Shown: one piece after another, positions 1 through 64,000 of the stretch
How the letters are laid out: every line of letters begins with the position of its first letter
How positions within the stretch are numbered: position 1 is the stretch's first letter
Source: Limnomonas spitsbergensis
Lineage: Eukaryota; Chlorophyta; Chlorophyceae; Chlamydomonadales
Direction of reading: 5' to 3'
NCBI GenBank assembly: GCA_037349105.1
Contig: JAYJMM010000028.1
Span: 2,728,001-2,792,000, forward strand
Length of the DNA stretch: 64,000 nucleotides
The notes under the pieces: generated by a model
Seen by the model: the letters and a program-made list of their open reading frames with translations, nothing else
Told to the model about the DNA's origin: nothing
Database searches by the model: none
Translations under genes and position numbers: made by a program

Positions 1-27
1 GATGCAATTGCCCCCCCCCCCCTGCAG

Positions 28-3000
28 GAGCTGGACAAGGGCAAGATGAGTGAGGATGACATCGACACGCGCCTCAAGTGGGTGGGCTTCTTCCACCGCC
101 GCAAGATCACCTACGGCCGCTTCTTCATGCGCACCAAGCTGGCCAACGGCATCCAGACCTCGGCACAGGTAATACCCAGCTGCCTGCCTGCCTGCCTGCC
201 CCGCCTGCTTTATGCGCACCAAGCCATGGCCAACGGCATCCAGACCTTGACACAGGTAATACCCTTTGTGTGGGTCTCCTGTATGCACTTGGACAAGCGA
301 TATAGCTTGCTGGCAGTGGAAGGGGCACGTTTTACGACGTCTAGTCTTCGCCTCCCCCCCCGCAGATTTGTCGTTTGGCATTTGTTTAGGGGCTTGCTTC
401 CCGGAACATAAGTGTCTTCCTGACCGTTCGCGAAGAGCTGATAAGAAACTTAATCCTTGTTGTGTTCACAAAAACAAATGCACTTTTCGAGTCCTCAACT
501 CTTTAGCATGCTCACTGTGATTCATCATGCCGTACCTCCTCACACCTGGGTAGGGAAGTAGACGCCCTCCTCACACCTGGGTAGGAAAGAAGACCCCGTC
601 CAGGGTAGTAGGTGGATCGGCGGCTGAAGGATGCCGTGATTGCCGTCCCACCTCACACCTGCTGAGAAGATCACACTCCCCCAACCTTTTACCCTAATAC
701 CTCCCCTGAGAGCAGGTTTGCTGCCTGGCCGATTGCGATGCACCCTGCAGCGACGGCTGATCTTGCCGTCCCTCCCCACACTTCCTTAATTTGTTTACCG
801 TAATACCTCCCCTGGGAGCAGTTCGCTGCCTGGCCGACATGATTGCGATGGCTGATCTTGCCGTCCCTCCCCACACCTCCTTAACCCTGCACCCTCAACC
901 TGAAGCCCTGCTGGTTAACACGTCTGCTGCCTGGCCGGTATGTCTTGCGATGCACCCTGCAACGACGGCTCATTTGCTGTCCCTCCCCAGTCCCCACGCT
1001 TACTGAGTATGTTTCTTAACCTGAACCCTGAACCCTCACACTAATCCCTCACCCTAAACCCTACTGAGCAGGTCCGCTGTCTGGCCGATATTGTGGCGAT
1101 GCACCCCGACGATGGCTGCGCTGACATCACAACGCGCCAGAACTGGCAGATCCGCGGCATGAAGAAGGAGGATATCCCCGGCATCCTTGCCCGCCTGAAG
1201 GCCGTCGGTCTCACGTCGCTGCAGACGGGGCTGGACAACCACAGGTAGGGGGTGCCAGGACGGCAGATGAGGCCCTGATCCCGTGGAGTTCACTAATCCG
1301 TTTAAAAGACAGTTCGCCCATTGTGTCCGTACGGTACAGGCATCCGTACCATACCGTTTGACCGCACCTCATTTTCACCCTTTCTCCAGGAACACGGTCG
1401 GCAACCCGCTGGCAGGCATTGACGCCGAGGAGATCATCGACACGTACCCCATCTGCCAGCTGATCGATCGCTACATCTTGAACGATGGCAAGGTGCGTGC
1501 TACGCTTGATAGGGTATTGAGATAGGGTATTGGCGCGGCCACCCTGCATGCTACAACTTCAACGATGACATGATACATCCTGAACAATGGGAATGAGGTG
1601 GATCCTAAGAACCAAATATCTTGAAGGAGGGCAAGGTGCGTGCTGTGCTTGATGGGGATGCGTGCCTAGCTCCCTCGAGCCCCCGCATTTCCACGCCTTG
1701 GAATGAATCGAAATTAAATCAATCAAAATCAGAATCATAAAAAAACTTTCTCCTTGCCCCCCCCATCCTCTCTCATTGTGTGATTTTGCGACTCCTCTTC
1801 GACCCCCTTCCTCTCATTTCCATTTAATAGATACACAAAATACTGCCCTCAGCCCACACTCCCGTTTCCACTCCTGGAAATCAATCAAATTCAGATGAAT
1901 AAAATCTCTTACCCTCTCTCCCATTTCCACTACCCTCAGGGCAACCCTGAGATAACCAACCTGCCTCGCAAGTGGAACGTGACGGTGGTCGGGACCCACG
2001 ACCTGTTCGAGCACCCACACATCAACGACCTGGCTTTTATGCCCGCCACCAAGGTGAGCTGCCCTTCCCTTGCTCCTAGGTAGGCTGCCCATGCTTAAAA
2101 CAGCCACCGAGGTTAATCGGGTTTTGTAACAGAAACATCGGGCCTCCCCCGGCCCCGGAACCGGACCCCCCCCCCCCCTGGGCCTGTTTGGGCACCCACA
2201 CATTAACAACCTGGCTGGCATGCCCGCCACCAAGGTGAGTTGCCCTGTCGCATACCTGCCACTGGGTTTTGGAACAGAAGAACCTGACCTCCTCCGATTC
2301 ATTCCAAGGTTCTCACAAAACTGCCCAGATCTGCTCAGGTCTTCAGAGATCTGCTCAGATCTGCTCTGTGATATCAAGTGGCTCAAGGAACTCCTGCTCC
2401 CTTTATTTGTAACCCCTAACTCCTAACCCTGAATCATCAACCCTTATCCCTAAACCATTGACCCTTAACACATCCAGGACGGTGTCATGGGCTTCAATGT
2501 GCTGGTGGGCGGCTTCTTCTCGGCAACGCGATGCGCTGAGGCCATCCCCATGGACGCCTGGGTGCCGGTCGACCAGGTGGTCGCCATGACGCACGCGACG
2601 CTGACGGCCTTCCGCGATTTTGGCGCCCGCGCCAGCCGCCAGAAGGCACGCATGATGTGGCTGATTGAGGATATGGGCATTGAGAAGTGGCGGGCAGAGA
2701 TCACTCGCCGGATGCCTGGCTTCACGCTGGTGAGGTGGGGTGGAGGAGGATGCTTCTGGGGTCCCTGGGTTGATGTGACGCTGGGTCGATTGAAATAGAT
2801 CAGGCACTGTGCGCCAGATGCCTGGCTTCACGCTGGTCAGGGGAGGTTGACGGTCATTATCATGCACAGCAGGTGCCCTTCCCACTGCCAGCCCACTACC
2901 CTTTCCTAGGCCTAATCAGCCCCCTCACTGCCACTGCCCCTTACTTGATGAGCAGGCGAGTGCCGGCATCATGCTACCCCCCTCACACACACTGCCTCTC

Positions 3001-6000
3001 ACTGCCACTGCCACTGCCACTGCCCTCCCTCCCGGCCATTATCAAGCACAGCAGGTGCCCTTCCCAGCCCCCCACCGCCCCTTCCCACGCCTAACCAGCC
3101 CCCCACTGCCCCTCCCCCACTGCCCCTCACTCGTTTAACAGGCGAGTGCTGGCATCGACCTGTGTGACCCCACTCGCAAGCGCCGCTCCCTCTTTGGCGT
3201 GCACGCACAGAAGCAGCCCGGCCTGAACTTCGTCGGCCTGAGCGTCCCAGTGGGGCGACTGGAGGCGCAGGACATGTACACCATTGCAGACCTGGCAGAC
3301 AAATATGGAAACGGTGAGGATGGGTGTGGGGGAGTTTGCTTTGTGACAGGGTGGGTGGGTGGGGAGAGTGTGACAGGGTGAATGTGAATGGTGGTGGATT
3401 TGCCTGTATGTGTGTTGGGGGTGGATGGCGAGTTGGTGGTGGTAAAAAGTGGTGGATGTGAATGGTGGTGGATGGTAGCCCACCTAGCTACACGGCCGAA
3501 CGGGTGGCTTCCTTGATCCACGCGCCTCATGGCATATCGTTTATTTATGATTGTGGATTTAATTGGTGGAAGCCAAGTCGGAAAAAGAGAAAACACTGAC
3601 TGGATCCACTGTCAGGTGAGATGTGGAGCAGAACTTTTTGCTGCCCGGTGTGTAGCTGACACGTGGCTGACATGTAGCTGAATCACAAAAAGACAACCGC
3701 TGACTGGCCTCTTAACCCTTCACCCTTCACCTGTGTGTGCCAGGTGAGGTCCGGCTGACCGTGGAGCAGAACTTCCTACTGCCTGGTGTGCCTGACGCCA
3801 AGGTGGCGGAGCTGCTGGCTGAGCCGCTGCTGCAGAAGTTCACGTGAGAGCGGATTTGTGTGTGGGGGGGTGGAGTGTGTGTGTGTGTTGACGAAGATAA
3901 TTTGTAAGGGGTGTGAGAAGGGATGTGTGTGTGCAGGGGGGTGCTTCTGTGCCTGCCGCCAAGGTGGAGGTGTTGGTGGCCAAACCGCTGCTGCAGAAGT
4001 TCATGTGAGGGGGGATGTGTCATATTTGTGGGGAGTGGGGGCGGGTGCTTCTGTGCCAGACCCCAAGGTGGCGGCGCTGCTGGCTGAGCAAAGCCAGTCA
4101 ATTAATGTAATTTCAGATTCAGAGCAACACTCCTAGATACGCTGCTTGAATGTGAAGGTACCTTGCGACTGACTTTCTGTAGGAGTGAATAGTTGTATGT
4201 TTGTGTTAAGTTGAGTTGTGTGTTTTACCAAGTTCCCATCCATGCGCCTGCCTGCCTGCAGCCCGACACCCGGCCGCATCATGTCTGGCCTCGTGTCATG
4301 CACTGGCAACCAGTTCTGCGGGTTCAGCAACATCGCCACTAAGGAGGAGGGCTGGAGGGTGAGAGAGAACTGGCCTAGGAGACGCATCCTGTAGATCTAA
4401 GATCTAGATGCAGATAGATTTTTGGATGAGGCCCCTCCGGCCAGCAGTCGGCGTGTAGCTGACATGTAGGTGAGTCTCAAAGAAAGAAACACTGTGTACT
4501 GTACAATCTGCACACTGCCAACAGGCATTTCAACTAGGCTTTACCTTGCTGCGGCTCCTCATCTTCCTGCTGCTCTACTGCTTCTGCTCCTGTTGCACCC
4601 CTTCCAGTGACTAAGCTCTGTGTTTTTTCTTGCCTGCCCCTGCTCCTGCTCTGCTGTGCCACTGCTGCACATACTGACCATGCCAAGAACTCGCGGTGTG
4701 CGCCACAGACAGACTTTCCTGTCCGCCTGACTAACGGTAGCTGGCCTCCACCCTCTTTCTCCCGTCTCTCTCCCCTCAGGTTGCGGAGCACCTCGAGAGT
4801 GTGTTGGACTTCCCCACGGACGTCCGCATGCACTGGACCGGCTGCCCCAACACCTGCGGGCAGGTCCAGGTCGGAGACATCGGCCTCCTTGGGACACAGG
4901 TGAGGCTTTAATTAAATCAAGCCCCCCGTCCACACCTACACCCGGCAGGCCATAGCTGACGAAGGGATATTCGTATATTCGCATGAAACGTGTGCATCCA
5001 TACCGTACTATCACTGCTAATTGGCATCCATTATGGTCTCAAAACATGAAACCACTATGGATAAAGTGGCCTTACAAATTAAGACGGTCGTACCAAACCT
5101 GGATAATCGTAAAAGTCGTATTTATTGCGAAAAAATGTGCTTTTAACGCGCTTTCTCCTCTAATTCAGGACGCACGCTATTAAGAGCATATATAATGATA
5201 TGAACAGATTCGTTGAAGTCTCCCTCGGCGGCAGGGGCCGGCATGGATCGGCAACTGCCACCCACAGAAAGCTTTACCACCTGTTTTCACCCGATAGCCG
5301 CGGTTGCGGTGCATGCCGTAAGAAGCAGCAGGTGGAGGCTATGAGGCAGCAGCAGCTTCAGAACAAGTAGTGCAGTGTGGGATGTGTGGTCCCCTTGTCT
5401 GAGATGGCTGTTTTTGACAAAACCAATTTTAAAATGATTTTGAGAGAAACCAAATTCGGGTTAAAAAAAAATCTTCATGCCTATGTTGGATATAAATAGG
5501 CTTCATTCAAGGCCAAGACATGGAACCAAAGCTAAAGAATACCAATTAGGAATGACGGTACGGTATCTACATCCCCAATCCACAGATTTCTTTTGCCATG
5601 CTTTAGAATAAACATTGTTTGGGGTTCAGGGATCCATGAATAAACCAATTACCGATTGTGAACGCCAGTTTGCTGTCAGAAATGAAGAGTTGTGGTGTCG
5701 ATAATCTGCGCTGTGGGTAGAGCAGTTAAAGAAATGTTTTTGATGCCCGAGGGATAAGGCAAAGCAAATCTGCGGTATATGAATGTCTCTGTCACCAATC
5801 AAGACACTTATGGCTGGCTGGCTGTTTTCTCTGACGTTATATTATTATGTACAACCCAGGGCAAATAAAGAACCTCGATAGACCAAGGGGAAGGTCCTGG
5901 GCGGTCAACATCACTGTTTGTTTCCTGACGGTATGACACCCTCAACCCTCAACCCTCAACCCCAAACCCTTAACTTAGGTTAAGAACCTCAACGGACCGG

Positions 6001-7828
6001 GGAAGGTCCCTGCGGTTGATATCATGGTCGGAGGCCGCATTGGCGCGGATTCGCACCTGGCAGAGATCTGGAAGCAGGGTGTGCGCCTGGAGAACGACCT
6101 GCTGCCTGTCCTGGAGGAGCTTTGCATCGACAAGTTCGGCGCAACGCGCCGCGCGACGCCGCTGCCCAACCCCATGCGCTTCAAGACGCTCAAGAAGATG
6201 TCCCACCAGCTCGTGCCGAAGGTGGCGGCGGCTGTTACTGCTGCGCCGACACATGTGTGCATGGATTGCGGCTACCTGTATGCGCCGCCCTCAGCGGAGT
6301 TCAGCTTCGAGAAGCTGTCTGAAGACTGGGCCTGCCCCGCCTGCGGTGCAGACAAAAAACGGTTCAAGGATGCTGGCGAGCCGGCCGCTGTGACAGCGCC
6401 TGTAGTCCGCTCGTCTGTTGCGGGGCCTATCGCATTGGACCCCACCCAGCCCATCAAGCTGACCTTGTTGGAGAAGGAGACAATCAGCCACGACACGCGG
6501 CGCTTCCGCTTTGCCCTTCCAACGGAGAAGCACGTGCTGGGCCTGCCTGTCGGGCAGCATGTGACGCTGTCGTTCACAAGTCCCGAGGGAGAGCTTGTCT
6601 CACGGCCGTATACGCCCACCTCCAGCGACCGCGAGATTGGCTACGTCGACTTTGTCATTAAGGTGAGGAGACAAGTGTGGAGAGCAGCAGCTTGGTGCCT
6701 AGTCCCGCATCAAGAGTGTGCGCGAGTTCAAGCAAATGGCTTCCAATATAACACAAGATCAGTGCGCAAAGTTCCCCCCGAGCATTTTGCTATTTTTGTT
6801 TTGGGGGGTAGGAGTCGCGGAGGCTAACGACGATCATGGTATGTACGCAAATTGCGCCGAGGCAAACCCCACCCAAAAAAGTCCTCTGGACTTATGGCGC
6901 AGGTGTCGTTGCGGTCATATCCTCAAAATGGCCTCCTTGCCGCCCAGTGCTTGAATCCACCGCGTACATGTCTGCCCATGCGTTGCAGGTGTACTATGCT
7001 GGAGTGAACTCCAAATTCCCGGCAGGCGGGAAGATGTCCCAGCACCTAGAGTCCCTCAACGTGGGGGACACCATGAACTTCCAGGGCCCCACCGGTCGCA
7101 TCACGTACACCGGGGGAGGCGTGTTCTCTGTCAAGGACTATGCGGCAGGCACCGACACGGCCAGGCCCGCGGCCACGGCCTTGGGCATGATTGCCGGCGG
7201 TACGGGTATCACGCCCATGATGCAAGTGGCACGTGAGATCCTCGCCCGCAAGGAGGACATTGAGATCCGGATGCTGGTGGCCAACCAGGTAAGAGAGACA
7301 GTCACGGCTTGACATGGGTGGGATTTGATATGGGTGCACGGTATGTGTCATTTTGCCGAGCCGTCGCTGACACAAACTTTCTCTGTCTGGCTGACAGCAT
7401 GTCCGACACCTCTGTTTTGTAGACGGAGGCCGACATCTTGATGCGTCCCGAGCTGGATCGCATGCAAGTTGAGTTCCCCCAGGTCAAGGTCTTCTACACG
7501 TTGGACCGGCCGCCCTCAGGATGGCGCCAGGGCTCAGGCTTCATCACCGAGGATATGCTCAAGGTGGGGGGGGGGCACATGGGTTGAAACTCCAAACCCT
7601 TGTCTATATTATCCGGGTGGCTGCTTTGACGCTTGTGCCTTGATTTTAGCAACCTTGAAGGAGTCGAGAGTGCTGATTGTTCCCTTGTGTGCCTCGTAGG
7701 AGCGGATGCCTGCATCGGGTCCCCACACCCAGATCTTGCTGTGTGGACCGCCGCCCATGATCAACTTCGCATGTTTGCCCAACCTGGAGAAGCTTGGATT
7801 CAAGATGGAGAACATTCTTATGTTCTAA
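28..7828 (+). CDS. NIR: Nitrite reductase-rubredoxin-cytochrome b5 reductase fusion (13 exons, 5' partial)
   Basis: Chloroplast-type ferredoxin-nitrite reductase reduces nitrite to ammonium with siroheme and a 4Fe-4S cluster; this one carries two extra C-terminal redox domains. Exons: 28-168, 1072-1244, 1390-1492, 1940-2053, 2478-2729, 3142-3313, 3744-3843, 4262-4358, 4780-4899, 5979-6662, 6989-7288, 7423-7563, 7700-7828. All introns are GT-AG and phases close exactly (2,526 nt, 841 visible codons plus TAA at 7826-7828). The N-terminus (transit peptide and first exons) is upstream of the window. Recognised blocks include [42 protein letters not shown] and [15 protein letters not shown]. The order is nitrite reductase, rubredoxin, FAD/NAD reductase. 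The fusion is known from prasinophytes (recalled knowledge). It faces the nitrate reductase gene tail to tail. Confidence 0.95.
212..259 (+). repeat. Duplicated 3' edge of NIR exon 28-168, with donor
   Basis: The last about 45 nt of the exon plus its splice donor (GCACCAAG...CACAGGTAATACC) recur 85 bp downstream, inside the intron, with few mismatches. The GT donor is preserved, so it could compete as a 5' splice site. Confidence 0.9.
708..975 (+). repeat. Three duplicated copies of the acceptor and 5' edge of NIR exon 1072-1244
   Basis: The true acceptor region (GAGCAG then GTCCGCTGTCTGGCCGAT, followed by GCGATGCACCCCGACGATGG) is echoed at about 708-771, 808-866 and 905-975. Each copy has a recognisable CTGCCTGGCCG core followed by GCGATG. 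The first two keep GAGCAG. The rest of intron 169-1071 shows only simple C/T-rich sequence and CCCTAA-like tracts near 1019-1064. Confidence 0.88.
1572..1665 (+). repeat. Duplicated 3' edge and donor of NIR exon 1390-1492
   Basis: The exon end plus donor (GGCAAGGTGCGTGCT, then CGCTTGAT) recurs at about 1629-1655, and a weaker echo of the ACATCCTGAACAATGG part lies at 1573-1590. The donor GT is conserved in the second copy. Confidence 0.82.
2183..2255 (+). repeat. Duplicated 3' edge and donor of NIR exon 1940-2053
   Basis: About 65 nt (GCACCCACACAT...CATGCCCGCCACCAAGGTGAG) are repeated 170 bp downstream with the donor GTGAG intact and a few substitutions in the body. A 13-nt C run precedes the copy. 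Confidence 0.9.
2812..2975 (+). repeat. Duplicated exon edges in the intron between exons 2478-2729 and 3142-3313
   Basis: Two events: 2812-2843 repeats the 3' edge of the upstream exon (ATGCCTGGCTTCACGCTGGT), and about 2950-2975 repeats the acceptor and start of the downstream exon (GAGCAGGCGAGTGCCGGCAT versus the real AACAGGCGAGTGCTGGCAT). Between and after them lie C-rich CACTGCC repeats (2876-3125). Confidence 0.85.
3612..3655 (+). repeat. Duplicated acceptor and 5' edge of NIR exon 3744-3843
   Basis: GTCAGGTGAGATGTGGAGCAGAACTTTTTGCTGCCCGGTGTG repeats the real exon start around 3738-3790, with an internal deletion. It is followed by a dispersed TGTAGCTGACA motif that also occurs at 4452, about 56210 and 63410-63630. 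Confidence 0.85.
3946..4092 (+). repeat. Two duplicated copies of the 3' edge of NIR exon 3744-3843
   Basis: The exon end (GTGCCTGACGCCAAGGTGGC...CTGCAGAAGTTCAC plus donor GTGAG) recurs at 3946-4013 with donor, and as a shorter copy at 4053-4092 (CAGACCCCAAGGTGGCGGCG...GCTGAGC). Both copies are diverged and would not preserve protein sequence if used. Confidence 0.88.
5200..5370 (+). other. Small unrecognised open frame in the NIR intron 4900-5978
   Basis: ATG at 5200 to TAG at 5368-5370 gives 56 residues, rich in basic residues and Gln, with a CGAC pair ([17 protein letters not shown]). It is preceded by an A/T-rich TATATAATGATA stretch. I do not recognise it. It could be chance, an exon remnant of an inserted element, or an alternative exon. 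The remaining intron sequence holds only the MITE-like segment at about 5600-5785. Confidence 0.2.
5600..5785 (+). mobile_element. MITE-like fragment in NIR intron
   Basis: The segment ATTGTGAACGCCAG...TTAAAGAAAT...GCCCGAGGGATAAGGC...AAATCTGCGGTA matches a segment at about 38672-38801 in a nitrate reductase intron. That copy has inverted termini of the TACNGTAGATTTG...CTTCCCTC type. Only the right end is clear here. Confidence 0.5.
5862..5912 (+). repeat. Duplicated 5' edge of NIR exon 5979-6662
   Basis: AAAGAACCTCGATAGACCAAGGGGAAGGTCC...GGTCAACATCA repeats the beginning of the exon (TTAAGAACCTCAACGGACCG...GGTTGATATCATGG), about 110 bp upstream of it. A CCCTCAACCCTCAACCC tract fills 5939-5972, just before the true acceptor. 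Confidence 0.85.
6252..6377 (+). other. Rubredoxin domain inside the nitrite reductase fusion
   Basis: About 42 residues with both metal knuckles: C-x2-C ([10 protein letters not shown]) and C-x2-C ([13 protein letters not shown]), separated by the usual EDW-containing spacer. This is the classical Fe(Cys)4 rubredoxin fold, a one-electron carrier. It sits in one large exon between the end of the nitrite reductase core and the FAD domain, placed to pass electrons from the reductase domain to the siroheme enzyme. That electron path is inference. Confidence 0.93.
6450..7828 (+). other. Cytochrome b5 reductase-like FAD/NAD(P)H domain at the C-terminus of the fusion
   Basis: Four exons encode a ferredoxin-NADP reductase-superfamily module. 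The FAD motif RPYTPTSS lies near 6603-6626, then [10 protein letters not shown], the pyridine-nucleotide loop [15 protein letters not shown] (exon 6989-7288), [13 protein letters not shown] (splice 7288/7423) and the terminal CGPPPM motif (exon 7700-7828). The chain ends in Met-Phe, close to the usual terminal Phe of this family. It resembles the reductase half of nitrate reductase, which is also in this window on the other strand. It could make the enzyme partly NAD(P)H-driven rather than only ferredoxin-driven (inference). Confidence 0.92.
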
Positions 7829-8029
7829 GCGGCAGTGGGACAGTGTGAACAAGATGGGATGCAGCGCCTAATAATAGCCAAGTCATAATGTAATTTTATG
7901 AAGTGTCAGTGACATGCCGCTACAGATATTGAGTATTTGAACTAGAATGTACTTTTAAACCAGCATGCGGGTTTGTGGTTTAGGTTTGTGTCACAGGATT
8001 CAAAAATGTGTTAACAAACCCCCTTCCCT
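7829..8029 (+). other. Presumed NIR 3' UTR / intergenic
   Basis: A/T-richer sequence follows the NIR stop codon. I see no ORF or repeat in it. The boundary at 8030 is where a terminal inverted repeat begins. Confidence 0.4.
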
Positions 8030-8994
8030 CGTGTCAAGTTTCCCGGGTGTGGAGTTCCCGAGTGTGAGACTACGAGTAGAATTGAGTAGGTACTGCAGTC
8101 TCCCTAGCCTGCAGCCACGCATATCGCATCAAACTCACTTGCGTCTTTCAGCGCGAGAGCTAGTTCCTCGCGTCATTTCACTTATTTCAATTGAATTGAT
8201 AAGGATTGTGGCCATCATTAGGTCGATCAAGTGATCGTACCCATCTCCGAACTGCGCAAAGATGAATGCCGACGCCCACAGCTCGCAGGATTCACATGAC
8301 ATGCTCATCCAGCAGCTATGCCGGCCGCAGTCTGCCGTAGGGGCAGCCCGGGTCCTCTTCTCATTGAATTATCGCTAATTCCTCGAACTCAACTGCGTCC
8401 AACATGCAGCTTGAATATGTACGCAAGACGCGATGTACTTAGCTCCTCGTGGCAATCAGGCGAAGGATCGTCGCAGCCCAATTTGACTTAGACTGCCCGC
8501 GTGCCGCAGTACCTTCTCAGTTCATACTCACAGAGACCCACACTCGGGAACCCTTGGGAAAGGCTTAAAAGACTTTGGCCCAAGAACGTTTTCCGCCAAG
8601 CAGACCATAAGCAGCGCGACAATCGTATCCTCTGCTTAATTGCTACAAGACTGGACAAAGTCTTTCAGTTCTTTATTAAAAAAAAACTTTTTTATTTGAG
8701 CGGAAGCCTTTAAGCAAAGATTTTACCCCTGCATGGTCGGGTAAAGCCTTGCCCCTGCATGGTCAATCGCTGCAAGATTCGACCGGGGGGCGCCAAAGAA
8801 AAGAATCCGCCTAAAGAAAAATAGCAGTCGTGTTGCTATTTTCCCACACCCCGGGGTATATCAGGCTCGTAGGGGAGTAACCTCTCAGTCTGGAAATGCA
8901 CTGCGTGTGGAGAGGTAACTCGAGCTACCTCGAGTTACCATTTCAACCATCTGACGGTAGTAGCTGAGCGACATTAAAAACAAACCCATTTGCA

Positions 8995-10448
8995 ATGAAC
9001 AGCATTCCGTTCAGTTTAGAGAAAAACAATAGCAAGATGGGGAAGAATCGCAGTTGGACATTCCAGATCAGAGGGCCAGTCATCACCAGCTTAAAGCTTT
9101 CACACGGCTACACAGACGTTCCAGATACCGCATCTATAGCTTCACTAGTTCTGGATATCCATGCAGCGCTGCAGACGAGCAGAAGCGACACAGCAAAGAC
9201 AGCGCTGTTGGGAGGGTGCTTCGACTTCGAGCATCCCAGCCATCTGCCATCAGCCAGCAGCCCCATGCTGCCCCATGCAGCTGTTGCTGCCTTTAGGCAG
9301 CTGCCATCAGCCAGCAGCCCCATGCTGCCCCATGCTGCCTCCAGCCAGCTGTCATCGGCCAGCAGCCCCATGCTGCCCCATGCAGCTGTTGCTGCCTTTA
9401 GGCAGCTGCCATCAGCCAGCAGCCCCATGATGCCCCATGCAACTGCTGCTGCCTTTAGGCAGCTGCCATCAGCCAGCAGCCCCATGATGCCCCATGCAGC
9501 TGCTGTTGCCCCTAGGCAGCTGCCATCAGCCAGCAGCCCCATGCTGCCCCATGCTGCCCCATGCTGCCTCCAGCCAGCTGCCATCAGCCAGCAGCCCCAT
9601 GCTGCCCCATGCAGCTGTTGCTGCTGCCTCCAGCCTGGTTCCAAATGCAGATGCAAATGTAGCCCCCAAGGATGCAGCCATGCAGCTCCAGCCTGGGGAG
9701 TGCTCCCGGCTCAAGCGGCCTTTTGAGGTCTCGCAATCTCAGAACAAGGCCCGGAAGGTGAGCTACTCAGCCAAACCTAGGCAGAGGAAGGGCATGTTTA
9801 TCCGGGAGTTCATGGGAGCCAGGCGTGCTACCATGACCAGTTGCTCCATGCCCATCAGCACTCCAACTGAGGTCACACTTTTTAACCAGCTTCTGCCCCT
9901 TCACACACGTGGACACAAGACGAATTTTGACAGCATGGCTAGGGCATTTAATGACGAGGTGGTCTGTGCTCTGAGACAGCAGCAACTTGTTGGGGGCCAA
10001 GGCAATCAGCTGACCACAAAAACAGCTCAGCATTTGGCAGCATTTGACAGGAAGGTGGCAACAGAGCTGTGCCGGCGAGGCACATCTGGCATGATGGAGG
10101 CCATCACGGGTACTGCTAAGCACTCTGCCCCCCTTCCTGTTGGTGTCCAGCAGGTCGTCAATGCTATGGATGCACTGATGCAGGCTTTTAAGGTGGTAGG
10201 GTCTAGCAGAGGGGGGGGGGCAAGAGAATTGCACACCCTCTTCCTCAGCTGGGCCATCAGTTCTTGCAGGGTCTGTCCAAGTCAAGAAGTGGAAGAGCAA
10301 GGCCAAGCTGGATGGGCCCAACAAGCAAGGGCAGGGGGCAAAGTCTTGCATATGCGGTTGGAGGTCAGATGGTAGCTTGGGGCTTCATGCTCACCATAGC
10401 ACGTGCGGGCCTTACCAAGCAAAGCACAGCATAACAGCAGCTACCTAG
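8995..10448 (+). pseudogene. Unrecognised repeat-rich protein, copy 1 (frameshifted)
   Basis: ATG at 8995 opens a frame with a Ser/Pro/Met/His/Ala repeat array (19-residue unit, about 9238-9610), then a conserved domain starting CSRLKRPFE, with RKGMFIREFMGARRAT, PISTPTEVTLFNQLLP and MARAFNDEVVCAL. The tail is Cys/His-rich (CICG...HAHHSTC...YQAKH) and ends at TAG 10446-10448. Two frame breaks are visible: one inside the repeat array near 9540-9560 (an 11-nt length change) and one at the ten-G run 10211-10220, where one G fewer or two more would restore the frame that matches copy 2. I do not know the family. Copy 2 at 12390-13255 has the same domain, so it is a real gene family, presumably mobile-element encoded. 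Confidence 0.55.
9238..9625 (+). repeat. 57-bp coding minisatellite (19-residue unit)
   Basis: Unit core CTGCCATCAGCCAGCAGCCC followed by CATGCTGCCCCATGCAGCTG and TTGCTGCCTTTAGGCAG. About six to seven imperfect units, with shortened CATGCTGCC slippage copies near 9330 and 9541-9565. It lies in the N-terminal part of the copy 1 gene. Confidence 0.85.
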
Positions 10449-11317
10449 TTTGGTTTGCCTTTGTACTCTATTCTTGTGCAGCCATAGGGTTTGCAACTCA
10501 CCATGCTGATCAATTTTCATACGAGGGTTTAGGACCATTGTCACGTATTATTTAGGGCACACGTGGCTTGTGGCTTGCCCAAACATGAAAGCAAGCAGAT
10601 GTTCATTACTTTGTAGCATTAGCTCTTTTGCTGAATCCACAATTATGTTGAAGCTTATCATATGCAGCCATGACATGGCTTAGGACCACTGCCATGCAGG
10701 GCACAGACTTTTTTGCTGCATGCTCATGTTACAGAGCACATTTTGTACGACTTCAAGTTTCCTTTTTTACATGTCGATGCGCCTCAAGTGGAGGAGGCAG
10801 GAGCGACTCGACTGTGCCGTACCAGGCTGCTTGTACTGTAGTATGCTCATCAGCTTAGTACGCATTTTTATAAATCTAGTATGGGTATAAACGTTTGCTT
10901 TGATGTGACTGCATGGAAGGCCTTGGCCTCAGTGGACAGAAAAATGCTGGTTCTCAATGTGTTACTTGTTGGCCCGCCCGTGAGTCAAGAGGCATGCGCC
11001 TTCAACACGAGAAATTGTTACTTCAATATCAAGCGCAGCGCTGCACCCTGCGCGATTTGCCCTACGCTTAGCTACTTCTTCAGCTACAAGCCCTACGAAG
11101 TTGCTATTTCCCACAATGGAATTCTAACGGGGCCATGACATTCGGCAGACTGTCCTACCCCTCTTCGGATAAAGGAGGGGCACCTGCGATCTCTGTCCCT
11201 GGAATTGAGGGGTGCAGTAATATACAATACTGAATTAGGGGTAGGATACGCGGAGGAACCTGGCAAAACGCAAAACCTTGACTTGGTCTTTCTCGATATT
11301 CGCTCCGCGCTGCTGTC

Positions 11318-11470
11318 ACGTGGAAGAGGGACAAGCATGGTATCCATGGGCCGAAGCCCGTCCAGAAGTACCTGTCCAGCGGCGATTTCACAGTCGAGCT
11401 AGCTCAGCAGATGACGAGCAGGGGCAAGACGACGACCGCCTGGGAAGCCCTGCAGTTCTACAGGCTAGTG
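11318..11470 (+). CDS. Orphan coding-like exon upstream of repeat-protein copy 2
   Basis: Frame TWKRDKHGIHGPKPVQKYL continues through SGDFTVELAQQMTSRGKTTT and AWEALQFYRLV to a good donor (GTAAGA at 11471). Composition and the clean donor look like real coding sequence, but no homologue comes to mind. It may be the first exon of the copy 2 gene: the acceptor CTCCAG at 11541-11546 would join it in phase with the stop-free repeat frame, but that is not the frame of the conserved downstream domain. Confidence 0.4.
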
Positions 11471-11546
11471 GTAAGAATGCTTTGAGTGATGCATCAGACA
11501 TTTCCCCTTCCATGCATGCTCCCATCTAGTGGTCCATGTCCTCCAG

Positions 11547-13255
11547 TGGTCAAAACTGGAGCCCATAGCAGCATGCAGCAGCATGGAGGTGCTGCCTCCC
11601 CCCTGTCTCAGCTGTGTAGGCCTGCTGGAGCCCAGGGCAGCATGCAGCATCATGGAGGTGCTGCCTCCCCCCTGTCTCAGCTGTGTAGGCCTGCTGGAGC
11701 CCAGGGCAGCATGCAGCATCATGGAGGTGCTGCCTCCCCCCTGTCTCAGCTGCCTAGGCCTGCTGGAGCCCAGGACAGCATGCAGCATCATGGCGGTGCT
11801 GCCTCCCCCCTGTCTCAGCTGCCTATGCCTGCTGGAGCTTAGGGCAGCATGCAGCATCATGGCGGTGCTGCCTCCCCCCTGTCTCAGCTGTGTAGGCCTG
11901 CTGGAGCCCAGGGCAGCATGCAGCATCATGGCGGTGCTGCCTCCCCCCTGTCTCAGCTGCCTATGCCTGCTGGAGCTTAGGGCAGCATGCAGCATCATGG
12001 AGGTGCTGCCTCCCCCCTGTCTCAGCTGCCTAGGCCTGCTGGAGCTTAGGGCAGCATGCAGCATCATGGCGGTGCTGCCTCCCCCCTGTCTCAGCTGCCT
12101 AGGCCTGCTGGAGCTTAGGACAGCATGCAGCATGATGGCGGTGCTGCCTCCCCCCTGCCTCAGCTGCCTATGCCTGCTGGAGCTTAGGGCAGCATGCAGC
12201 ATAATGGAGGTGCTGCCTCCCCCCTGTCTCAGCCGCCTAGGCCTGCTGGAGCTTAGGGCAGCATGCAGCATTATGGAGGTGCTGCCTCCCCCCCGTCTCA
12301 GCTACCTAGGCCTGCTGGAGGTTAGGGCAGCATGCAGCATCATGGCGGTGCTGCCTCCCCCCTGTCTCAGCTGCCTATGCCTGCTGGAGCCCACAGCAGC
12401 ATGCTACAGCCTGGAGCTGCTGCCACCCCTTTGTACTTGATGGCTAGAGCTGCTGGAGCTCAGGTCATGCTTCATGAGTCCGGAGCTGCTGCCACCCCCC
12501 TTGGCCTGCCATCTTCGTTGGACAGCCAGGTCCTTTTACAGGAGTGCCCTAGGCTCAAGAGGCCTGCTCCTCAGGATAAGGCACCCAACAAGCATGCCAA
12601 GGTGGGTGTGGTCAAGTCCAATCAGAGGAAAGGGATGTGGCTCAGGCACCATGTGGGGGCTAAGCGTGCTACATTGTCGTCAGCATGCACGCCTATCAGT
12701 ACCCCATCAGAGATATCCCTGCTCAACCAACTCTTCCCCAAGTTCTCCAGCAAAGGACGGACGACAGACTGGGATGCAATGGCTAGGGAGTTCAATAATG
12801 AGGTGGTTCATGCCCTGGGCCAACAGCAGTCCGTAGGGGACTAGGGCAATAGCCTCAGACCAAAGACCTCGAGGCAACTGCTTGAATTCCAGAAGAGGGT
12901 CACCAATGAGCTGTGTAGGAGGGACACTGCTGCTTTGAGTGAGGCACTGAGCTACACATCCATGCAGCCCCCTCCCTTCACTCCTGGTGTGCAGAACGCC
13001 ATCGACGCCATCAGCCTGGTTCTGGATGCAGCCAAGGCCATCAAGAGGATGGACAGTGCTTCTCCAGCATCAGCTGCTGCTCTTGTTGTGTCCCGGAAGC
13101 AGTTTGCCAGCAAGGCCAAGGAGAACAAGGGCACACGGCAGGGGGAGGGACAGAAGAGGTGTGCTGCTTGCAACACGATGCCTAAGGATGGCGTCGGGTT
13201 GTATCAGCACCGGGCCACTTGTGAGGCATACCAGGCAAAGTATGGGAAGAAGTAG
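11547..13255 (+). pseudogene. Unrecognised repeat-rich protein, copy 2 (interrupted by TAG codons)
   Basis: Paralogue of 8995-10448. A 23-residue repeat array (11569-12400) is followed by a conserved domain: CPRLKRPAPQDKAP, QRKGMWLRHHVGAKRAT, PISTPSEISLLNQLFP, MAREFNNEVVHALGQQQ, then NELCRRDTAA. The tail carries a zinc-knuckle-like CAAC...YQHRATC...YQAKYGKK and ends at TAG 13253-13255. In the frame of the conserved domain, several repeat units have TAG where others have CAG (GCTTAG versus GCCCAG), and another TAG is at 12842-12844 where copy 1 reads CAA. It is therefore probably a decayed element gene. Another frame is open right through the repeats (11529-12440) but does not lead into the conserved domain. 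Confidence 0.55.
11569..12400 (+). repeat. 69-bp minisatellite (23-codon unit, about 12 copies)
   Basis: Unit core GTGCTGCCTCCCCCCTGTCT then CAGCTGNNTAGGCCTGCTGG and AGCNNAGGGCAGCATGCAGC. Period 69 bp, strongly homogenised, with variation at the AGG/ATG, CCCAG/CTTAG and GAGG/GCGG positions. Confidence 0.92.
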
Positions 13256-13963
13256 GGTGTGTTCTTCACTTCTGCAACCTCTACTCATGCTTCAGAATGC
13301 TGACTGATTCATTTGGTATTTGAGATCAATTATGGATTCAGACAGGATTAACAAGGAGCATGATTGCCAGCATACTTGCTATTTTGTTTGCTTTGTTAAT
13401 TTGATTTTAAATTTAGAACAACCAGAAACATTGGCAGTAGTTTCCTGTACTTTTTGGAATGTGTGAATTGGATTTGTCTGATCAGGCCATGTAGGAGCCT
13501 GAGTGTGGATGAGAAGCTTTGCATGAAGCTGGATACAAGAACGGCTCGTTATCTTGGTTTGTTTCATGGCTGACCTGCAATTTTTTCTGTGCATGCATGC
13601 TACCTACAGAGTGAGAGGTGTGACTGTGTATCCCGAGTGTGAGATGTGAGGCCGCTGCCACTTTTTGTCGTCTGATGACTGATAACTGGCATGCATAAGC
13701 AGAATATATTTAATAGCAAGTTCAATAACAACTGGGTTGCCCTCGAGGCCCACTGCAATTCGACGGTCGGTACATGCAACTTCCCCTTGAGGCAGATCAC
13801 GTGCTGCAACTTCTCCCATAGATGCGCCTATGGTCTAAGAAGTTGCGCTGTTAATATCGCGTGCAGCGCTGCGCGCTGCACGCGTCTCCCTATTTCCCCC
13901 TACTTCCTCACATTCTCTCCCTATGTAGTTGCTATTTCCCCACACCCCGGGAAACTTGACACG

Positions 13964-14272
13964 ATGATCTCTTCTTAATATGCATGGAGTAATGGAGGAT
14001 GGCACTAGGAGCTAGGATAAACATCTAAAGAGCTCGTGGGTGTCAGGCCAAGGGTAGCCACCTGCAACATGCTGCCAGCAGAGGGCTTTAGGCAAAGCCA
14101 GCACACGGTCTGCATTTGTCCATGGTGTGGGGCGATGCATATTTTATTTCGCCTTTCGTTTACGCAACACTGATCTGAATAATGTGCGGTGCCCACTTGC
14201 GCCCCTGCGCTGACTCCTCTTGGCAGCGTATCACAACGTAAAATATTGCCGCATATTGCTATCAACAGTGAG
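13964..14272. other. Short intergenic stretch, nothing recognised
   Basis: No coding signal or repeat recognised between the end of the TIR block and the next TIR element. Confidence 0.4.
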
Positions 14273-14959
14273 TACCGTAAAACCACTTAAGCTCCGCGCA
14301 CCCCAAAAAAAAAGAATTTAATTTTCGGCCGCGCACCCCAAAAAGAATTTAAAAAACGGTCGCGCAGCGACAAAATTTTAATTTAATTTAACGCCGCGCA
14401 GCACGAAATTTAATTAAACATCGCGCATCACTGGAAATAATTAAAATTTTCGTCCGCGCAGCACTTTCAGCCAGTACAGACAAGCTCAGTTACAACTTCG
14501 TTTGATGTTTGCAGGACCCGCATACCGTAGTCGTCATCCCCCTCCTCCGCCGATTCCTAGCCTCAGGAAATGTGTGGCTATTTGGGCCCGGGGGGCTCAG
14601 TGGTACTACGTAACCTAGTAGTCCACCCTGAGGTCTGCAGTTCGAATCCTGTCAATGTTCAGCACTTTCAGCCAATAGTGCTCATCTGAGTCATCAGTAG
14701 TGTTACCATGCAGGGCTATTTGGGCACACTTGACAAGGATGCCTGAACGGATGTCGAATCAAACAGTCGCGCGCTAGCGCGCAAAATTTTGTAAAAAGTG
14801 CTGTTTTTAATTCATACCGCGCACCCCCAAAATAATTGTTTGGGCACCTGACTGACACGTCGCGCAGCGGCAATTTTTGAATTAATATTAGCGCGCAGCC
14901 ATGTCCGCGCACCCCAATAATTATTTAATTACGAGCGGAGCTAAAGTGGTTCTACGGTA
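14273..14959. mobile_element. 687-bp TIR element (MITE-like), copy 1
   Basis: Terminal inverted repeats: TACCGTAAAACCACTTAAGC at the left and its near-complement (...AAGTGGTTCTACGGTA) at the right. The ends are A/T-rich with repeated CCGCGCACCCC and CGCGCAGC motifs. A second copy lies at 20834-21523. It has no coding capacity and encloses a tRNA-like segment at 14586-14655. TA at both tips is compatible with a TA target duplication but cannot be separated from the TIR. Confidence 0.85.
14586..14655 (+). other. tRNA-like Pol III promoter body inside the TIR element
   Basis: GCCCGGGGGGCTCAGTGGTA resembles a tRNA 5' end with an A box (GGCTCAGTGGTA). About 40 nt on, GCAGTTCGAATCCTG contains a good B box (GTTCGAATCC). 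The 3' acceptor strand does not pair with the 5' strand, so this is tRNA-derived rather than a functional tRNA. Confidence 0.6.
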
Positions 14960-15007
14960 TTATAAACGTTCTGAACAAAAAGTTACTCCATGCTCATGTA
15001 CCTGCAG

Positions 15008-15515
15008 ATGCCTCGCCCATGACCCGAAGACACGGCCCAGCTTTGGGCAGGTCCTCAGGTGCCTGGAGGCTGCATATGAAGTCTGCATGGACGGAATGAA
15101 TGCAGCGTTGGCGGCTAAGATGACGGAAACCTCGGAAGCGGCAAGCACTTCGCCGTCTGGTAGACGGACGTCAAGGTCCGCGCAGCCTGCGGCTAGGTCC
15201 GAACCGCAGCAGCAGCAGCAAAGAAGTGCGTTCACGGCTGAGCACGCTGCCGATGGTGCTGACGAGACACGGGGTGAAGGGCGGTGCATAATGGACAAAT
15301 TTGAGCCTGTCAGGGCGCAGCACTGGCCGCACCTGGCTGTGATGAGCGAGAGCGGTTTGCAAGATATGAAAGGACGCAGCCAACTGCTGACCAAGGTGGC
15401 AGACGACACAAGGGTCAGTCCATTGGAGTACGTTAGTATGCCCCAAGCTGCAGACCAGGCGGAGGACCCTGAGACAGAGATGCTGGACTATCGCCGCTGG
15501 ACCAACCCCATGTGA
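15008..15515 (+). CDS. C-terminal exon of a protein kinase (isolated)
   Basis: After an acceptor (CCTGCAG, 15001-15007) the frame reads CLAHDPKTRPSFGQVLRCLE, the typical subdomain XI end of tyrosine-kinase-like/MAP3K-type kinases (conserved Arg in RPSF). A low-complexity tail follows with a Gln run (EPQQQQQ near 15205) and ends at TGA 15513-15515. I find no upstream kinase exons in the sequence before it. A TIR element abuts it at 14273-14959, so the gene may be cut off or a retained fragment. Coding of the tail is uninterrupted for about 150 residues. Confidence 0.6.
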
Positions 15516-16464
15516 AGCCATGTGTCAAAATCCGGTGTTCAAATACATGATCCCCTGACTTGTGTCCTTAGCGGTAGCGTGGCAGGACAGCCCCTGCTTG
15601 TTTTGTATTCAAGCTGCCCTAATAGCTTGGTGGAGACACGACGAAAAGGAAGAAAAGAGGAGGTACCTCACCTGATTGAAGCTGGCCACAAGCAGCCGAT
15701 GTTCCTGCTTCAGTCTCTCCCTCCCCAATGAGCTGTACGTTACTAGACAGGCAGACACGGCCCTGTGCGACAAGGATGCAGCTGGACACTGTCAATGAAT
15801 GTTGGAGGTATGTATAGTTTCGAAGCAAGAACTGCCTTGCCTGTGATGACTGCAGTGTCATCAGTCCTAAGCAAGTTTGTATCTTGCCATGCCAGGCGTC
15901 AGCGTAGCCACGACATGAACGTTCTTTCCCTCTCAAGACTTTTATGATTTTCTTAATTTCGTCATATGCCAGTTATACACCATATCATTTTTTCTTGTCT
16001 GTTTCTTGCTGGTAACCCTGCTGGAACCTCCCAGAACTTCAAATATCAAATATATTCAGCAGACCGGTCCCAAACAGTTTACAGGTAGGCCTCATAGTAG
16101 GTTGTAGCCGTGCGGAGCATGTTGTGGTTTGTCCGCACTCCATGTTGGTTTACCGGCACCGAAGGCTGTGTCATGATGTATGACTCTGCTCTGAGCCTAT
16201 GATGTATTGGCACGTATTTTTGGTTATTTCCTTTTAGCTACATAGCTCCCTGTTAAGCAGTCTTTGCTGCGGCAGCCTCCGGGCCGACTGTCAGGCAGTC
16301 TTCACTTAGGCCGCCTCTCCGTTGACTAGCATTTCCCCTATTTGCTTGGCTGTGTTTCATTAAGTGTTATCAAAAAGTTTACTGTAATACTGTCTCAGTC
16401 AAACAGTACCGATACCGAAAAACTGTTCATGCCCCATCACATGGGATGTAGGCATGCCTGCACC
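15516..16464. other. Nothing recognised
   Basis: Possibly the 3' UTR of the kinase exon, then intergenic DNA. No convincing ORF, RNA or repeat seen. Confidence 0.3.
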
Positions 16465-16640
16465 TTCGATTGGGTCGCTAGGTTCCATGTCCCCTCACAC
16501 AGGAGGGTGGCATGGCTGCATCATGGTTCTAGCTGTGCATGGTACCTGGAGCTGAGCTTGCTCATCCCCTACCAGCACCACGCGGCCGGGCGGCAACCAT
16601 GGCCCAGCAGGTATGTACCGTCCTAAACTGTGACTTATTT
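16465..16640 (+). mobile_element. LINE-derived fragment
   Basis: GGTTCCATGTCCCCTCACAC...GGTGGCATGGCTGCA...CACGCGGCCG...ACCATGGCCCAGCAGGTATG...CCGTCCTAAACTGTG matches segments at about 29036-29205 (+) and 18998-19170 (-). The last lies inside a recognisable reverse-transcriptase remnant, so this is probably a piece of the same LINE family. Confidence 0.5.
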
Positions 16641-17429
16641 GACCTTCTCAATTGTGATATGTGGTATCTTAGGACAGCTCAAAACATGGGTGCAAGTACC
16701 TTTCCAATCAGCTTGTGGACATAGCTTGGTTTTAATCCTAGCAGGGCTTGAACAGCTCATAAGATATCGGTAACAAAAATATCGCAAATAATGAACTGGT
16801 GAATGAGGAAATGACTGAACACCAACACCACCGGCCTCGCTGAGAAGGCTCGACTGCTTTGCCAGGCATAATTGCCTGGCTATAATGGATGCAAAAGGAA
16901 CAAGTGGGGCAGGAAACTGAAGTGTCTCGTAGATTCTGTATGGCAGCTCGCAATGTGCTATGGCACGGCCAATTGCAAGGCTTGTGCAAGTAAGAGCAGA
17001 GCGTTCACACATTTGGAAGGTGTGAAGAAAGCTATTATCTGTTATAGACATCCGAGTGCTTGTCCTGTTTGCTGTTTTTGCTTCGTATTGTCTAGGCCTC
17101 GGGGTAGTTTGGGCATTTGGTTGGCTGCTAGGCTGTGAGTTGTGTCTTTGTGACGGGGGGGGGGGTATGCCTTGATTTTTTTCGAGGTCCGAATTCAAAA
17201 TCCGAAATCAAAATGGGATCCACTGAAACGCTGGAAACTTCTTATGTGCTAGAAACTTCTTCGAGTTGTACCGGGGCAAGCTTGGGTGGGATGCCCTGGC
17301 TTTTGTGGAAGACGTGGTAGATATCGTTAAGGCGTAGACGTTCTCAGAGGCTTGTACCTCCTTTGCCTTTCTTTTCCAGCCTTTGGCTGTCCCTTCACTT
17401 TATTTCCCCCTTTTCCTTTTTTCCTGCCC
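16641..17429. other. Nothing recognised
   Basis: A 187-codon open frame on the - strand lies here but has no recognisable domain and a composition like chance. A ten-G run at 17155-17164. Confidence 0.3.
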
Positions 17430-17765
17430 CTAAAAGTTAAGCGCCCACGCGGCCGAGCCTTTTTGAGCAGGGCCTAGAGGTATAACGTCATTGTCTGACA
17501 GCTTACTCTCTTATGTCCTTTTCATTTGGTATCCGATTGTGTTTCGGTTCTTTTACGTAACGGCAGCGTCAAGGTAGTTGGTACATCCGGACAGTGAGCT
17601 GAAAGAAGGGCTGAAAACGAGTCAATGACGTTACACCTCCAGGCCATGCACAAGAAGGCTTGGCCGCGCGGGCGCCCAACTGGTCAGATGGGAGAAAAGA
17701 ATAACTAAATGGAAGAGGGGACACACAATAAAGGAACAAAAGGAGAGGCCGGGAAGGCAAACAAG
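17430..17765. mobile_element. Foldback-type element ends facing each other
   Basis: GCGCCCACGCGGCCGAGCCT...GAGGTATAACGTCATTG (17440-17495) is followed by its inverted counterpart CAATGACGTTACACCTCCAG...GGCCGCGCGGGCGCCC (17623-17675). The same arm occurs at 21575-21620 (inverted), 22085-22135 and 28930-28985. The flanking C/T-rich and G/A-rich tracts (CTTTATTTCCCCC...; GGGAGAAAAGAAT...) are part of the arms. Confidence 0.55.
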
Positions 17766-18499
17766 TCCGACGGCATCTGAGCTCTGATTTGAGCTTCTTT
17801 AGCAACTATAGCCTTCAACAAAGTCTACAACAGCGGTGGAAGTCCGTGGTGCCGTTCACGGGACCTGCCCACCCCAGCTCCCTTAACTGCTCCCCTATAG
17901 GGTATTGGAAGCAAGCATGTAGGCATCCTCTGCAGGCATCCTCTACATGCTCGCCAGCACCCTTTGACCAACATCGTTGGCAGTAGCGTGCCTCTCGCCG
18001 CTGACCGCTGCACCGTCCCCTGGTGTCAGCCGTGCTGATCGCGCCAAGCCATAGTCGCAAATTTGTGCACACACGAGTACAAGGTGGAGGTGGCCGCATG
18101 AGTTTTTGCTTTCATTTGTCAGGTTAACGGGGAGCTTTGACTAGAAGTCCTTGATGGGATGACTATCCACTTGATTAGCACAATTCCTATCTCTGGTCTC
18201 CATCTGTTTGTATCATCGTTTCTAAATTACTACTGCAACATTGAAATCGCTCACTTACAGAGGTTTCACATATGCTTCTCATCTCAATGATTTACACACA
18301 GTTCACACTTTTTAAACACTCAACTCACTTAGGTTACGCGTCATACCGTTTCTCACCTAGTTCACACATTTTAAAACACTTAAACGCACTGAAGTTTCGC
18401 CCACGCATCAGACAGTTGTAACGCACACTTATACAATTTAACTTAAACTTTCTTGTTTCCTTCTAAATTTTCCTAGGAGGCGTCCAACCGAACTCTTTT
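17766..18499. other. Nothing recognised
   Basis: A/T-rich around 18160-18470 with repeated CACTTAAAC-like segments. No gene recognised. Confidence 0.3.
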
Positions 18500-19800
18500 G
18501 CACCCACGTCATATTTTATGGCTGGGGCTAATCTTCTGCACTATGGGGTTCATTCCCACGCTACTGCTCGGTGGTTGTGTGTTGGTTGCTTGTCCAGGGG
18601 GGTCACTGGTTTTCGCTCGCTGTCCTAGCGTATCTACTGCCTGTACTGGTCTACGGGCACAAGTCCCATGCATCAAATGTGATGCCCCGTTGGACTGTAA
18701 AACTTCACAAACTTCACACTCCCTCGTCCTGGTGCGGCTCCTGGCATGAGTCAGCACAGCGCCCGCAGTGGTCTGAAACCTGGCGCGGTAGGTTACCACA
18801 GACCTGTGCTCAGTGGTAGGTTCCCTGGGGTCCTCCCCGCCGCTTGCGTCCAGCTACACCTGCTCGTAGGTTGCGTCAACGAGAGCCAACACCTCTGTGA
18901 CGGGTAGGCGCTGCAAGTCAGCTGCTGCCTCGCGCAATTTGGGGGCGGCTGCCCCCCGCTTCAGCTCCTCCAGTGCACACAGCAGATCAGAGCACCAGGT
19001 TTAGAACGGTGCATATCCAATGGGCTCTGCTGAACAGTCGGCCACGTGGGGCTGGTAGGGAATGACTAGGCTCAATTTCTGCTACCATGCACAGCCTGGG
19101 CCATGGTGCAGCCATGCCATCCTCCTATGTGAGGGGGCAGGAACATGGAACCCGGCGCTCTAGGCGGGGGGAGAGAGAAGATCGTGTGGCGGGTTCGATC
19201 CCTCAACCTCTGGGTATGGATGCCACCTGCCGGCGGGTGGTGCGGGTAGCCCCGCAGCCCGGCGCAATTGCTGAAGCAGGCAGGATTGCATCTCGTTATG
19301 GAGAAATTGCTTCGGCCGAAGGTGGCTGGTGGCCCACACCACGTCGCCGTAGTCGGCCGCAGGCGCTGCGTAACCAGCTGCCAACCTGATGCGTGTTGGT
19401 AGATGGTGTCTCAGGCTCACCTTGACGGCCATGAGGCGAACGCAGTGCAGCGCCGCAGCCAAAGGTGCCTCTCTCCCTTGCATGACCCTCCTCAAGCTGT
19501 TGCTTTCGTGCTGAATGATGCCCAAGAACTTGAATTTATGGACACGCTTCAGCGCGGCGCGGTCAGGGCCGTACACACACACATGGGCTAGCTGTCGGCG
19601 CTGCGCTGGTAGGCGGCTGCCAAACTCGATGATCTCTGTCTTGCTGACGTTGACCTGAAGCTGCTTATCCACCGCATACTCATGCAGGGCATCAAGCACG
19701 CGTTGCAGCCCTGCTGGGATGCGGGCTATCAGGGAGAGGTAGGCCACATACAGCAGGCAACACAGCTGTTGCCCCGCCTGTAGCGCAATGCCCTCTGCTG
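18500..19800 (-). pseudogene. LINE (non-LTR retrotransposon) reverse-transcriptase remnant
   Basis: On the - strand from about 19800 down: LQRVLDALHEYAVDKQLQVN, VSKTEIIEFGS, HKFKFLGIIQHES and MAVKVSLRHHLPTRIRLAAG are the post-palm and thumb features of LINE reverse transcriptases (the KTE and FKFLGI motifs). The YADD region is lost; the 5' side reads LLYVAYLSLIARIP. Further down (about 18848-18998) in another frame is DLLCALEELKRGAAAPKLRE, and at 18650-18720 a C-x2-C...H-x4-C (CEVC...SHLMHGTC) like the LINE C-terminal zinc knuckle. Frameshifts and stops separate these parts, so it is dead. Confidence 0.7.
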
Positions 19801-20833
19801 AAAACGAGCCAGGTCTTATTCAGCCACGTCTTGTCTTACAAGCTCAGGCCCCTTCGTTTGTTTCTGTCTGCCCGCATCACGCAGCATTAAGATTTTCAAT
19901 CTCAAACAGCCTTGCAACAGGCGTTGTCTTCGAACTGCTAAATCTCCCCATTTCAGAACTGAGTGTCTTCGCCTCAGACACATCAAGGCAGGACAACAGT
20001 AATATGGTCGGCCTAGGGATGTCTGCCTCTGCTATGCGTGCACAGTGTCACCGGGCTACAGATCCATCTGCATGTGTACACTTTTATGTCAATATAGGAT
20101 TAACCTGTCAAGGACGTGGGATCCCAAGCCTCAAAATGGAATATTTATCCCAGACATGTCATTGTAATTGACGAGTTGAAGCCCACAGACCAACTCGTCA
20201 GCACCAAGCAGCCAAAACGAGTCGTGACCACCAGAACCAGAGACCAGAACGGTGTTCCGTTTGTTGTCGCAAGTTATACAGCATTTTTGTGGTGGCTGGG
20301 TTAGTCAACCGTCATGACAACTGGCAGAAACAATCATTTGTATTCACCCCAGATTTCTGTACCGGTTTCGTATGCTCCTGCACACTCATAAGGAAAGTTG
20401 CTCAGCGCATTAACATGACCCCACGTGTTCAATACTATCGTTTCAGGTTCTTCAGTCCATCACCTTCGTAAAGAGATCAAAGGCAAAAACACCAAGATTG
20501 AGTAACCAGTACAGGCACATGCCCGAGGCCAAAGTTACAAATGCTAGCGTTCAAATGCGGTCTGAATCAACTGCACTGTAGAAGCATTGAGAAAACACAC
20601 CAGCCTGGGCCTCATCCCACATTTCGTCACGCCCCCTACTCCCCTGCTACACAACAAATCGATCATGGATGCTTGGGTACATTATAACAGAGCCAACTGT
20701 TTGAAGCAACAAAGTGCAGGGAATTGCTGAATTTTGAATTATAAAAAAGTCCCCTCAGACACTCTTCAATGACCTCTAAAGGAGACCTACCAGACTAGTG
20801 CCGATTAAGGGCCCACCGTGACGTCTACAACAA
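19801..20833. other. Nothing recognised
   Basis: A 127-codon + strand frame (19788-20171) has no recognisable domain. No repeats seen. Confidence 0.3.
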
Positions 20834-21523
20834 TACCGTAAAACGCCTTAAGGTCCGCGCACCCCAAAAAAAAAGAATTTATTTTTCGGCCGCGCACCCC
20901 AAAAAGAATTTAAAAAACGGTCGCGCAGCGACGAAATTTTAATTTAATTTAACGCCGCGCAGCACAAAATTTGATTAAACATCGCGCATCACAGAAATGA
21001 TTTAAATTTCCGTCCGCGCAGCACTTTCAGCCAGTACTGTCAAAGTCTGTTACAACTTCGCTTAAAGCTAGCAGGACCCGCATACCGTAGCCTCCTTCCC
21101 TTTCCTCCGACGATTCCTGGCCTCAGGAAACGTGTGGCTATTGGTGCCCGGGGGGCTCAGTGGTACTACGGAACTTGGCAGTCCACCCTGAGGTCTGCGG
21201 TTCGACTCCTGTCAATGTTCAGCACTTCCAGCCAGTAGTGCTCATCTGAGTCATCAGTAGTGTTGCTATGCATGGCTATTTGAGCCGACTTGACAAGGAT
21301 GGCTGAACGGTTGTCGAATCAAACAGTCGCGCGCTAGCGCGCCATTTTTTTTTGTAAAAAGTGCTGTTTTTAATTCATACCGCGCACCCCCAAAATTAAA
21401 ATTTTGGGCACCTGACTGACGCTCCGCGCACCGGAAATTTTGGAATTAATATTAGCGCGCAGCTATGTCCGCGCACCCCTATAATTATTTAATTACGAGC
21501 GGAGTAAAAGGCGTTTTACGGTA
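20834..21523. mobile_element. 690-bp TIR element (MITE-like), copy 2
   Basis: Homologous over its full length to 14273-14959. Here the termini are perfect: TACCGTAAAACGCCTT at the left and AAGGCGTTTTACGGTA at the right. It contains the same tRNA-like body (21146-21215). Confidence 0.9.
21146..21215 (+). other. tRNA-like Pol III promoter body, copy 2
   Basis: GCCCGGGGGGCTCAGTGGTA (A box) and GCGGTTCGACTCCTG (B box GGTTCGACTCC). Spacing is the same as in copy 1. The presumed anticodon-arm region has diverged. Confidence 0.6.
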
Positions 21524-21564
21524 TGCGTCTTACCACACGCCCTCATCAAGCCAGTATGTCAATA

Positions 21565-22135
21565 CCGGTCCACCTCTGGGCCCGCTCAAAGCTCGGCCGC
21601 GTGGGCGCCCAACTGTTCAGAAGGGAGAAAAGAAGAAACATAAAGGAAGAGGGGGGTAAGGAACAAAAGGGTAGGCAGAGAGGACCAAGCCAGAATGTGC
21701 CTCTCCACTCACCCGCACCAAGCCAGTGCGTGTCCCTCAACTCACCCACATCCAGCCAGTGTAAGTCCCCCCACTTACCCAATAGAAGACAATATGTGTC
21801 TCTCCACTCGCCCGCTCGTAGCCAGTATGTGTCCCTCCACTCACCTGTACCAAGTCAGTGCCGGTCCATCCATCCACCCGCATCAATCAACGTTGATTCC
21901 ATAACTCGTCCGCAGCAATCCAGTGGTATTCAATCCACCGAACCCCATAATCCAGTGATATTATCCCTCTCATCCACACCATTTTGTTATGCACCTTCAC
22001 TTTATTTCCCACTTTTCCCCCCATTCCTTTTGTCCTGCCCCCTTCTGTGTTTCCTTTCATTATTCCTCCCAACCCTTAAGTCAGGCGCCCACGCGTTCGA
22101 GCCTTATTTGAGCAGCGCCCAGAGGTGTACCGTCA
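21565..22135. mobile_element. Foldback element with a 33-bp-repeat core
   Basis: Left arm GGTCCACCTCTGGGCCCGCT...GGCCGCGTGGGCGCCCAACT...GAAAAGAAGAAACATAAAGG (21569-21660). Right arm, in inverse, CTTTATTTCCCACTTTTCCC...GGCGCCCACGCGTTCGAGCC...CCCAGAGGTGTACCG (21999-22132). Between the arms are diverged units of the 33-bp satellite (21690-21970). Confidence 0.65.
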
Positions 22136-23572
22136 TTGACCCACATCAATCCAAAGTTATTCCTTACACACACATGTATCGATCCAGTGGTATTCCCACC
22201 ACTCACCCACGTCAATCCAGTGGTATCCCCCCCATCCACCCGCATCAATCATGTTTGATTCCCTACACTCACCCTCATCAATCATGTTTGATTCTTTCCA
22301 CCCACATGCATCAATCATGTTTGATTCTCTCCACTCACATGTATCAATCATGTTTGATTCCCTCCACTCACCTGCATCAATCATGCTTGATTCTCTCCAC
22401 TCACCTGCATCAATCATGTTTGATTCTCTCCACTCACCTGCATCAATCATGTTTGATTCCCATCACTCACCTGTATCAATCATGTTTGATTCTCTCCAGT
22501 CACCTGCATCAATCATGTTTGATTCTCTCCACACACCTGTATCAATCATGTTTGATTTTCTCCACACACCTGTATCAATCATGTTTGATTCTCTCCACGC
22601 ACCTGCATCAATCATGTTTGATTCTCTCCAGTCACATGTATTAATCATGTTTGATTCTCTCCACTCACCTGCACCAATCATGTTTGATTCTCTCCACTCA
22701 CCTGCATCAATCATGTTTGATTCTCTCCACTCACCTGCATCAATCATGTTCGATTCTCTCCACTCACATGTATCAATCATGTTTGATTCCATCCACAGAC
22801 CTGCATCAATCATGTTTGATTCTCTCCACTCAATTGCACCAATCATGTTTGATTCTTTCCACAGACCTGCATCAATCATGTTTGATTCTCTCCACTCACC
22901 TGCAGCAATCATGTTTGATTCCCTCCACAGACATGCATCGATCATGTTTCATTCCCTTCACTCACATGCATCAATCATGTTTGATTCTCTCCACACACCT
23001 GTATCAATCATGTTTGATTTTCTCCACACACCGGTATCAATCATGTTTGATTCTCTCCACTCACCTGCATCAATCATGTTTGATTCTCTCCACTCACCTG
23101 CATCAATCATGTTTGATTCCCTCCACTCACCTGCATCAATCATGTTTGATTCCCTCCACTCACCTGTATCAATCATGTTTGATTCCCTCCACGCACCTGC
23201 ATCCAATCATGTTTGATTCTCTCCACTCACCTGCATCAATCACGTTTGATTTTCTCCACACACCTGTATCAATCATGTTTGATTCTCTCCACTCACCTGC
23301 ATCAATCATGTTTGATTCTCTCCACGCACCTGCATCAATCATGTTTGATTCTCTCCACGCTCCTGCATCAATCATGTTTGATTCTCTCCACGCACATGCA
23401 TCAATCATGTTTGATTCTCTCCACTCACCTGCATCAATCATGTTTGATTCTCTCCACACACCTGTATCAATCATGTTTGATTTTCTCCACACACCTGTAT
23501 CAATCATGTTTGATTCTCTCCACTCACCTGCATCAATCATGTTTGATTCCCTCCACTCACCTGCATCAATCA
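21690..23572 (+). repeat. 33-bp satellite, left block
   Basis: Diverged units at 21690-21970 and 22140-22250, then a homogeneous array at 22250-23572. Unit core CACTCACCTGCATCAATCAT then GTTTGATTCTCTC; about 40 units in the homogeneous part. One 34-nt unit (GCATCCAATCATG, 23199-23211) is a useful marker. The array has long open frames in several phases, which are not genes. Confidence 0.97.
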
Positions 23573-23940
23573 CGTCGGTAACATGGGGCCCCTCGATCCA
23601 CGCTTGAAACGAAAAAAATCCTGCTTGAAACATACCCTTGAATCAAACTATGAATCAAGCGGGATTTTTTGAAATCAAGCCACTGCAGCTAGCGCTTGAT
23701 TTGAGCTTGATTCAAGCGGATATCAAGCGGGAATCAAGCAAGAATCAAGCGCATGGAATCAAGCCGAAATCAAACGGGAATCAAGGGTTCTTATCAAACA
23801 GGAATCAAGCGGAATCAAGCGTTCTTATCAAGCCGGAATCAAACCATGAATCAAGCGGGTTAACGTTTGAATCAAGCCGAAATTTCCACCGTTTGATTTG
23901 AGCCTGAATCAAGAGCGAATCAAAGGTCATTACAAAAGTC
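23573..23940. repeat. Left TIR and TCAAGC-rich subterminal region
   Basis: After the 13-bp terminus, variants of GAATCAAGCGG and its complement GCTTGATTT occur about 20 times in 350 bp. The right end (32030-32117) carries the same motif (CAAATCAAGCGGCCAAATCA). Clustered subterminal motifs are typical transposase-binding sites in several DNA-transposon families. Confidence 0.75.
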
Positions 23941-24120
23941 AATAAACCCTAAGCCACCGGGAGTGAATTCATAAGCCACCAGCGCTTCACCCTAGACCGC
24001 CAACAAAAAATCCTAGCTCGTCAGCAAATATCCTGGGCCACACTCAGTTGAAGTTAGCACTAGTGTCACACCTCTGGATGCCAACAATTCAGTGTTTGTC
24101 ACCGCTGCCTCACAATGGAG

Positions 24121-25373
24121 CTAGCAGTTCTTGCCATACACCTGAATTATCATCTTCTCCCATCCATATGCATCTCCCTCGGCCTGAACTATCGCCATCT
24201 CCTCGATGATGTCCTTAGCATGGCTCACTCCCTGGCTTGTTATGTAGCCTCTTCTTGACCTAAAAAGAGTAGACAGGAACAAAAGATAAGGAATGTTTTG
24301 GGATGAGACAGGGTTTTTGAGGATCTTTCAGATTCAGAATAATACGCTGGTGTTTAAGCTGTTATGCAAGTAACATGGTCATTCATGAATAGCTTAAACA
24401 AAATAAATAATCATACCTTGAAGCTGAAGAAGGCAAGCTGCTCCAGCGACGCAATCACTTTGGCGAGAGCATGTCGGGTCTGAGCGCTTATGCTCGATGC
24501 GGATGACGGCTCCAGTGCCCGGGCGATGCCAGATATCAATAATGGTCGAAGGGGCCACCGTTGGGGAGAGACCTATATGAGTGAGGGGTTGGTAAAATCA
24601 GCAAATAACTATGCAATAACAATCCAAAATTGCCAATGTATGATATGAGGAGAACCTGTGATTCGTTGGCAGTAGGTGGAGTGAACCAATATCATTCAAA
24701 CGTACACACCTATACATGTTGTCCACCAGCAGCCCATCAGCCCATGCCCTGAAGTTGTCCACTGACTTCAATCTTGCTGGCCGTCTTTGTCAGGGCCTTT
24801 GTGAAACCTTCGCGGTGGTGCGATTTCGTAAACTGGCTCCACTACAAAGCAGGGAGATGGATATAAGCTCGTAAACATGCCTTAAGGTATTAGGTAAGCT
24901 TCATGACATACTACTCTTTTGTTTGACTGCGCACCATGCTTGTTTGCCACTGCCCCGTTGCCTCGCTCGTCGTCTTCCCCGCCGGAGGAGAGACGCCTAA
25001 CTAAGGACAGAGCCCTCTGTCGCTTCTTTCCCACAGCCTCCGCCTCTTCCACCGCATTCTCTGTATAGCAATATACGGAAATTAGCGAACCAGAAAGTAT
25101 GGGTAGGCCGCCAGAAATGCATTCTCTCACGTCTGATCTCACCGTCGCTGTCAGATCCTTCAGAATCTGAAGGCTCGCTGGTGTCGGCAGAGCGGCCGCA
25201 GCTGACCCTCCAGCTGCAGGTTTACCAGCTGAAAGGAAACCAGCAATTGCATCTGCTTGCGCGTCAGCCCTCCGAGCCTTCTTTTGTGCACGTGTCGATT
25301 CCTTTATGATGCGTGCAGAAGGCGCGGCCTTGGAGGTCCTAATCCTCAGGCGCGCACCCCGGCCCTCGGACAT
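24121..25373 (-). pseudogene. Multi-exon element-encoded protein, family unknown
   Basis: Start at 25373: MSEGRGARLRIRTSKAAPSA, then a basic/Ala-rich stretch, an acidic Ser/Asp segment in an overlapping frame near 25150, and a likely intron (about 25065-25144). Further - strand coding-like pieces are 24740-24845 (FTKALTKTASKI, then LKSVDNFRAWADGLLVDNMY after a one-base frame change), exon 24417-24572 (WPLRPLLISGIARALEPSSA...VIASLEQLAFFSFK) and a last exon ending TAG at 24121-24123 (GYITSQGVSHAKDIIEEMAI...IIQVYGKNC). The phase between the last two does not close. It could be the transposase gene of the enclosing element, but no DDE residues are assignable. Confidence 0.4.
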
Positions 25374-25697
25374 CCTTCAGTCAGATTTCAAATTATTGAG
25401 CAACTCTAGGGCGGGTAAAGGAAAGGGGAGAATAGGAGAGAAGACAGAAATAATAGATAGGGAGCTGATGCCCTAGTGCGTCTGGACGAATAGCTATATG
25501 GTGGATCCAGGCACATTAACGAGCACACGTCCACACCGTCCGAACTTAGTATTACGTACCAACAGCCCCTCGAGCAACGCTTCGGTTATTTGTATTCTTA
25601 GCAGCCTGTATCTATCCTATGCCCCTCTCTATTTCAGAGGGGGGATAGGAGAGATGCCCCACACAAACCTAACACCGCCTTGTGATGTTCACACATT

Positions 25698-25726
25698 ATC
25701 ACAACGTGGATAGTCCACGTTGTGAT
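25698..25726. other. Perfect hairpin between divergent element genes
   Basis: ATCACAACGTGGA-TAG-TCCACGTTGTGAT: a 13-bp perfect stem (14 with the outer T/A) and a 3-nt loop. It lies in the 0.5-kb gap between the - strand gene start (25373) and the + strand exon. Confidence 0.9.
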
Positions 25727-25932
25727 ATGGCGCGGGACGATTCCGACCTTGTGTGAAGAATCACTAGCATGTGTGACGGGCATGTGCATTTCTTTCTTTC
25801 ATATTTCGTTAGAGGCCAGCTGGTCAAACCTTTTTTTAAGACACACTCAGGCTAGCATGGGCGGCACACACTCAGGCTGGCACACACTCAGGCTGGCATG
25901 GGCGGCTTCCTGATAGTTCAGCTATTTCCTAG

Positions 25933-26210
25933 CTCGGAGGACCTGTACAAGTCAGGATTGGCTGGCACCTTCGAATCCTCGAGTGATCTGGGGTCCCATC
26001 TCTTACATCTCACCAAGGGGATGGATCAGGACCTGGTTAACGTCTTCGATGATGTCTCGGCCTCAAACACAAGCAGGAGTACGGAGACGAAGGCCAGCGG
26101 CCAGCGGAAGCACGTCCCTAACTGCTACATTTCCTCTGTGCTGGAGAAGGGGGGTGGCAATCCGGAGGAGACAGAGAAAGTGGATAAAACATGGACAGGT
26201 TCGGTAATGC
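25933..26210 (+). CDS. Coding-like exon upstream of the oxygenase-like ORF
   Basis: After a possible acceptor (TTTCCTAG at 25925-25932) the frame reads EDLYKSGLAGTFESSSDLGS and LLHLTKGMDQDLVNVFDDV...NCYISSVLEKGGGNPEETEK, with a possible donor near 26197 (ACAGGTTCGG). No family recognised. It may be the previous exon of 28125-28728, separated by the 34-bp satellite intron. Exon limits are uncertain. Confidence 0.3.
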
Positions 26211-26271
26211 ACACATACCTTAACCGCTGCATCAATGGGCTCATGCACCTCGTTGTTGATCATGTGCTTAC

Positions 26272-28071
26272 CTACTATATTTTTAGAAAACTAGAGGGGA
26301 ACCCCAATCCCTACTAGCTGGCCAGCTTGCTTGCGCACCACCCTAGTACTATTGGCCCGCTTGCTTGCGCACCACACTGGTATTGCTGGCCAGCTTGCTT
26401 GCGCACTACCCTGGTTTTGCTGGCCAGCTTGCTTGCGCACCACCCTCGTATTGCTGGCCAGCTTGCTTGCGCACCACCCTTGTACTGCTGGCCTGCTTGC
26501 TGGCGCACCACCCTAGTACTGCTGGCCTGCTTGCTTGCGCACCACCCTAGTACTGCTGGCCTGCTTGCTTGCGCACCACCCTAGTACTGTTGGCCAACTT
26601 GCTTGTGCACCACCCTAGTACTGCTGGCTTGCTTGCTTGCGCACCACCCTAGTACTGCTGGCCAGCTTGCTTGCGCACCACCCTAGTACTGCTGGCCAGC
26701 TTGCTTGCGCACCACCCTAGTACTGCTGGCCCACTTGCTTGCGCACCACCCTAGTACTGCTGGCCTGCTTGCTTGCGCACCACCCTAGTACTGCTGGCCA
26801 GCTTGCTTGCGTGCCACCCTTGTACTGCTGGCCTTTTTGCTTGCGCACCACCCTAGTACTGCTGGCCTGCTTGCTTGCGCACCACCCTAGTACTGCTGGC
26901 CTGCTTGCTTGCGCACCACCCTAGTACTGCTGGCCTGCTTGCTTGCGCACCACCCTAGTACTGCTGGCCAGCTTGCTTGCGCACCACCCTAGTACTGTTG
27001 GCCCGCTTGCTTGCGCACCACACTGGTATTGCTGAACAGCCTGCTTGCGCACCACCCTGGTATTGCTGGCCAGCTTGCTTGCGTGCGCACCACCCTAGTA
27101 CTGCTGGCCAGCTTGCTTGCGCACCACCCTAGTATTGCTGGCCAACTTGCTTGCGCACCACCCTAGTATTGCTGGCCTGCTTGCTTGCGCACCACCCTAG
27201 TACTGCTAGCCTGCTTGCTTGCGCACAACCCCAGTACTGCTGGCCAGCTTGCTTGCGCACCACACTGGTATTGCTGGTCAGCTTGCTTGCGCACCACCCT
27301 GGTATTGCTGGCAAGCTTGCTTGCGTGCGCACCACCCTAGTACTGCTGGCCAGCTTGCTTGCGCACCACCCTAGTACTGCTGGCCAGCTTGCTTGCGCAC
27401 CACCCTAGTACTGTTGGCCTGCTTGCTTGCGCACCACCCTAGTATTGCTGGCCTGCTTGCTTGCGCACAACCCCAGTACTGCTGGCCTGCTTGCTTGCGC
27501 ACCACCCTAGTACTGCTGGCCAGCTTGCTTGCGCACCACCCTAGTACTGCTGGCCAGCTTGCTTGCGCACCACCCTAGTACTGTTGGACAGCTTGCTTGC
27601 TTGAGCACCACCCTAGTACTGGTGGCTAGCTTGCTTGCACACCACCCTAGTACTGCTGGCCCGCTTGCTTGCGCACCACCCTAGTACTGCTGGCCAACTT
27701 GCTTGTGCACCACCCTAGTACTGCTGGCTTGCTTGCTTGCGCACCACCCTAGTACTGCTGGCCAGCTTGCTTGCGCACCACCCTAGTACTGCTGGCCAGC
27801 TTGCTTGCGCACCACCCTAGTACTGCTGGCCCGCTTGCTTGCGCACCACCCTAGTACTGCTGGCCTGCTTGCTTGCGCACCACCCTAGTACTGCTGGCCA
27901 GCTTGCTTGCGCACCACTTTAGTACTGCTGGCCAGCTTGCTTGCGCACCACCCTAGTACTGCTGGCCTGCTTGCTTGCGCACCACCCTAGTACTGCTGGC
28001 CAGCTTGCTTGCGCACCACCCTAGTACTACTATATTTTTAGAAAACTAGAGGGGAACCCCAATCCCTACTA
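26272..28071 (+). repeat. 34-bp minisatellite (about 50 units) bracketed by a 45-bp direct repeat
   Basis: Unit GCTTGCTTGCGCACCACCCT followed by AGTACTGCTGGCCA, from about 26317 to 28026. The 45-bp sequence CTACTATATTTTTAGAAAAC...ATCCCTACTA stands at both borders (26272-26316 and 28027-28071), identical in both copies. Period 34 rules out a continuous coding frame. The array lies between the two + strand coding segments and is probably intronic. Confidence 0.93.
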
Positions 28072-28124
28072 TCCCCTCTTACTTTGGTCCCCCCCCCCCC
28101 TCCCTTCCTCTGCATGTAGCTCAG

Positions 28125-28728
28125 AGGTTTGGAGAGGTTTGACGAGTACGTCATGTCGGAGCTCGGCAAGCGTGGCCTCCTCCAAGCATTTGTCAACGGC
28201 GCCAGTGGACTCTCTGATGGAGCTGCCAGGGAGTTGCTGACAGTCACCTCTTCAGCGTGGATACTGAATGGCAAGGAGAAAGTTGGGAGACAGCAGGAGC
28301 ACACCGACATCCTCATCCAGCCGGAGCAGCCAGATGGTTGGGTTGTGATTACCACCACAGAGCTATTGTACATCGCAGTTGTGCCTCGGAGCCACACCTT
28401 AATGATGGACTTCGCCAAGTGGGTGAAAAGGGGCGAGGAGGATGGCAAGGATTACGAGGCTATGAAGGATTGGGTGGGTGTGTTTGCGAGCGCCCAAAGC
28501 ATGCTCGTGCGGCGCGACCTGCTGTTGCACCCTGACCAAGCGCTAATTATCCATCCCTTCCTCCTTCACAACGGTGGGCCCTCGCACGCAGATGTGATGG
28601 GGATGACTGCGCCGCGCAACCACATGTATGTGGTTGGCAAGGGTGTGGTTAAGCCGGTTAACACCACTTACCCTGTTAATCACCTGATCCCCTGCGTCCC
28701 ATGTGATGCCATTGCAGCCCTGTGCTGA
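28125..28728 (+). CDS. Candidate 2-oxoglutarate/Fe(II) dioxygenase-like ORF (C-terminal exon)
   Basis: After an acceptor (GTAGCTCAG, 28116-28124) a 200-codon frame runs to TGA at 28726-28728. It contains an HxD (QEHTDIL; His 28300, Asp 28306), a PRSHT segment near 28390 and a late His in FLLHNGGPSHAD (28567), the order and rough spacing of the metal ligands in double-stranded beta-helix oxygenases (PhyH-like or TET/JBP-like). The residues LLLHPDQALIIHPFLLHNG read like the strand before the distal ligand. No clear basic 2OG-binding residue can be assigned by eye. It is the best-preserved gene inside the 8.6-kb element. The fold assignment is inference. Confidence 0.45.
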
Positions 28729-28924
28729 CACATGAAGTAGCTTTCAAATTCATATATCATGATGCAGAGAGGTGCAAGCATGTGTTGTGACTGAAGGCTG
28801 TCAGCCATTGCCTGATTGATGGTCTTCAGGTGCAAGCTTCTGTTACTTAGTCGTATTTCTAATTTACTAAGCGGTGCTCAACTTGACTCGGTTGCACACA
28901 CGTCATTTGTGTGGGCACTTGTTT

Positions 28925-29205
28925 CTGAGGGCGCCCACGCGGCGGAGCCTTTTTTTGGAGGGCCCAAAGGTGTAACGTCAGTGACTTGTCCCTAAGTGGC
29001 ATTCTGTCCCGCATGTAGTCAATAATGATTTGTGTTATGCCGGGTTCCATGTTCCTGCCCCCTCACATAGGAGGATGGCATGGCTGCACCATGGCCCAGG
29101 CTGTGCAGGGTAGCTGGAATTTAGCCTAGTCATTCCTACCAGCCCCACGCGGCCGAGCGTTAAGCATGGCCCAGCGGGTATGCACCGTTCTAAACTGTGT
29201 GTTAT
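28925..29205 (+). mobile_element. Foldback arm fragment and LINE-derived fragment
   Basis: 28930-28985 is one arm of the foldback family (GCGCCCACGCGGCGGAGCCT...GGTGTAACGTCAGTGAC). 29036-29205 matches the LINE-associated segment (GTTCCATGTTCCTGCCCCCT...ATGGCCCAGGCTGTGC...CACCGTTCTAAACTGTG) also found at 16465 and, inverted, at 19170. Confidence 0.6.
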
Positions 29206-30186
29206 GAAGTCATTGAATGAATACCAGTAGTGGTGTACTTGCAATCATGGTAGGTGCTTCAGCCCAACAACCATATATAACACATCAGTAAGGACTGAAA
29301 GCCAATGAGTCCCGCATCTAGTTCTGAATCTTACTTTGTGTTATGAGGTCCGTGAATAAATACTTGTAGTGGTGTAGTGACCGTCATGGTAGGTGCTTCA
29401 GCCCAACAAGCATTCATAGCACAACAGAGACGGCGCTTAGACTGAAAGCCAATGAGTCCCGCATCTAGTTCTGAATCTTACTTTGTGTTATAAGGTCCGT
29501 GAATAAATACTTGTAGTGGTGTAGTGACCGTCATGGTAGGTGCTTCAGCCCAACAAGCATGCATAGCACAACATAGACGGCGCTTAGACTGAAAGCCAAT
29601 GAGTCCCGCATCTAGTTCTGAATCTTACTTTGTGTTATAAGGTCCGTGAATGGATACTTGTAGTGGTGTAGTGACCGTCATGGTAGGTGCTTCAACCCAA
29701 CAAGCATGCATAGCACAACAGAGACGGCGCTTAGACTGAAAGCCAATGAGTCTTGCATCTAGTTCTGAATCTTACTTTGTGTAATAAGGTCCGTGAATAA
29801 ATACTTGTAGTGGTGTAGTGACCGTCATGGTAGGTGCTTCAACCCAACAAGCATTCATAGCACAACAGAGACGGCGCTAAGACTGAAAGCCAATGAGTCT
29901 TGCATCTAGTTCTGAATCTTACTTTGTGTAATAAGGTCCGTGAATGGATACTTGTAGTGGTGTAGTGACCGTCATGGTAGGTGCTTCAGCCCAACAAGCA
30001 TTCATAGCACAACAGAGACGGCGCTTAGACTGAAAGCCAATGAGTCCCGCATCTAGTTCTGAATCTTACTTTGTGTTATAAGGTCTGTGAATTGATACTT
30101 GTAGTGGTGTAGTGACCGTCATGGTAGGTGCTTCAGCCCAACAAGCATTCATAGCACAACAGAGACGGCGCTTAGACTAAAAGCCA
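29206..30186 (+). repeat. 147-bp tandem repeat, about 6.5 units
   Basis: Successive AGGTCCGTGAATNNATACTT landmarks at 29347, 29494, 29641, 29788, 29935 and 30082 are each exactly 147 bp apart. The first unit (29206-29346) is truncated and has a deletion near 29280. Units contain GTGACCGTCATGGTAGGTGC and GACGGCGCTTAGACTGAAAG. Confidence 0.97.
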
Positions 30187-30424
30187 ATGAGCCGCGCATC
30201 GAGTACACATACTGTTACAATCAGTTCAATCTACTGTTACACTCAGTTCAAGCATAATAATAATTTAAATGTCCACTCTTAATCAGCATGAATCACTCGG
30301 AATCAGAATCAGACTGGGGGGTAACGGCATATACCTGTGTGCAAGGCTCCCCTCGGACCCATTTCCACACATTAATCTTAAAGAACTCAGGACCCTTCAC
30401 AAAATCTTTCACTATAGAAACCTC

Positions 30425-31010
30425 AAGCACAACTCCCACCAGAAGGGCACAGGAAATACGGGCGGTTGCGGTGCATCCTAGTGAAGCGCAAAACCCACCA
30501 GCAAGGCACAGGAAATACGGGCGGTTAGGGTGCATGCTACTGAAGCGCAACACCCACCAGCAGGGCATAGGAAATACGGGCGGTTGGGTGCATGATGGTG
30601 AAGCGGAACACCCACCAGCACGGCACAGAAAATACGGGCGTTTGCGGTGCATGCCAGTGAAGCGCAACACCCACCAGCAGGGCACAGGAAATACGGGCGG
30701 TTGCGGTGCATGCTACTGAAGCGCAACACCCACCAGTAGGGCACAGGAAATACGGGCGGTTGGGGTGCATGCTCGTGAAGCGCAACACTCACCAGTAGGG
30801 CACAGGAAATAAGGGCGTTTACTGTGCATGCTGGTGAAGCGCAAAACCCACCAGCAGGGCACGGCAAACACGGGCGGTTGTGGTGTATGCCGATGAAGCG
30901 GTGCACCCACCGGTTAAGCGATGCACCCATTGGTAGGGCACAGGAAAAATGGGCGGTTGCGGTGCACACCGTTGATGGTTTAGGGTTGTTGTTTTGCACG
31001 GCATGATGCG
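30425..31010 (+). repeat. 59-bp tandem repeat, about 9-10 units
   Basis: Landmark GAAGCGCAACACCCACCAGC recurs at 30483, 30542, 30600, 30659, 30718, 30777 and 30836 (59 bp, one 58). The core also contains ACAGGAAATACGGGCGGTTG and CGGTGCATGC. The last units (30890-31010) are degraded. Confidence 0.95.
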
Positions 31011-31039
31011 TTACCCTCTTAAGCCAGTTTCTCTGGAAA

Positions 31040-32029
31040 GAGCGTAGCACCCACTTGCATGGCACTGTTCATACAGGCAAGCGCTGTGCATGCGGGTGGG
31101 GCACTACACTCATCGGAGGGGCACGGTAATACGGGCGGGCGCTGTGCACAGTAAATAATACGGGCGGGCACTGCAGGTGGGTGGGGCACTACACCAATCC
31201 GCAGGCTGGCGAGGCATTTAGACGGCGTTGCCCATCCGTCGGGGCGATGTGCATGCGCATGAGGTGATCGGGTGCTACGGATTCAAGTACCGGTTGGGCA
31301 CTGTGCAAACAGGCCGGTGATAGGAAGACCAGGATGTGCTAGTATACGTGCGGGGCGCTGCTCTTGCTCGAGGGAAATGCGCATGCAAGAAGGGTGGTGC
31401 GCATGCGGGCGGGGCGTTGCGCTTGGGCGATGTGCATATGGTATGGGCAAGTCACAACACATGCGAGACATGCAAGCTCAAAAACGAGTCCCATAGTGCT
31501 GACTCCACCTGACACTGAGAGCTCTACTGCTGAATCCTTCTGTTGCTGTCGTCTCCTTTACTCTTGTCGCATCTGCTGACGTTCGCTCAGGGCGGTCAAA
31601 ATTATGAGCTACCGGATAACTCTTGCTTCTGCACACATGCTGGTAGGCTTCCGCTGCTGCAGCTTAGTGACCTTAGTGACCTTAGCGACCTTGTGTATGC
31701 TGCTTAGAAGCCTTGGGTTGCTTACGGTATCATAAAACTTCCTCAAGCGCCCCTCAACCTTTCTTTGTTAATGAGAGCTAGCCGTCCCAGTAAGTTGATG
31801 CCTAACCACAGTAGTACAACTTTCGATCGCATTCAAAGCCTGCGAAGCGTAAGAAAGTCACGGCTGAAAGTTGTTATAAGTCGGTTGCCTACGGTACACG
31901 CTAGGCGACCTGCGATAGGCGCCTGTGTCAATCGCCGTCGTGATTCACTACATCTACCTCGGTAAAATTGGTAACTTACAGTATTTCCAGGCGATAGATG
32001 TCAATTCGACTTTTCAGTGGCCACGCCTG
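31040..32029. other. Degenerate GC-rich repeats, then unassigned sequence
   Basis: 31070-31460 holds scattered ATACGGGCGGGC and GTGCATGCGGGTGGGGC motifs, apparently decayed relatives of the 59-bp unit. 31500-32029 shows no gene or repeat that I recognise. Confidence 0.4.
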
Positions 32030-32130
32030 ATTGTCGTTTGAAACGAGGTGCGTTCAAGCCTCTGTCTTCCAGTGGCTTGAAATAGGGGGCAAATCAAGCG
32101 GCCAAATCAAGCGCTCTCATGTTACCGACG

Positions 32131-33765
32131 CATGTTTGATTCTCTCTATTCACCTGCATCAATCATGTTTGATTCTCTCCACTCACCTGCAGCAATCATG
32201 TTTGATTCCCTCCACTCACCTGTATCAATCATGTTTGATTCCCTCCACGCACCTGCATCCAATCATGTTTGATTCTCTCCACTCACCTGCATCAATCACG
32301 TTTGATTTTCTCCACACACCTGTATCAATCATGTTTGATTCTCTCCACTCACCTGCATCAATCATGTTTGATTCTCTCCACGCACCTGCATCAATCATGT
32401 TTGATTCTCTCCACGCACCTGCATCAATCATGTTTGATTCTCTCCACGCACCTGCATCAATCATGTTTGATTCTCTCCACTCACCTGCATCAATCATGTT
32501 TGATTCTCTCCACACACCTGTATCAATCATGTTTGATTTTCTCCACACCTGTATCAATCATGTTTGATTCTCTCCACTCACCTGCATCAATCATGTTTGA
32601 TTCTCTCCACTCACCTGCATCAATCATGTTTGATTCTCTCCACTCACCTGCATCAATCATGTTTGATTCCCATCACTCACCTGCATCAATCATGTTTGAT
32701 TCCCTCCACTCGCCCGCATGAAGTTAAGACGATGACCTCCACTCACACGTAACAAGCCAGATATGCCCCTCCACTCACCCACATCAAGCCATGATGCTCC
32801 TCTCTATTAGCCCGCAGGAACCCATCGTTCGCATCAAGTCTGAATGCTTCCTACCACGGGCTCACGCCAATATGTGTCCCTCCACTCTCGCCTCCACTCA
32901 CCCACACAACTCAAGCAAGGATGCTTCCCTCCCCTTGCCCGCATTACGTCACTATGCTGCCCTCCACTCGCCCACAGTAAGCCAGTTTGTGTCCCTCCAC
33001 TCACCCGCAAAAATCCAGTATTTTCCCCTCCACTCACCCGCATCATGCATTCACGCCAGGATGCTTCGCCCCAGTCGCCCACGTCGACCAGGATGCTTCC
33101 ATCCACTCGCCCACGTCAAGCTAGTATGTGTCCCTCTACTCGCCCGAATCAAGCTATGACACTTTCCTCAACTCGCCCACATCAAGCCATGACGCTTCCC
33201 TCCACTTGCCCGCATCAAGCTAGGACGCTACCCTCCAGTCGCCCGCATTAATTAAGCCAGGAGGCCTCCCTCCACTCGCCCACACCAAGCCAGCATGTGT
33301 CCCTCCACTCGCCCGTATCACGCTAGGATGCTTCCCTCCATTCGCCCACATGAAGCTAGGATGCTTCTCTCCACACGCCCACATCAAGCCAGGCGTATTT
33401 CTCCACTCGCCCGCAACAGTCCAAAAATCAGCCTCATCAATACAGTGGCACGCCCTCCATTGTAAGTCAAGAACGCTACACCTCTAAGCCCGCTCAAAGG
33501 CCCTCCATTGTAATTGGTATTCCCGCAAGTCACCCACATAAATGCGGCGGTACTCCCTCCACTCACCCGCATCAATCTATTGAATTCCCTCCGCTCACCG
33601 ACATCAATGCAGTGACATGCCCTCTGCTCACCCGCACCGATCCAGTTGTACTCCCTCCACTCACCCGCATCGATCCATTGGCATTCCCTCCACGCACCCG
33701 CATCAATCCAATTTGGTTCCCTCCACTCACCCACATCAAGCCACTTAGGTCGATTGGGGTGGACA
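32131..33765 (+). repeat. 33-bp satellite, right block
   Basis: 32131-32725 is the homogeneous type found at 22250-23572, including the 34-nt GCATCCAATC marker unit. 32726-33765 holds strongly diverged units (CCTCCACTCGCCCGCATCAA...), ending about 200 bp from the nitrate reductase stop codon. Same orientation as the left block. Confidence 0.95.
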
Positions 33766-33966
33766 CGGCCACGATTAAATTGAGGCATGCCCGTGATTAA
33801 ATTTATGTTACAGAGAGAGGGAGTCTTAATTAGTTGAGCTGAAGTGATATCAATTCAAATGCACTTCACCGGTCAGTTCTCTTGCCTCTAGCTTGCCAAG
33901 GTCTTCCACTCGTTGGGCGTGTCTCCTCCCTGGCCAGAGGCCAACACCCCCATTGACGAAACCACT

Positions 33967-36900
33967 CTAGAACATGACCAGCTGGTCCTTCGTGTACCCC
34001 ATGGCCTCCAGGCCCGGGACACATACATTATCCAACAAGCCAGGTGGGCCGCACATCAACCCAAGCGTCTCGGGGCCGGCCGCAAAGAGACGCGCCTTCA
34101 TCATCTCGAGCGACATGCGGCCCTGCCCTCCAGTCCATCCCTCAGAGGGCTTGCCAACCACGTACCACACCTGGGAAGCATGCACACCAATCCAGGCTTA
34201 ATTCCGACAAGACCAATCAGTGCTTGATACAACTTATCATTAACATACTGAGGACATACTAAAAATCGCAATGCAAGTGAATTGTTTTCCATTTGGGGTC
34301 TGATCCATCCTGCAGTGGGAGAAGCGCGACAGCTGGAGGTTGCAATCCTAGTTGCCGAGGGTTAAGGGTAGGGTTAAGGGTTTAAGGTTTCGTGTGCCAG
34401 TGGAAAAGCCAAAGCGATTATGAAATCCTTTGCGGCCAACTACATTTCTACCAACTCAGATTATCCGTAATATCTATATCCCCCCCCTCCCTCGCCGCAT
34501 AGGACAGGCCCCCCCCCTCCTTCCCCCTCGCCGCACCTTGAGCCACACACACCCCTTTGCCGCATAGGACAGCCCCCCCTCCCCCCTTGCCACACACACC
34601 CCTTTGCCGCATAGGACAGCCCCCCCTCCCCCCTAGCCACACACACCCCTTTGCCGCATAGGACAGCCCCCCCTCCCCCCTAGCCACACACACCCCTTTG
34701 CCGCATAGGACAGCCCCCCCTCCCCCCTAGCCACACACACCCCTTTGCCGCATAGGACAGCCCCCCCTCCCCCCTAGCCACACACACCCCTTTGCCGCAT
34801 AGGACAGCCCCCCCTCCCCCCTAGCCACACACACCCCTTGCCGCATAGGACAGCCCCCCCTCCCCCCTAGCCACACACACCCCTATGCCGCATAGGACAG
34901 CCCCCCCTCCCCCCTAGCCACACACACCCCTTGCCGCATCAGACAGGCCCCCCCCTCCCCCCTAGCCACACACACCCCTTTGCCGCATAGGACAGCCCCC
35001 CCTCCCCCCTTGCCACACACACCCCTTTGCCGCATAGGACAGCCCCCCCTCCCCCCTAGCCACACACACCCCTTGCCGCATCAGACAGGCCCCCCCCTCC
35101 CCCCTAGCCACACACACCCCTTTGCCGCATAGGACAGCCCCCCCTCCCCCCTTGCCACACACACCCCTTTGCCGCATAGGACAGCCCCCCCTCCCCCCTA
35201 GCCACACACACCCCTTTGCCGCATCAGACAGGCCCCCCCCTCCCCCCTAGCCACACACACCCCTTTGCCGCATAGGACAGCCCCCCCTCCCCCCTAGCCA
35301 CACACACCCCTTTGCCGCATAGGACAGCCCCCCCTCCCCCCTAGCCACACACACCCCTTTGCCGCATAGGACAGCCCCCCCTCCCCCCTAGCCACACACA
35401 CCCCTTTGCCGCATCAGACAGGCCCCCCCCTCCCCCCTAGCCACACACACCCCTTTGCCGCATAGGACAGCCCCCCCTCCCCCCTAGCCACACACACCCC
35501 TTTGCCGCATAGGACAGCCCCCCCTCCCCCCTAGCCACACACACCCCTTTGCCGCATAGGACAGCCCCCCCTCCCCCCTAGCCACACACACCCCTTTGCC
35601 GCATCAGACAGGCCCCCCCCTCCCCCCTAGCCACACACACCCCTTTGCCGCATAGGACAGCCCCCCCTCCCCCCTAGCCACACACACTCCTTTGCCGCAT
35701 AGGACAGCCCCCCCTCCCCCCTAGCCACACACACCCCTTGCCGCATCAGACAGGCCCCCCCCTCCCCCCTAGCCACACACACCCCTTTGCCGCATAGGAC
35801 AGCCCCCCCTCCCCCCTTGCCACACACACCCCTTGCCGCATCAGACAGGCCCCCCCCCCACCCTCCCCCCTTGCCCCTCGCCTCACCTTGAGCCTGTCTG
35901 GGTAGCTCTTTGCCAGCGCGTCCAGCTCAGCCTTGAGCAGGATGTCATCCTCGGTCTGGTTGGCGAAGATCAGCGACATGGTGGTGCAGTCCTCAGGGTC
36001 ACGGAGTACGGCCGTCATAACCGCATACACCGGGGTAATGCCTGTAGGGGGGGGTAGGGTTCAGGGTTGATGCTTTAGGGTTGGGTTTAGGGATTAGGGT
36101 TTAGAAAGGGGGGGTATGGCATGGGTAGGCACCATGTTTTACGGGGGTGAACCAGAAAACGTCCTTGCTTGGGATTTAGGATTTCCTAAGAATGAAACAT
36201 GTTCACGTCCGCTGCTGCCGTATCAGCTTTTCCCCGAAACTACGAGAACGTTGGGTCGCATAGAAGCGATGGTGTCTCTCGGGACAGATATCGCACCGTT
36301 GCTCCCCGTGACACGTCCCATCCGGTAGGCCCCATCATCTCACACTCATGGGACGTGTGCTTGACAAAGCCCTTGTGACAGAAAACCCAAACCCTAAACC
36401 CTTGTGACACAAAACCCAAACCCTGAACCCTCGTACCGTGTGGCACAGAACCTAAGCCCTCGGACCTTGTGGCACGAAACCCAAGCCCTACACCCTCATG
36501 CCGTGTGTCATGAAACTTTAACCCTACACCCTCATACCTTGCGAAATGAAACCCAAACCCGAAACCCTCATACCCTGTTGCATGAAACCCAAACCCCAAA
36601 CCCTCATACCTAGTGGCACAAAGCCCCAACCCTTAACCCTTGTGGTACAAACACCAAACCCTAAACCCTCCTGTCCGCCTGCCATCATGGACATGTGCTT
36701 TACAAAGACCTTGTGCTTGTAACACGAAACCTAAACCCTCAACTCCAAACCCACCTGTGCCGCCCGCCATCATGGACATGTGTTTGGCGAAGCCCTTGTG
36801 CTTGTGCATCTGGTACGCCCCCTTGCCTACGTACGTGAAGTGCCCCACCTGCTCAGGGTTCAGGGTTAAAGGGTTTAAGGTTTAGAGCTAAGGGTCGAGA

Positions 36901-39900
36901 GTTTATAGTAGGGCGTTTAGGGTTAAAGGTTAAGAGCTTCAACGTTGGGGGAATAAGGTTTTGGAGGAGTGTTGGAGTTAAGGGTTTAGGGTTTGAGGTC
37001 TGGGGTAGCCCACGTACGTGAAGTGCTCCACTTGTTCAGGGTTAAAGGTTTTAAGGTTGGAGGTTTGGGGGGTAAGGGTTTGGGTTTTTAACAATTTTTG
37101 TCACAGGAGTCTCCTCACAAGTAAACGCTGGTCAAAAGTGTGATCATAAACAATGGGAGAAACTAAAGAGGGTTTAGGGTTGAGAAAAATGTTGCAGATG
37201 AGACTGGTCGGCGACTGTCGAATCGTCAGTCACCAGCCTGGCCTGCTTCTTTGCACAACATTTTTAAGCTGATTATAATGTTGGTTATCATATCAGTTAT
37301 AATGTACTCAACGTTGGGTGTAGGCGGTGTGTTTTCTCGAAGTTAATGTATATCATGCATTGCCCGTAGAGGGCATCTGTCGTCAGCCGCCAATCCCAGC
37401 CGCTCACCCGATGGTGTGACCCAATACGGCCGTTTGGGCCCAAATTATATAAATTCCCATAGATTAACGTCCAGTGTTTATTTGAAAGGTTAACCGGACC
37501 ACTTTTGCTGGGTCCCGTCCCGCGGCCACCCCTCGCCGATTCCCACCAAACCTGGACCGGCCTCGGGCCGGTGGCCCAAGCAGCAGGGTTAGCCGCACCA
37601 GGGGCTTGTGGCCGGGGACTACAGTGTAGTTCCCAGCCACAAGCCCCTAGACTGTAGCTGATAGAGGAGAACCACACACTAAAAAAACGGGAAACCCTGC
37701 TGGACACGTTACTCACTTCCGAGCCCAGAACGGCCGAGGCAAAAATAACGGGCTCAGTAAAACCCTGGTCTCGGCGCCAGCCGAGACCAGACGATCCTGT
37801 TTAGACCCGCGGCTCGGCTTAGCCGAGCAGATTTTACTGGCAGCTCGGCAACTCGGCTCGTCGGCTTAAGCGATATAAAGTCGAACTCAGAGATACAGGA
37901 AGGCCCTTTTGTTATCGATGACAAGGTCGAAGCCGCCCCAGCCCCAGTCTTAACCGCAACAGAGAAAAGGGAAAATATGGCGAGATTGTGGACAGCAGTC
38001 AAGGGACCGACAGCGACTCATCCCGGTACTCAAGCAAGGCTTGCACCAGTGGTTCAGCCTTTTTGTAGGCGAGGAGGTTGAGTCTGAGGAGGAGTCTGAG
38101 GAGGAGGATTCCGACGACGAACTGCCTCTGGCTGCCCTCGGCCGGTAGCTTTCTTTCTTTGCCATCGGCCGGTAGATTTATTTCTTTGCCATCGACAGGT
38201 AGCGTTTTTTGTTTTTGCCATAGGCAGGTAGTCAGGGTCGCTTTGTATATAAAAACGGCGTTCCACACTTGTTTACACTCTCCAGCCCCGAAAAAAAAAA
38301 ACGAGCTCAGAATAATACCGGTTCGGCATAAGCCAACACAAAAAAGGGGTTTGGCTGAACCCGAGCAAAATGAAAAGGTCTCCCAGGACCCTGGTCATAC
38401 CGATGGCATGCCGCAGATATAAATGGTAACATCATCATTATCAACAACCTTCTTTCATCATTTCATTTATTTATCCACACCCTTTATTTATTTGTTTTTC
38501 TCACCTTTCATTTAACAATTTTATGTAGTTGATCGACAAACTTTATTTATTCAATTGTTTTTTATCCACACCCTGGATCTACTATTCAATCATTTTTGTA
38601 CTGTAGATTTGCTGTGCCTTCCCTCATAATTTAAGCTGTTAGGGTTTGAAGGATCCAAGATGTTACTAATTATCCATTGTGAACGCCAGATTTCATTCAG
38701 AAAATAAGAGTTTTTGTCGAAAGTTTGCCCTGAGGGCAGCATTAAAAGAAATCATTTTTTCATACCCGAGGGAAGGCCAATCAAATCCACGGTACCCACA
38801 CCCTTTCTTTATCTATCCGCACCCTCTCCTCACCGGTCCCTTGAGGGAGATCTCGTCGCCGACCTTCAGGCCATCCAAGTACTGACTCAATGCACCTCCG
38901 GGTGGGTGGGCTGGGTTCTGATCCTTGAAGTACACCTGCGGGTGGGTCGGCCAGGTTCTGAAGGACAATTCTAGGTGGGTGGACTGGGTTCTTAATTACA
39001 CCTCCGGATGGGTGAGCGGGGTTCTGGGCCTTGAAGTACACCTGAGGTCACACAATCACACCAAGCACTGGCAGGTGGGTGGGTCACTGGGTTGCCTTCT
39101 CATCTTTGAAGTACACCTGCGTCCACAACAGGTACAAACGGGTGGGTGGGCTGGGTTCTGGTCCTTGGAGTACATGTAAGGTTCAGTGGCAGCACCCAGC
39201 AGCAACACAGGTGTCTAATTGTGTACTCTTTCATTGTTTTGGAAGTTGCAAGGGTGCACGTGTGTAATGCATAAGAGACCCCCACCTTGATCAAAAGGTC
39301 CAGTTTCCCCAGGTCGTGGTTGCTGCTGGTTTAGTGTTTAGGATTAAGCCCTCTGCTTTCCCACGCCTGAACCCCGAGCAACGACCTTGATCAACAGGTT
39401 AAGGGTTAGCCCCGAGCACCCACCTTGATCAACAGGTCCAGCTTCCCCAGGTCGTGGTTGCTGCTGATAGGTGTGTAGGCCCGCATGACACTCTCCCCGT
39501 CGATCTTAGCGTACACAAATACGTGCTTTCCGACCGGCAGGCCCAGCGAGTGGCCGGGGGTGGGGAGCGCGAAACGGAAGATGCGCGTGTTCGGTGACAC
39601 CTCGATGCGCTCGGCAAGCTTGAGCGAGATCTTCTCACGCGGCTTGAGCGCCACCAGCTCGGCAGCCACCGCCTCCTCCTGCTCAGAAGGGGGGCGTATT
39701 GTGTGAGCCCCGGGTCAATTCGACTATGTTTCGGCTTAAACGTTCATCTGAGAATGCGCTTGTCAGGCGACACGTTAATGCGCGCGGCGAGCTAGAGCGC
39801 CACCAGTTCCAAAACCTCACACTGCCAACACGGGAGGTCGACGTGTGTGTTCTACCCTCAACCCTATTTCAGTGCAACGCAATCCAGCACATTTCCCTCC

Positions 39901-42900
39901 ACTCCCCTGCACCAATCCAGCACATTTCCCTCCACTCCCCTGCACCAATCCAGCACATTTCCCTCCACTCCCCTGCACCAATCCAGCACATTTCCCTCCA
40001 CTCCCCCGCACCAATCCAGCACATTTCCCTCCACTCCCCTGCACCAATCCAGCACATTTCCCTCCACTCCCCTGCACCAATCCAGCACATTTCCCTCCAC
40101 TCCCCCGCACCAATCCAGCACATTTCCCTCCACTCCCCTGCACCAATCCAGCACATTTCCCTCCACTCCCCCGCACCAATCCAGCACATTTCCCCCCACT
40201 CCCCTGCACCAATCCAGCACATTTCCCTCCACTCCCCTGCACCAATCCAGCACATTTCCCTCCACTCCCCTGCACCAATCCAGCACATTTCCCTCCACTC
40301 CCCTGCACCAATCCAGCACATTTCCCTCCACTCCCCCGCACCAATCCAGCACATTTCCCTCCACTCCCCTGCACCAATCCAGCACATTTCCCTCCACTCC
40401 CCTGCACCAATCCAGCACATTTCCCTCCACTCCCCCGCACCAATCCAGCACATTTCCCTCCACTCCCCTGCACCAATCCAGCACATTTCCCTCCACTCCC
40501 CCGCACCAATCCAGCACATTTCCCCCCACTCCCCTGCACCAATCCAGCACATTTCCCTCCACTCCCCTGCACCAATCCAGCACATTTCCCTCCACTCCCC
40601 TGCACCAATCCAGCACATTTCCCTCCACTCCCCCGCACCAATCCAGCACATTTCCCTCCACTCCCCCGCACCAATCCAGCACATTTCCCCCCACTCCCCT
40701 GCACCAATCCAGCACATTTCCCTCCACTCCCCTGCACCAATCCAGCACATTTCCCTCCACTCCCCTGCACCAATCCAGCACATTTCCCTCCACTCCCCCG
40801 CACCAATCCAGCACATTTCCCTCCACTCCCCCGCACCAATCCAGCACATTTCCCTCCACTCCCCTGCACCAATCCAGCACATTTCCCTCCACTCCCCCGC
40901 ACCAATCCAGCACATTTCCCTCCACTCCCCTGCACCAATCCAGCACATTTCCCTCCACTCCCCCGCACCAATCCAGCACATTTCCCTCCACTCCCCTGCA
41001 CCAATCCAGCACATTTCCCTCCACTCCCCTGCACCAATCCAGCACATTTCCCTCCACTCCCCCCACCAATCCAGCACATTTCCCTCCACTCCCCTGCACC
41101 AATCCAGCACATTTCCCTCCACTCCCCCGCACCAATCCAGCACATTTCCCTCCACTCCCCTGCACCAATCCAGCACATTTCCCTCCACTCCCCTGCACCA
41201 ATCCAGCACATTTCCCTCCACTCCCCCGCACCAATCCAGCACATTTCCCTCCACTCCCCTGCACCAATCCAGCACATTTCCCTCCACTCCCCCGCACCAA
41301 TCCAGCACATTTCCCTCCACTCCCCTGCACCAATCCAGCACATTTCCCTCCACTCCCCCGCACCAATCCAGCACATTTCCCTCCACTCCCCCGCACCAAT
41401 CCAGCACATTTCCCTCCACTCCCCTGCACCAATCCAGCACATTTCCCCCCACTCCCCCGCACCAATCCAGCACATTTCCCTCCACTCCCCTGCACCAATC
41501 CAGCACATTTCCCTCCACTCCCCTGCACCAATCCAGCACATTTCCCTCCACTCCCCTGCACCAATCCAGCACATTTCCCCCCACTCCCCCGCACCAATCC
41601 AGCACATTTCCCTCCACTCCCCTGCACCAATCCAGCACATTTCCCTCCACTCCCCTGCACCAATCCAGCACATTTCCCTCCACTCCCCTGCACCAATCCA
41701 GCACATTTCCCTCCACTCCCCTGCACCAATCCAGCACATTTCCCTCCACTTCCCTGCACCAATCCAGCACATTTCCCTCCACTCCCCTGCACCAATCCAG
41801 CACATTTCCCCCCACTCCCCCGCACCAATCCAGCACATTTCCCTCCACTCCCCTGCACCAATCCAGCACATTTCCCTCCACTCCCCTGCACCAATCCAGC
41901 ACATTTCCCTCCACTCCCCTGCACCAATCCAGCACATTTCCCTCCACTCCCCTGCACCAATCCAGCACATTTCCCTCCACTCCCCTGCACCAATCCAGCA
42001 CATTTCCCTCCACTCCCCTGCACCAATCCAGCACATTTCCCTCCACTCCCCTGCACCAATCCAGCACATTTCCCTCCACTCCCCTGCACCAATCCAGCAC
42101 ATTTCCCTCCACTCCCCTGCACCAATCCAGCACATTTCCCTCCACTCCCCCGCACCAATCCAGCACATTTCCCTCCACTCCCCCGCACCAATCCAGCACA
42201 TTTACCTCCACTCCCCTGCACCAATCCAGCACATTTCCCTCCACTCCCCCGCACCAATCCAGCACATTTCCCTCCACTCCCCTGCACCAATCCAGCACAT
42301 TTCCCTCCACTCCCCTGCACCAATCCAGCACATTTCCCTCCACTCCCCCGCACCAATCCAGCACATTTCCCTCCACTCCCCCGCACCAATCCAGCACATT
42401 TCCCTCCACTCCCCCGCACCAATCCAGCACATTTCCCTCCACTCCCCTGCACCAATCCAGCACATTTCCCTCCACTCCCCCGCACCAATCCAGCACATTT
42501 CCCTCCACTCCCCCGCACCAATCCAGCACATTTCCCTCCACTCCCCTGCACCAATCCAGCACATTTCCCTCCACTCCCCCGCACCAATCCAGCACATTTC
42601 CCTCCACTCCCCTGCACCAATCCAGCACATTTCCCTCCACTCCCCTGCACCAATCCAGCACATTTCCCTCCACTCCCCCGCACCAATCCAGCACATTTCC
42701 CTCCACTCCCCTGCACCAATCCAGCACATTTCCCTCCACTCCCCTGCACCAATCCAGCACATTTCCCTCCACTCCCCCGCACCAATCCAGCACATTTCCC
42801 TCCACTCCCCCGCACCAATCCAGCACATTTCCCTCCACTCCCCCGCACCAATCCAGCACATTTCCCTCCACTCCCCTGCACCAATCCAGCACATTTCCCT

Positions 42901-45900
42901 CCACTCCCCCGCACCAATCCAGCACATTTCCCTCCACTCCCCCGCACCAATCCAGCACATTTCCCTCCACTCCCCCGCACCAATCCAGGACATTTCCCTC
43001 CACTCCCCTGCACCAATCCAGCACATTTCCCTCCACTCCCCTGCACCAATCCAGCACATTTCCCTCCACTCCCCCGCACCAATCCAGCACATTTCCCTCC
43101 ACTCCCCTGCACCAATCCAGCACATTTCCCTCCACTCCCCTGCACCAATCCAGCACATTTCCCTCCACTCCCCTGCACCAATCCAGCACATTTCCCTCCA
43201 CTCCCCCGCACCAATCCAGCACATTTCCCTCCACTCCCCTGCACCAATCCAGCACATTTCCCTCCACTCCCCTGCACCAATCCAGCACATTTCCCTCCAC
43301 TCCCCTGCACCAATCCAGCACATTTCCCTCCACTCCCCTGCACCAATCCAGCACATTTCCCTCCACTCCCCTGCACCAATCCAGCACATTTCCCTCCACT
43401 CCCCTGCACCAATCCAGCACATTTCCCTCCACTCCCCTGCACCAATCCAGCACATTTCCCTCCACTCCCCTGCACCAATCCAGCACATTTCCCTCCACTC
43501 CCCTGCACCAATCCAGCACATTTCCCTCCACTCCCCTGCACCAATCCAGCACATTTCCCTCCACTCCCCTGCACCAATCCAGCACATTTCCCTCCACTCC
43601 CCTGCACCAATCCAGCACATTTCCCTCCACTCCCCTGCACCAATCCAGCACATTTCCCTCCACTCCCCTGCACCAATCCAGCACATTTCCCTCCACTCCC
43701 CCGCACCAATCCAGCACATTTCCCTCCACTCCCCCGCACCAATCCAGCACATTTCCCTCCACTCCCCTGCACCAATCCAGCACATTTCCCTCCACTCCCC
43801 CGCACCAATCCAGCACATTTCCCTCCACTCCCCTGCACCAATCCAGCACATTTCCCTCCACTCCCCCGCACCAATCCAGCACATTTCCCTCCACTCCCCT
43901 GCACCAATCCAGCACATTTCCCTCCACTCCCCTGCACCAATCCAGCACATTTCCCTCCACTCCCCCCACCAATCCAGCACATTTCCCTCCACTCCCCTGC
44001 ACCAATCCAGCACATTTCCCTCCACTCCCCCGCACCAATCCAGCACATTTCCCTCCACTCCCCTGCACCAATCCAGCACATTTCCCTCCACTCCCCTGCA
44101 CCAATCCAGCACATTTCCCTCCACTCCCCCGCACCAATCCAGCACATTTCCCTCCACTCCCCTGCACCAATCCAGCACATTTCCCTCCACTCCCCCGCAC
44201 CAATCCAGCACATTTCCCTCCACTCCCCTGCACCAATCCAGCACATTTCCCTCCACTCCCCCGCACCAATCCAGCACATTTCCCTCCACTCCCCCGCACC
44301 AATCCAGCACATTTCCCTCCACTCCCCTGCACCAATCCAGCACATTTCCCCCCACTCCCCCGCACCAATCCAGCACATTTCCCTCCACTCCCCTGCACCA
44401 ATCCAGCACATTTCCCTCCACTCCCCTGCACCAATCCAGCACATTTCCCTCCACTCCCCTGCACCAATCCAGCACATTTCCCCCCACTCCCCCGCACCAA
44501 TCCAGCACATTTCCCTCCACTCCCCTGCACCAATCCAGCACATTTCCCTCCACTCCCCTGCACCAATCCAGCACATTTCCCTCCACTCCCCTGCACCAAT
44601 CCAGCACATTTCCCTCCACTCCCCTGCACCAATCCAGCACATTTCCCTCCACTTCCCTGCACCAATCCAGCACATTTCCCTCCACTCCCCTGCACCAATC
44701 CAGCACATTTCCCCCCACTCCCCCGCACCAATCCAGCACATTTCCCTCCACTCCCCTGCACCAATCCAGCACATTTCCCTCCACTCCCCTGCACCAATCC
44801 AGCACATTTCCCTCCACTCCCCTGCACCAATCCAGCACATTTCCCTCCACTCCCCTGCACCAATCCAGCACATTTCCCTCCACTCCCCTGCACCAATCCA
44901 GCACATTTCCCTCCACTCCCCTGCACCAATCCAGCACATTTCCCTCCACTCCCCTGCACCAATCCAGCACATTTCCCTCCACTCCCCTGCACCAATCCAG
45001 CACATTTCCCTCCACTCCCCTGCACCAATCCAGCACATTTCCCTCCACTCCCCCGCACCAATCCAGCACATTTCCCTCCACTCCCCCGCACCAATCCAGC
45101 ACATTTACCTCCACTCCCCTGCACCAATCCAGCACATTTCCCTCCACTCCCCCGCACCAATCCAGCACATTTCCCTCCACTCCCCTGCACCAATCCAGCA
45201 CATTTCCCTCCACTCCCCTGCACCAATCCAGCACATTTCCCTCCACTCCCCCGCACCAATCCAGCACATTTCCCTCCACTCCCCCGCACCAATCCAGCAC
45301 ATTTCCCTCCACTCCCCCGCACCAATCCAGCACATTTCCCTCCACTCCCCTGCACCAATCCAGCACATTTCCCTCCACTCCCCCGCACCAATCCAGCACA
45401 TTTCCCTCCACTCCCCCGCACCAATCCAGCACATTTCCCTCCACTCCCCTGCACCAATCCAGCACATTTCCCTCCACTCCCCCGCACCAATCCAGCACAT
45501 TTCCCTCCACTCCCCTGCACCAATCCAGCACATTTCCCTCCACTCCCCTGCACCAATCCAGCACATTTCCCTCCACTCCCCCGCACCAATCCAGCACATT
45601 TCCCTCCACTCCCCTGCACCAATCCAGCACATTTCCCTCCACTCCCCTGCACCAATCCAGCACATTTCCCTCCACTCCCCCGCACCAATCCAGCACATTT
45701 CCCTCCACTCCCCCGCACCAATCCAGCACATTTCCCTCCACTCCCCCGCACCAATCCAGCACATTTCCCTCCACTCCCCTGCACCAATCCAGCACATTTC
45801 CCTCCACTCCCCCGCACCAATCCAGCACATTTCCCTCCACTCCCCCGCACCAATCCAGCACATTTCCCTCCACTCCCCCGCACCAATCCAGGACATTTCC

Positions 45901-48900
45901 CTCCACTCCCCTGCACCAATCCAGCACATTTCCCTCCACTCCCCTGCACCAATCCAGCACATTTCCCTCCACTCCCCCGCACCAATCCAGCACATTTCCC
46001 TCCACTCCCCTGCACCAATCCAGCACATTTCCCTCCACTCCCCTGCACCAATCCAGCACATTTCCCTCCACTCCCCTGCACCAATCCAGCACATTTCCCT
46101 CCACTCCCCCGCACCAATCCAGCACATTTCCCTCCACTCCCCTGCACCAATCCAGCACATTTCCCTCCACTCCCCTGCACCAATCCAGCACATTTCCCTC
46201 CACTCCCCTGCACCAATCCAGCACATTTCCCTCCACTCCCCTGCACCAATCCAGCACATTTCCCTCCACTCCCCTGCACCAATCCAGCACATTTCCCTCC
46301 ACTCCCCTGCACCAATCCAGCACATTTCCCTCCACTCCCCTGCACCAATCCAGCACATTTCCCTCCACTCCCCTGCACCAATCCAGCACATTTCCCTCCA
46401 CTCCCCTGCACCAATCCAGCACATTTCCCTCCACTCCCCTGCACCAATCCAGCACATTTCCCTCCACTCCCCTGCACCAATCCAGCACATTTCCCTCCAC
46501 TCCCCTGCACCAATCCAGCACATTTCCCTCCACTCCCCTGCACCAATCCAGCACATTTCCCTCCACTCCCCTGCACCAATCCAGCACATTTCCCTCCACT
46601 CCCCTGCACCAATCCAGCACATTTCCCTCCACTCCCCCGCACCAATCCAGCACATTTCCCTCCACTCCCCTGCACCAATCCAGCACATTTCCCTCCACTC
46701 CCCTGCACCAATCCAGCACATTTCCCTCCACTCCCCTGCACCAATCCAGCACATTTCCCTCCACTCCCCTGCACCAATCCAGCACATTTCCCTCCACTCC
46801 CCCGCGCACCAATCCAGCACATTTCCCTCCACTCCCCTGCACCAATCCAGCACATTTCCCTCCACTCCCCCGCACCAATCCAGCACATTTCCCTCCACTC
46901 CCCCGCACCAATCCAGCACATTTCCCTCCACTCCCCTGCACCAATCCAGCACATTTCCCTCCACTCCCCTGCACCAATCCAGCACATTTCCCTCCACTCC
47001 CCTGCACCAATCCAGCACATTTCCCTCCACTCCCCTGCACCAATCCAGCACATTTCCCTCCACTCCCCCGCACCAATCCAGCACATTTCCCTCCACTCCC
47101 CCGCACCAATCCAGCACATTTCCCTCCACTCCCCCGCACCAATCCAGCACATTTCCCTCCACTCCCCCGCACCAATCCAGCACATTTCCCTCCACTCCCC
47201 CGCACCAATCCAGCACATTTCCCTCCACTCCCCCGCACCAATCCAGCACATTTCCCTCCACTCCCCTGCACCAATCCAGCACATTTCCCTCCACTCCCCT
47301 GCACCAATCCAGCACATTTCCCTCCACTCCCCTGCACCAATCCAGCACATTTCCCTCCACTCCCCCGCACCAATCCAGCACATTTCCCTCCACTCCCCTG
47401 CACCAATCCAGCACATTTCCCTCCACACCCCCGCACCAATCCAGCACATTTCCCTCCACTCCCCTGCACCAATCCAGCACATTTCCCTCCACTCCCCTGC
47501 ACCAATCCAGCACATTTCCCTCCACTCCCCTGCACCAATCCAGCACATTTCCCTCCACTCCCCTGCACCAATCCAGCACATTTCCCTCCACTCCCCCGCA
47601 CCAATCCAGCACATTTCCCTCCACTCCCCTGCACCAATCCAGCACATTTCCCTCCACTCCCCTGCACCAATCCAGCACATTTCCCTCCACTCCCCTGCAC
47701 CAATCCAGCACATTTCCCTCCACTCCCCTGCACCAATCCAGCACATTTCCCTCCACTCCCCTGCACCAATCCAGCACATTTCCCTCCACTCCCCTGCACC
47801 AATCCAGCACATTTCCCTCCACTCCCCCGCACCAATCCAGCACATTTCCCTCCACTCCCCTGCACCAATCCAGCACATTTCCCTCCACTCCCCCGCACCA
47901 ATCCAGCACATTTCCCTCCACTCCCCTGCACCAATCCAGCACATTTCCCTCCACTCCCCTGCACCAATCCAGCACATTTCCCTCCACTCCCCCGCACCAA
48001 TCCAGCACATTTCCCTCCACTCCCCCGCACCAATCCAGCACATTTCCCTCCACTCCCCTGCACCAATCCAGCACATTTCCCTCCACTCCCCTGCACCAAT
48101 CCAGCACATTTCCCTCCACTCCCCCGCACCAATCCAGCACATTTCCCTCCACTCCCCTGCACCAATCCAGCACATTTCCCTCCACTCCCCTGCACCAATC
48201 CAGCACATTTCCCTCCACTCCCCTGCACCAATCCAGCACATTTCCCTCCACTCCCCTGCACCAATCCAGCACATTTCCCTCCACTCCCCCGCACCAATCC
48301 AGCACATTTCCCTCCACTCCCCTGCACCAATCCAGCACATTTCCCTCCACTCCCCCGCACCAATCCAGCACATTTCCCTCCACTCCCCCGCACCAATCCA
48401 GCACATTTCCCTCCACTCCCCTGCACCAATCCAGCACATTTCCCTCCACTCCCCTGCACCAATCCAGCACATTTCCCTCCACTCCCCTGCACCAATCCAG
48501 CACATTTCCCTCCACTCCCCTGCACCAATCCAGCACATTTCCCTCCACTCCCCTGCACCAATCCAGCACATTTCCCTCCACTCCCCTGCACCAATCCAGC
48601 ACATTTCCCTCCACTCCCCTGCACCAATCCAGCACATTTCCCTCCACTCCCCTGCACCAATCCAGCACATTTCCCTCCACTCCCCTGCACCAATCCAGCA
48701 CATTTCCCTCCACTCCCCCGCACCAATCCAGCACATTTCCCTCCACTCCCCTGCACCAATCCAGCACATTTCCCTCCACTCCCCCGCACCAATCCAGCAC
48801 ATTTCCCTCCACTCCCCTGCACCAATCCAGCACATTTCCCTCCACTCCCCTGCACCAATCCAGCACATTTCCCTCCACTCCCCCGCACCAATCCAGCACA

Positions 48901-51900
48901 TTTCCCTCCACTCCCCCGCACCAATCCAGCACATTTCCCTCCACTCCCCTGCACCAATCCAGCACATTTCCCTCCACTCCCCTGCACCAATCCAGCACAT
49001 TTCCCTCCACTCCCCCGCACCAATCCAGCACATTTCCCTCCACTCCCCTGCACCAATCCAGCACATTTCCCTCCACTCCCCTGCACCAATCCAGCACATT
49101 TCCCTCCACTCCCCTGCACCAATCCAGCACATTTCCCTCCACTCCCCTGCACCAATCCAGCACATTTCCCTCCACTCCCCCGCACCAATCCAGCACATTT
49201 CCCTCCACTCCCCTGCACCAATCCAGCACATTTCCCTCCACTCCCCCGCACCAATCCAGCACATTTCCCTCCACTCCCCCGCACCAATCCAGCACATTTC
49301 CCTCCACTCCCCTGCACCAATCCAGCACATTTCCCTCCACTCCCCTGCACCAATCCAGCACATTTCCCTCCACTCCCCTGCACCAATCCAGCACATTTCC
49401 CTCCACTCCCCTGCACCAATCCAGCACATTTCCCTCCACTCCCCTGCACCAATCCAGCACATTTCCCTCCACTCCCCCGCACCAATCCAGCACATTTCCC
49501 TCCACTCCCCTGCACCAATCCAGCACATTTCCCTCCACTCCCCTGCACCAATCCAGCACATTTCCCTCCACTCCCCTGCACCAATCCAGCACATTTCCCT
49601 CCACTCCCCTGCACCAATCCAGCACATTTCCCTCCACTCCCCTGCACCAATCCAGCACATTTCCCTCCACTCCCCCGCACCAATCCAGCACATTTCCCTC
49701 CACTCCCCTGCACCAATCCAGCACATTTCCCTCCACTCCCCTGCACCAATCCAGCACATTTCCCTCCACTCCCCTGCACCAATCCAGCACATTTCCCTCC
49801 ACTCCCCTGCACCAATCCAGCACATTTCCCTCCACTCCCCCGCACCAATCCAGCACATTTCCCTCCACTCCCCTGCACCAATCCAGCACATTTCCCTCCA
49901 CTCCCCCGCACCAATCCAGCACATTTCCCTCCACTCCCCCGCACCAATCCAGCACATTTCCCTCCACTCCCCTGCACCAATCCAGCACATTTCCCTCCAC
50001 TCCCCTGCACCAATCCAGCACATTTCCCTCCACTCCCCTGCACCAATCCAGCACATTTCCCTCCACTCCCCTGCACCAATCCAGCACATTTCCCTCCACT
50101 CCCCTGCACCAATCCAGCACATTTCCCTCCACTCCCCTGCACCAATCCAGCACATTTCCCTCCACTCCCCTGCACCAATCCAGCACATTTCCCTCCACTC
50201 CCCTGCACCAATCCAGCACATTTCCCTCCACTCCCCTGCACCAATCCAGCACATTTCCCTCCACTCCCCCGCACCAATCCAGCACATTTCCCTCCACTCC
50301 CCTGCACCAATCCAGCACATTTCCCTCCACTCCCCCGCACCAATCCAGCACATTTCCCTCCACTCCCCTGCACCAATCCAGCACATTTCCCTCCACTCCC
50401 CTGCACCAATCCAGCACATTTCCCTCCACTCCCCCGCACCAATCCAGCACATTTCCCTCCACTCCCCCGCACCAATCCAGCACATTTCCCTCCACTCCCC
50501 TGCACCAATCCAGCACATTTCCCTCCACTCCCCTGCACCAATCCAGCACATTTCCCTCCACTCCCCCGCACCAATCCAGCACATTTCCCTCCACTCCCCT
50601 GCACCAATCCAGCACATTTCCCTCCACTCCCCTGCACCAATCCAGCACATTTCCCTCCACTCCCCTGCACCAATCCAGCACATTTCCCTCCACTCCCCTG
50701 CACCAATCCAGCACATTTCCCTCCACTCCCCCGCACCAATCCAGCACATTTCCCTCCACTCCCCTGCACCAATCCAGCACATTTCCCTCCACTCCCCCGC
50801 ACCAATCCAGCACATTTCCCTCCACTCCCCCGCACCAATCCAGCACATTTCCCTCCACTCCCCTGCACCAATCCAGCACATTTCCCTCCACTCCCCTGCA
50901 CCAATCCAGCACATTTCCCTCCACTCCCCTGCACCAATCCAGCACATTTCCCTCCACTCCCCTGCACCAATCCAGCACATTTCCCTCCACTCCCCTGCAC
51001 CAATCCAGCACATTTCCCTCCACTCCCCCGCACCAATCCAGCACATTTCCCTCCACTCCCCTGCACCAATCCAGCACATTTCCCTCCACTCCCCTGCACC
51101 AATCCAGCACATTTCCCTCCACTCCCCTGCACCAATCCAGCACATTTCCCTCCACTCCCCTGCACCAATCCAGCACATTTCCCTCCACTCCCCTGCACCA
51201 ATCCAGCACATTTCCCTCCACTCCCCCGCACCAATCCAGCACATTTCCCTCCACTCCCCTGCACCAATCCAGCACATTTCCCTCCACTCCCCTGCACCAA
51301 TCCAGCACATTTCCCTCCACTCCCCTGCACCAATCCAGCACATTTCCCTCCACTCCCCTGCACCAATCCAGCACATTTCCCTCCACTCCCCCGCACCAAT
51401 CCAGCACATTTCCCTCCACTCCCCTGCACCAATCCAGCACATTTCCCTCCACTCCCCTGCACCAATCCAGCACATTTCCCTCCACTCCCCTGCACCAATC
51501 CAGCACATTTCCCTCCACTCCCCCGCACCAATCCAGCACATTTCCCTCCACTCCCCTGCACCAATCCAGCACATTTCCCTCCACTCCCCTGCACCAATCC
51601 AGCACATTTCCCTCCACTCCCCTGCACCAATCCAGCACATTTCCCTCCACTCCCCTGCACCAATCCAGCACATTTCCCTCCACTCCCCTGCACCAATCCA
51701 GCACATTTCCCTCCACTCCCCCGCACCAATCCAGCACATTTCCCTCCACTCCCCCGCACCAATCCAGCACATTTCCCTCCACTCCCCTGCACCAATCCAG
51801 CACATTTCCCTCCACTCCCCTGCACCAATCCAGCACATTTCCCTCCACTCCCCCGCACCAATCCAGCACATTTCCCTCCACTCCCCTGCACCAATCCAGC

Positions 51901-54900
51901 ACATTTCCCTCCACTCCCCTGCACCAATCCAGCACATTTCCCTCCACTCCCCTGCACCAATCCAGCACATTTCCCTCCACTCCCCTGCACCAATCCAGCA
52001 CATTTCCCTCCACTCCCCTGCACCAATCCAGCACATTTCCCTCCACTCCCCCGCACCAATCCAGCACATTTCCCTCCACTCCCCTGCACCAATCCAGCAC
52101 ATTTCCCTCCACTCCCCTGCACCAATCCAGCACATTTCCCTCCACTCCCCTGCACCAATCCAGCACATTTCCCTCCACTCCCCCGCACCAATCCAGCACA
52201 TTTCCCTCCACTCCCCTGCACCAATCCAGCACATTTCCCTCCACTCCCCTGCACCAATCCAGCACATTTCCCTCCACTCCCCCGCACCAATCCAGCACAT
52301 TTCCCTCCACTCCCCCGCACCAATCCAGCACATTTCCCTCCACTCCCCTGCACCAATCCAGCACATTTCCATCCACTCCCCCGCACCAATCCAGCACATT
52401 TCCCTCCACTCCCCCGCACCAATCCAGCACATTTCCCTCCACTCCCCTGCACCAATCCAGCACATTTCCCTCCACTCCCCTGCACCAATCCAGCACATTT
52501 CCCTCCACTCCCCCGCACCAATCCAGCACATTTCCCTCCACTCCCCTGCACCAATCCAGCACATTTCCCTCCACTCCCCTGCACCAATCCAGCACATTTC
52601 CCTCCACTCCCCCGCACCAATCCAGCACATTTCCCTCCACTCCCCTGCACCAATCCAGCACATTTCCCTCCACTCCCCTGCACCAATCCAGCACATTTCC
52701 CTCCACTCCCCTGCACCAATCCAGCACATTTCCCTCCACTCCCCTGCACCAATCCAGCACATTTCCCTCCACTCCCCCGCACCAATCCAGCACATTTCCC
52801 TCCACTCCCCCGCACCAATCCAGCACATTTCCCTCCACTCCCCTGCACCAATCCAGCACATTTCCCTCCACTCCCCTGCACCAATCCAGCACATTTCCCT
52901 CCACTCCCCTGCACCAATCCAGCACATTTCCCTCCACTCCCCTGCACCAATCCAGCACATTTCCCTCCACTCCCCCGCACCAATCCAGCACATTTCCCTC
53001 CACTCCCCTGCACCAATCCAGCACATTTCCCTCCACTCCCCCGCACCAATCCAGCACATTTCCCTCCACTCCCCTGCACCAATCCAGCACATTTCCCTCC
53101 ACTCCCCTGCACCAATCCAGCACATTTCCCTCCACTCCCCTGCACCAATCCAGCACATTTCCCTCCACTCCCCCGCACCAATCCAGCACATTTCCCTCCA
53201 CTCCCCCGCACCAATCCAGCACATTTCCCTCCACTCCCCTGCACCAATCCAGCACATTTCCCTCCACTCCCCTGCACCAATCCAGCACATTTCCCTCCAC
53301 TCCCCTGCACCAATCCAGCACATTTCCCTCCACTCCCCCGCACCAATCCAGCACATTTCCCTCCACTCCCCCGCACCAATCCAGCACATTTCCCTCCACT
53401 CCCCTGCACCAATCCAGCACATTTCCCTCCACTCCCCTGCACCAATCCAGCACATTTCCCTCCACTCCCCTGCACCAATCCAGCACATTTCCCTCCACTC
53501 CCCCGCACCAATCCAGCACATTTCCCTCCACTCCCCCGCACCAATCCAGCACATTTCCCTCCACTCCCCCGCACCAATCCAGCACATTTCCCTCCACTCC
53601 CCTGCACCAATCCAGCACATTTCCCTCCACTCCCCTGCACCAATCCAGCACATTTCCCTCCACTCCCCCGCACCAATCCAGCACATTTCCCCCCACTCCC
53701 CTGCACCAATCCAGCACATTTCCCTCCACTCCCCTGCACCAATCCAGCACATTTCCCTCCACTCCCCTGCACCAATCCAGCACATTTCCCTCCACTCCCC
53801 TGCACCAATCCAGCACATTTCCCTCCACTCCCCTGCACCAATCCAGCACATTTCCCTCCACTCCCCTGCACCAATCCAGCACATTTCCCTCCACTCCCCT
53901 GCACCAATCCAGCACATTTCCCTCCACTCCCCTGCACCAATCCAGCACATTTCCCTCCACTCCCCTGCACCAATCCAGCACATTTCCCTCCACTCCCCTG
54001 CACCAATCCAGCACATTTCCCTCCACTCCCCTGCACCAATCCAGCACATTTCCCTCCACTCCCCTGCACCAATCCAGCACATTTCCCTCCACTCCCCCGC
54101 ACCAATCCAGCACATTTCCCTCCACTCCCCCGCACCAATCCAGCACATTTCCCTCCACTCCCCTGCACCAATCCAGCACATTTCCCTCCACTCCCCTGCA
54201 CCAATCCAGCACATTTCCCTCCACTCCCCTGCACCAATCCAGCACATTTCCCTCCACTCCCCTGCACCAATCCAGCACATTTCCCTCCACTCCCCCCACC
54301 AATCCAGCACATTTCCCTCCACTCCCCTGCACCAATCCAGCACATTTCCCTCCACTCCCCTGCACCAATCCAGCACATTTCCCTCCACTCCCCCGCACCA
54401 ATCCAGCACATTTCCCTCCACTCCCCTGCACCAATCCAGCACATTTCCCTCCACTCCCCCGCACCAATCCAGCACATTTCCCCCCACTCCCCTGCACCAA
54501 TCCAGCACATTTCCCTCCACTCCCCTGCACCAATCCAGCACATTTCCCTCCACTCCCCTGCACCAATCCAGCACATTTCCCTCCACTCCCCTGCACCAAT
54601 CCAGCACATTTCCCTCCACTCCCCTGCACCAATCCAGCACATTTCCCTCCACTCCCCTGCACCAATCCAGCACATTTCCCTCCACTCCCCTGCACCAATC
54701 CAGCACATTTCCCTCCACTCCCCCGCATTATAATCTAGGCTCACCTGAATTTTAACAGCGGCGACCACTGCCGGGGGCGCAGGCTTTGCATTCTCCCCCT
54801 TCCCACATAGGTGCCCGAGGAAGTAATCCTAAACCACATAAGGAGAGGTGGGAGGAATAAGGTAACCGAAGGTAACAGGCGGCAACAGAAGGTAACCGAA

Positions 54901-57900
54901 GGTAACAGGAAGGCAACAAAAGGAAAATCTACAGGGTCGTTAGGGCAAGAAGCGTAATTTTCCCCATCCTGGCCTTTCCTTTCCTCCTCCCCCTCCCTTC
55001 CCCTCCTGGCTGGGATGAGAGAGTGTACCTTGAGCATGCCCTTGGCCGTGGCAGAGTGAAGTCCCTCCCCTCCCTCCCTCCCCTCCCTCTTTCTCCCTCC
55101 CTTCCACTCCCTCCCTCTCCCTCCCTCCCACTCCCTCCCTCTCCCTCCCTCCCACCCTCCAATCATAGCACACCTTGAGCATGCCCTTAGCCTTGGCAGA
55201 GTGGATGGCGTTGAAGTCCTCGGTCGCATCCATGCCCGCAGAAATCAAGATAGAGTCGGCGCCTGCAGAGAGAGGGGGGGGGGGGGCAGCAAGCACACAC
55301 CCAGGTTGCGTGTCTTTCACAAGCCTGGAAAGTGGTCATGCACCCTATCAATCTTCAAAAGTGGTCATGCACCCGAGTGATGCACACGTGGTCAGTCGTG
55401 TCTTTTACAAGCCCTTTGGCCCTTTTGGTATCGATGCAGAAGGTGGGTTCAGAGGGCTGAAGAGCTGGGTTTCGGCAAACACTCACCCCCCGGATGGTCT
55501 TCCAGGAACCGCGTGGCATCGTAGACACTGCCCTCGTACACAAACCACGCGCTCTCCTCCGTGCTATGCTCGGCCACCTCCTCCATGGTAAACGTCTTCT
55601 CGCTGCCATCCGTCTGTTTAGGGGTTAAGGTCCAGGGGTCAGGGTTTAGGGTTGGGAATAGGGTTTAGGTTCAGGGCTTATGGGGTGCCCTCCTCCGTGC
55701 TGTGCTCAACCATCTCCAGGGCCATTCTTGCTGTCATCTGTCTCGTTCAAGGCATGAGACAGGCAGGGGTTCAGGGCCCAGGGTCCAGATCGTAAGGTAT
55801 TAAACCCTCAATAACGATTCATGACTGGAGCTCTCACGTGTGGCTGAGGAACCGGGCAACCCAGGAGAGACAACGCCCGGTGGAGCGATGCTTTTTTTCA
55901 GCGTTACTTTTCAAAGAAACATTTTTTCAGAGTTACTTGGTCACTGACTGCGGGTTTTCCAGAGTTACTTTTTCTGGCTGCAAATCTACCCACAGACCAG
56001 CAGCCGCCAAAGGCCTGATTGTGATCAGCGTACAGTGGGCCGCCAAAGCAGTGCAGGGCCACAAAGCCTCTGGGTCTCTGTCCACGGTGGCCGGAGTGTA
56101 GCAGACATGTCGCGCAGTCGAGGAAAAATAAACATTTCCCCCAGTGGGAAGGACATCAATATCTCCCATCACCTATTCACGTCTACTGTGGCCCCGGAGG
56201 CCGGGGTGTAGCTCACATGTAGCTGAGGCATGTAGCTGATTCAAAACAAGTGTGGGCAAAACAATCTCCCATCATCGATATCCCACCTTGACAACTGCAT
56301 GCTTGTCTGTCCCAGCTCAGACTCGAGGCCGACAAACTCCCATCTGTCGATATCTCCCACCTTGACGACTGCACTAGCCTGAGGCACCACCACTCCTCCC
56401 AGCTTGGCCGCCTGCAGTGCCTGCTCCGGGAGGTTGCCCTCCTCCCACTTTTGAGGCACCGCCATTTTCCAATTAACCCTCAACACTCACCTTCACCACT
56501 GCAACTGCCTGAGGCACCACCATCCCCCCTGGCTTGGCAGCCTGCAGCGCCTGCTCCCGAAGGTTGTCCTCCTCCCGCCACCCGATATGACCCAGGGTGC
56601 CCACTTCCACCGGGGCCGGGTGCTGGAAGCGGAGCACCATCTTGCCGCTGGCATCCCTCTCGGGAAGAATCTTGATCCTGGGATGCAGGTGAGAGGTGAG
56701 AGGTGAAAGGGCAGTGTAACGAGGGACCTCCAATAGGGCTGGGAGCTGGAAGCGGAGCACCATCTTGCCGCTGGCGTCCCTCTCCGGAAGACTCTTGATC
56801 CTGGGATGCAGGTGAGAGGTGAAAGGTGAAAGGGCTGTGTAACGAGGGACCTCCAACAGGGCCGGATGCTGGAGGTGGAGCACCATCGTGCCGCTTGCAT
56901 CCCAGGGTGGCAGGTGACAGGTGGCAAGTGGCAAATGATGTGGCAAATAACAGGTGGCATTTGGCATGTTGAGGTGAGAGGGGAGCATCTTTGGTTGCCG
57001 GCTGCATGTTCATGGTCATGTCCCACATGTACTACCTGTCCCACATGTACTGCCTCACCTGTGGTAGCAGTTGTTCATCATGCCCATAAGGTTCCAGGTG
57101 ATGGCGGCCGGCTGCGTGTTCATGGTCTCGTCCCACGCACGCAGCAGCAGCTCCTTCGATTGGAGGAAGTCAAACGTCTGGACCTCGATCTCGAAGAAGA
57201 CCCAGCACCAGTGCTTGGCTGCGAATGAGGGGAGGGGGTGGGAGGGACGGCGCAGGTCAGGCAGGCAAGGAGGAGGGCTGTGTGTGCATAGTCTTATCCC
57301 ATGCACGCAGAAGCAGCAGTAGCAGCAGCTCCTTGGATTGGAGAAGTCAATCGTCTAGACCTCCATATCGAAGAAGACCCAACACCAGTGCTTGGCTGCC
57401 AGTGTGTGTGGGGGGGGGGAGGGGGGGGTAGGCAGGCAAGGTGGAGGGTTCATACTGGATACCTCGATCTCGAAACTAGGCCTGCATCCGTGCTTGGCTG
57501 CGGGTGACGGCAAGGCACAGAGCAGGCAGGGGGGAGGGGAGACGGTCAGCGTTAGGCTGCGAGAGGGGGGTGCAGAATAGGGCCGACATGCCAAGAGACA
57601 CAGCATATGCTCTTGGCATGCCCTTACCAATTTCTTCGTCGTTGTATGTGAGAGAAACTCCTCACCAAATGCGTTGGGCTCCTCAAACCACTCAATCTCT
57701 GCAAATACTACCTACTTACACCACATCCATCACCTCCATCACTTCCATCATTCCACCACCTCCATCACTTCTACATACGGATAAACCATACTATGATACC
57801 GTATTAGCGCCACCATAGAGGGTTGGAAGAGGAAGCTGCCACCATAGAAAATTAAAAGGGACCAGGGTCACCCAGTATGAAAGTACGGCACGGTGAAACG

Positions 57901-60900
57901 GTACGGACAAACGGTGCAGCTACGGTACAGCAAAAATGGTCAGACTAGAAAGGAATGGCCGTGATAAGGTGTCTTACCGTAGGCATTGGGCTTCTCGAAG
58001 CGCTTAATCTCTGCCAGCCTCCACGACTGGCCGTCATCTAGGGAGATCTCCACTCGAATGATCTTCTGTCCATTTCCTGCAGGGCCACATGAAACCGTAA
58101 ATGAATAAAAATTGACAAAAAAGTGCGTGGATTTATTTTTTGATGCCCATTGCCTGTAGGGCCACATTTAGAGAGGAGAACAAAGGGTCGGTAATGGAGG
58201 CTTGTCCACACCAAAGATACGAGGCTTCTCAAATTTTGACCACGTGGAAGGGAATGACAAAGGGTCGGTAATTGAGGCTTGGCGGCCGTTTCGACTAGAG
58301 CCACAAAAAATCACAAAAACATAAATTTGCGCAAATGAGTATTATATCAACAGATTGAAAAAGCCGCCCGTCGCCAGTGCCATAGATGTGCCCATTAAGT
58401 TGCATTATGATGTGCACATGACCGTAGCTTGTACGACTTTCTCTTGTTATGATGGTAACGGCGCGGACGCGGCCTAGGCCCATGCCGCCCTGTTTCCTAA
58501 ACCCTCATGCCCTGCCGGGCGTAGTTTTCGTTATTTCATGTGCCTATGATGCCCTGATATACCCAAGGATGTGATGCTCGATATGCACATAAGATATTCC
58601 TAAGTGATGCCCCGTGAGGGGGGGAAGATGGGGGAGGGTGGGGGTCGACATGGTAGTGGCGCATACGATGTCACGCTGACATCAAGTCTTTGATGCCAAA
58701 TTGTGACGTTGAATCCGTTGCGTCACAAGGCGCCACCCCTCATATGATGGCCCATAACGCATATCTCTTGACGATGTCCGTAGCCAGGGACTGCACCTCA
58801 TGATGCCATTGTACCCCTGGTGTCCCACAAACAGACTACTTTGTTTGTTGCCTTTTACCTGCATTCGCATATCCCTTGGCGATGTACACCTGGTCCGTTG
58901 CCAGGGACAACACCTCAACGTGCCACAGCACACCTACACACAGCCCTCGTGTTCTACCACTGACAATTTGTGTGTGTGTGTTGTTCTTTACCTGCATACG
59001 CATACCCCTTAACGATGTAGGCCTCATCCGTTGCCAGGGACAGGACCTCATCATGCCACGGCCTGGCCACCGCGCTGTTGATGTTCAGGTTGTTGATGAT
59101 GTAGTCCGGCTTGTACCACCAACCTGCATGGAGATGCATGTGGCGTCATGAGGCTACGAGGGGAGGCATGGGGATGCATGGGGCGTCATGCGGCTGCGAG
59201 GGAATGCATAGGGAGTCCTGAGGCTGCGAGGGGATGCACGGGAATGCATGAGGCGTCATGGGGCTGCGAGGGAATGCATGGGGATGCATGGGGCGTCATG
59301 AGGCTATAAGGGTATGCATGGGGATGCATGGGGCGTCATGAGGCTGCGAGGGGATGCATGGGGATGCATGGGGCGTCATGAGGCTATAAGGGTATGCATG
59401 GGGCGTCATGAGGCTGCGAGGGGATGCATGGGGATGCATAGGGCGTCATGAGGCTGCGAGGGGATGCATGGGGACGCATGGGGCGTCAGGAGGCTGCGAG
59501 GGGATGCATGGGGATGCATAGGGCGTCATGAGGCTGCAAGGGGATGCATGGAGGGGGGGGGTCAGAGTGAAACGGCCTGAGGCTGCATGGGGCTGCATGG
59601 GGATAGATTAGGCTGCATGGGGCTGCGTGAGGCGTCCCAGTGCAAATACCTCAAAACTCCATGACTGTTGAGCTATTATCTGCCCTCATTGTTCTCCCTT
59701 GTGCCACCAACCAGGCGAATGCACAGCCACCACCCAGGCAAAGGGACAGAAAAGTGTGGGTGGAGGCATAAACAACATCTGGATAATTTGATGGGAGATG
59801 GGCATCAAGGGATGTATGGGATCTATGGGGTCATGAGATCTAAGAGATCTGTGGGACTGAAGGCCCAACCTTCAGATAATGCCAGCACTACCTGGATCCG
59901 ATGTCCCTTCTTATTCATCTTACGTACAGGTATTAATTAAATTATTGAACTCATATATCTAACTTTATTTAACTTATTTACGTAACTTGTTTACTGAACT
60001 TACTTGTTCAAGTTATTTATGTAACCTATAAACGGACTTATCTATTGAACTTCTGTATTTAACACGTTTTTTTACCGTAGATTTGATTTGCCTTCCCTCG
60101 GGTATCAATTAATTATTTCTTTTAATGCTGCCCTCGGGGCAAAAACAGTTGTTTAATGCTGCCCTCGGGGCAGATTTTTTTGTTTGATCCGTTCCCTCGG
60201 CACCGAAAATCGCTTAAGAGCAGTGTTAAAAGCCTCACAGCTGCCATGTATTTCATCCAGTTCAGCACTAAAATCAGCAGAGAAAAAATCATCGAGGCAC
60301 ACTCAACAACACTGATGACCCTCAACATGGTGCCGGTACAACATGCAAGCCTCCAATCGATGTCTTTGTAGATATAGTACCGGCACTACTCGAAACAAAT
60401 GAGTTCAAGGCTTGCACTTAACTGAGTGGCTGCCCTTGAGGACACACTAAGAGCACCCCTTGCCCTTAAGCACTGTGCTTTCTCACGCCCCTCGGACAGT
60501 GCTTTCTCACGCCCCCCTCAGACACTGCTCTGAGCCCCTGTGTATCTAGCTCTTTCAACAGCCAACCCTCCATTACGCGTGCCCTTTCGTAAGCAGTGGG
60601 TGTTGGCCCCAGCCCAGGCTCCTCAGCCATCATGAAGGCTGGGTCCATGTCAAGCTGGGGACACGATCCCCAAGGGAGCATATCAGATGAGAGATCGAAA
60701 CCATATCACATGACATCGAAATAAGAACGCATGTCAGAAGAGAGATCGAAAGAAGAGGGCTGACCAGATGAGAGATCGAAACCAGAAGGCCATCACAAGA
60801 CATCGAAATAAGAACGCATGTCAGAAGAGAGATCGAAAGAAGAGGGCTGACCAGATGAGAGATCGAAACCAGAAGGCCATCACATGAGCTCGAAATAAGA

Positions 60901-63900
60901 ACACATGTCAGAAGAGAGATCGAAAGAAGAGGGCTGACCAGGTGAGAGATCCAAACAAGAAGGCCATCACATGAGATCGTAATAAGAACACATGTCAGAA
61001 GAGCCAGAGATCGAAATGAGAGGGCTGACCAGGTGAGAGATCGAAATCAGAAGGCCATCACATGAGATCGAAATAAGAACCCAGGTCTGAAGAGAGATCG
61101 AAATAAGAAAGCAGACCCTGTGACACTTAAGCAATCACGCTAGACCTTGAACGTGCAGCCTCTTTACGAACGAACAGCGCTTGAAAGCTCAGCTCTATCT
61201 TGTACCGGTACGTGAAAAATGCGGTACCCGTTGTACCAGACGTCGAATGGTACGTTATAAACGAACGGCGACAGGCGGTCGCGACAGGGGCCTCGAGGAC
61301 AGCGATTTTCGATCTGATTAATATTTAAATATTCGCGCCCCTCACCCCAAATAATGAATATTTGATGTATCTCTCGGGCATAACCCTCACCCCCAAACAA
61401 CATTAATTATGAGGGAAGGCTAACCGAATCTACGGTACTCTTGTTTATTTTTATTTTTTTATTTTTTATTTTTGACCCCCCCCCCTCTCCCCCTCCCTAT
61501 GTATTTATCTAATCTATTCATTAATTATAGTTAGATGACATCCCCCCCCCTCTCACCCTCTGCCGCGGCCATCTCCTCGTTGACGTGCGAGGGAATGACC
61601 CGATTGTCCAAGTAGTGGTAGAAGTTCACACTTTCCTTCTCCGTCACTGTGATCTCCTCTAGCCACTTGACCATGCGGCCGCCAATAAAGCCCGGGATGA
61701 TGATGCGGACGGGGAAGCCATGGTCGGGGGTCAGCCAGCGGCCGTTCTGCTTGTAGGCGATGATGACATCCGAAGCAGGGTCCATGGCCTGGTGGTAGGT
61801 AATAGGGGGGTAGGTTTGAGGGTTTAGGATGCAATACTTGGTGGTAGGTAATAGTATGGTCAGGGTTTGGGATTTAGGGTTTAGGGGTAAGGGCTTATGG
61901 GTTCAATGTTCAGGGATAAGGGGTAAGGGTTAAACGCCAACCCTACCCATAAACCCTAACCCGAAACCTTAACTAGGATGCGAACGTAGGCAAGACAAAC
62001 AAAGAAGGAACGGTCAAGAGGAAAGAAAAGTTTGACTAACACAAAAAGTGTGATGCCACGTATCTCTCCAAGACGGGCCAGGCATGACGCGATGATTGCC
62101 TCGGGGACGCAGTAGACTCTAAGAGCGCTATACCTTCATCCGCCAAACCCTGAAAAACCTACCCAAAATCTGAGGCACTTGGGCTACTGACGACGTTCGT
62201 AACCACAAACCCTAACCCTTAAACACACACACCTTGTGGTAGGCGACCGATGTCCCGTAGGAGCCGTCAGCCCCCTTGGGCAGCTCTCCCTTGGGGCCTC
62301 GAAATGACACGTAGTGTGCACCCTCTTCAGGAGTCTGCAACGGGTTGAGGGTTGAGAGTTTACAATTAAGACTTAGGGTTTAGGGCTACGAGTTTAGGGT
62401 TTCGGGTTTTGGGGCGGCAGGAGGGCTGGGCTGCGGAGGTAGGAGCAGTTGAATTCCAGGTGTATCCACCTTTGGGAGGCCGAGTTTAGGGTCAAGGGTT
62501 TTATCCACGTTGGGCAGGCCCCGCCCCGCAGACACCATAGGCCCGATTGGGACCTAACCTGGACCGTCATACTGTTGGCCGCCAAAGCAGCATGGCTGGC
62601 CACAAATGGGGCCTCCGGCCAGATGTGGCAAATGGGGCCTCCAGCCAGTTTCAGTCAAAAGATCCGGAAAGTTTGTGTCCATGTTTGGCCCAAGGGTTTA
62701 GGGTTTAGGGTCCAGGGCATCATGACAATCTCAGTACTGTACATTTGAAAAGAGCCCTCCATCACCCCCAGGAAATAAAATTGTTTATGAAGCCCTACGC
62801 AGGGGGACCTTTTTCTAATTGTGTATTCATTTCCTGCAGGGGCTGGATCAATTGTTTATTAGATCAAGCACACTGCAAGATTCCGACCGATGCCAAACGA
62901 TTCTCACAGATTACGCCAGGGTCGTCATCGCGCATCCCTCAACCACACCTTAACCCCAACCTCTAAACCCTACACCCTATCGTGCACCCCTTGGAAACAA
63001 CGTGTTTACGCAAAGGCAATCAGAAAGTTGCGCATAGGCGCATAGGCGCAACTTTCGGCATTTCCATAGCGTGTGCTTCTGATTCAGTTCAATTAAAGAT
63101 CAATCATACTTAGGGTCTACATATCTTCCTGGGATCTCTACATGGGATCTACATGGGATCTAAAAACCTATTAAGGGAGGGTGATTCAAATCTACAGCAA
63201 GGGTGACGTGCGTGTATGACCACGTTCACACCTCAATGGCAGCGTGCAGCACGGGGTCCCCCAGGTTCGCAGAATGGAGTATTCAGCTACCAGAGTTGAG
63301 CTACTGCGAGGAATGCAATCGGCACAGCACTGATGTGAAAGCACCTTGATGCTGGATCTGCCTACGACTGGTGGCATGGCTGGCCTCGAGTAGGGCCGAC
63401 GGACAGGGGCCGGAGTGTAGCTGATATATAGCTGACATGTAGCTGAGACAGACATGTAGCTGAGGCATGTAACTCAGACATGCAGCTGAGGCATATAGCT
63501 GAGGCACGTAGCTGAGACATGTAGCTGACATGCAGCTGAAGTATACCTGAGACATGTAGCTGAGACATGTGGCTGAGGTATGTTGCTGGAACATGCAGCT
63601 CAGACATGTAGCTGACATGTAGCTGAGATATAAGGAAGAAAAATCGCTTCACCTTGATGCCGGCATGCAGCATCAGGTCCCGCAGCCGCACGCCCGTCTA
63701 GCTGGTGCTGACAGCGCACGAGCTGCCCCCGTTACCCCCCCCACACACACACTCACCCTCCCCCCCCCCCCCCAACACACACACACAAAGAGGTGCTTCA
63801 CCTTGATGCCGGCGTGCAGCATCAGGTCCCGCAGCCGCACACCCGTCCAGTAGCTGGTGCTGACAGCGCACGGGCCCCAGTTAAAGCCGATGCTTTTCTT

Positions 63901-63912
63901 GACCATATTCTC
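33967..63912 (-). CDS. NIA: Eukaryotic nitrate reductase (16 visible exons over 30 kb, 5' partial)
   Basis: Cytosolic NAD(P)H:nitrate reductase: molybdopterin, dimerisation, cytochrome b5 and FAD/NAD(P)H domains in order. Exons in transcript order: 63912-63802, 63270-63232, 62334-62233, 61788-61557, 59123-58992, 58076-57978, 57218-57059, 56677-56491, 55613-55487, 55262-55174, 54828-54745, 39678-39424, 38935-38834, 36848-36755, 36041-35887, 34170-33967. Phases close throughout (2,172 nt, 723 residues plus TAG at 33967-33969). About 150-200 N-terminal residues, including the molybdenum-ligand Cys region, lie beyond the window. Introns are GT-AG except the acceptor of the 13-codon exon 63270-63232, where no AG is seen. 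One intron (54744-39679) is 15,066 bp of satellite. Convergent with the nitrite reductase gene. Confidence 0.95.
34488..35870 (-). repeat. 47-bp G-rich (sense strand) minisatellite in nitrate reductase intron
   Basis: About 29 units of (on the + strand) CCCCTTTGCCGCATAGGACA then GCCCCCCCTCCCCCCTAGCC and ACACACA, with CATCAGACAGGCC variant units and an occasional missing T. It fills most of intron 35886-34171. On the transcribed sense strand each unit reads GGGGGGAGGGGGGG plus a further GGGG run. Confidence 0.93.
36055..36720 (-). repeat. Telomere-like tracts and duplicated exon edge in intron 36754-36042
   Basis: 36640-36720 repeats the 3' edge and donor of exon 36848-36755 (+ strand GCCATCATGGACATGTGCTT...CCTTGTGCTTG), and 36320-36395 is a more decayed copy. 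Between them AACCCAAACCCTAAACCC-like units run over 36384-36670. GGTTTAGGGATTAGGG-like units run over 36055-36103. Confidence 0.8.
37599..37652. other. Long imperfect hairpin in nitrate reductase intron
   Basis: AGGGGCTTGTGGCCGGGGAC-TACAGTGTAG-TTCCCAGCCACAAGCCCCTA: a near-perfect stem of about 23 bp with one mismatch/bulge. It is followed by further short inverted repeats rich in GGCTCGGC/GCCGAG (37768-37872). It lies in intron 38833-36849. Could be a degraded foldback element or an RNA hairpin. Confidence 0.75.
38598..38801. mobile_element. 204-bp MITE in nitrate reductase intron
   Basis: Ends GTACTGTAGATTTGCTGTGC-CTTCCCTC (38598-38625) and GAGGGAAGGCCAATCAAATC-CACGGTAC (38772-38801) are inverted. 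The same family has ends at 60074 and 61436 and a fragment at about 5600-5785. The right end lies 33 bp from the donor of exon 38935-38834. Confidence 0.75.
38941..39180 (-). repeat. Serial duplications of the acceptor and 5' edge of nitrate reductase exon 38935-38834
   Basis: The sense sequence CAGGTGTACTTCAAGGATCA followed by GAACCCAGCCCACCCACC is echoed upstream (higher coordinates) at least three to four times: about 38941-38970 (partial), 38999-39045, 39073-39121 and 39139-39178. Most copies retain AG plus GTGTACTTCAAG or close variants. Confidence 0.9.
39265..39405 (-). repeat. Duplicated 3' edge of nitrate reductase exon 39678-39424
   Basis: + strand CACCTTGATCAAAAGGTCCAG...CCCCAGGTCGTGGTTGCTGC (39282-39330) repeats 39421-39470. 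A shorter echo (ACCTTGATCAACAGG) is at 39384-39398. The donor (AC on the + strand) is preserved in the longer copy. Confidence 0.9.
39740..39815 (-). repeat. Duplicated 5' half of nitrate reductase exon 39678-39424
   Basis: + strand GAATGCGCTTGTCAGGCGAC-ACGTTAATGCGCGCGGCGAG...GAGCGCCACCAG repeats the exon interior at 39578-39656 with deletions. It lies just before (transcript sense) the true acceptor, between it and the satellite. Confidence 0.85.
39880..54728. repeat. 33-bp satellite, about 450 units, filling a nitrate reductase intron
   Basis: Unit CCAGCACATTTCCCTCCACT plus CCCCTGCACCAAT, highly homogeneous. The main variation is T/C in CCTGCA versus CCCGCA; rarer variants include CATTTCCCCCC, TTTACCTCC, CACTTCCC, CCAGGACA, 32-nt units (CTCCCCCCACC) and one 35-nt unit at about 46801. 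The array starts only about 16-20 nt after the 5' splice site at 54744 (sense) and ends about 200 bp before the acceptor at 39679. It has no stop codon in any of six frames, so frames of up to 5,018 codons arise. These are not genes. Confidence 0.99.
54745..55613 (-). other. Nitrate reductase cytochrome b5 domain
   Basis: Three exons give [28 protein letters not shown] spliced to [20 protein letters not shown] and SAKAKGMLK. Both axial heme ligands are present (His of HPGG; His of AIHSAKAK). The third exon encodes hinge 2 ([20 protein letters not shown]). The intron after it holds the 15-kb satellite, so the heme and FAD domains are separated by 15 kb of DNA but join in phase. Confidence 0.93.
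55018..55173 (-). repeat. Duplicated 3' edge of cytochrome b5 exon 55262-55174 and purine/pyrimidine tract
   Basis: + strand TACCTTGAGCATGCCCTTGG-CCGTGGCAGAGTG (55027-55059) repeats the exon end at 55171-55203 with the donor kept. Between them is a (CCCTCCCT)n pyrimidine tract (55060-55160). Confidence 0.88.
55680..55750 (-). repeat. Duplicated acceptor and 5' edge of nitrate reductase exon 55613-55487
   Basis: + strand CTCCTCCGTGCTGTGCTCAA-CCATCTCC...CTGTCATCTGTCT repeats 55553-55616 (exon start plus acceptor). TTTAGGGTTGGG-like tracts lie between the two. Confidence 0.85.
55760..56240 (-). other. Nitrate reductase intron, part with TGTAGCTGACAT motifs
   Basis: No gene. GGCCGGAGTGTAGCAGACAT (about 56090) and GGCCGGGGTGTAGCTCACAT-GTAGCTGAGGCATGTAGCTG (56198-56240) belong to a short dispersed repeat also seen at 3650, 4450 and 63405-63630. 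Confidence 0.5.
56270..56460 (-). repeat. Duplicated 3' edge of nitrate reductase exon 56677-56491
   Basis: + strand CACCTTGACGACTGCACTAG-CCTGAGGCACCACCACTCCT...CCTGCTCCGGGAGGTTG (56358-56440) repeats 56488-56570 with the donor. A shorter echo (CCACCTTGACAACTGCA) is at 56283-56299. Confidence 0.9.
56730..56915 (-). repeat. Two duplicated copies of the acceptor and 5' half of exon 56677-56491
   Basis: + strand GAAGCGGAGCACCATCTTGC-CGCTGGC...CTTGATCCTGGGATGCAGG is present at 56626-56689 (true exon), 56748-56812 (nearly identical, acceptor kept) and, truncated, at 56868-56911. All three lie between a GCCGGGTGCTGGA-like start and a GTGAGAGGTG-like end, so the duplicated unit is roughly 115-120 bp. 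Confidence 0.92.
56998..57040 (-). repeat. Duplicated interior of nitrate reductase exon 57218-57059
   Basis: + strand GCCGGCTGCATGTTCATGGT-CATGTCCCAC repeats the exon segment at 57107-57136. It lies in the intron just after the donor. Confidence 0.85.
57285..57515 (-). repeat. Two duplicated copies of the acceptor and 5' half of exon 57218-57059
   Basis: + strand CAGCAGCTCCTTGGATTGGA...AAGAAGACCCAACACCAGTG-CTTGGCTGC (57325-57399) repeats 57143-57221. A shorter copy (CCTCGATCTCGAAACTAGGC...CGTGCTTGGCTGCGGGTGA) is at 57462-57508. The acceptor (CTG on the + strand) is kept in both. Confidence 0.92.
57625..57705 (-). repeat. Duplicated 3' edge of nitrate reductase exon 58076-57978
   Basis: + strand CACCAAATGCGTTGGGCTCC-TCAAACCACTCAATCTCTGC repeats 57976-58016. 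The copied donor reads CTCACC instead of CTTACC. Confidence 0.88.
58128..58172 (-). repeat. Duplicated acceptor and 5' edge of nitrate reductase exon 58076-57978
   Basis: + strand TGCCCATTGCCTGTAGGGCC-ACATTT echoes 58067-58090 (TCCATTTCCTGCAGGGCCAC). Confidence 0.7.
58740..58932 (-). repeat. Two duplicated copies of the 3' half and donor of exon 59123-58992
   Basis: + strand TTTACCTGCATTCGCATATC-CCTTGGCGATGTACACCTGG...CAACACCTCAACGTGCCAC (58854-58924) repeats 58988-59059 with the donor. A second copy (ACGCATATCTCTTGACGATG...CTGCACCTCATGATGCCA) is at 58757-58806. Confidence 0.92.
59150..59560 (-). repeat. 30/40-bp tandem repeat in nitrate reductase intron
   Basis: Units of (+ strand) GGGATGCATGGGGATGCATG-GGGCGTCATGAGGCTGCGAG (40 bp) alternate with 30-bp forms lacking one GATGCATGGG. 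A weaker relative continues to about 59635. Confidence 0.9.
60074..61436. mobile_element. 1.36-kb TIR element in nitrate reductase intron, with an 87-bp tandem repeat
   Basis: Left end TACCGTAGATTTGATTTGCC-TTCCCTCGG. Right end GAGGGAAGGCTAACCGAATC-TACGGTA (61411-61436). Subterminal GCTGCCCTCGGGGCA is repeated at 60127 and 60160. Inside, 60690-61110 is a tandem array with ATGTCAGAAG landmarks at 60731, 60818, 60905 and 60992 (87 bp). No transposase; a - strand 71-codon frame at 60466-60681 is not recognisable. Confidence 0.7.
61789..62232 (-). other. Nitrate reductase intron with telomere-like tracts
   Basis: GGTTTAGGGTTTAGGGG-like sequence at 61858-61930 and CCCTAACCC-like sequence at 61939-61972 and 62200-62220. 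A short echo of the exon 61788 acceptor region (TTGGTGGTAGGTAATAG) is at 61838-61854. No gene. Confidence 0.5.
62335..63231 (-). other. Nitrate reductase intron, mostly unassigned
   Basis: Telomere-like tracts at 62355-62412, 62692-62717 and 62960-62972. No gene, and no clear exon-edge copy seen. Confidence 0.4.
63325..63725 (-). repeat. Duplicated 3' edge of exon 63912-63802 and TGTAGCTGA microrepeats
   Basis: + strand TTCACCTTGATGCCGGCATG-CAGCATCAGGTCCCGCAGCC...GCTGGTGCTGACAGCGCACG (63648-63712) is a near-exact copy of 63796-63870, donor included. A diverged echo (AGCACCTTGATGCTGGATCT) is at 63341-63360. Between them 63405-63630 is a run of GACATGTAGCTGAG and GGCATGTAGCTG units of variable length. 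Confidence 0.93.
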
Positions 63913-64000
63913 CTGCGAGGGGTGTACGCACGCCTGAGGTCGGAGGGGCTCTACAAGGAGCAGCTGTATGATGCCGTTTCAGGTGAAGGGTTTTAACAAA

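Follow-up and report, generated by a model that had tools for sequence, protein, structure and literature searches.

Exon-edge copies in the introns of a green alga and their probable origin in recurrent local tandem duplication

The window analysed here, a stretch of 64,000 nucleotides from a 260-Mb green algal genome in 124 contigs, carries the genes for nitrite reductase (NIR, plus strand) and nitrate reductase (NR, minus strand), and raises the question of why edges of their exons recur in the adjoining introns. An earlier note had suggested that the copies could be due either to intron growth by short tandem duplication anchored at splice junctions or to a pool of decoy or alternative splice sites. 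Based on self-comparison of these genes and of a wider sample, we consider it probable that introns here grow by recurrent short local tandem duplication, that some of the duplicated units cross junctions, and that the copies then drift neutrally.

Copies at the edges of the two nitrate-assimilation genes

Gene models were obtained with a purpose-written protein-to-genome spliced aligner that permitted only GT-AG or GC-AG introns, which gave 15 NIR and 18 NR exons with GT at 31 of 31 donors. One NR donor edge modelled at 56485 is probably better placed at 56491, the position given in the earlier note, because GTGAGT comes directly after 56491. The C-terminal part of NIR (5979-7825) continues into rubredoxin and NADH-cytochrome b5 reductase-like domains, and the three best matches to NIR, which are 74-78% identical and full-length or nearly so, likewise contain the reductase domains. 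Among the listed matches that carry an organism name, NIR came closest to Chlamydomonas sp. UWO241 (70%) and NR to C. eustigma (72%), and transcript-derived proteins reached up to 78% to NIR.

A local copy in the intron concerned was found for 20 of the 21 exon edges listed by the earlier note, exon-only matches being taken at a score threshold of 17 (controls were run at a stricter 20). In NIR, eight of nine named edges were confirmed by self-comparison: edges 168, 2053, 2729, 3843, 1072 and 3744 through exon-only matches within their own intron, and edges 1492 and 3142 through matches spanning the junction. Edge 1072 scored 18 and had a gapped match as well, while the gapped alignment of the edge 168 copy comprises 49 exon and 9 intron columns. 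The copy claimed for edge 5979 was not recovered, no match being present in its own intron even at threshold 17. Five dinucleotide shuffles of the NIR region yielded 0 matches at score 20 and the real region yielded 152, a 46-bp array in NIR intron 1 being the source of 24 of the 43 listed among them. The NIR features are as follows.

28..168, plus strand: NIR exon 3, whose end (source 120-177) is copied at 205-264
205..264, plus strand: intronic copy of donor edge 168 (60 columns, 90%)
672..1117, plus strand: imperfect repeat reaching and crossing the NIR exon 4 acceptor at 1072 (672-970 vs 777-1117; 673-759 vs 1032-1118)
1618..1657, plus strand: intronic copy of donor edge 1492 (source 1475-1514; 40 nt, 88%)
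2176..2246, plus strand: intronic copy of donor edge 2053 (source 1995-2065; 71 nt, 85%)
2812..2850, plus strand: intronic copy of donor edge 2729 (source 2706-2744; 39 nt, 87%)
2851..2970, plus strand: intronic copy of acceptor edge 3142, at a lag of about 182 bp from its source (3033-3156)
3623..3681, plus strand: intronic copy of the NIR exon 9 start (source 3761-3822, acceptor 3744; 64 columns, 73%)
3948..4089, plus strand: two intronic copies of donor edge 3843 (source 3787-3888), at 3948-4054 and 4052-4089

All 12 named NR edges were matched, several of them two to four times (63802, 58992, 57978, 57218, 56677, 56491, 55613, 55174, 39678, 39424, 38935 and 36755), the weakest being 57978 (score 20, 34 nt, 79%). 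Copies were also present at edges 57059 and 36848, absent from the earlier list, and the donor-side exon edge at 54745 had no match in the compared stretch of intron 13.

63643..63726 (approximate; lag 149-152), minus strand: intronic copy of donor edge 63802 (74 exon columns at 96%, plus 7 intron columns)
58757..58808, minus strand: intronic copy matching NR exon 7 (donor 58992; source 59058-58998), with a further copy at lag 133
57461..57515, minus strand: intronic match to the NR exon 9 start (source 57236-57182, acceptor 57218), one of four matches, some of which are pieces of one indel-split copy
56606..56903, minus strand: 123-bp unit in 2.4 copies across acceptor 56677 (TRF; two matches)
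55687..55784, minus strand: intronic copy of acceptor edge 55613 (source 55652-55551; self-comparison)
54963..55058, minus strand: intronic copy of donor edge 55174 (source 55203-55109; self-comparison)
39880..54727, minus strand: 33-bp minisatellite of 450 copies in NR intron 13 (TRF)
39281..39342, minus strand: intronic copy of donor edge 39424 (source 39479-39419; 62 columns, 89%)
38999..39182, minus strand: repeated intronic copies of acceptor edge 38935 (three pairs; four matches)
37008..37079, minus strand: intronic copy of acceptor edge 36848 (source 36895-36825; self-comparison)

The minisatellite in intron 13, 14.8 kb long with 98% matches among its units, is the extreme of repeat-driven intron growth in a region that is rich in repeats (80 TRF rows). 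It holds very long open frames on both strands. A 33-bp period is common to the separate arrays at 21684-23572, 32131-32719, 32960-33743 and 39880-54727, whose units look alike by eye with a CCCTCCACTC-like core, and this suggests a dispersed minisatellite family. An open frame at 19163-19819 (minus strand) resembles a reverse transcriptase fragment, judging from the look of its translation only.

Spread, decay and structure of the copies

The wider sample consisted of 16 dynein heavy chain loci, a single gene family, with 250 kb of genome fetched altogether. Weakly supported dynein exons were removed (19 of 48 in C86a, for example), and introns were retained where the exon edges on both sides were well supported, which reduced 223 introns between trusted exons to 172, and to 171 after removal of one longer than 5 kb. 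After addition of three extended loci, 195 introns passed identical filters, of which 194 were used in the cross-intron control; codon, splice-site and gapped-alignment results refer to the set of 171. Runs of equal-length 'introns' in C109 and C39 are, we think, the aligner threading through tandem arrays.

With a junction-type copy defined as a pair in which one copy includes at least 8 exonic nucleotides and the other lies within the intron, such copies were found in 97 of the 195 introns of NIR, NR and the 16 dynein genes, on the donor side in 68, on the acceptor side in 51 and on both in 22. The pattern extends beyond the nitrate genes, junction copies being present in 17 of 18 genes (the exception, C122, has 0 in 9 introns), and it is unevenly spread, C86a having 3 junction families in 14 introns. 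In the cross-intron control (exon flanks of at most 120 nt, score 20), donor-side exon edges matched their own intron in 53 of 194 cases and an intron of another gene in 2, with 0 matches to their own intron in inverted orientation; the corresponding figures for acceptor-side edges were 34, 1 and 0 of 194, and those for both sides pooled 87, 3 and 0 of 388. The copies are thus direct and close together, neither dispersed nor inverted, as local tandem duplication requires.

Introns with junction copies are longer than those without (median 588 bp vs 390 bp, p = 2.5e-7), keeping in mind that longer introns also give more room for finding a copy, and self-similar segments of any period make up 46% of intron bases. 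The proposal of intron growth by short tandem duplication is supported by these observations, the copies being local, direct and partly head-to-tail, and the introns that bear them longer. The dynein genes have 105 distinct intron positions, of which 21 are common to at least two paralogues and one is common to 13. At 17 of the 21 common positions a copy is present in some paralogues and none is found in others; in those cases the intron predates the copy, and duplication followed later and more than once. Two dynein loci, C75a and C29 (L006, L017), share segments that are 81-94% identical and are by appearance recent paralogues; the junctions copied are not the same in the two, so that their introns could serve to date events.

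The mismatches in 106 junction pairs fall unequally on the codon positions of the exon, with 157/1487, 147/1491 and 309/1490 (10.6, 9.9 and 20.7%) at positions 1, 2 and 3. Such a pattern is expected when a dead copy drifts evenly and the functional exon itself changes mostly at position 3, and it fits copies that are dead, in neutral drift against a constrained exon. Exon-part identities span 0.67 to 1.00, in keeping with the view of the earlier note that the process is both ongoing and old; gapped identities of about 0.6-0.65 are no evidence of homology. GT was intact in 44 of 56 copied donors (0.76 expected from overall identity) and AG in 32 of 39 copied acceptors (0.78 expected). Retention above expectation, which the earlier note had proposed to look for, was thus not seen, and since survival is close to the neutral rate, the copied sites are not clearly preserved and not clearly purged.

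Intact copies have scores a little below those of the genuine sites (4.28 vs 5.10 for donors, 2.53 vs 3.94 for acceptors), and the real site is strictly stronger at 16 of 40 donors and 13 of 24 acceptors, ties being counted as not stronger. The junction lags are not biased towards multiples of three (33/31/29 by remainder), and splicing at an intact copy would cause a frameshift or stop in 57 of 64 cases. We infer that the exon-proximal site is the one in use, provided that the homology-based models are right.

Internal structure was examined in 93 junction pairs of low copy number whose lag was at least 55 bp. The alignment covers 0.8-1.25 of the lag in 20 pairs and more in 14, head-to-tail counts that are upper bounds as the scoring may extend through unrelated sequence, and it covers less than 0.8 in the remaining 59. 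In the 20 full units the exon fraction ranges from 0.15 to 0.81 with a mean of 0.51. The exon part of tandem-like units is 83% identical and the intron part 75%, as would be expected if both intron copies drift and only one exon copy does. Matched blocks continue beyond the junction into the intron in 66 of 80 cases, which makes copying from spliced mRNA unlikely. Lag and exon length are uncorrelated (rho -0.02, n = 93), so that duplication of whole exons is not the general case.

In some cases one splice site has been copied in succession, as in C92 (a 41-bp unit in about six copies ending in CAG followed by GTGGGTGATCTTTGAC) and C120 (an array of a 52-bp unit). At L011:2058-2699 (minus strand) a dynein acceptor stands at the end of an array of about six 41-bp units. 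Every unit contains an almost identical acceptor together with the opening 16 nt of the exon, which makes the locus well suited to testing acceptor choice. At L019:5994-7143 (plus strand) a 52-bp array places about a dozen copies with near-identical acceptors ahead of the real one.

Placement of duplications and competing explanations

Because the introns are short (median 444 bp, first set), duplications placed uniformly would often cross junctions. After short-period repeats had been masked and split pairs merged, 66 of 89 simple events were junction-type vs 33.9 ± 4.5 under uniform placement. By our own argument, a pair with one frozen copy would decay at half speed, so that the visible number would be at most doubled in steady state; 66 of 89 also lies above this doubled expectation (48.8 ± 4.6, z 3.7), and for all events 101 of 133 were junction-type vs 75.5 ± 5.6 at the doubled figure. 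Some of the junction excess is not explained by slower decay of exon-templated pairs. The excess was pronounced at lags of 80-160 bp (47 of 55 events vs 21.3 uniform and 30.7 doubled, summed), the lags of junction pairs having their peak at 100-140 bp, in contrast to intron-only pairs, of whose 133 lags 107 are below 100 bp. Without merging, 105 of 147 masked pairs were junction-type vs 57.1 ± 5.8 (odds ratio 3.9, flat with identity), and at identity of at least 0.9 the count was 24 of 33 vs 12.0 ± 2.7, the excess there not being limited to old pairs.

The identity distribution of the 89 simple events has its peak at 0.80-0.90, where 48 of them fall, with 16 at 0.90 or above. Among the merged events of identity at least 0.9, 11 of 16 were junction-type vs 5.8 ± 1.9 uniform and 8.5 ± 2.0 doubled, and at identity of at least 0.93 the figures were 8 of 13 vs 4.6 ± 1.7 and 6.7 ± 1.8; the youngest events are therefore above uniform placement but not clearly above the doubled figure. 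The two genes of the window alone gave 13 of 22 vs 12.5 at the doubled expectation, and short-period repeats (lag 20-45) showed no bias, with 16 of 93 at junctions vs 13.8.

Counts by sequence window agree with this picture in part. In masked windows of introns of at least 550 bp, exon edges took part in pairs in 52 of 142 cases and the second to fourth intron windows in 56 of 301 (summed), a ratio of about 2. The corresponding ratio was 0.88-1.09 when uniform duplication was simulated. Detection bias in simulations also stayed below the doubling allowed for above, at 0.87-1.49 in steady state; a bias of 1.85-5.40 appeared in only three of ten settings, all with old events. Masked 60-nt windows (introns of at least 350 bp) gave 0.34 for donor and 0.25 for acceptor exon edges, vs 0.20/0.28 (donor/acceptor) in the first and 0.19/0.16 in the second intron window. 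With masking, matched opportunity and identity of at least 0.9, no exon-edge excess was seen (exon edges 10/144 and 6/141; first intron windows 5/106 and 6/98; second 8/114 and 6/95, these intron windows also including copy-to-copy pairs from arrays that touch an exon). Unmasked 80-nt windows likewise showed none, at donors (exon edge 50/124 vs intron 54/124 and 40/124) or at acceptors (42/124 vs 57/124 and 50/124), because minisatellite fills the intron windows. In a family-level enrichment against an unmasked uniform null the odds ratio was 2.7-2.9 overall, rising to as much as 9.1 at lags of 110-160; the largest values were not relied on because intron-only pairs can be absorbed into short-period families (short-period repeats occupy 29.5% of intron bases vs 0.6% of exon flanks) and indel-split pairs are counted repeatedly.

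As these placement measures disagree in part, a genuine moderate junction hotspot is put forward here as a possibility only. The residual excess could instead reflect a rate of duplication that was higher in the past, or the disappearance of young copies that were still nearly identical. Of the claim that duplication is anchored at splice junctions, what stands is the surplus of junction events over both the uniform and the doubled expectation; the youngest events do not clearly surpass the latter, and the junction may lie anywhere within full head-to-tail units.

Cumulatively, we favour as the probable explanation recurrent short local tandem duplication, in which units mostly of about 60-200 bp, besides shorter-period minisatellites, would have breakpoints within introns or the exon sequence flanking them. 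When such a unit spans a splice junction, the intron would receive a copy of the exon edge with its splice site; splicing would continue at the exon-proximal site, leaving the protein unchanged, and the new copy would drift neutrally. The duplicating event may have been, for example, staggered-break fill-in with end joining, or replication slippage. Exon edges would be conspicuous because the template exon is under purifying selection, which keeps the pair recognisable for longer than an intron-intron pair.

A different account holds that exon edges or boundaries are true hotspots, with introns growing preferentially from their ends, owing to breaks, nicks or stalled replication connected with exons, with nucleosomes or with transcription coupled to splicing. 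The excess over both expectations, its concentration at lags of 80-160 bp, the differing lag distributions and the surplus over uniform placement at identity of at least 0.9 argue for it. However, the youngest bins, the high-identity and unmasked windows, the two nitrate genes on their own, the variable place of the junction in tandem units and the unbiased short-period repeats all argue against it, and we hold it to be unlikely. Templated insertion in end joining, by which exon-edge pieces and filler rather than head-to-tail units would be copied into the intron, has a bearing on spacers: 46 of 63 lack significant homology to the matching flank (17 of 63 have it at p ≤ 0.05; some of these contain exon sequence, and a few rows represent one event). 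Loss of spacer homology is expected in old copies because constraint is limited to exon and splice signal. Among young donor rows 10 of 13 end 2-16 nt beyond the junction, several with a non-matching spacer, and the spacer shows no detectable homology in young copies at C123b (45/45 identical), NIR 168 and NR 39424. An unrelated spacer in a young copy is unexpected for simple tandem duplication, and these few are possibly templated insertions. As a general account this is nevertheless quite improbable, given the 17 homologous spacers and the 34 of 93 pairs that align over at least 0.8 of the lag; templated insertions are also expected to include inverted ones, but inverted copies numbered 0 of 388.

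That selection maintains the copies as decoy or alternative sites we regard as hardly credible: intact copies do score close to real sites, which are strictly stronger in only a part of the cases, but GT and AG persist at about the neutral rate, the codon pattern is that of a dead copy, lags ignore the reading frame, and use of a copy would mostly disrupt it. Just as little credence attaches to assembly artefact or chance low-complexity similarity. The region is indeed rich in repeats, yet shuffled sequence gave no match, introns of other genes gave 3 of 388, the copies recur in 17 of 18 genes, and diverged copies with a codon-position pattern are beyond any assembler. As regards introner elements, for which related copies would be inserted at many loci, the comparison covered exon edges, 3 of 388 of which matched an intron of another gene.

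Significance and comparison with known systems

With recurrent local duplication as the preferred reading, roughly every second intron examined preserves a datable trace of a duplication, and selection still acts on the template. How often tandem duplication occurs, how long its units are, how fast they decay and how much they contribute to intron length can therefore be read directly. The copies also leave introns with anything from two to many splice sites of almost equal quality (64 intact copies scored here; arrays of about six or more elsewhere), most of which, if used, would wreck the protein, so that exon-proximal choice by the spliceosome becomes testable with ordinary RNA-seq. For annotation this calls for caution, as homology-based gene finders can pick the wrong copy in such genomes. 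A further-reaching reading, in which junctions in this lineage are real hotspots for duplications of 80-160 bp, introns grow mainly from their ends, and the build-up of intact, near-equal intronic sites beside an exon-proximal one that is still used makes the genome a large natural experiment in splice-site choice by exon proximity, we put forward as unlikely.

Natural insertions in rice have reportedly been treated by Vaughn and Bennetzen in 2014. We class the present case as ordinary events at a frequency that may be unusual; in the open-licence PMC literature we found no description of a genome with dead exon-edge copies in about half of the examined introns. Small tandem duplications are an established type of mutation, for which repair pathways such as break fill-in with end joining are known (PMC8355091). 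There as here the copies are local and direct, and they are head-to-tail, like a part of ours; the short insertions of that paper are below 100 bp, whereas the modal lag of our junction copies is 100-140 bp. Tandem duplication has also been proposed as the source of introns that are new or have changed position (PMC2891723; PMC3443670). In the potato RdRp gene a single tandem duplication across an intron-exon boundary is reported (PMC4974935), an event identical in type to that seen many times here, but there it created a new intron, whereas here the copies sit within introns already present (21 of 105 dynein positions being common to paralogues), making them longer, and recur across genes. 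Intron sliding and tandem duplication near intron pairs in Drosophila (PMC2891723) similarly tie exon-sequence duplication to introns in conserved genes; that work deals with shifted or new intron positions in 31 genes, in contrast to the repeated dead intronic copies found here. Direct repeats near splice sites (PMC11782384) share with our copies their location at intron-exon borders. Those are repeats of 4-30 bp, seen when an intron's two borders are compared and interpreted as scars of insertion, whereas in the introns described here tens of nucleotides of one edge are repeated close by within its own intron.
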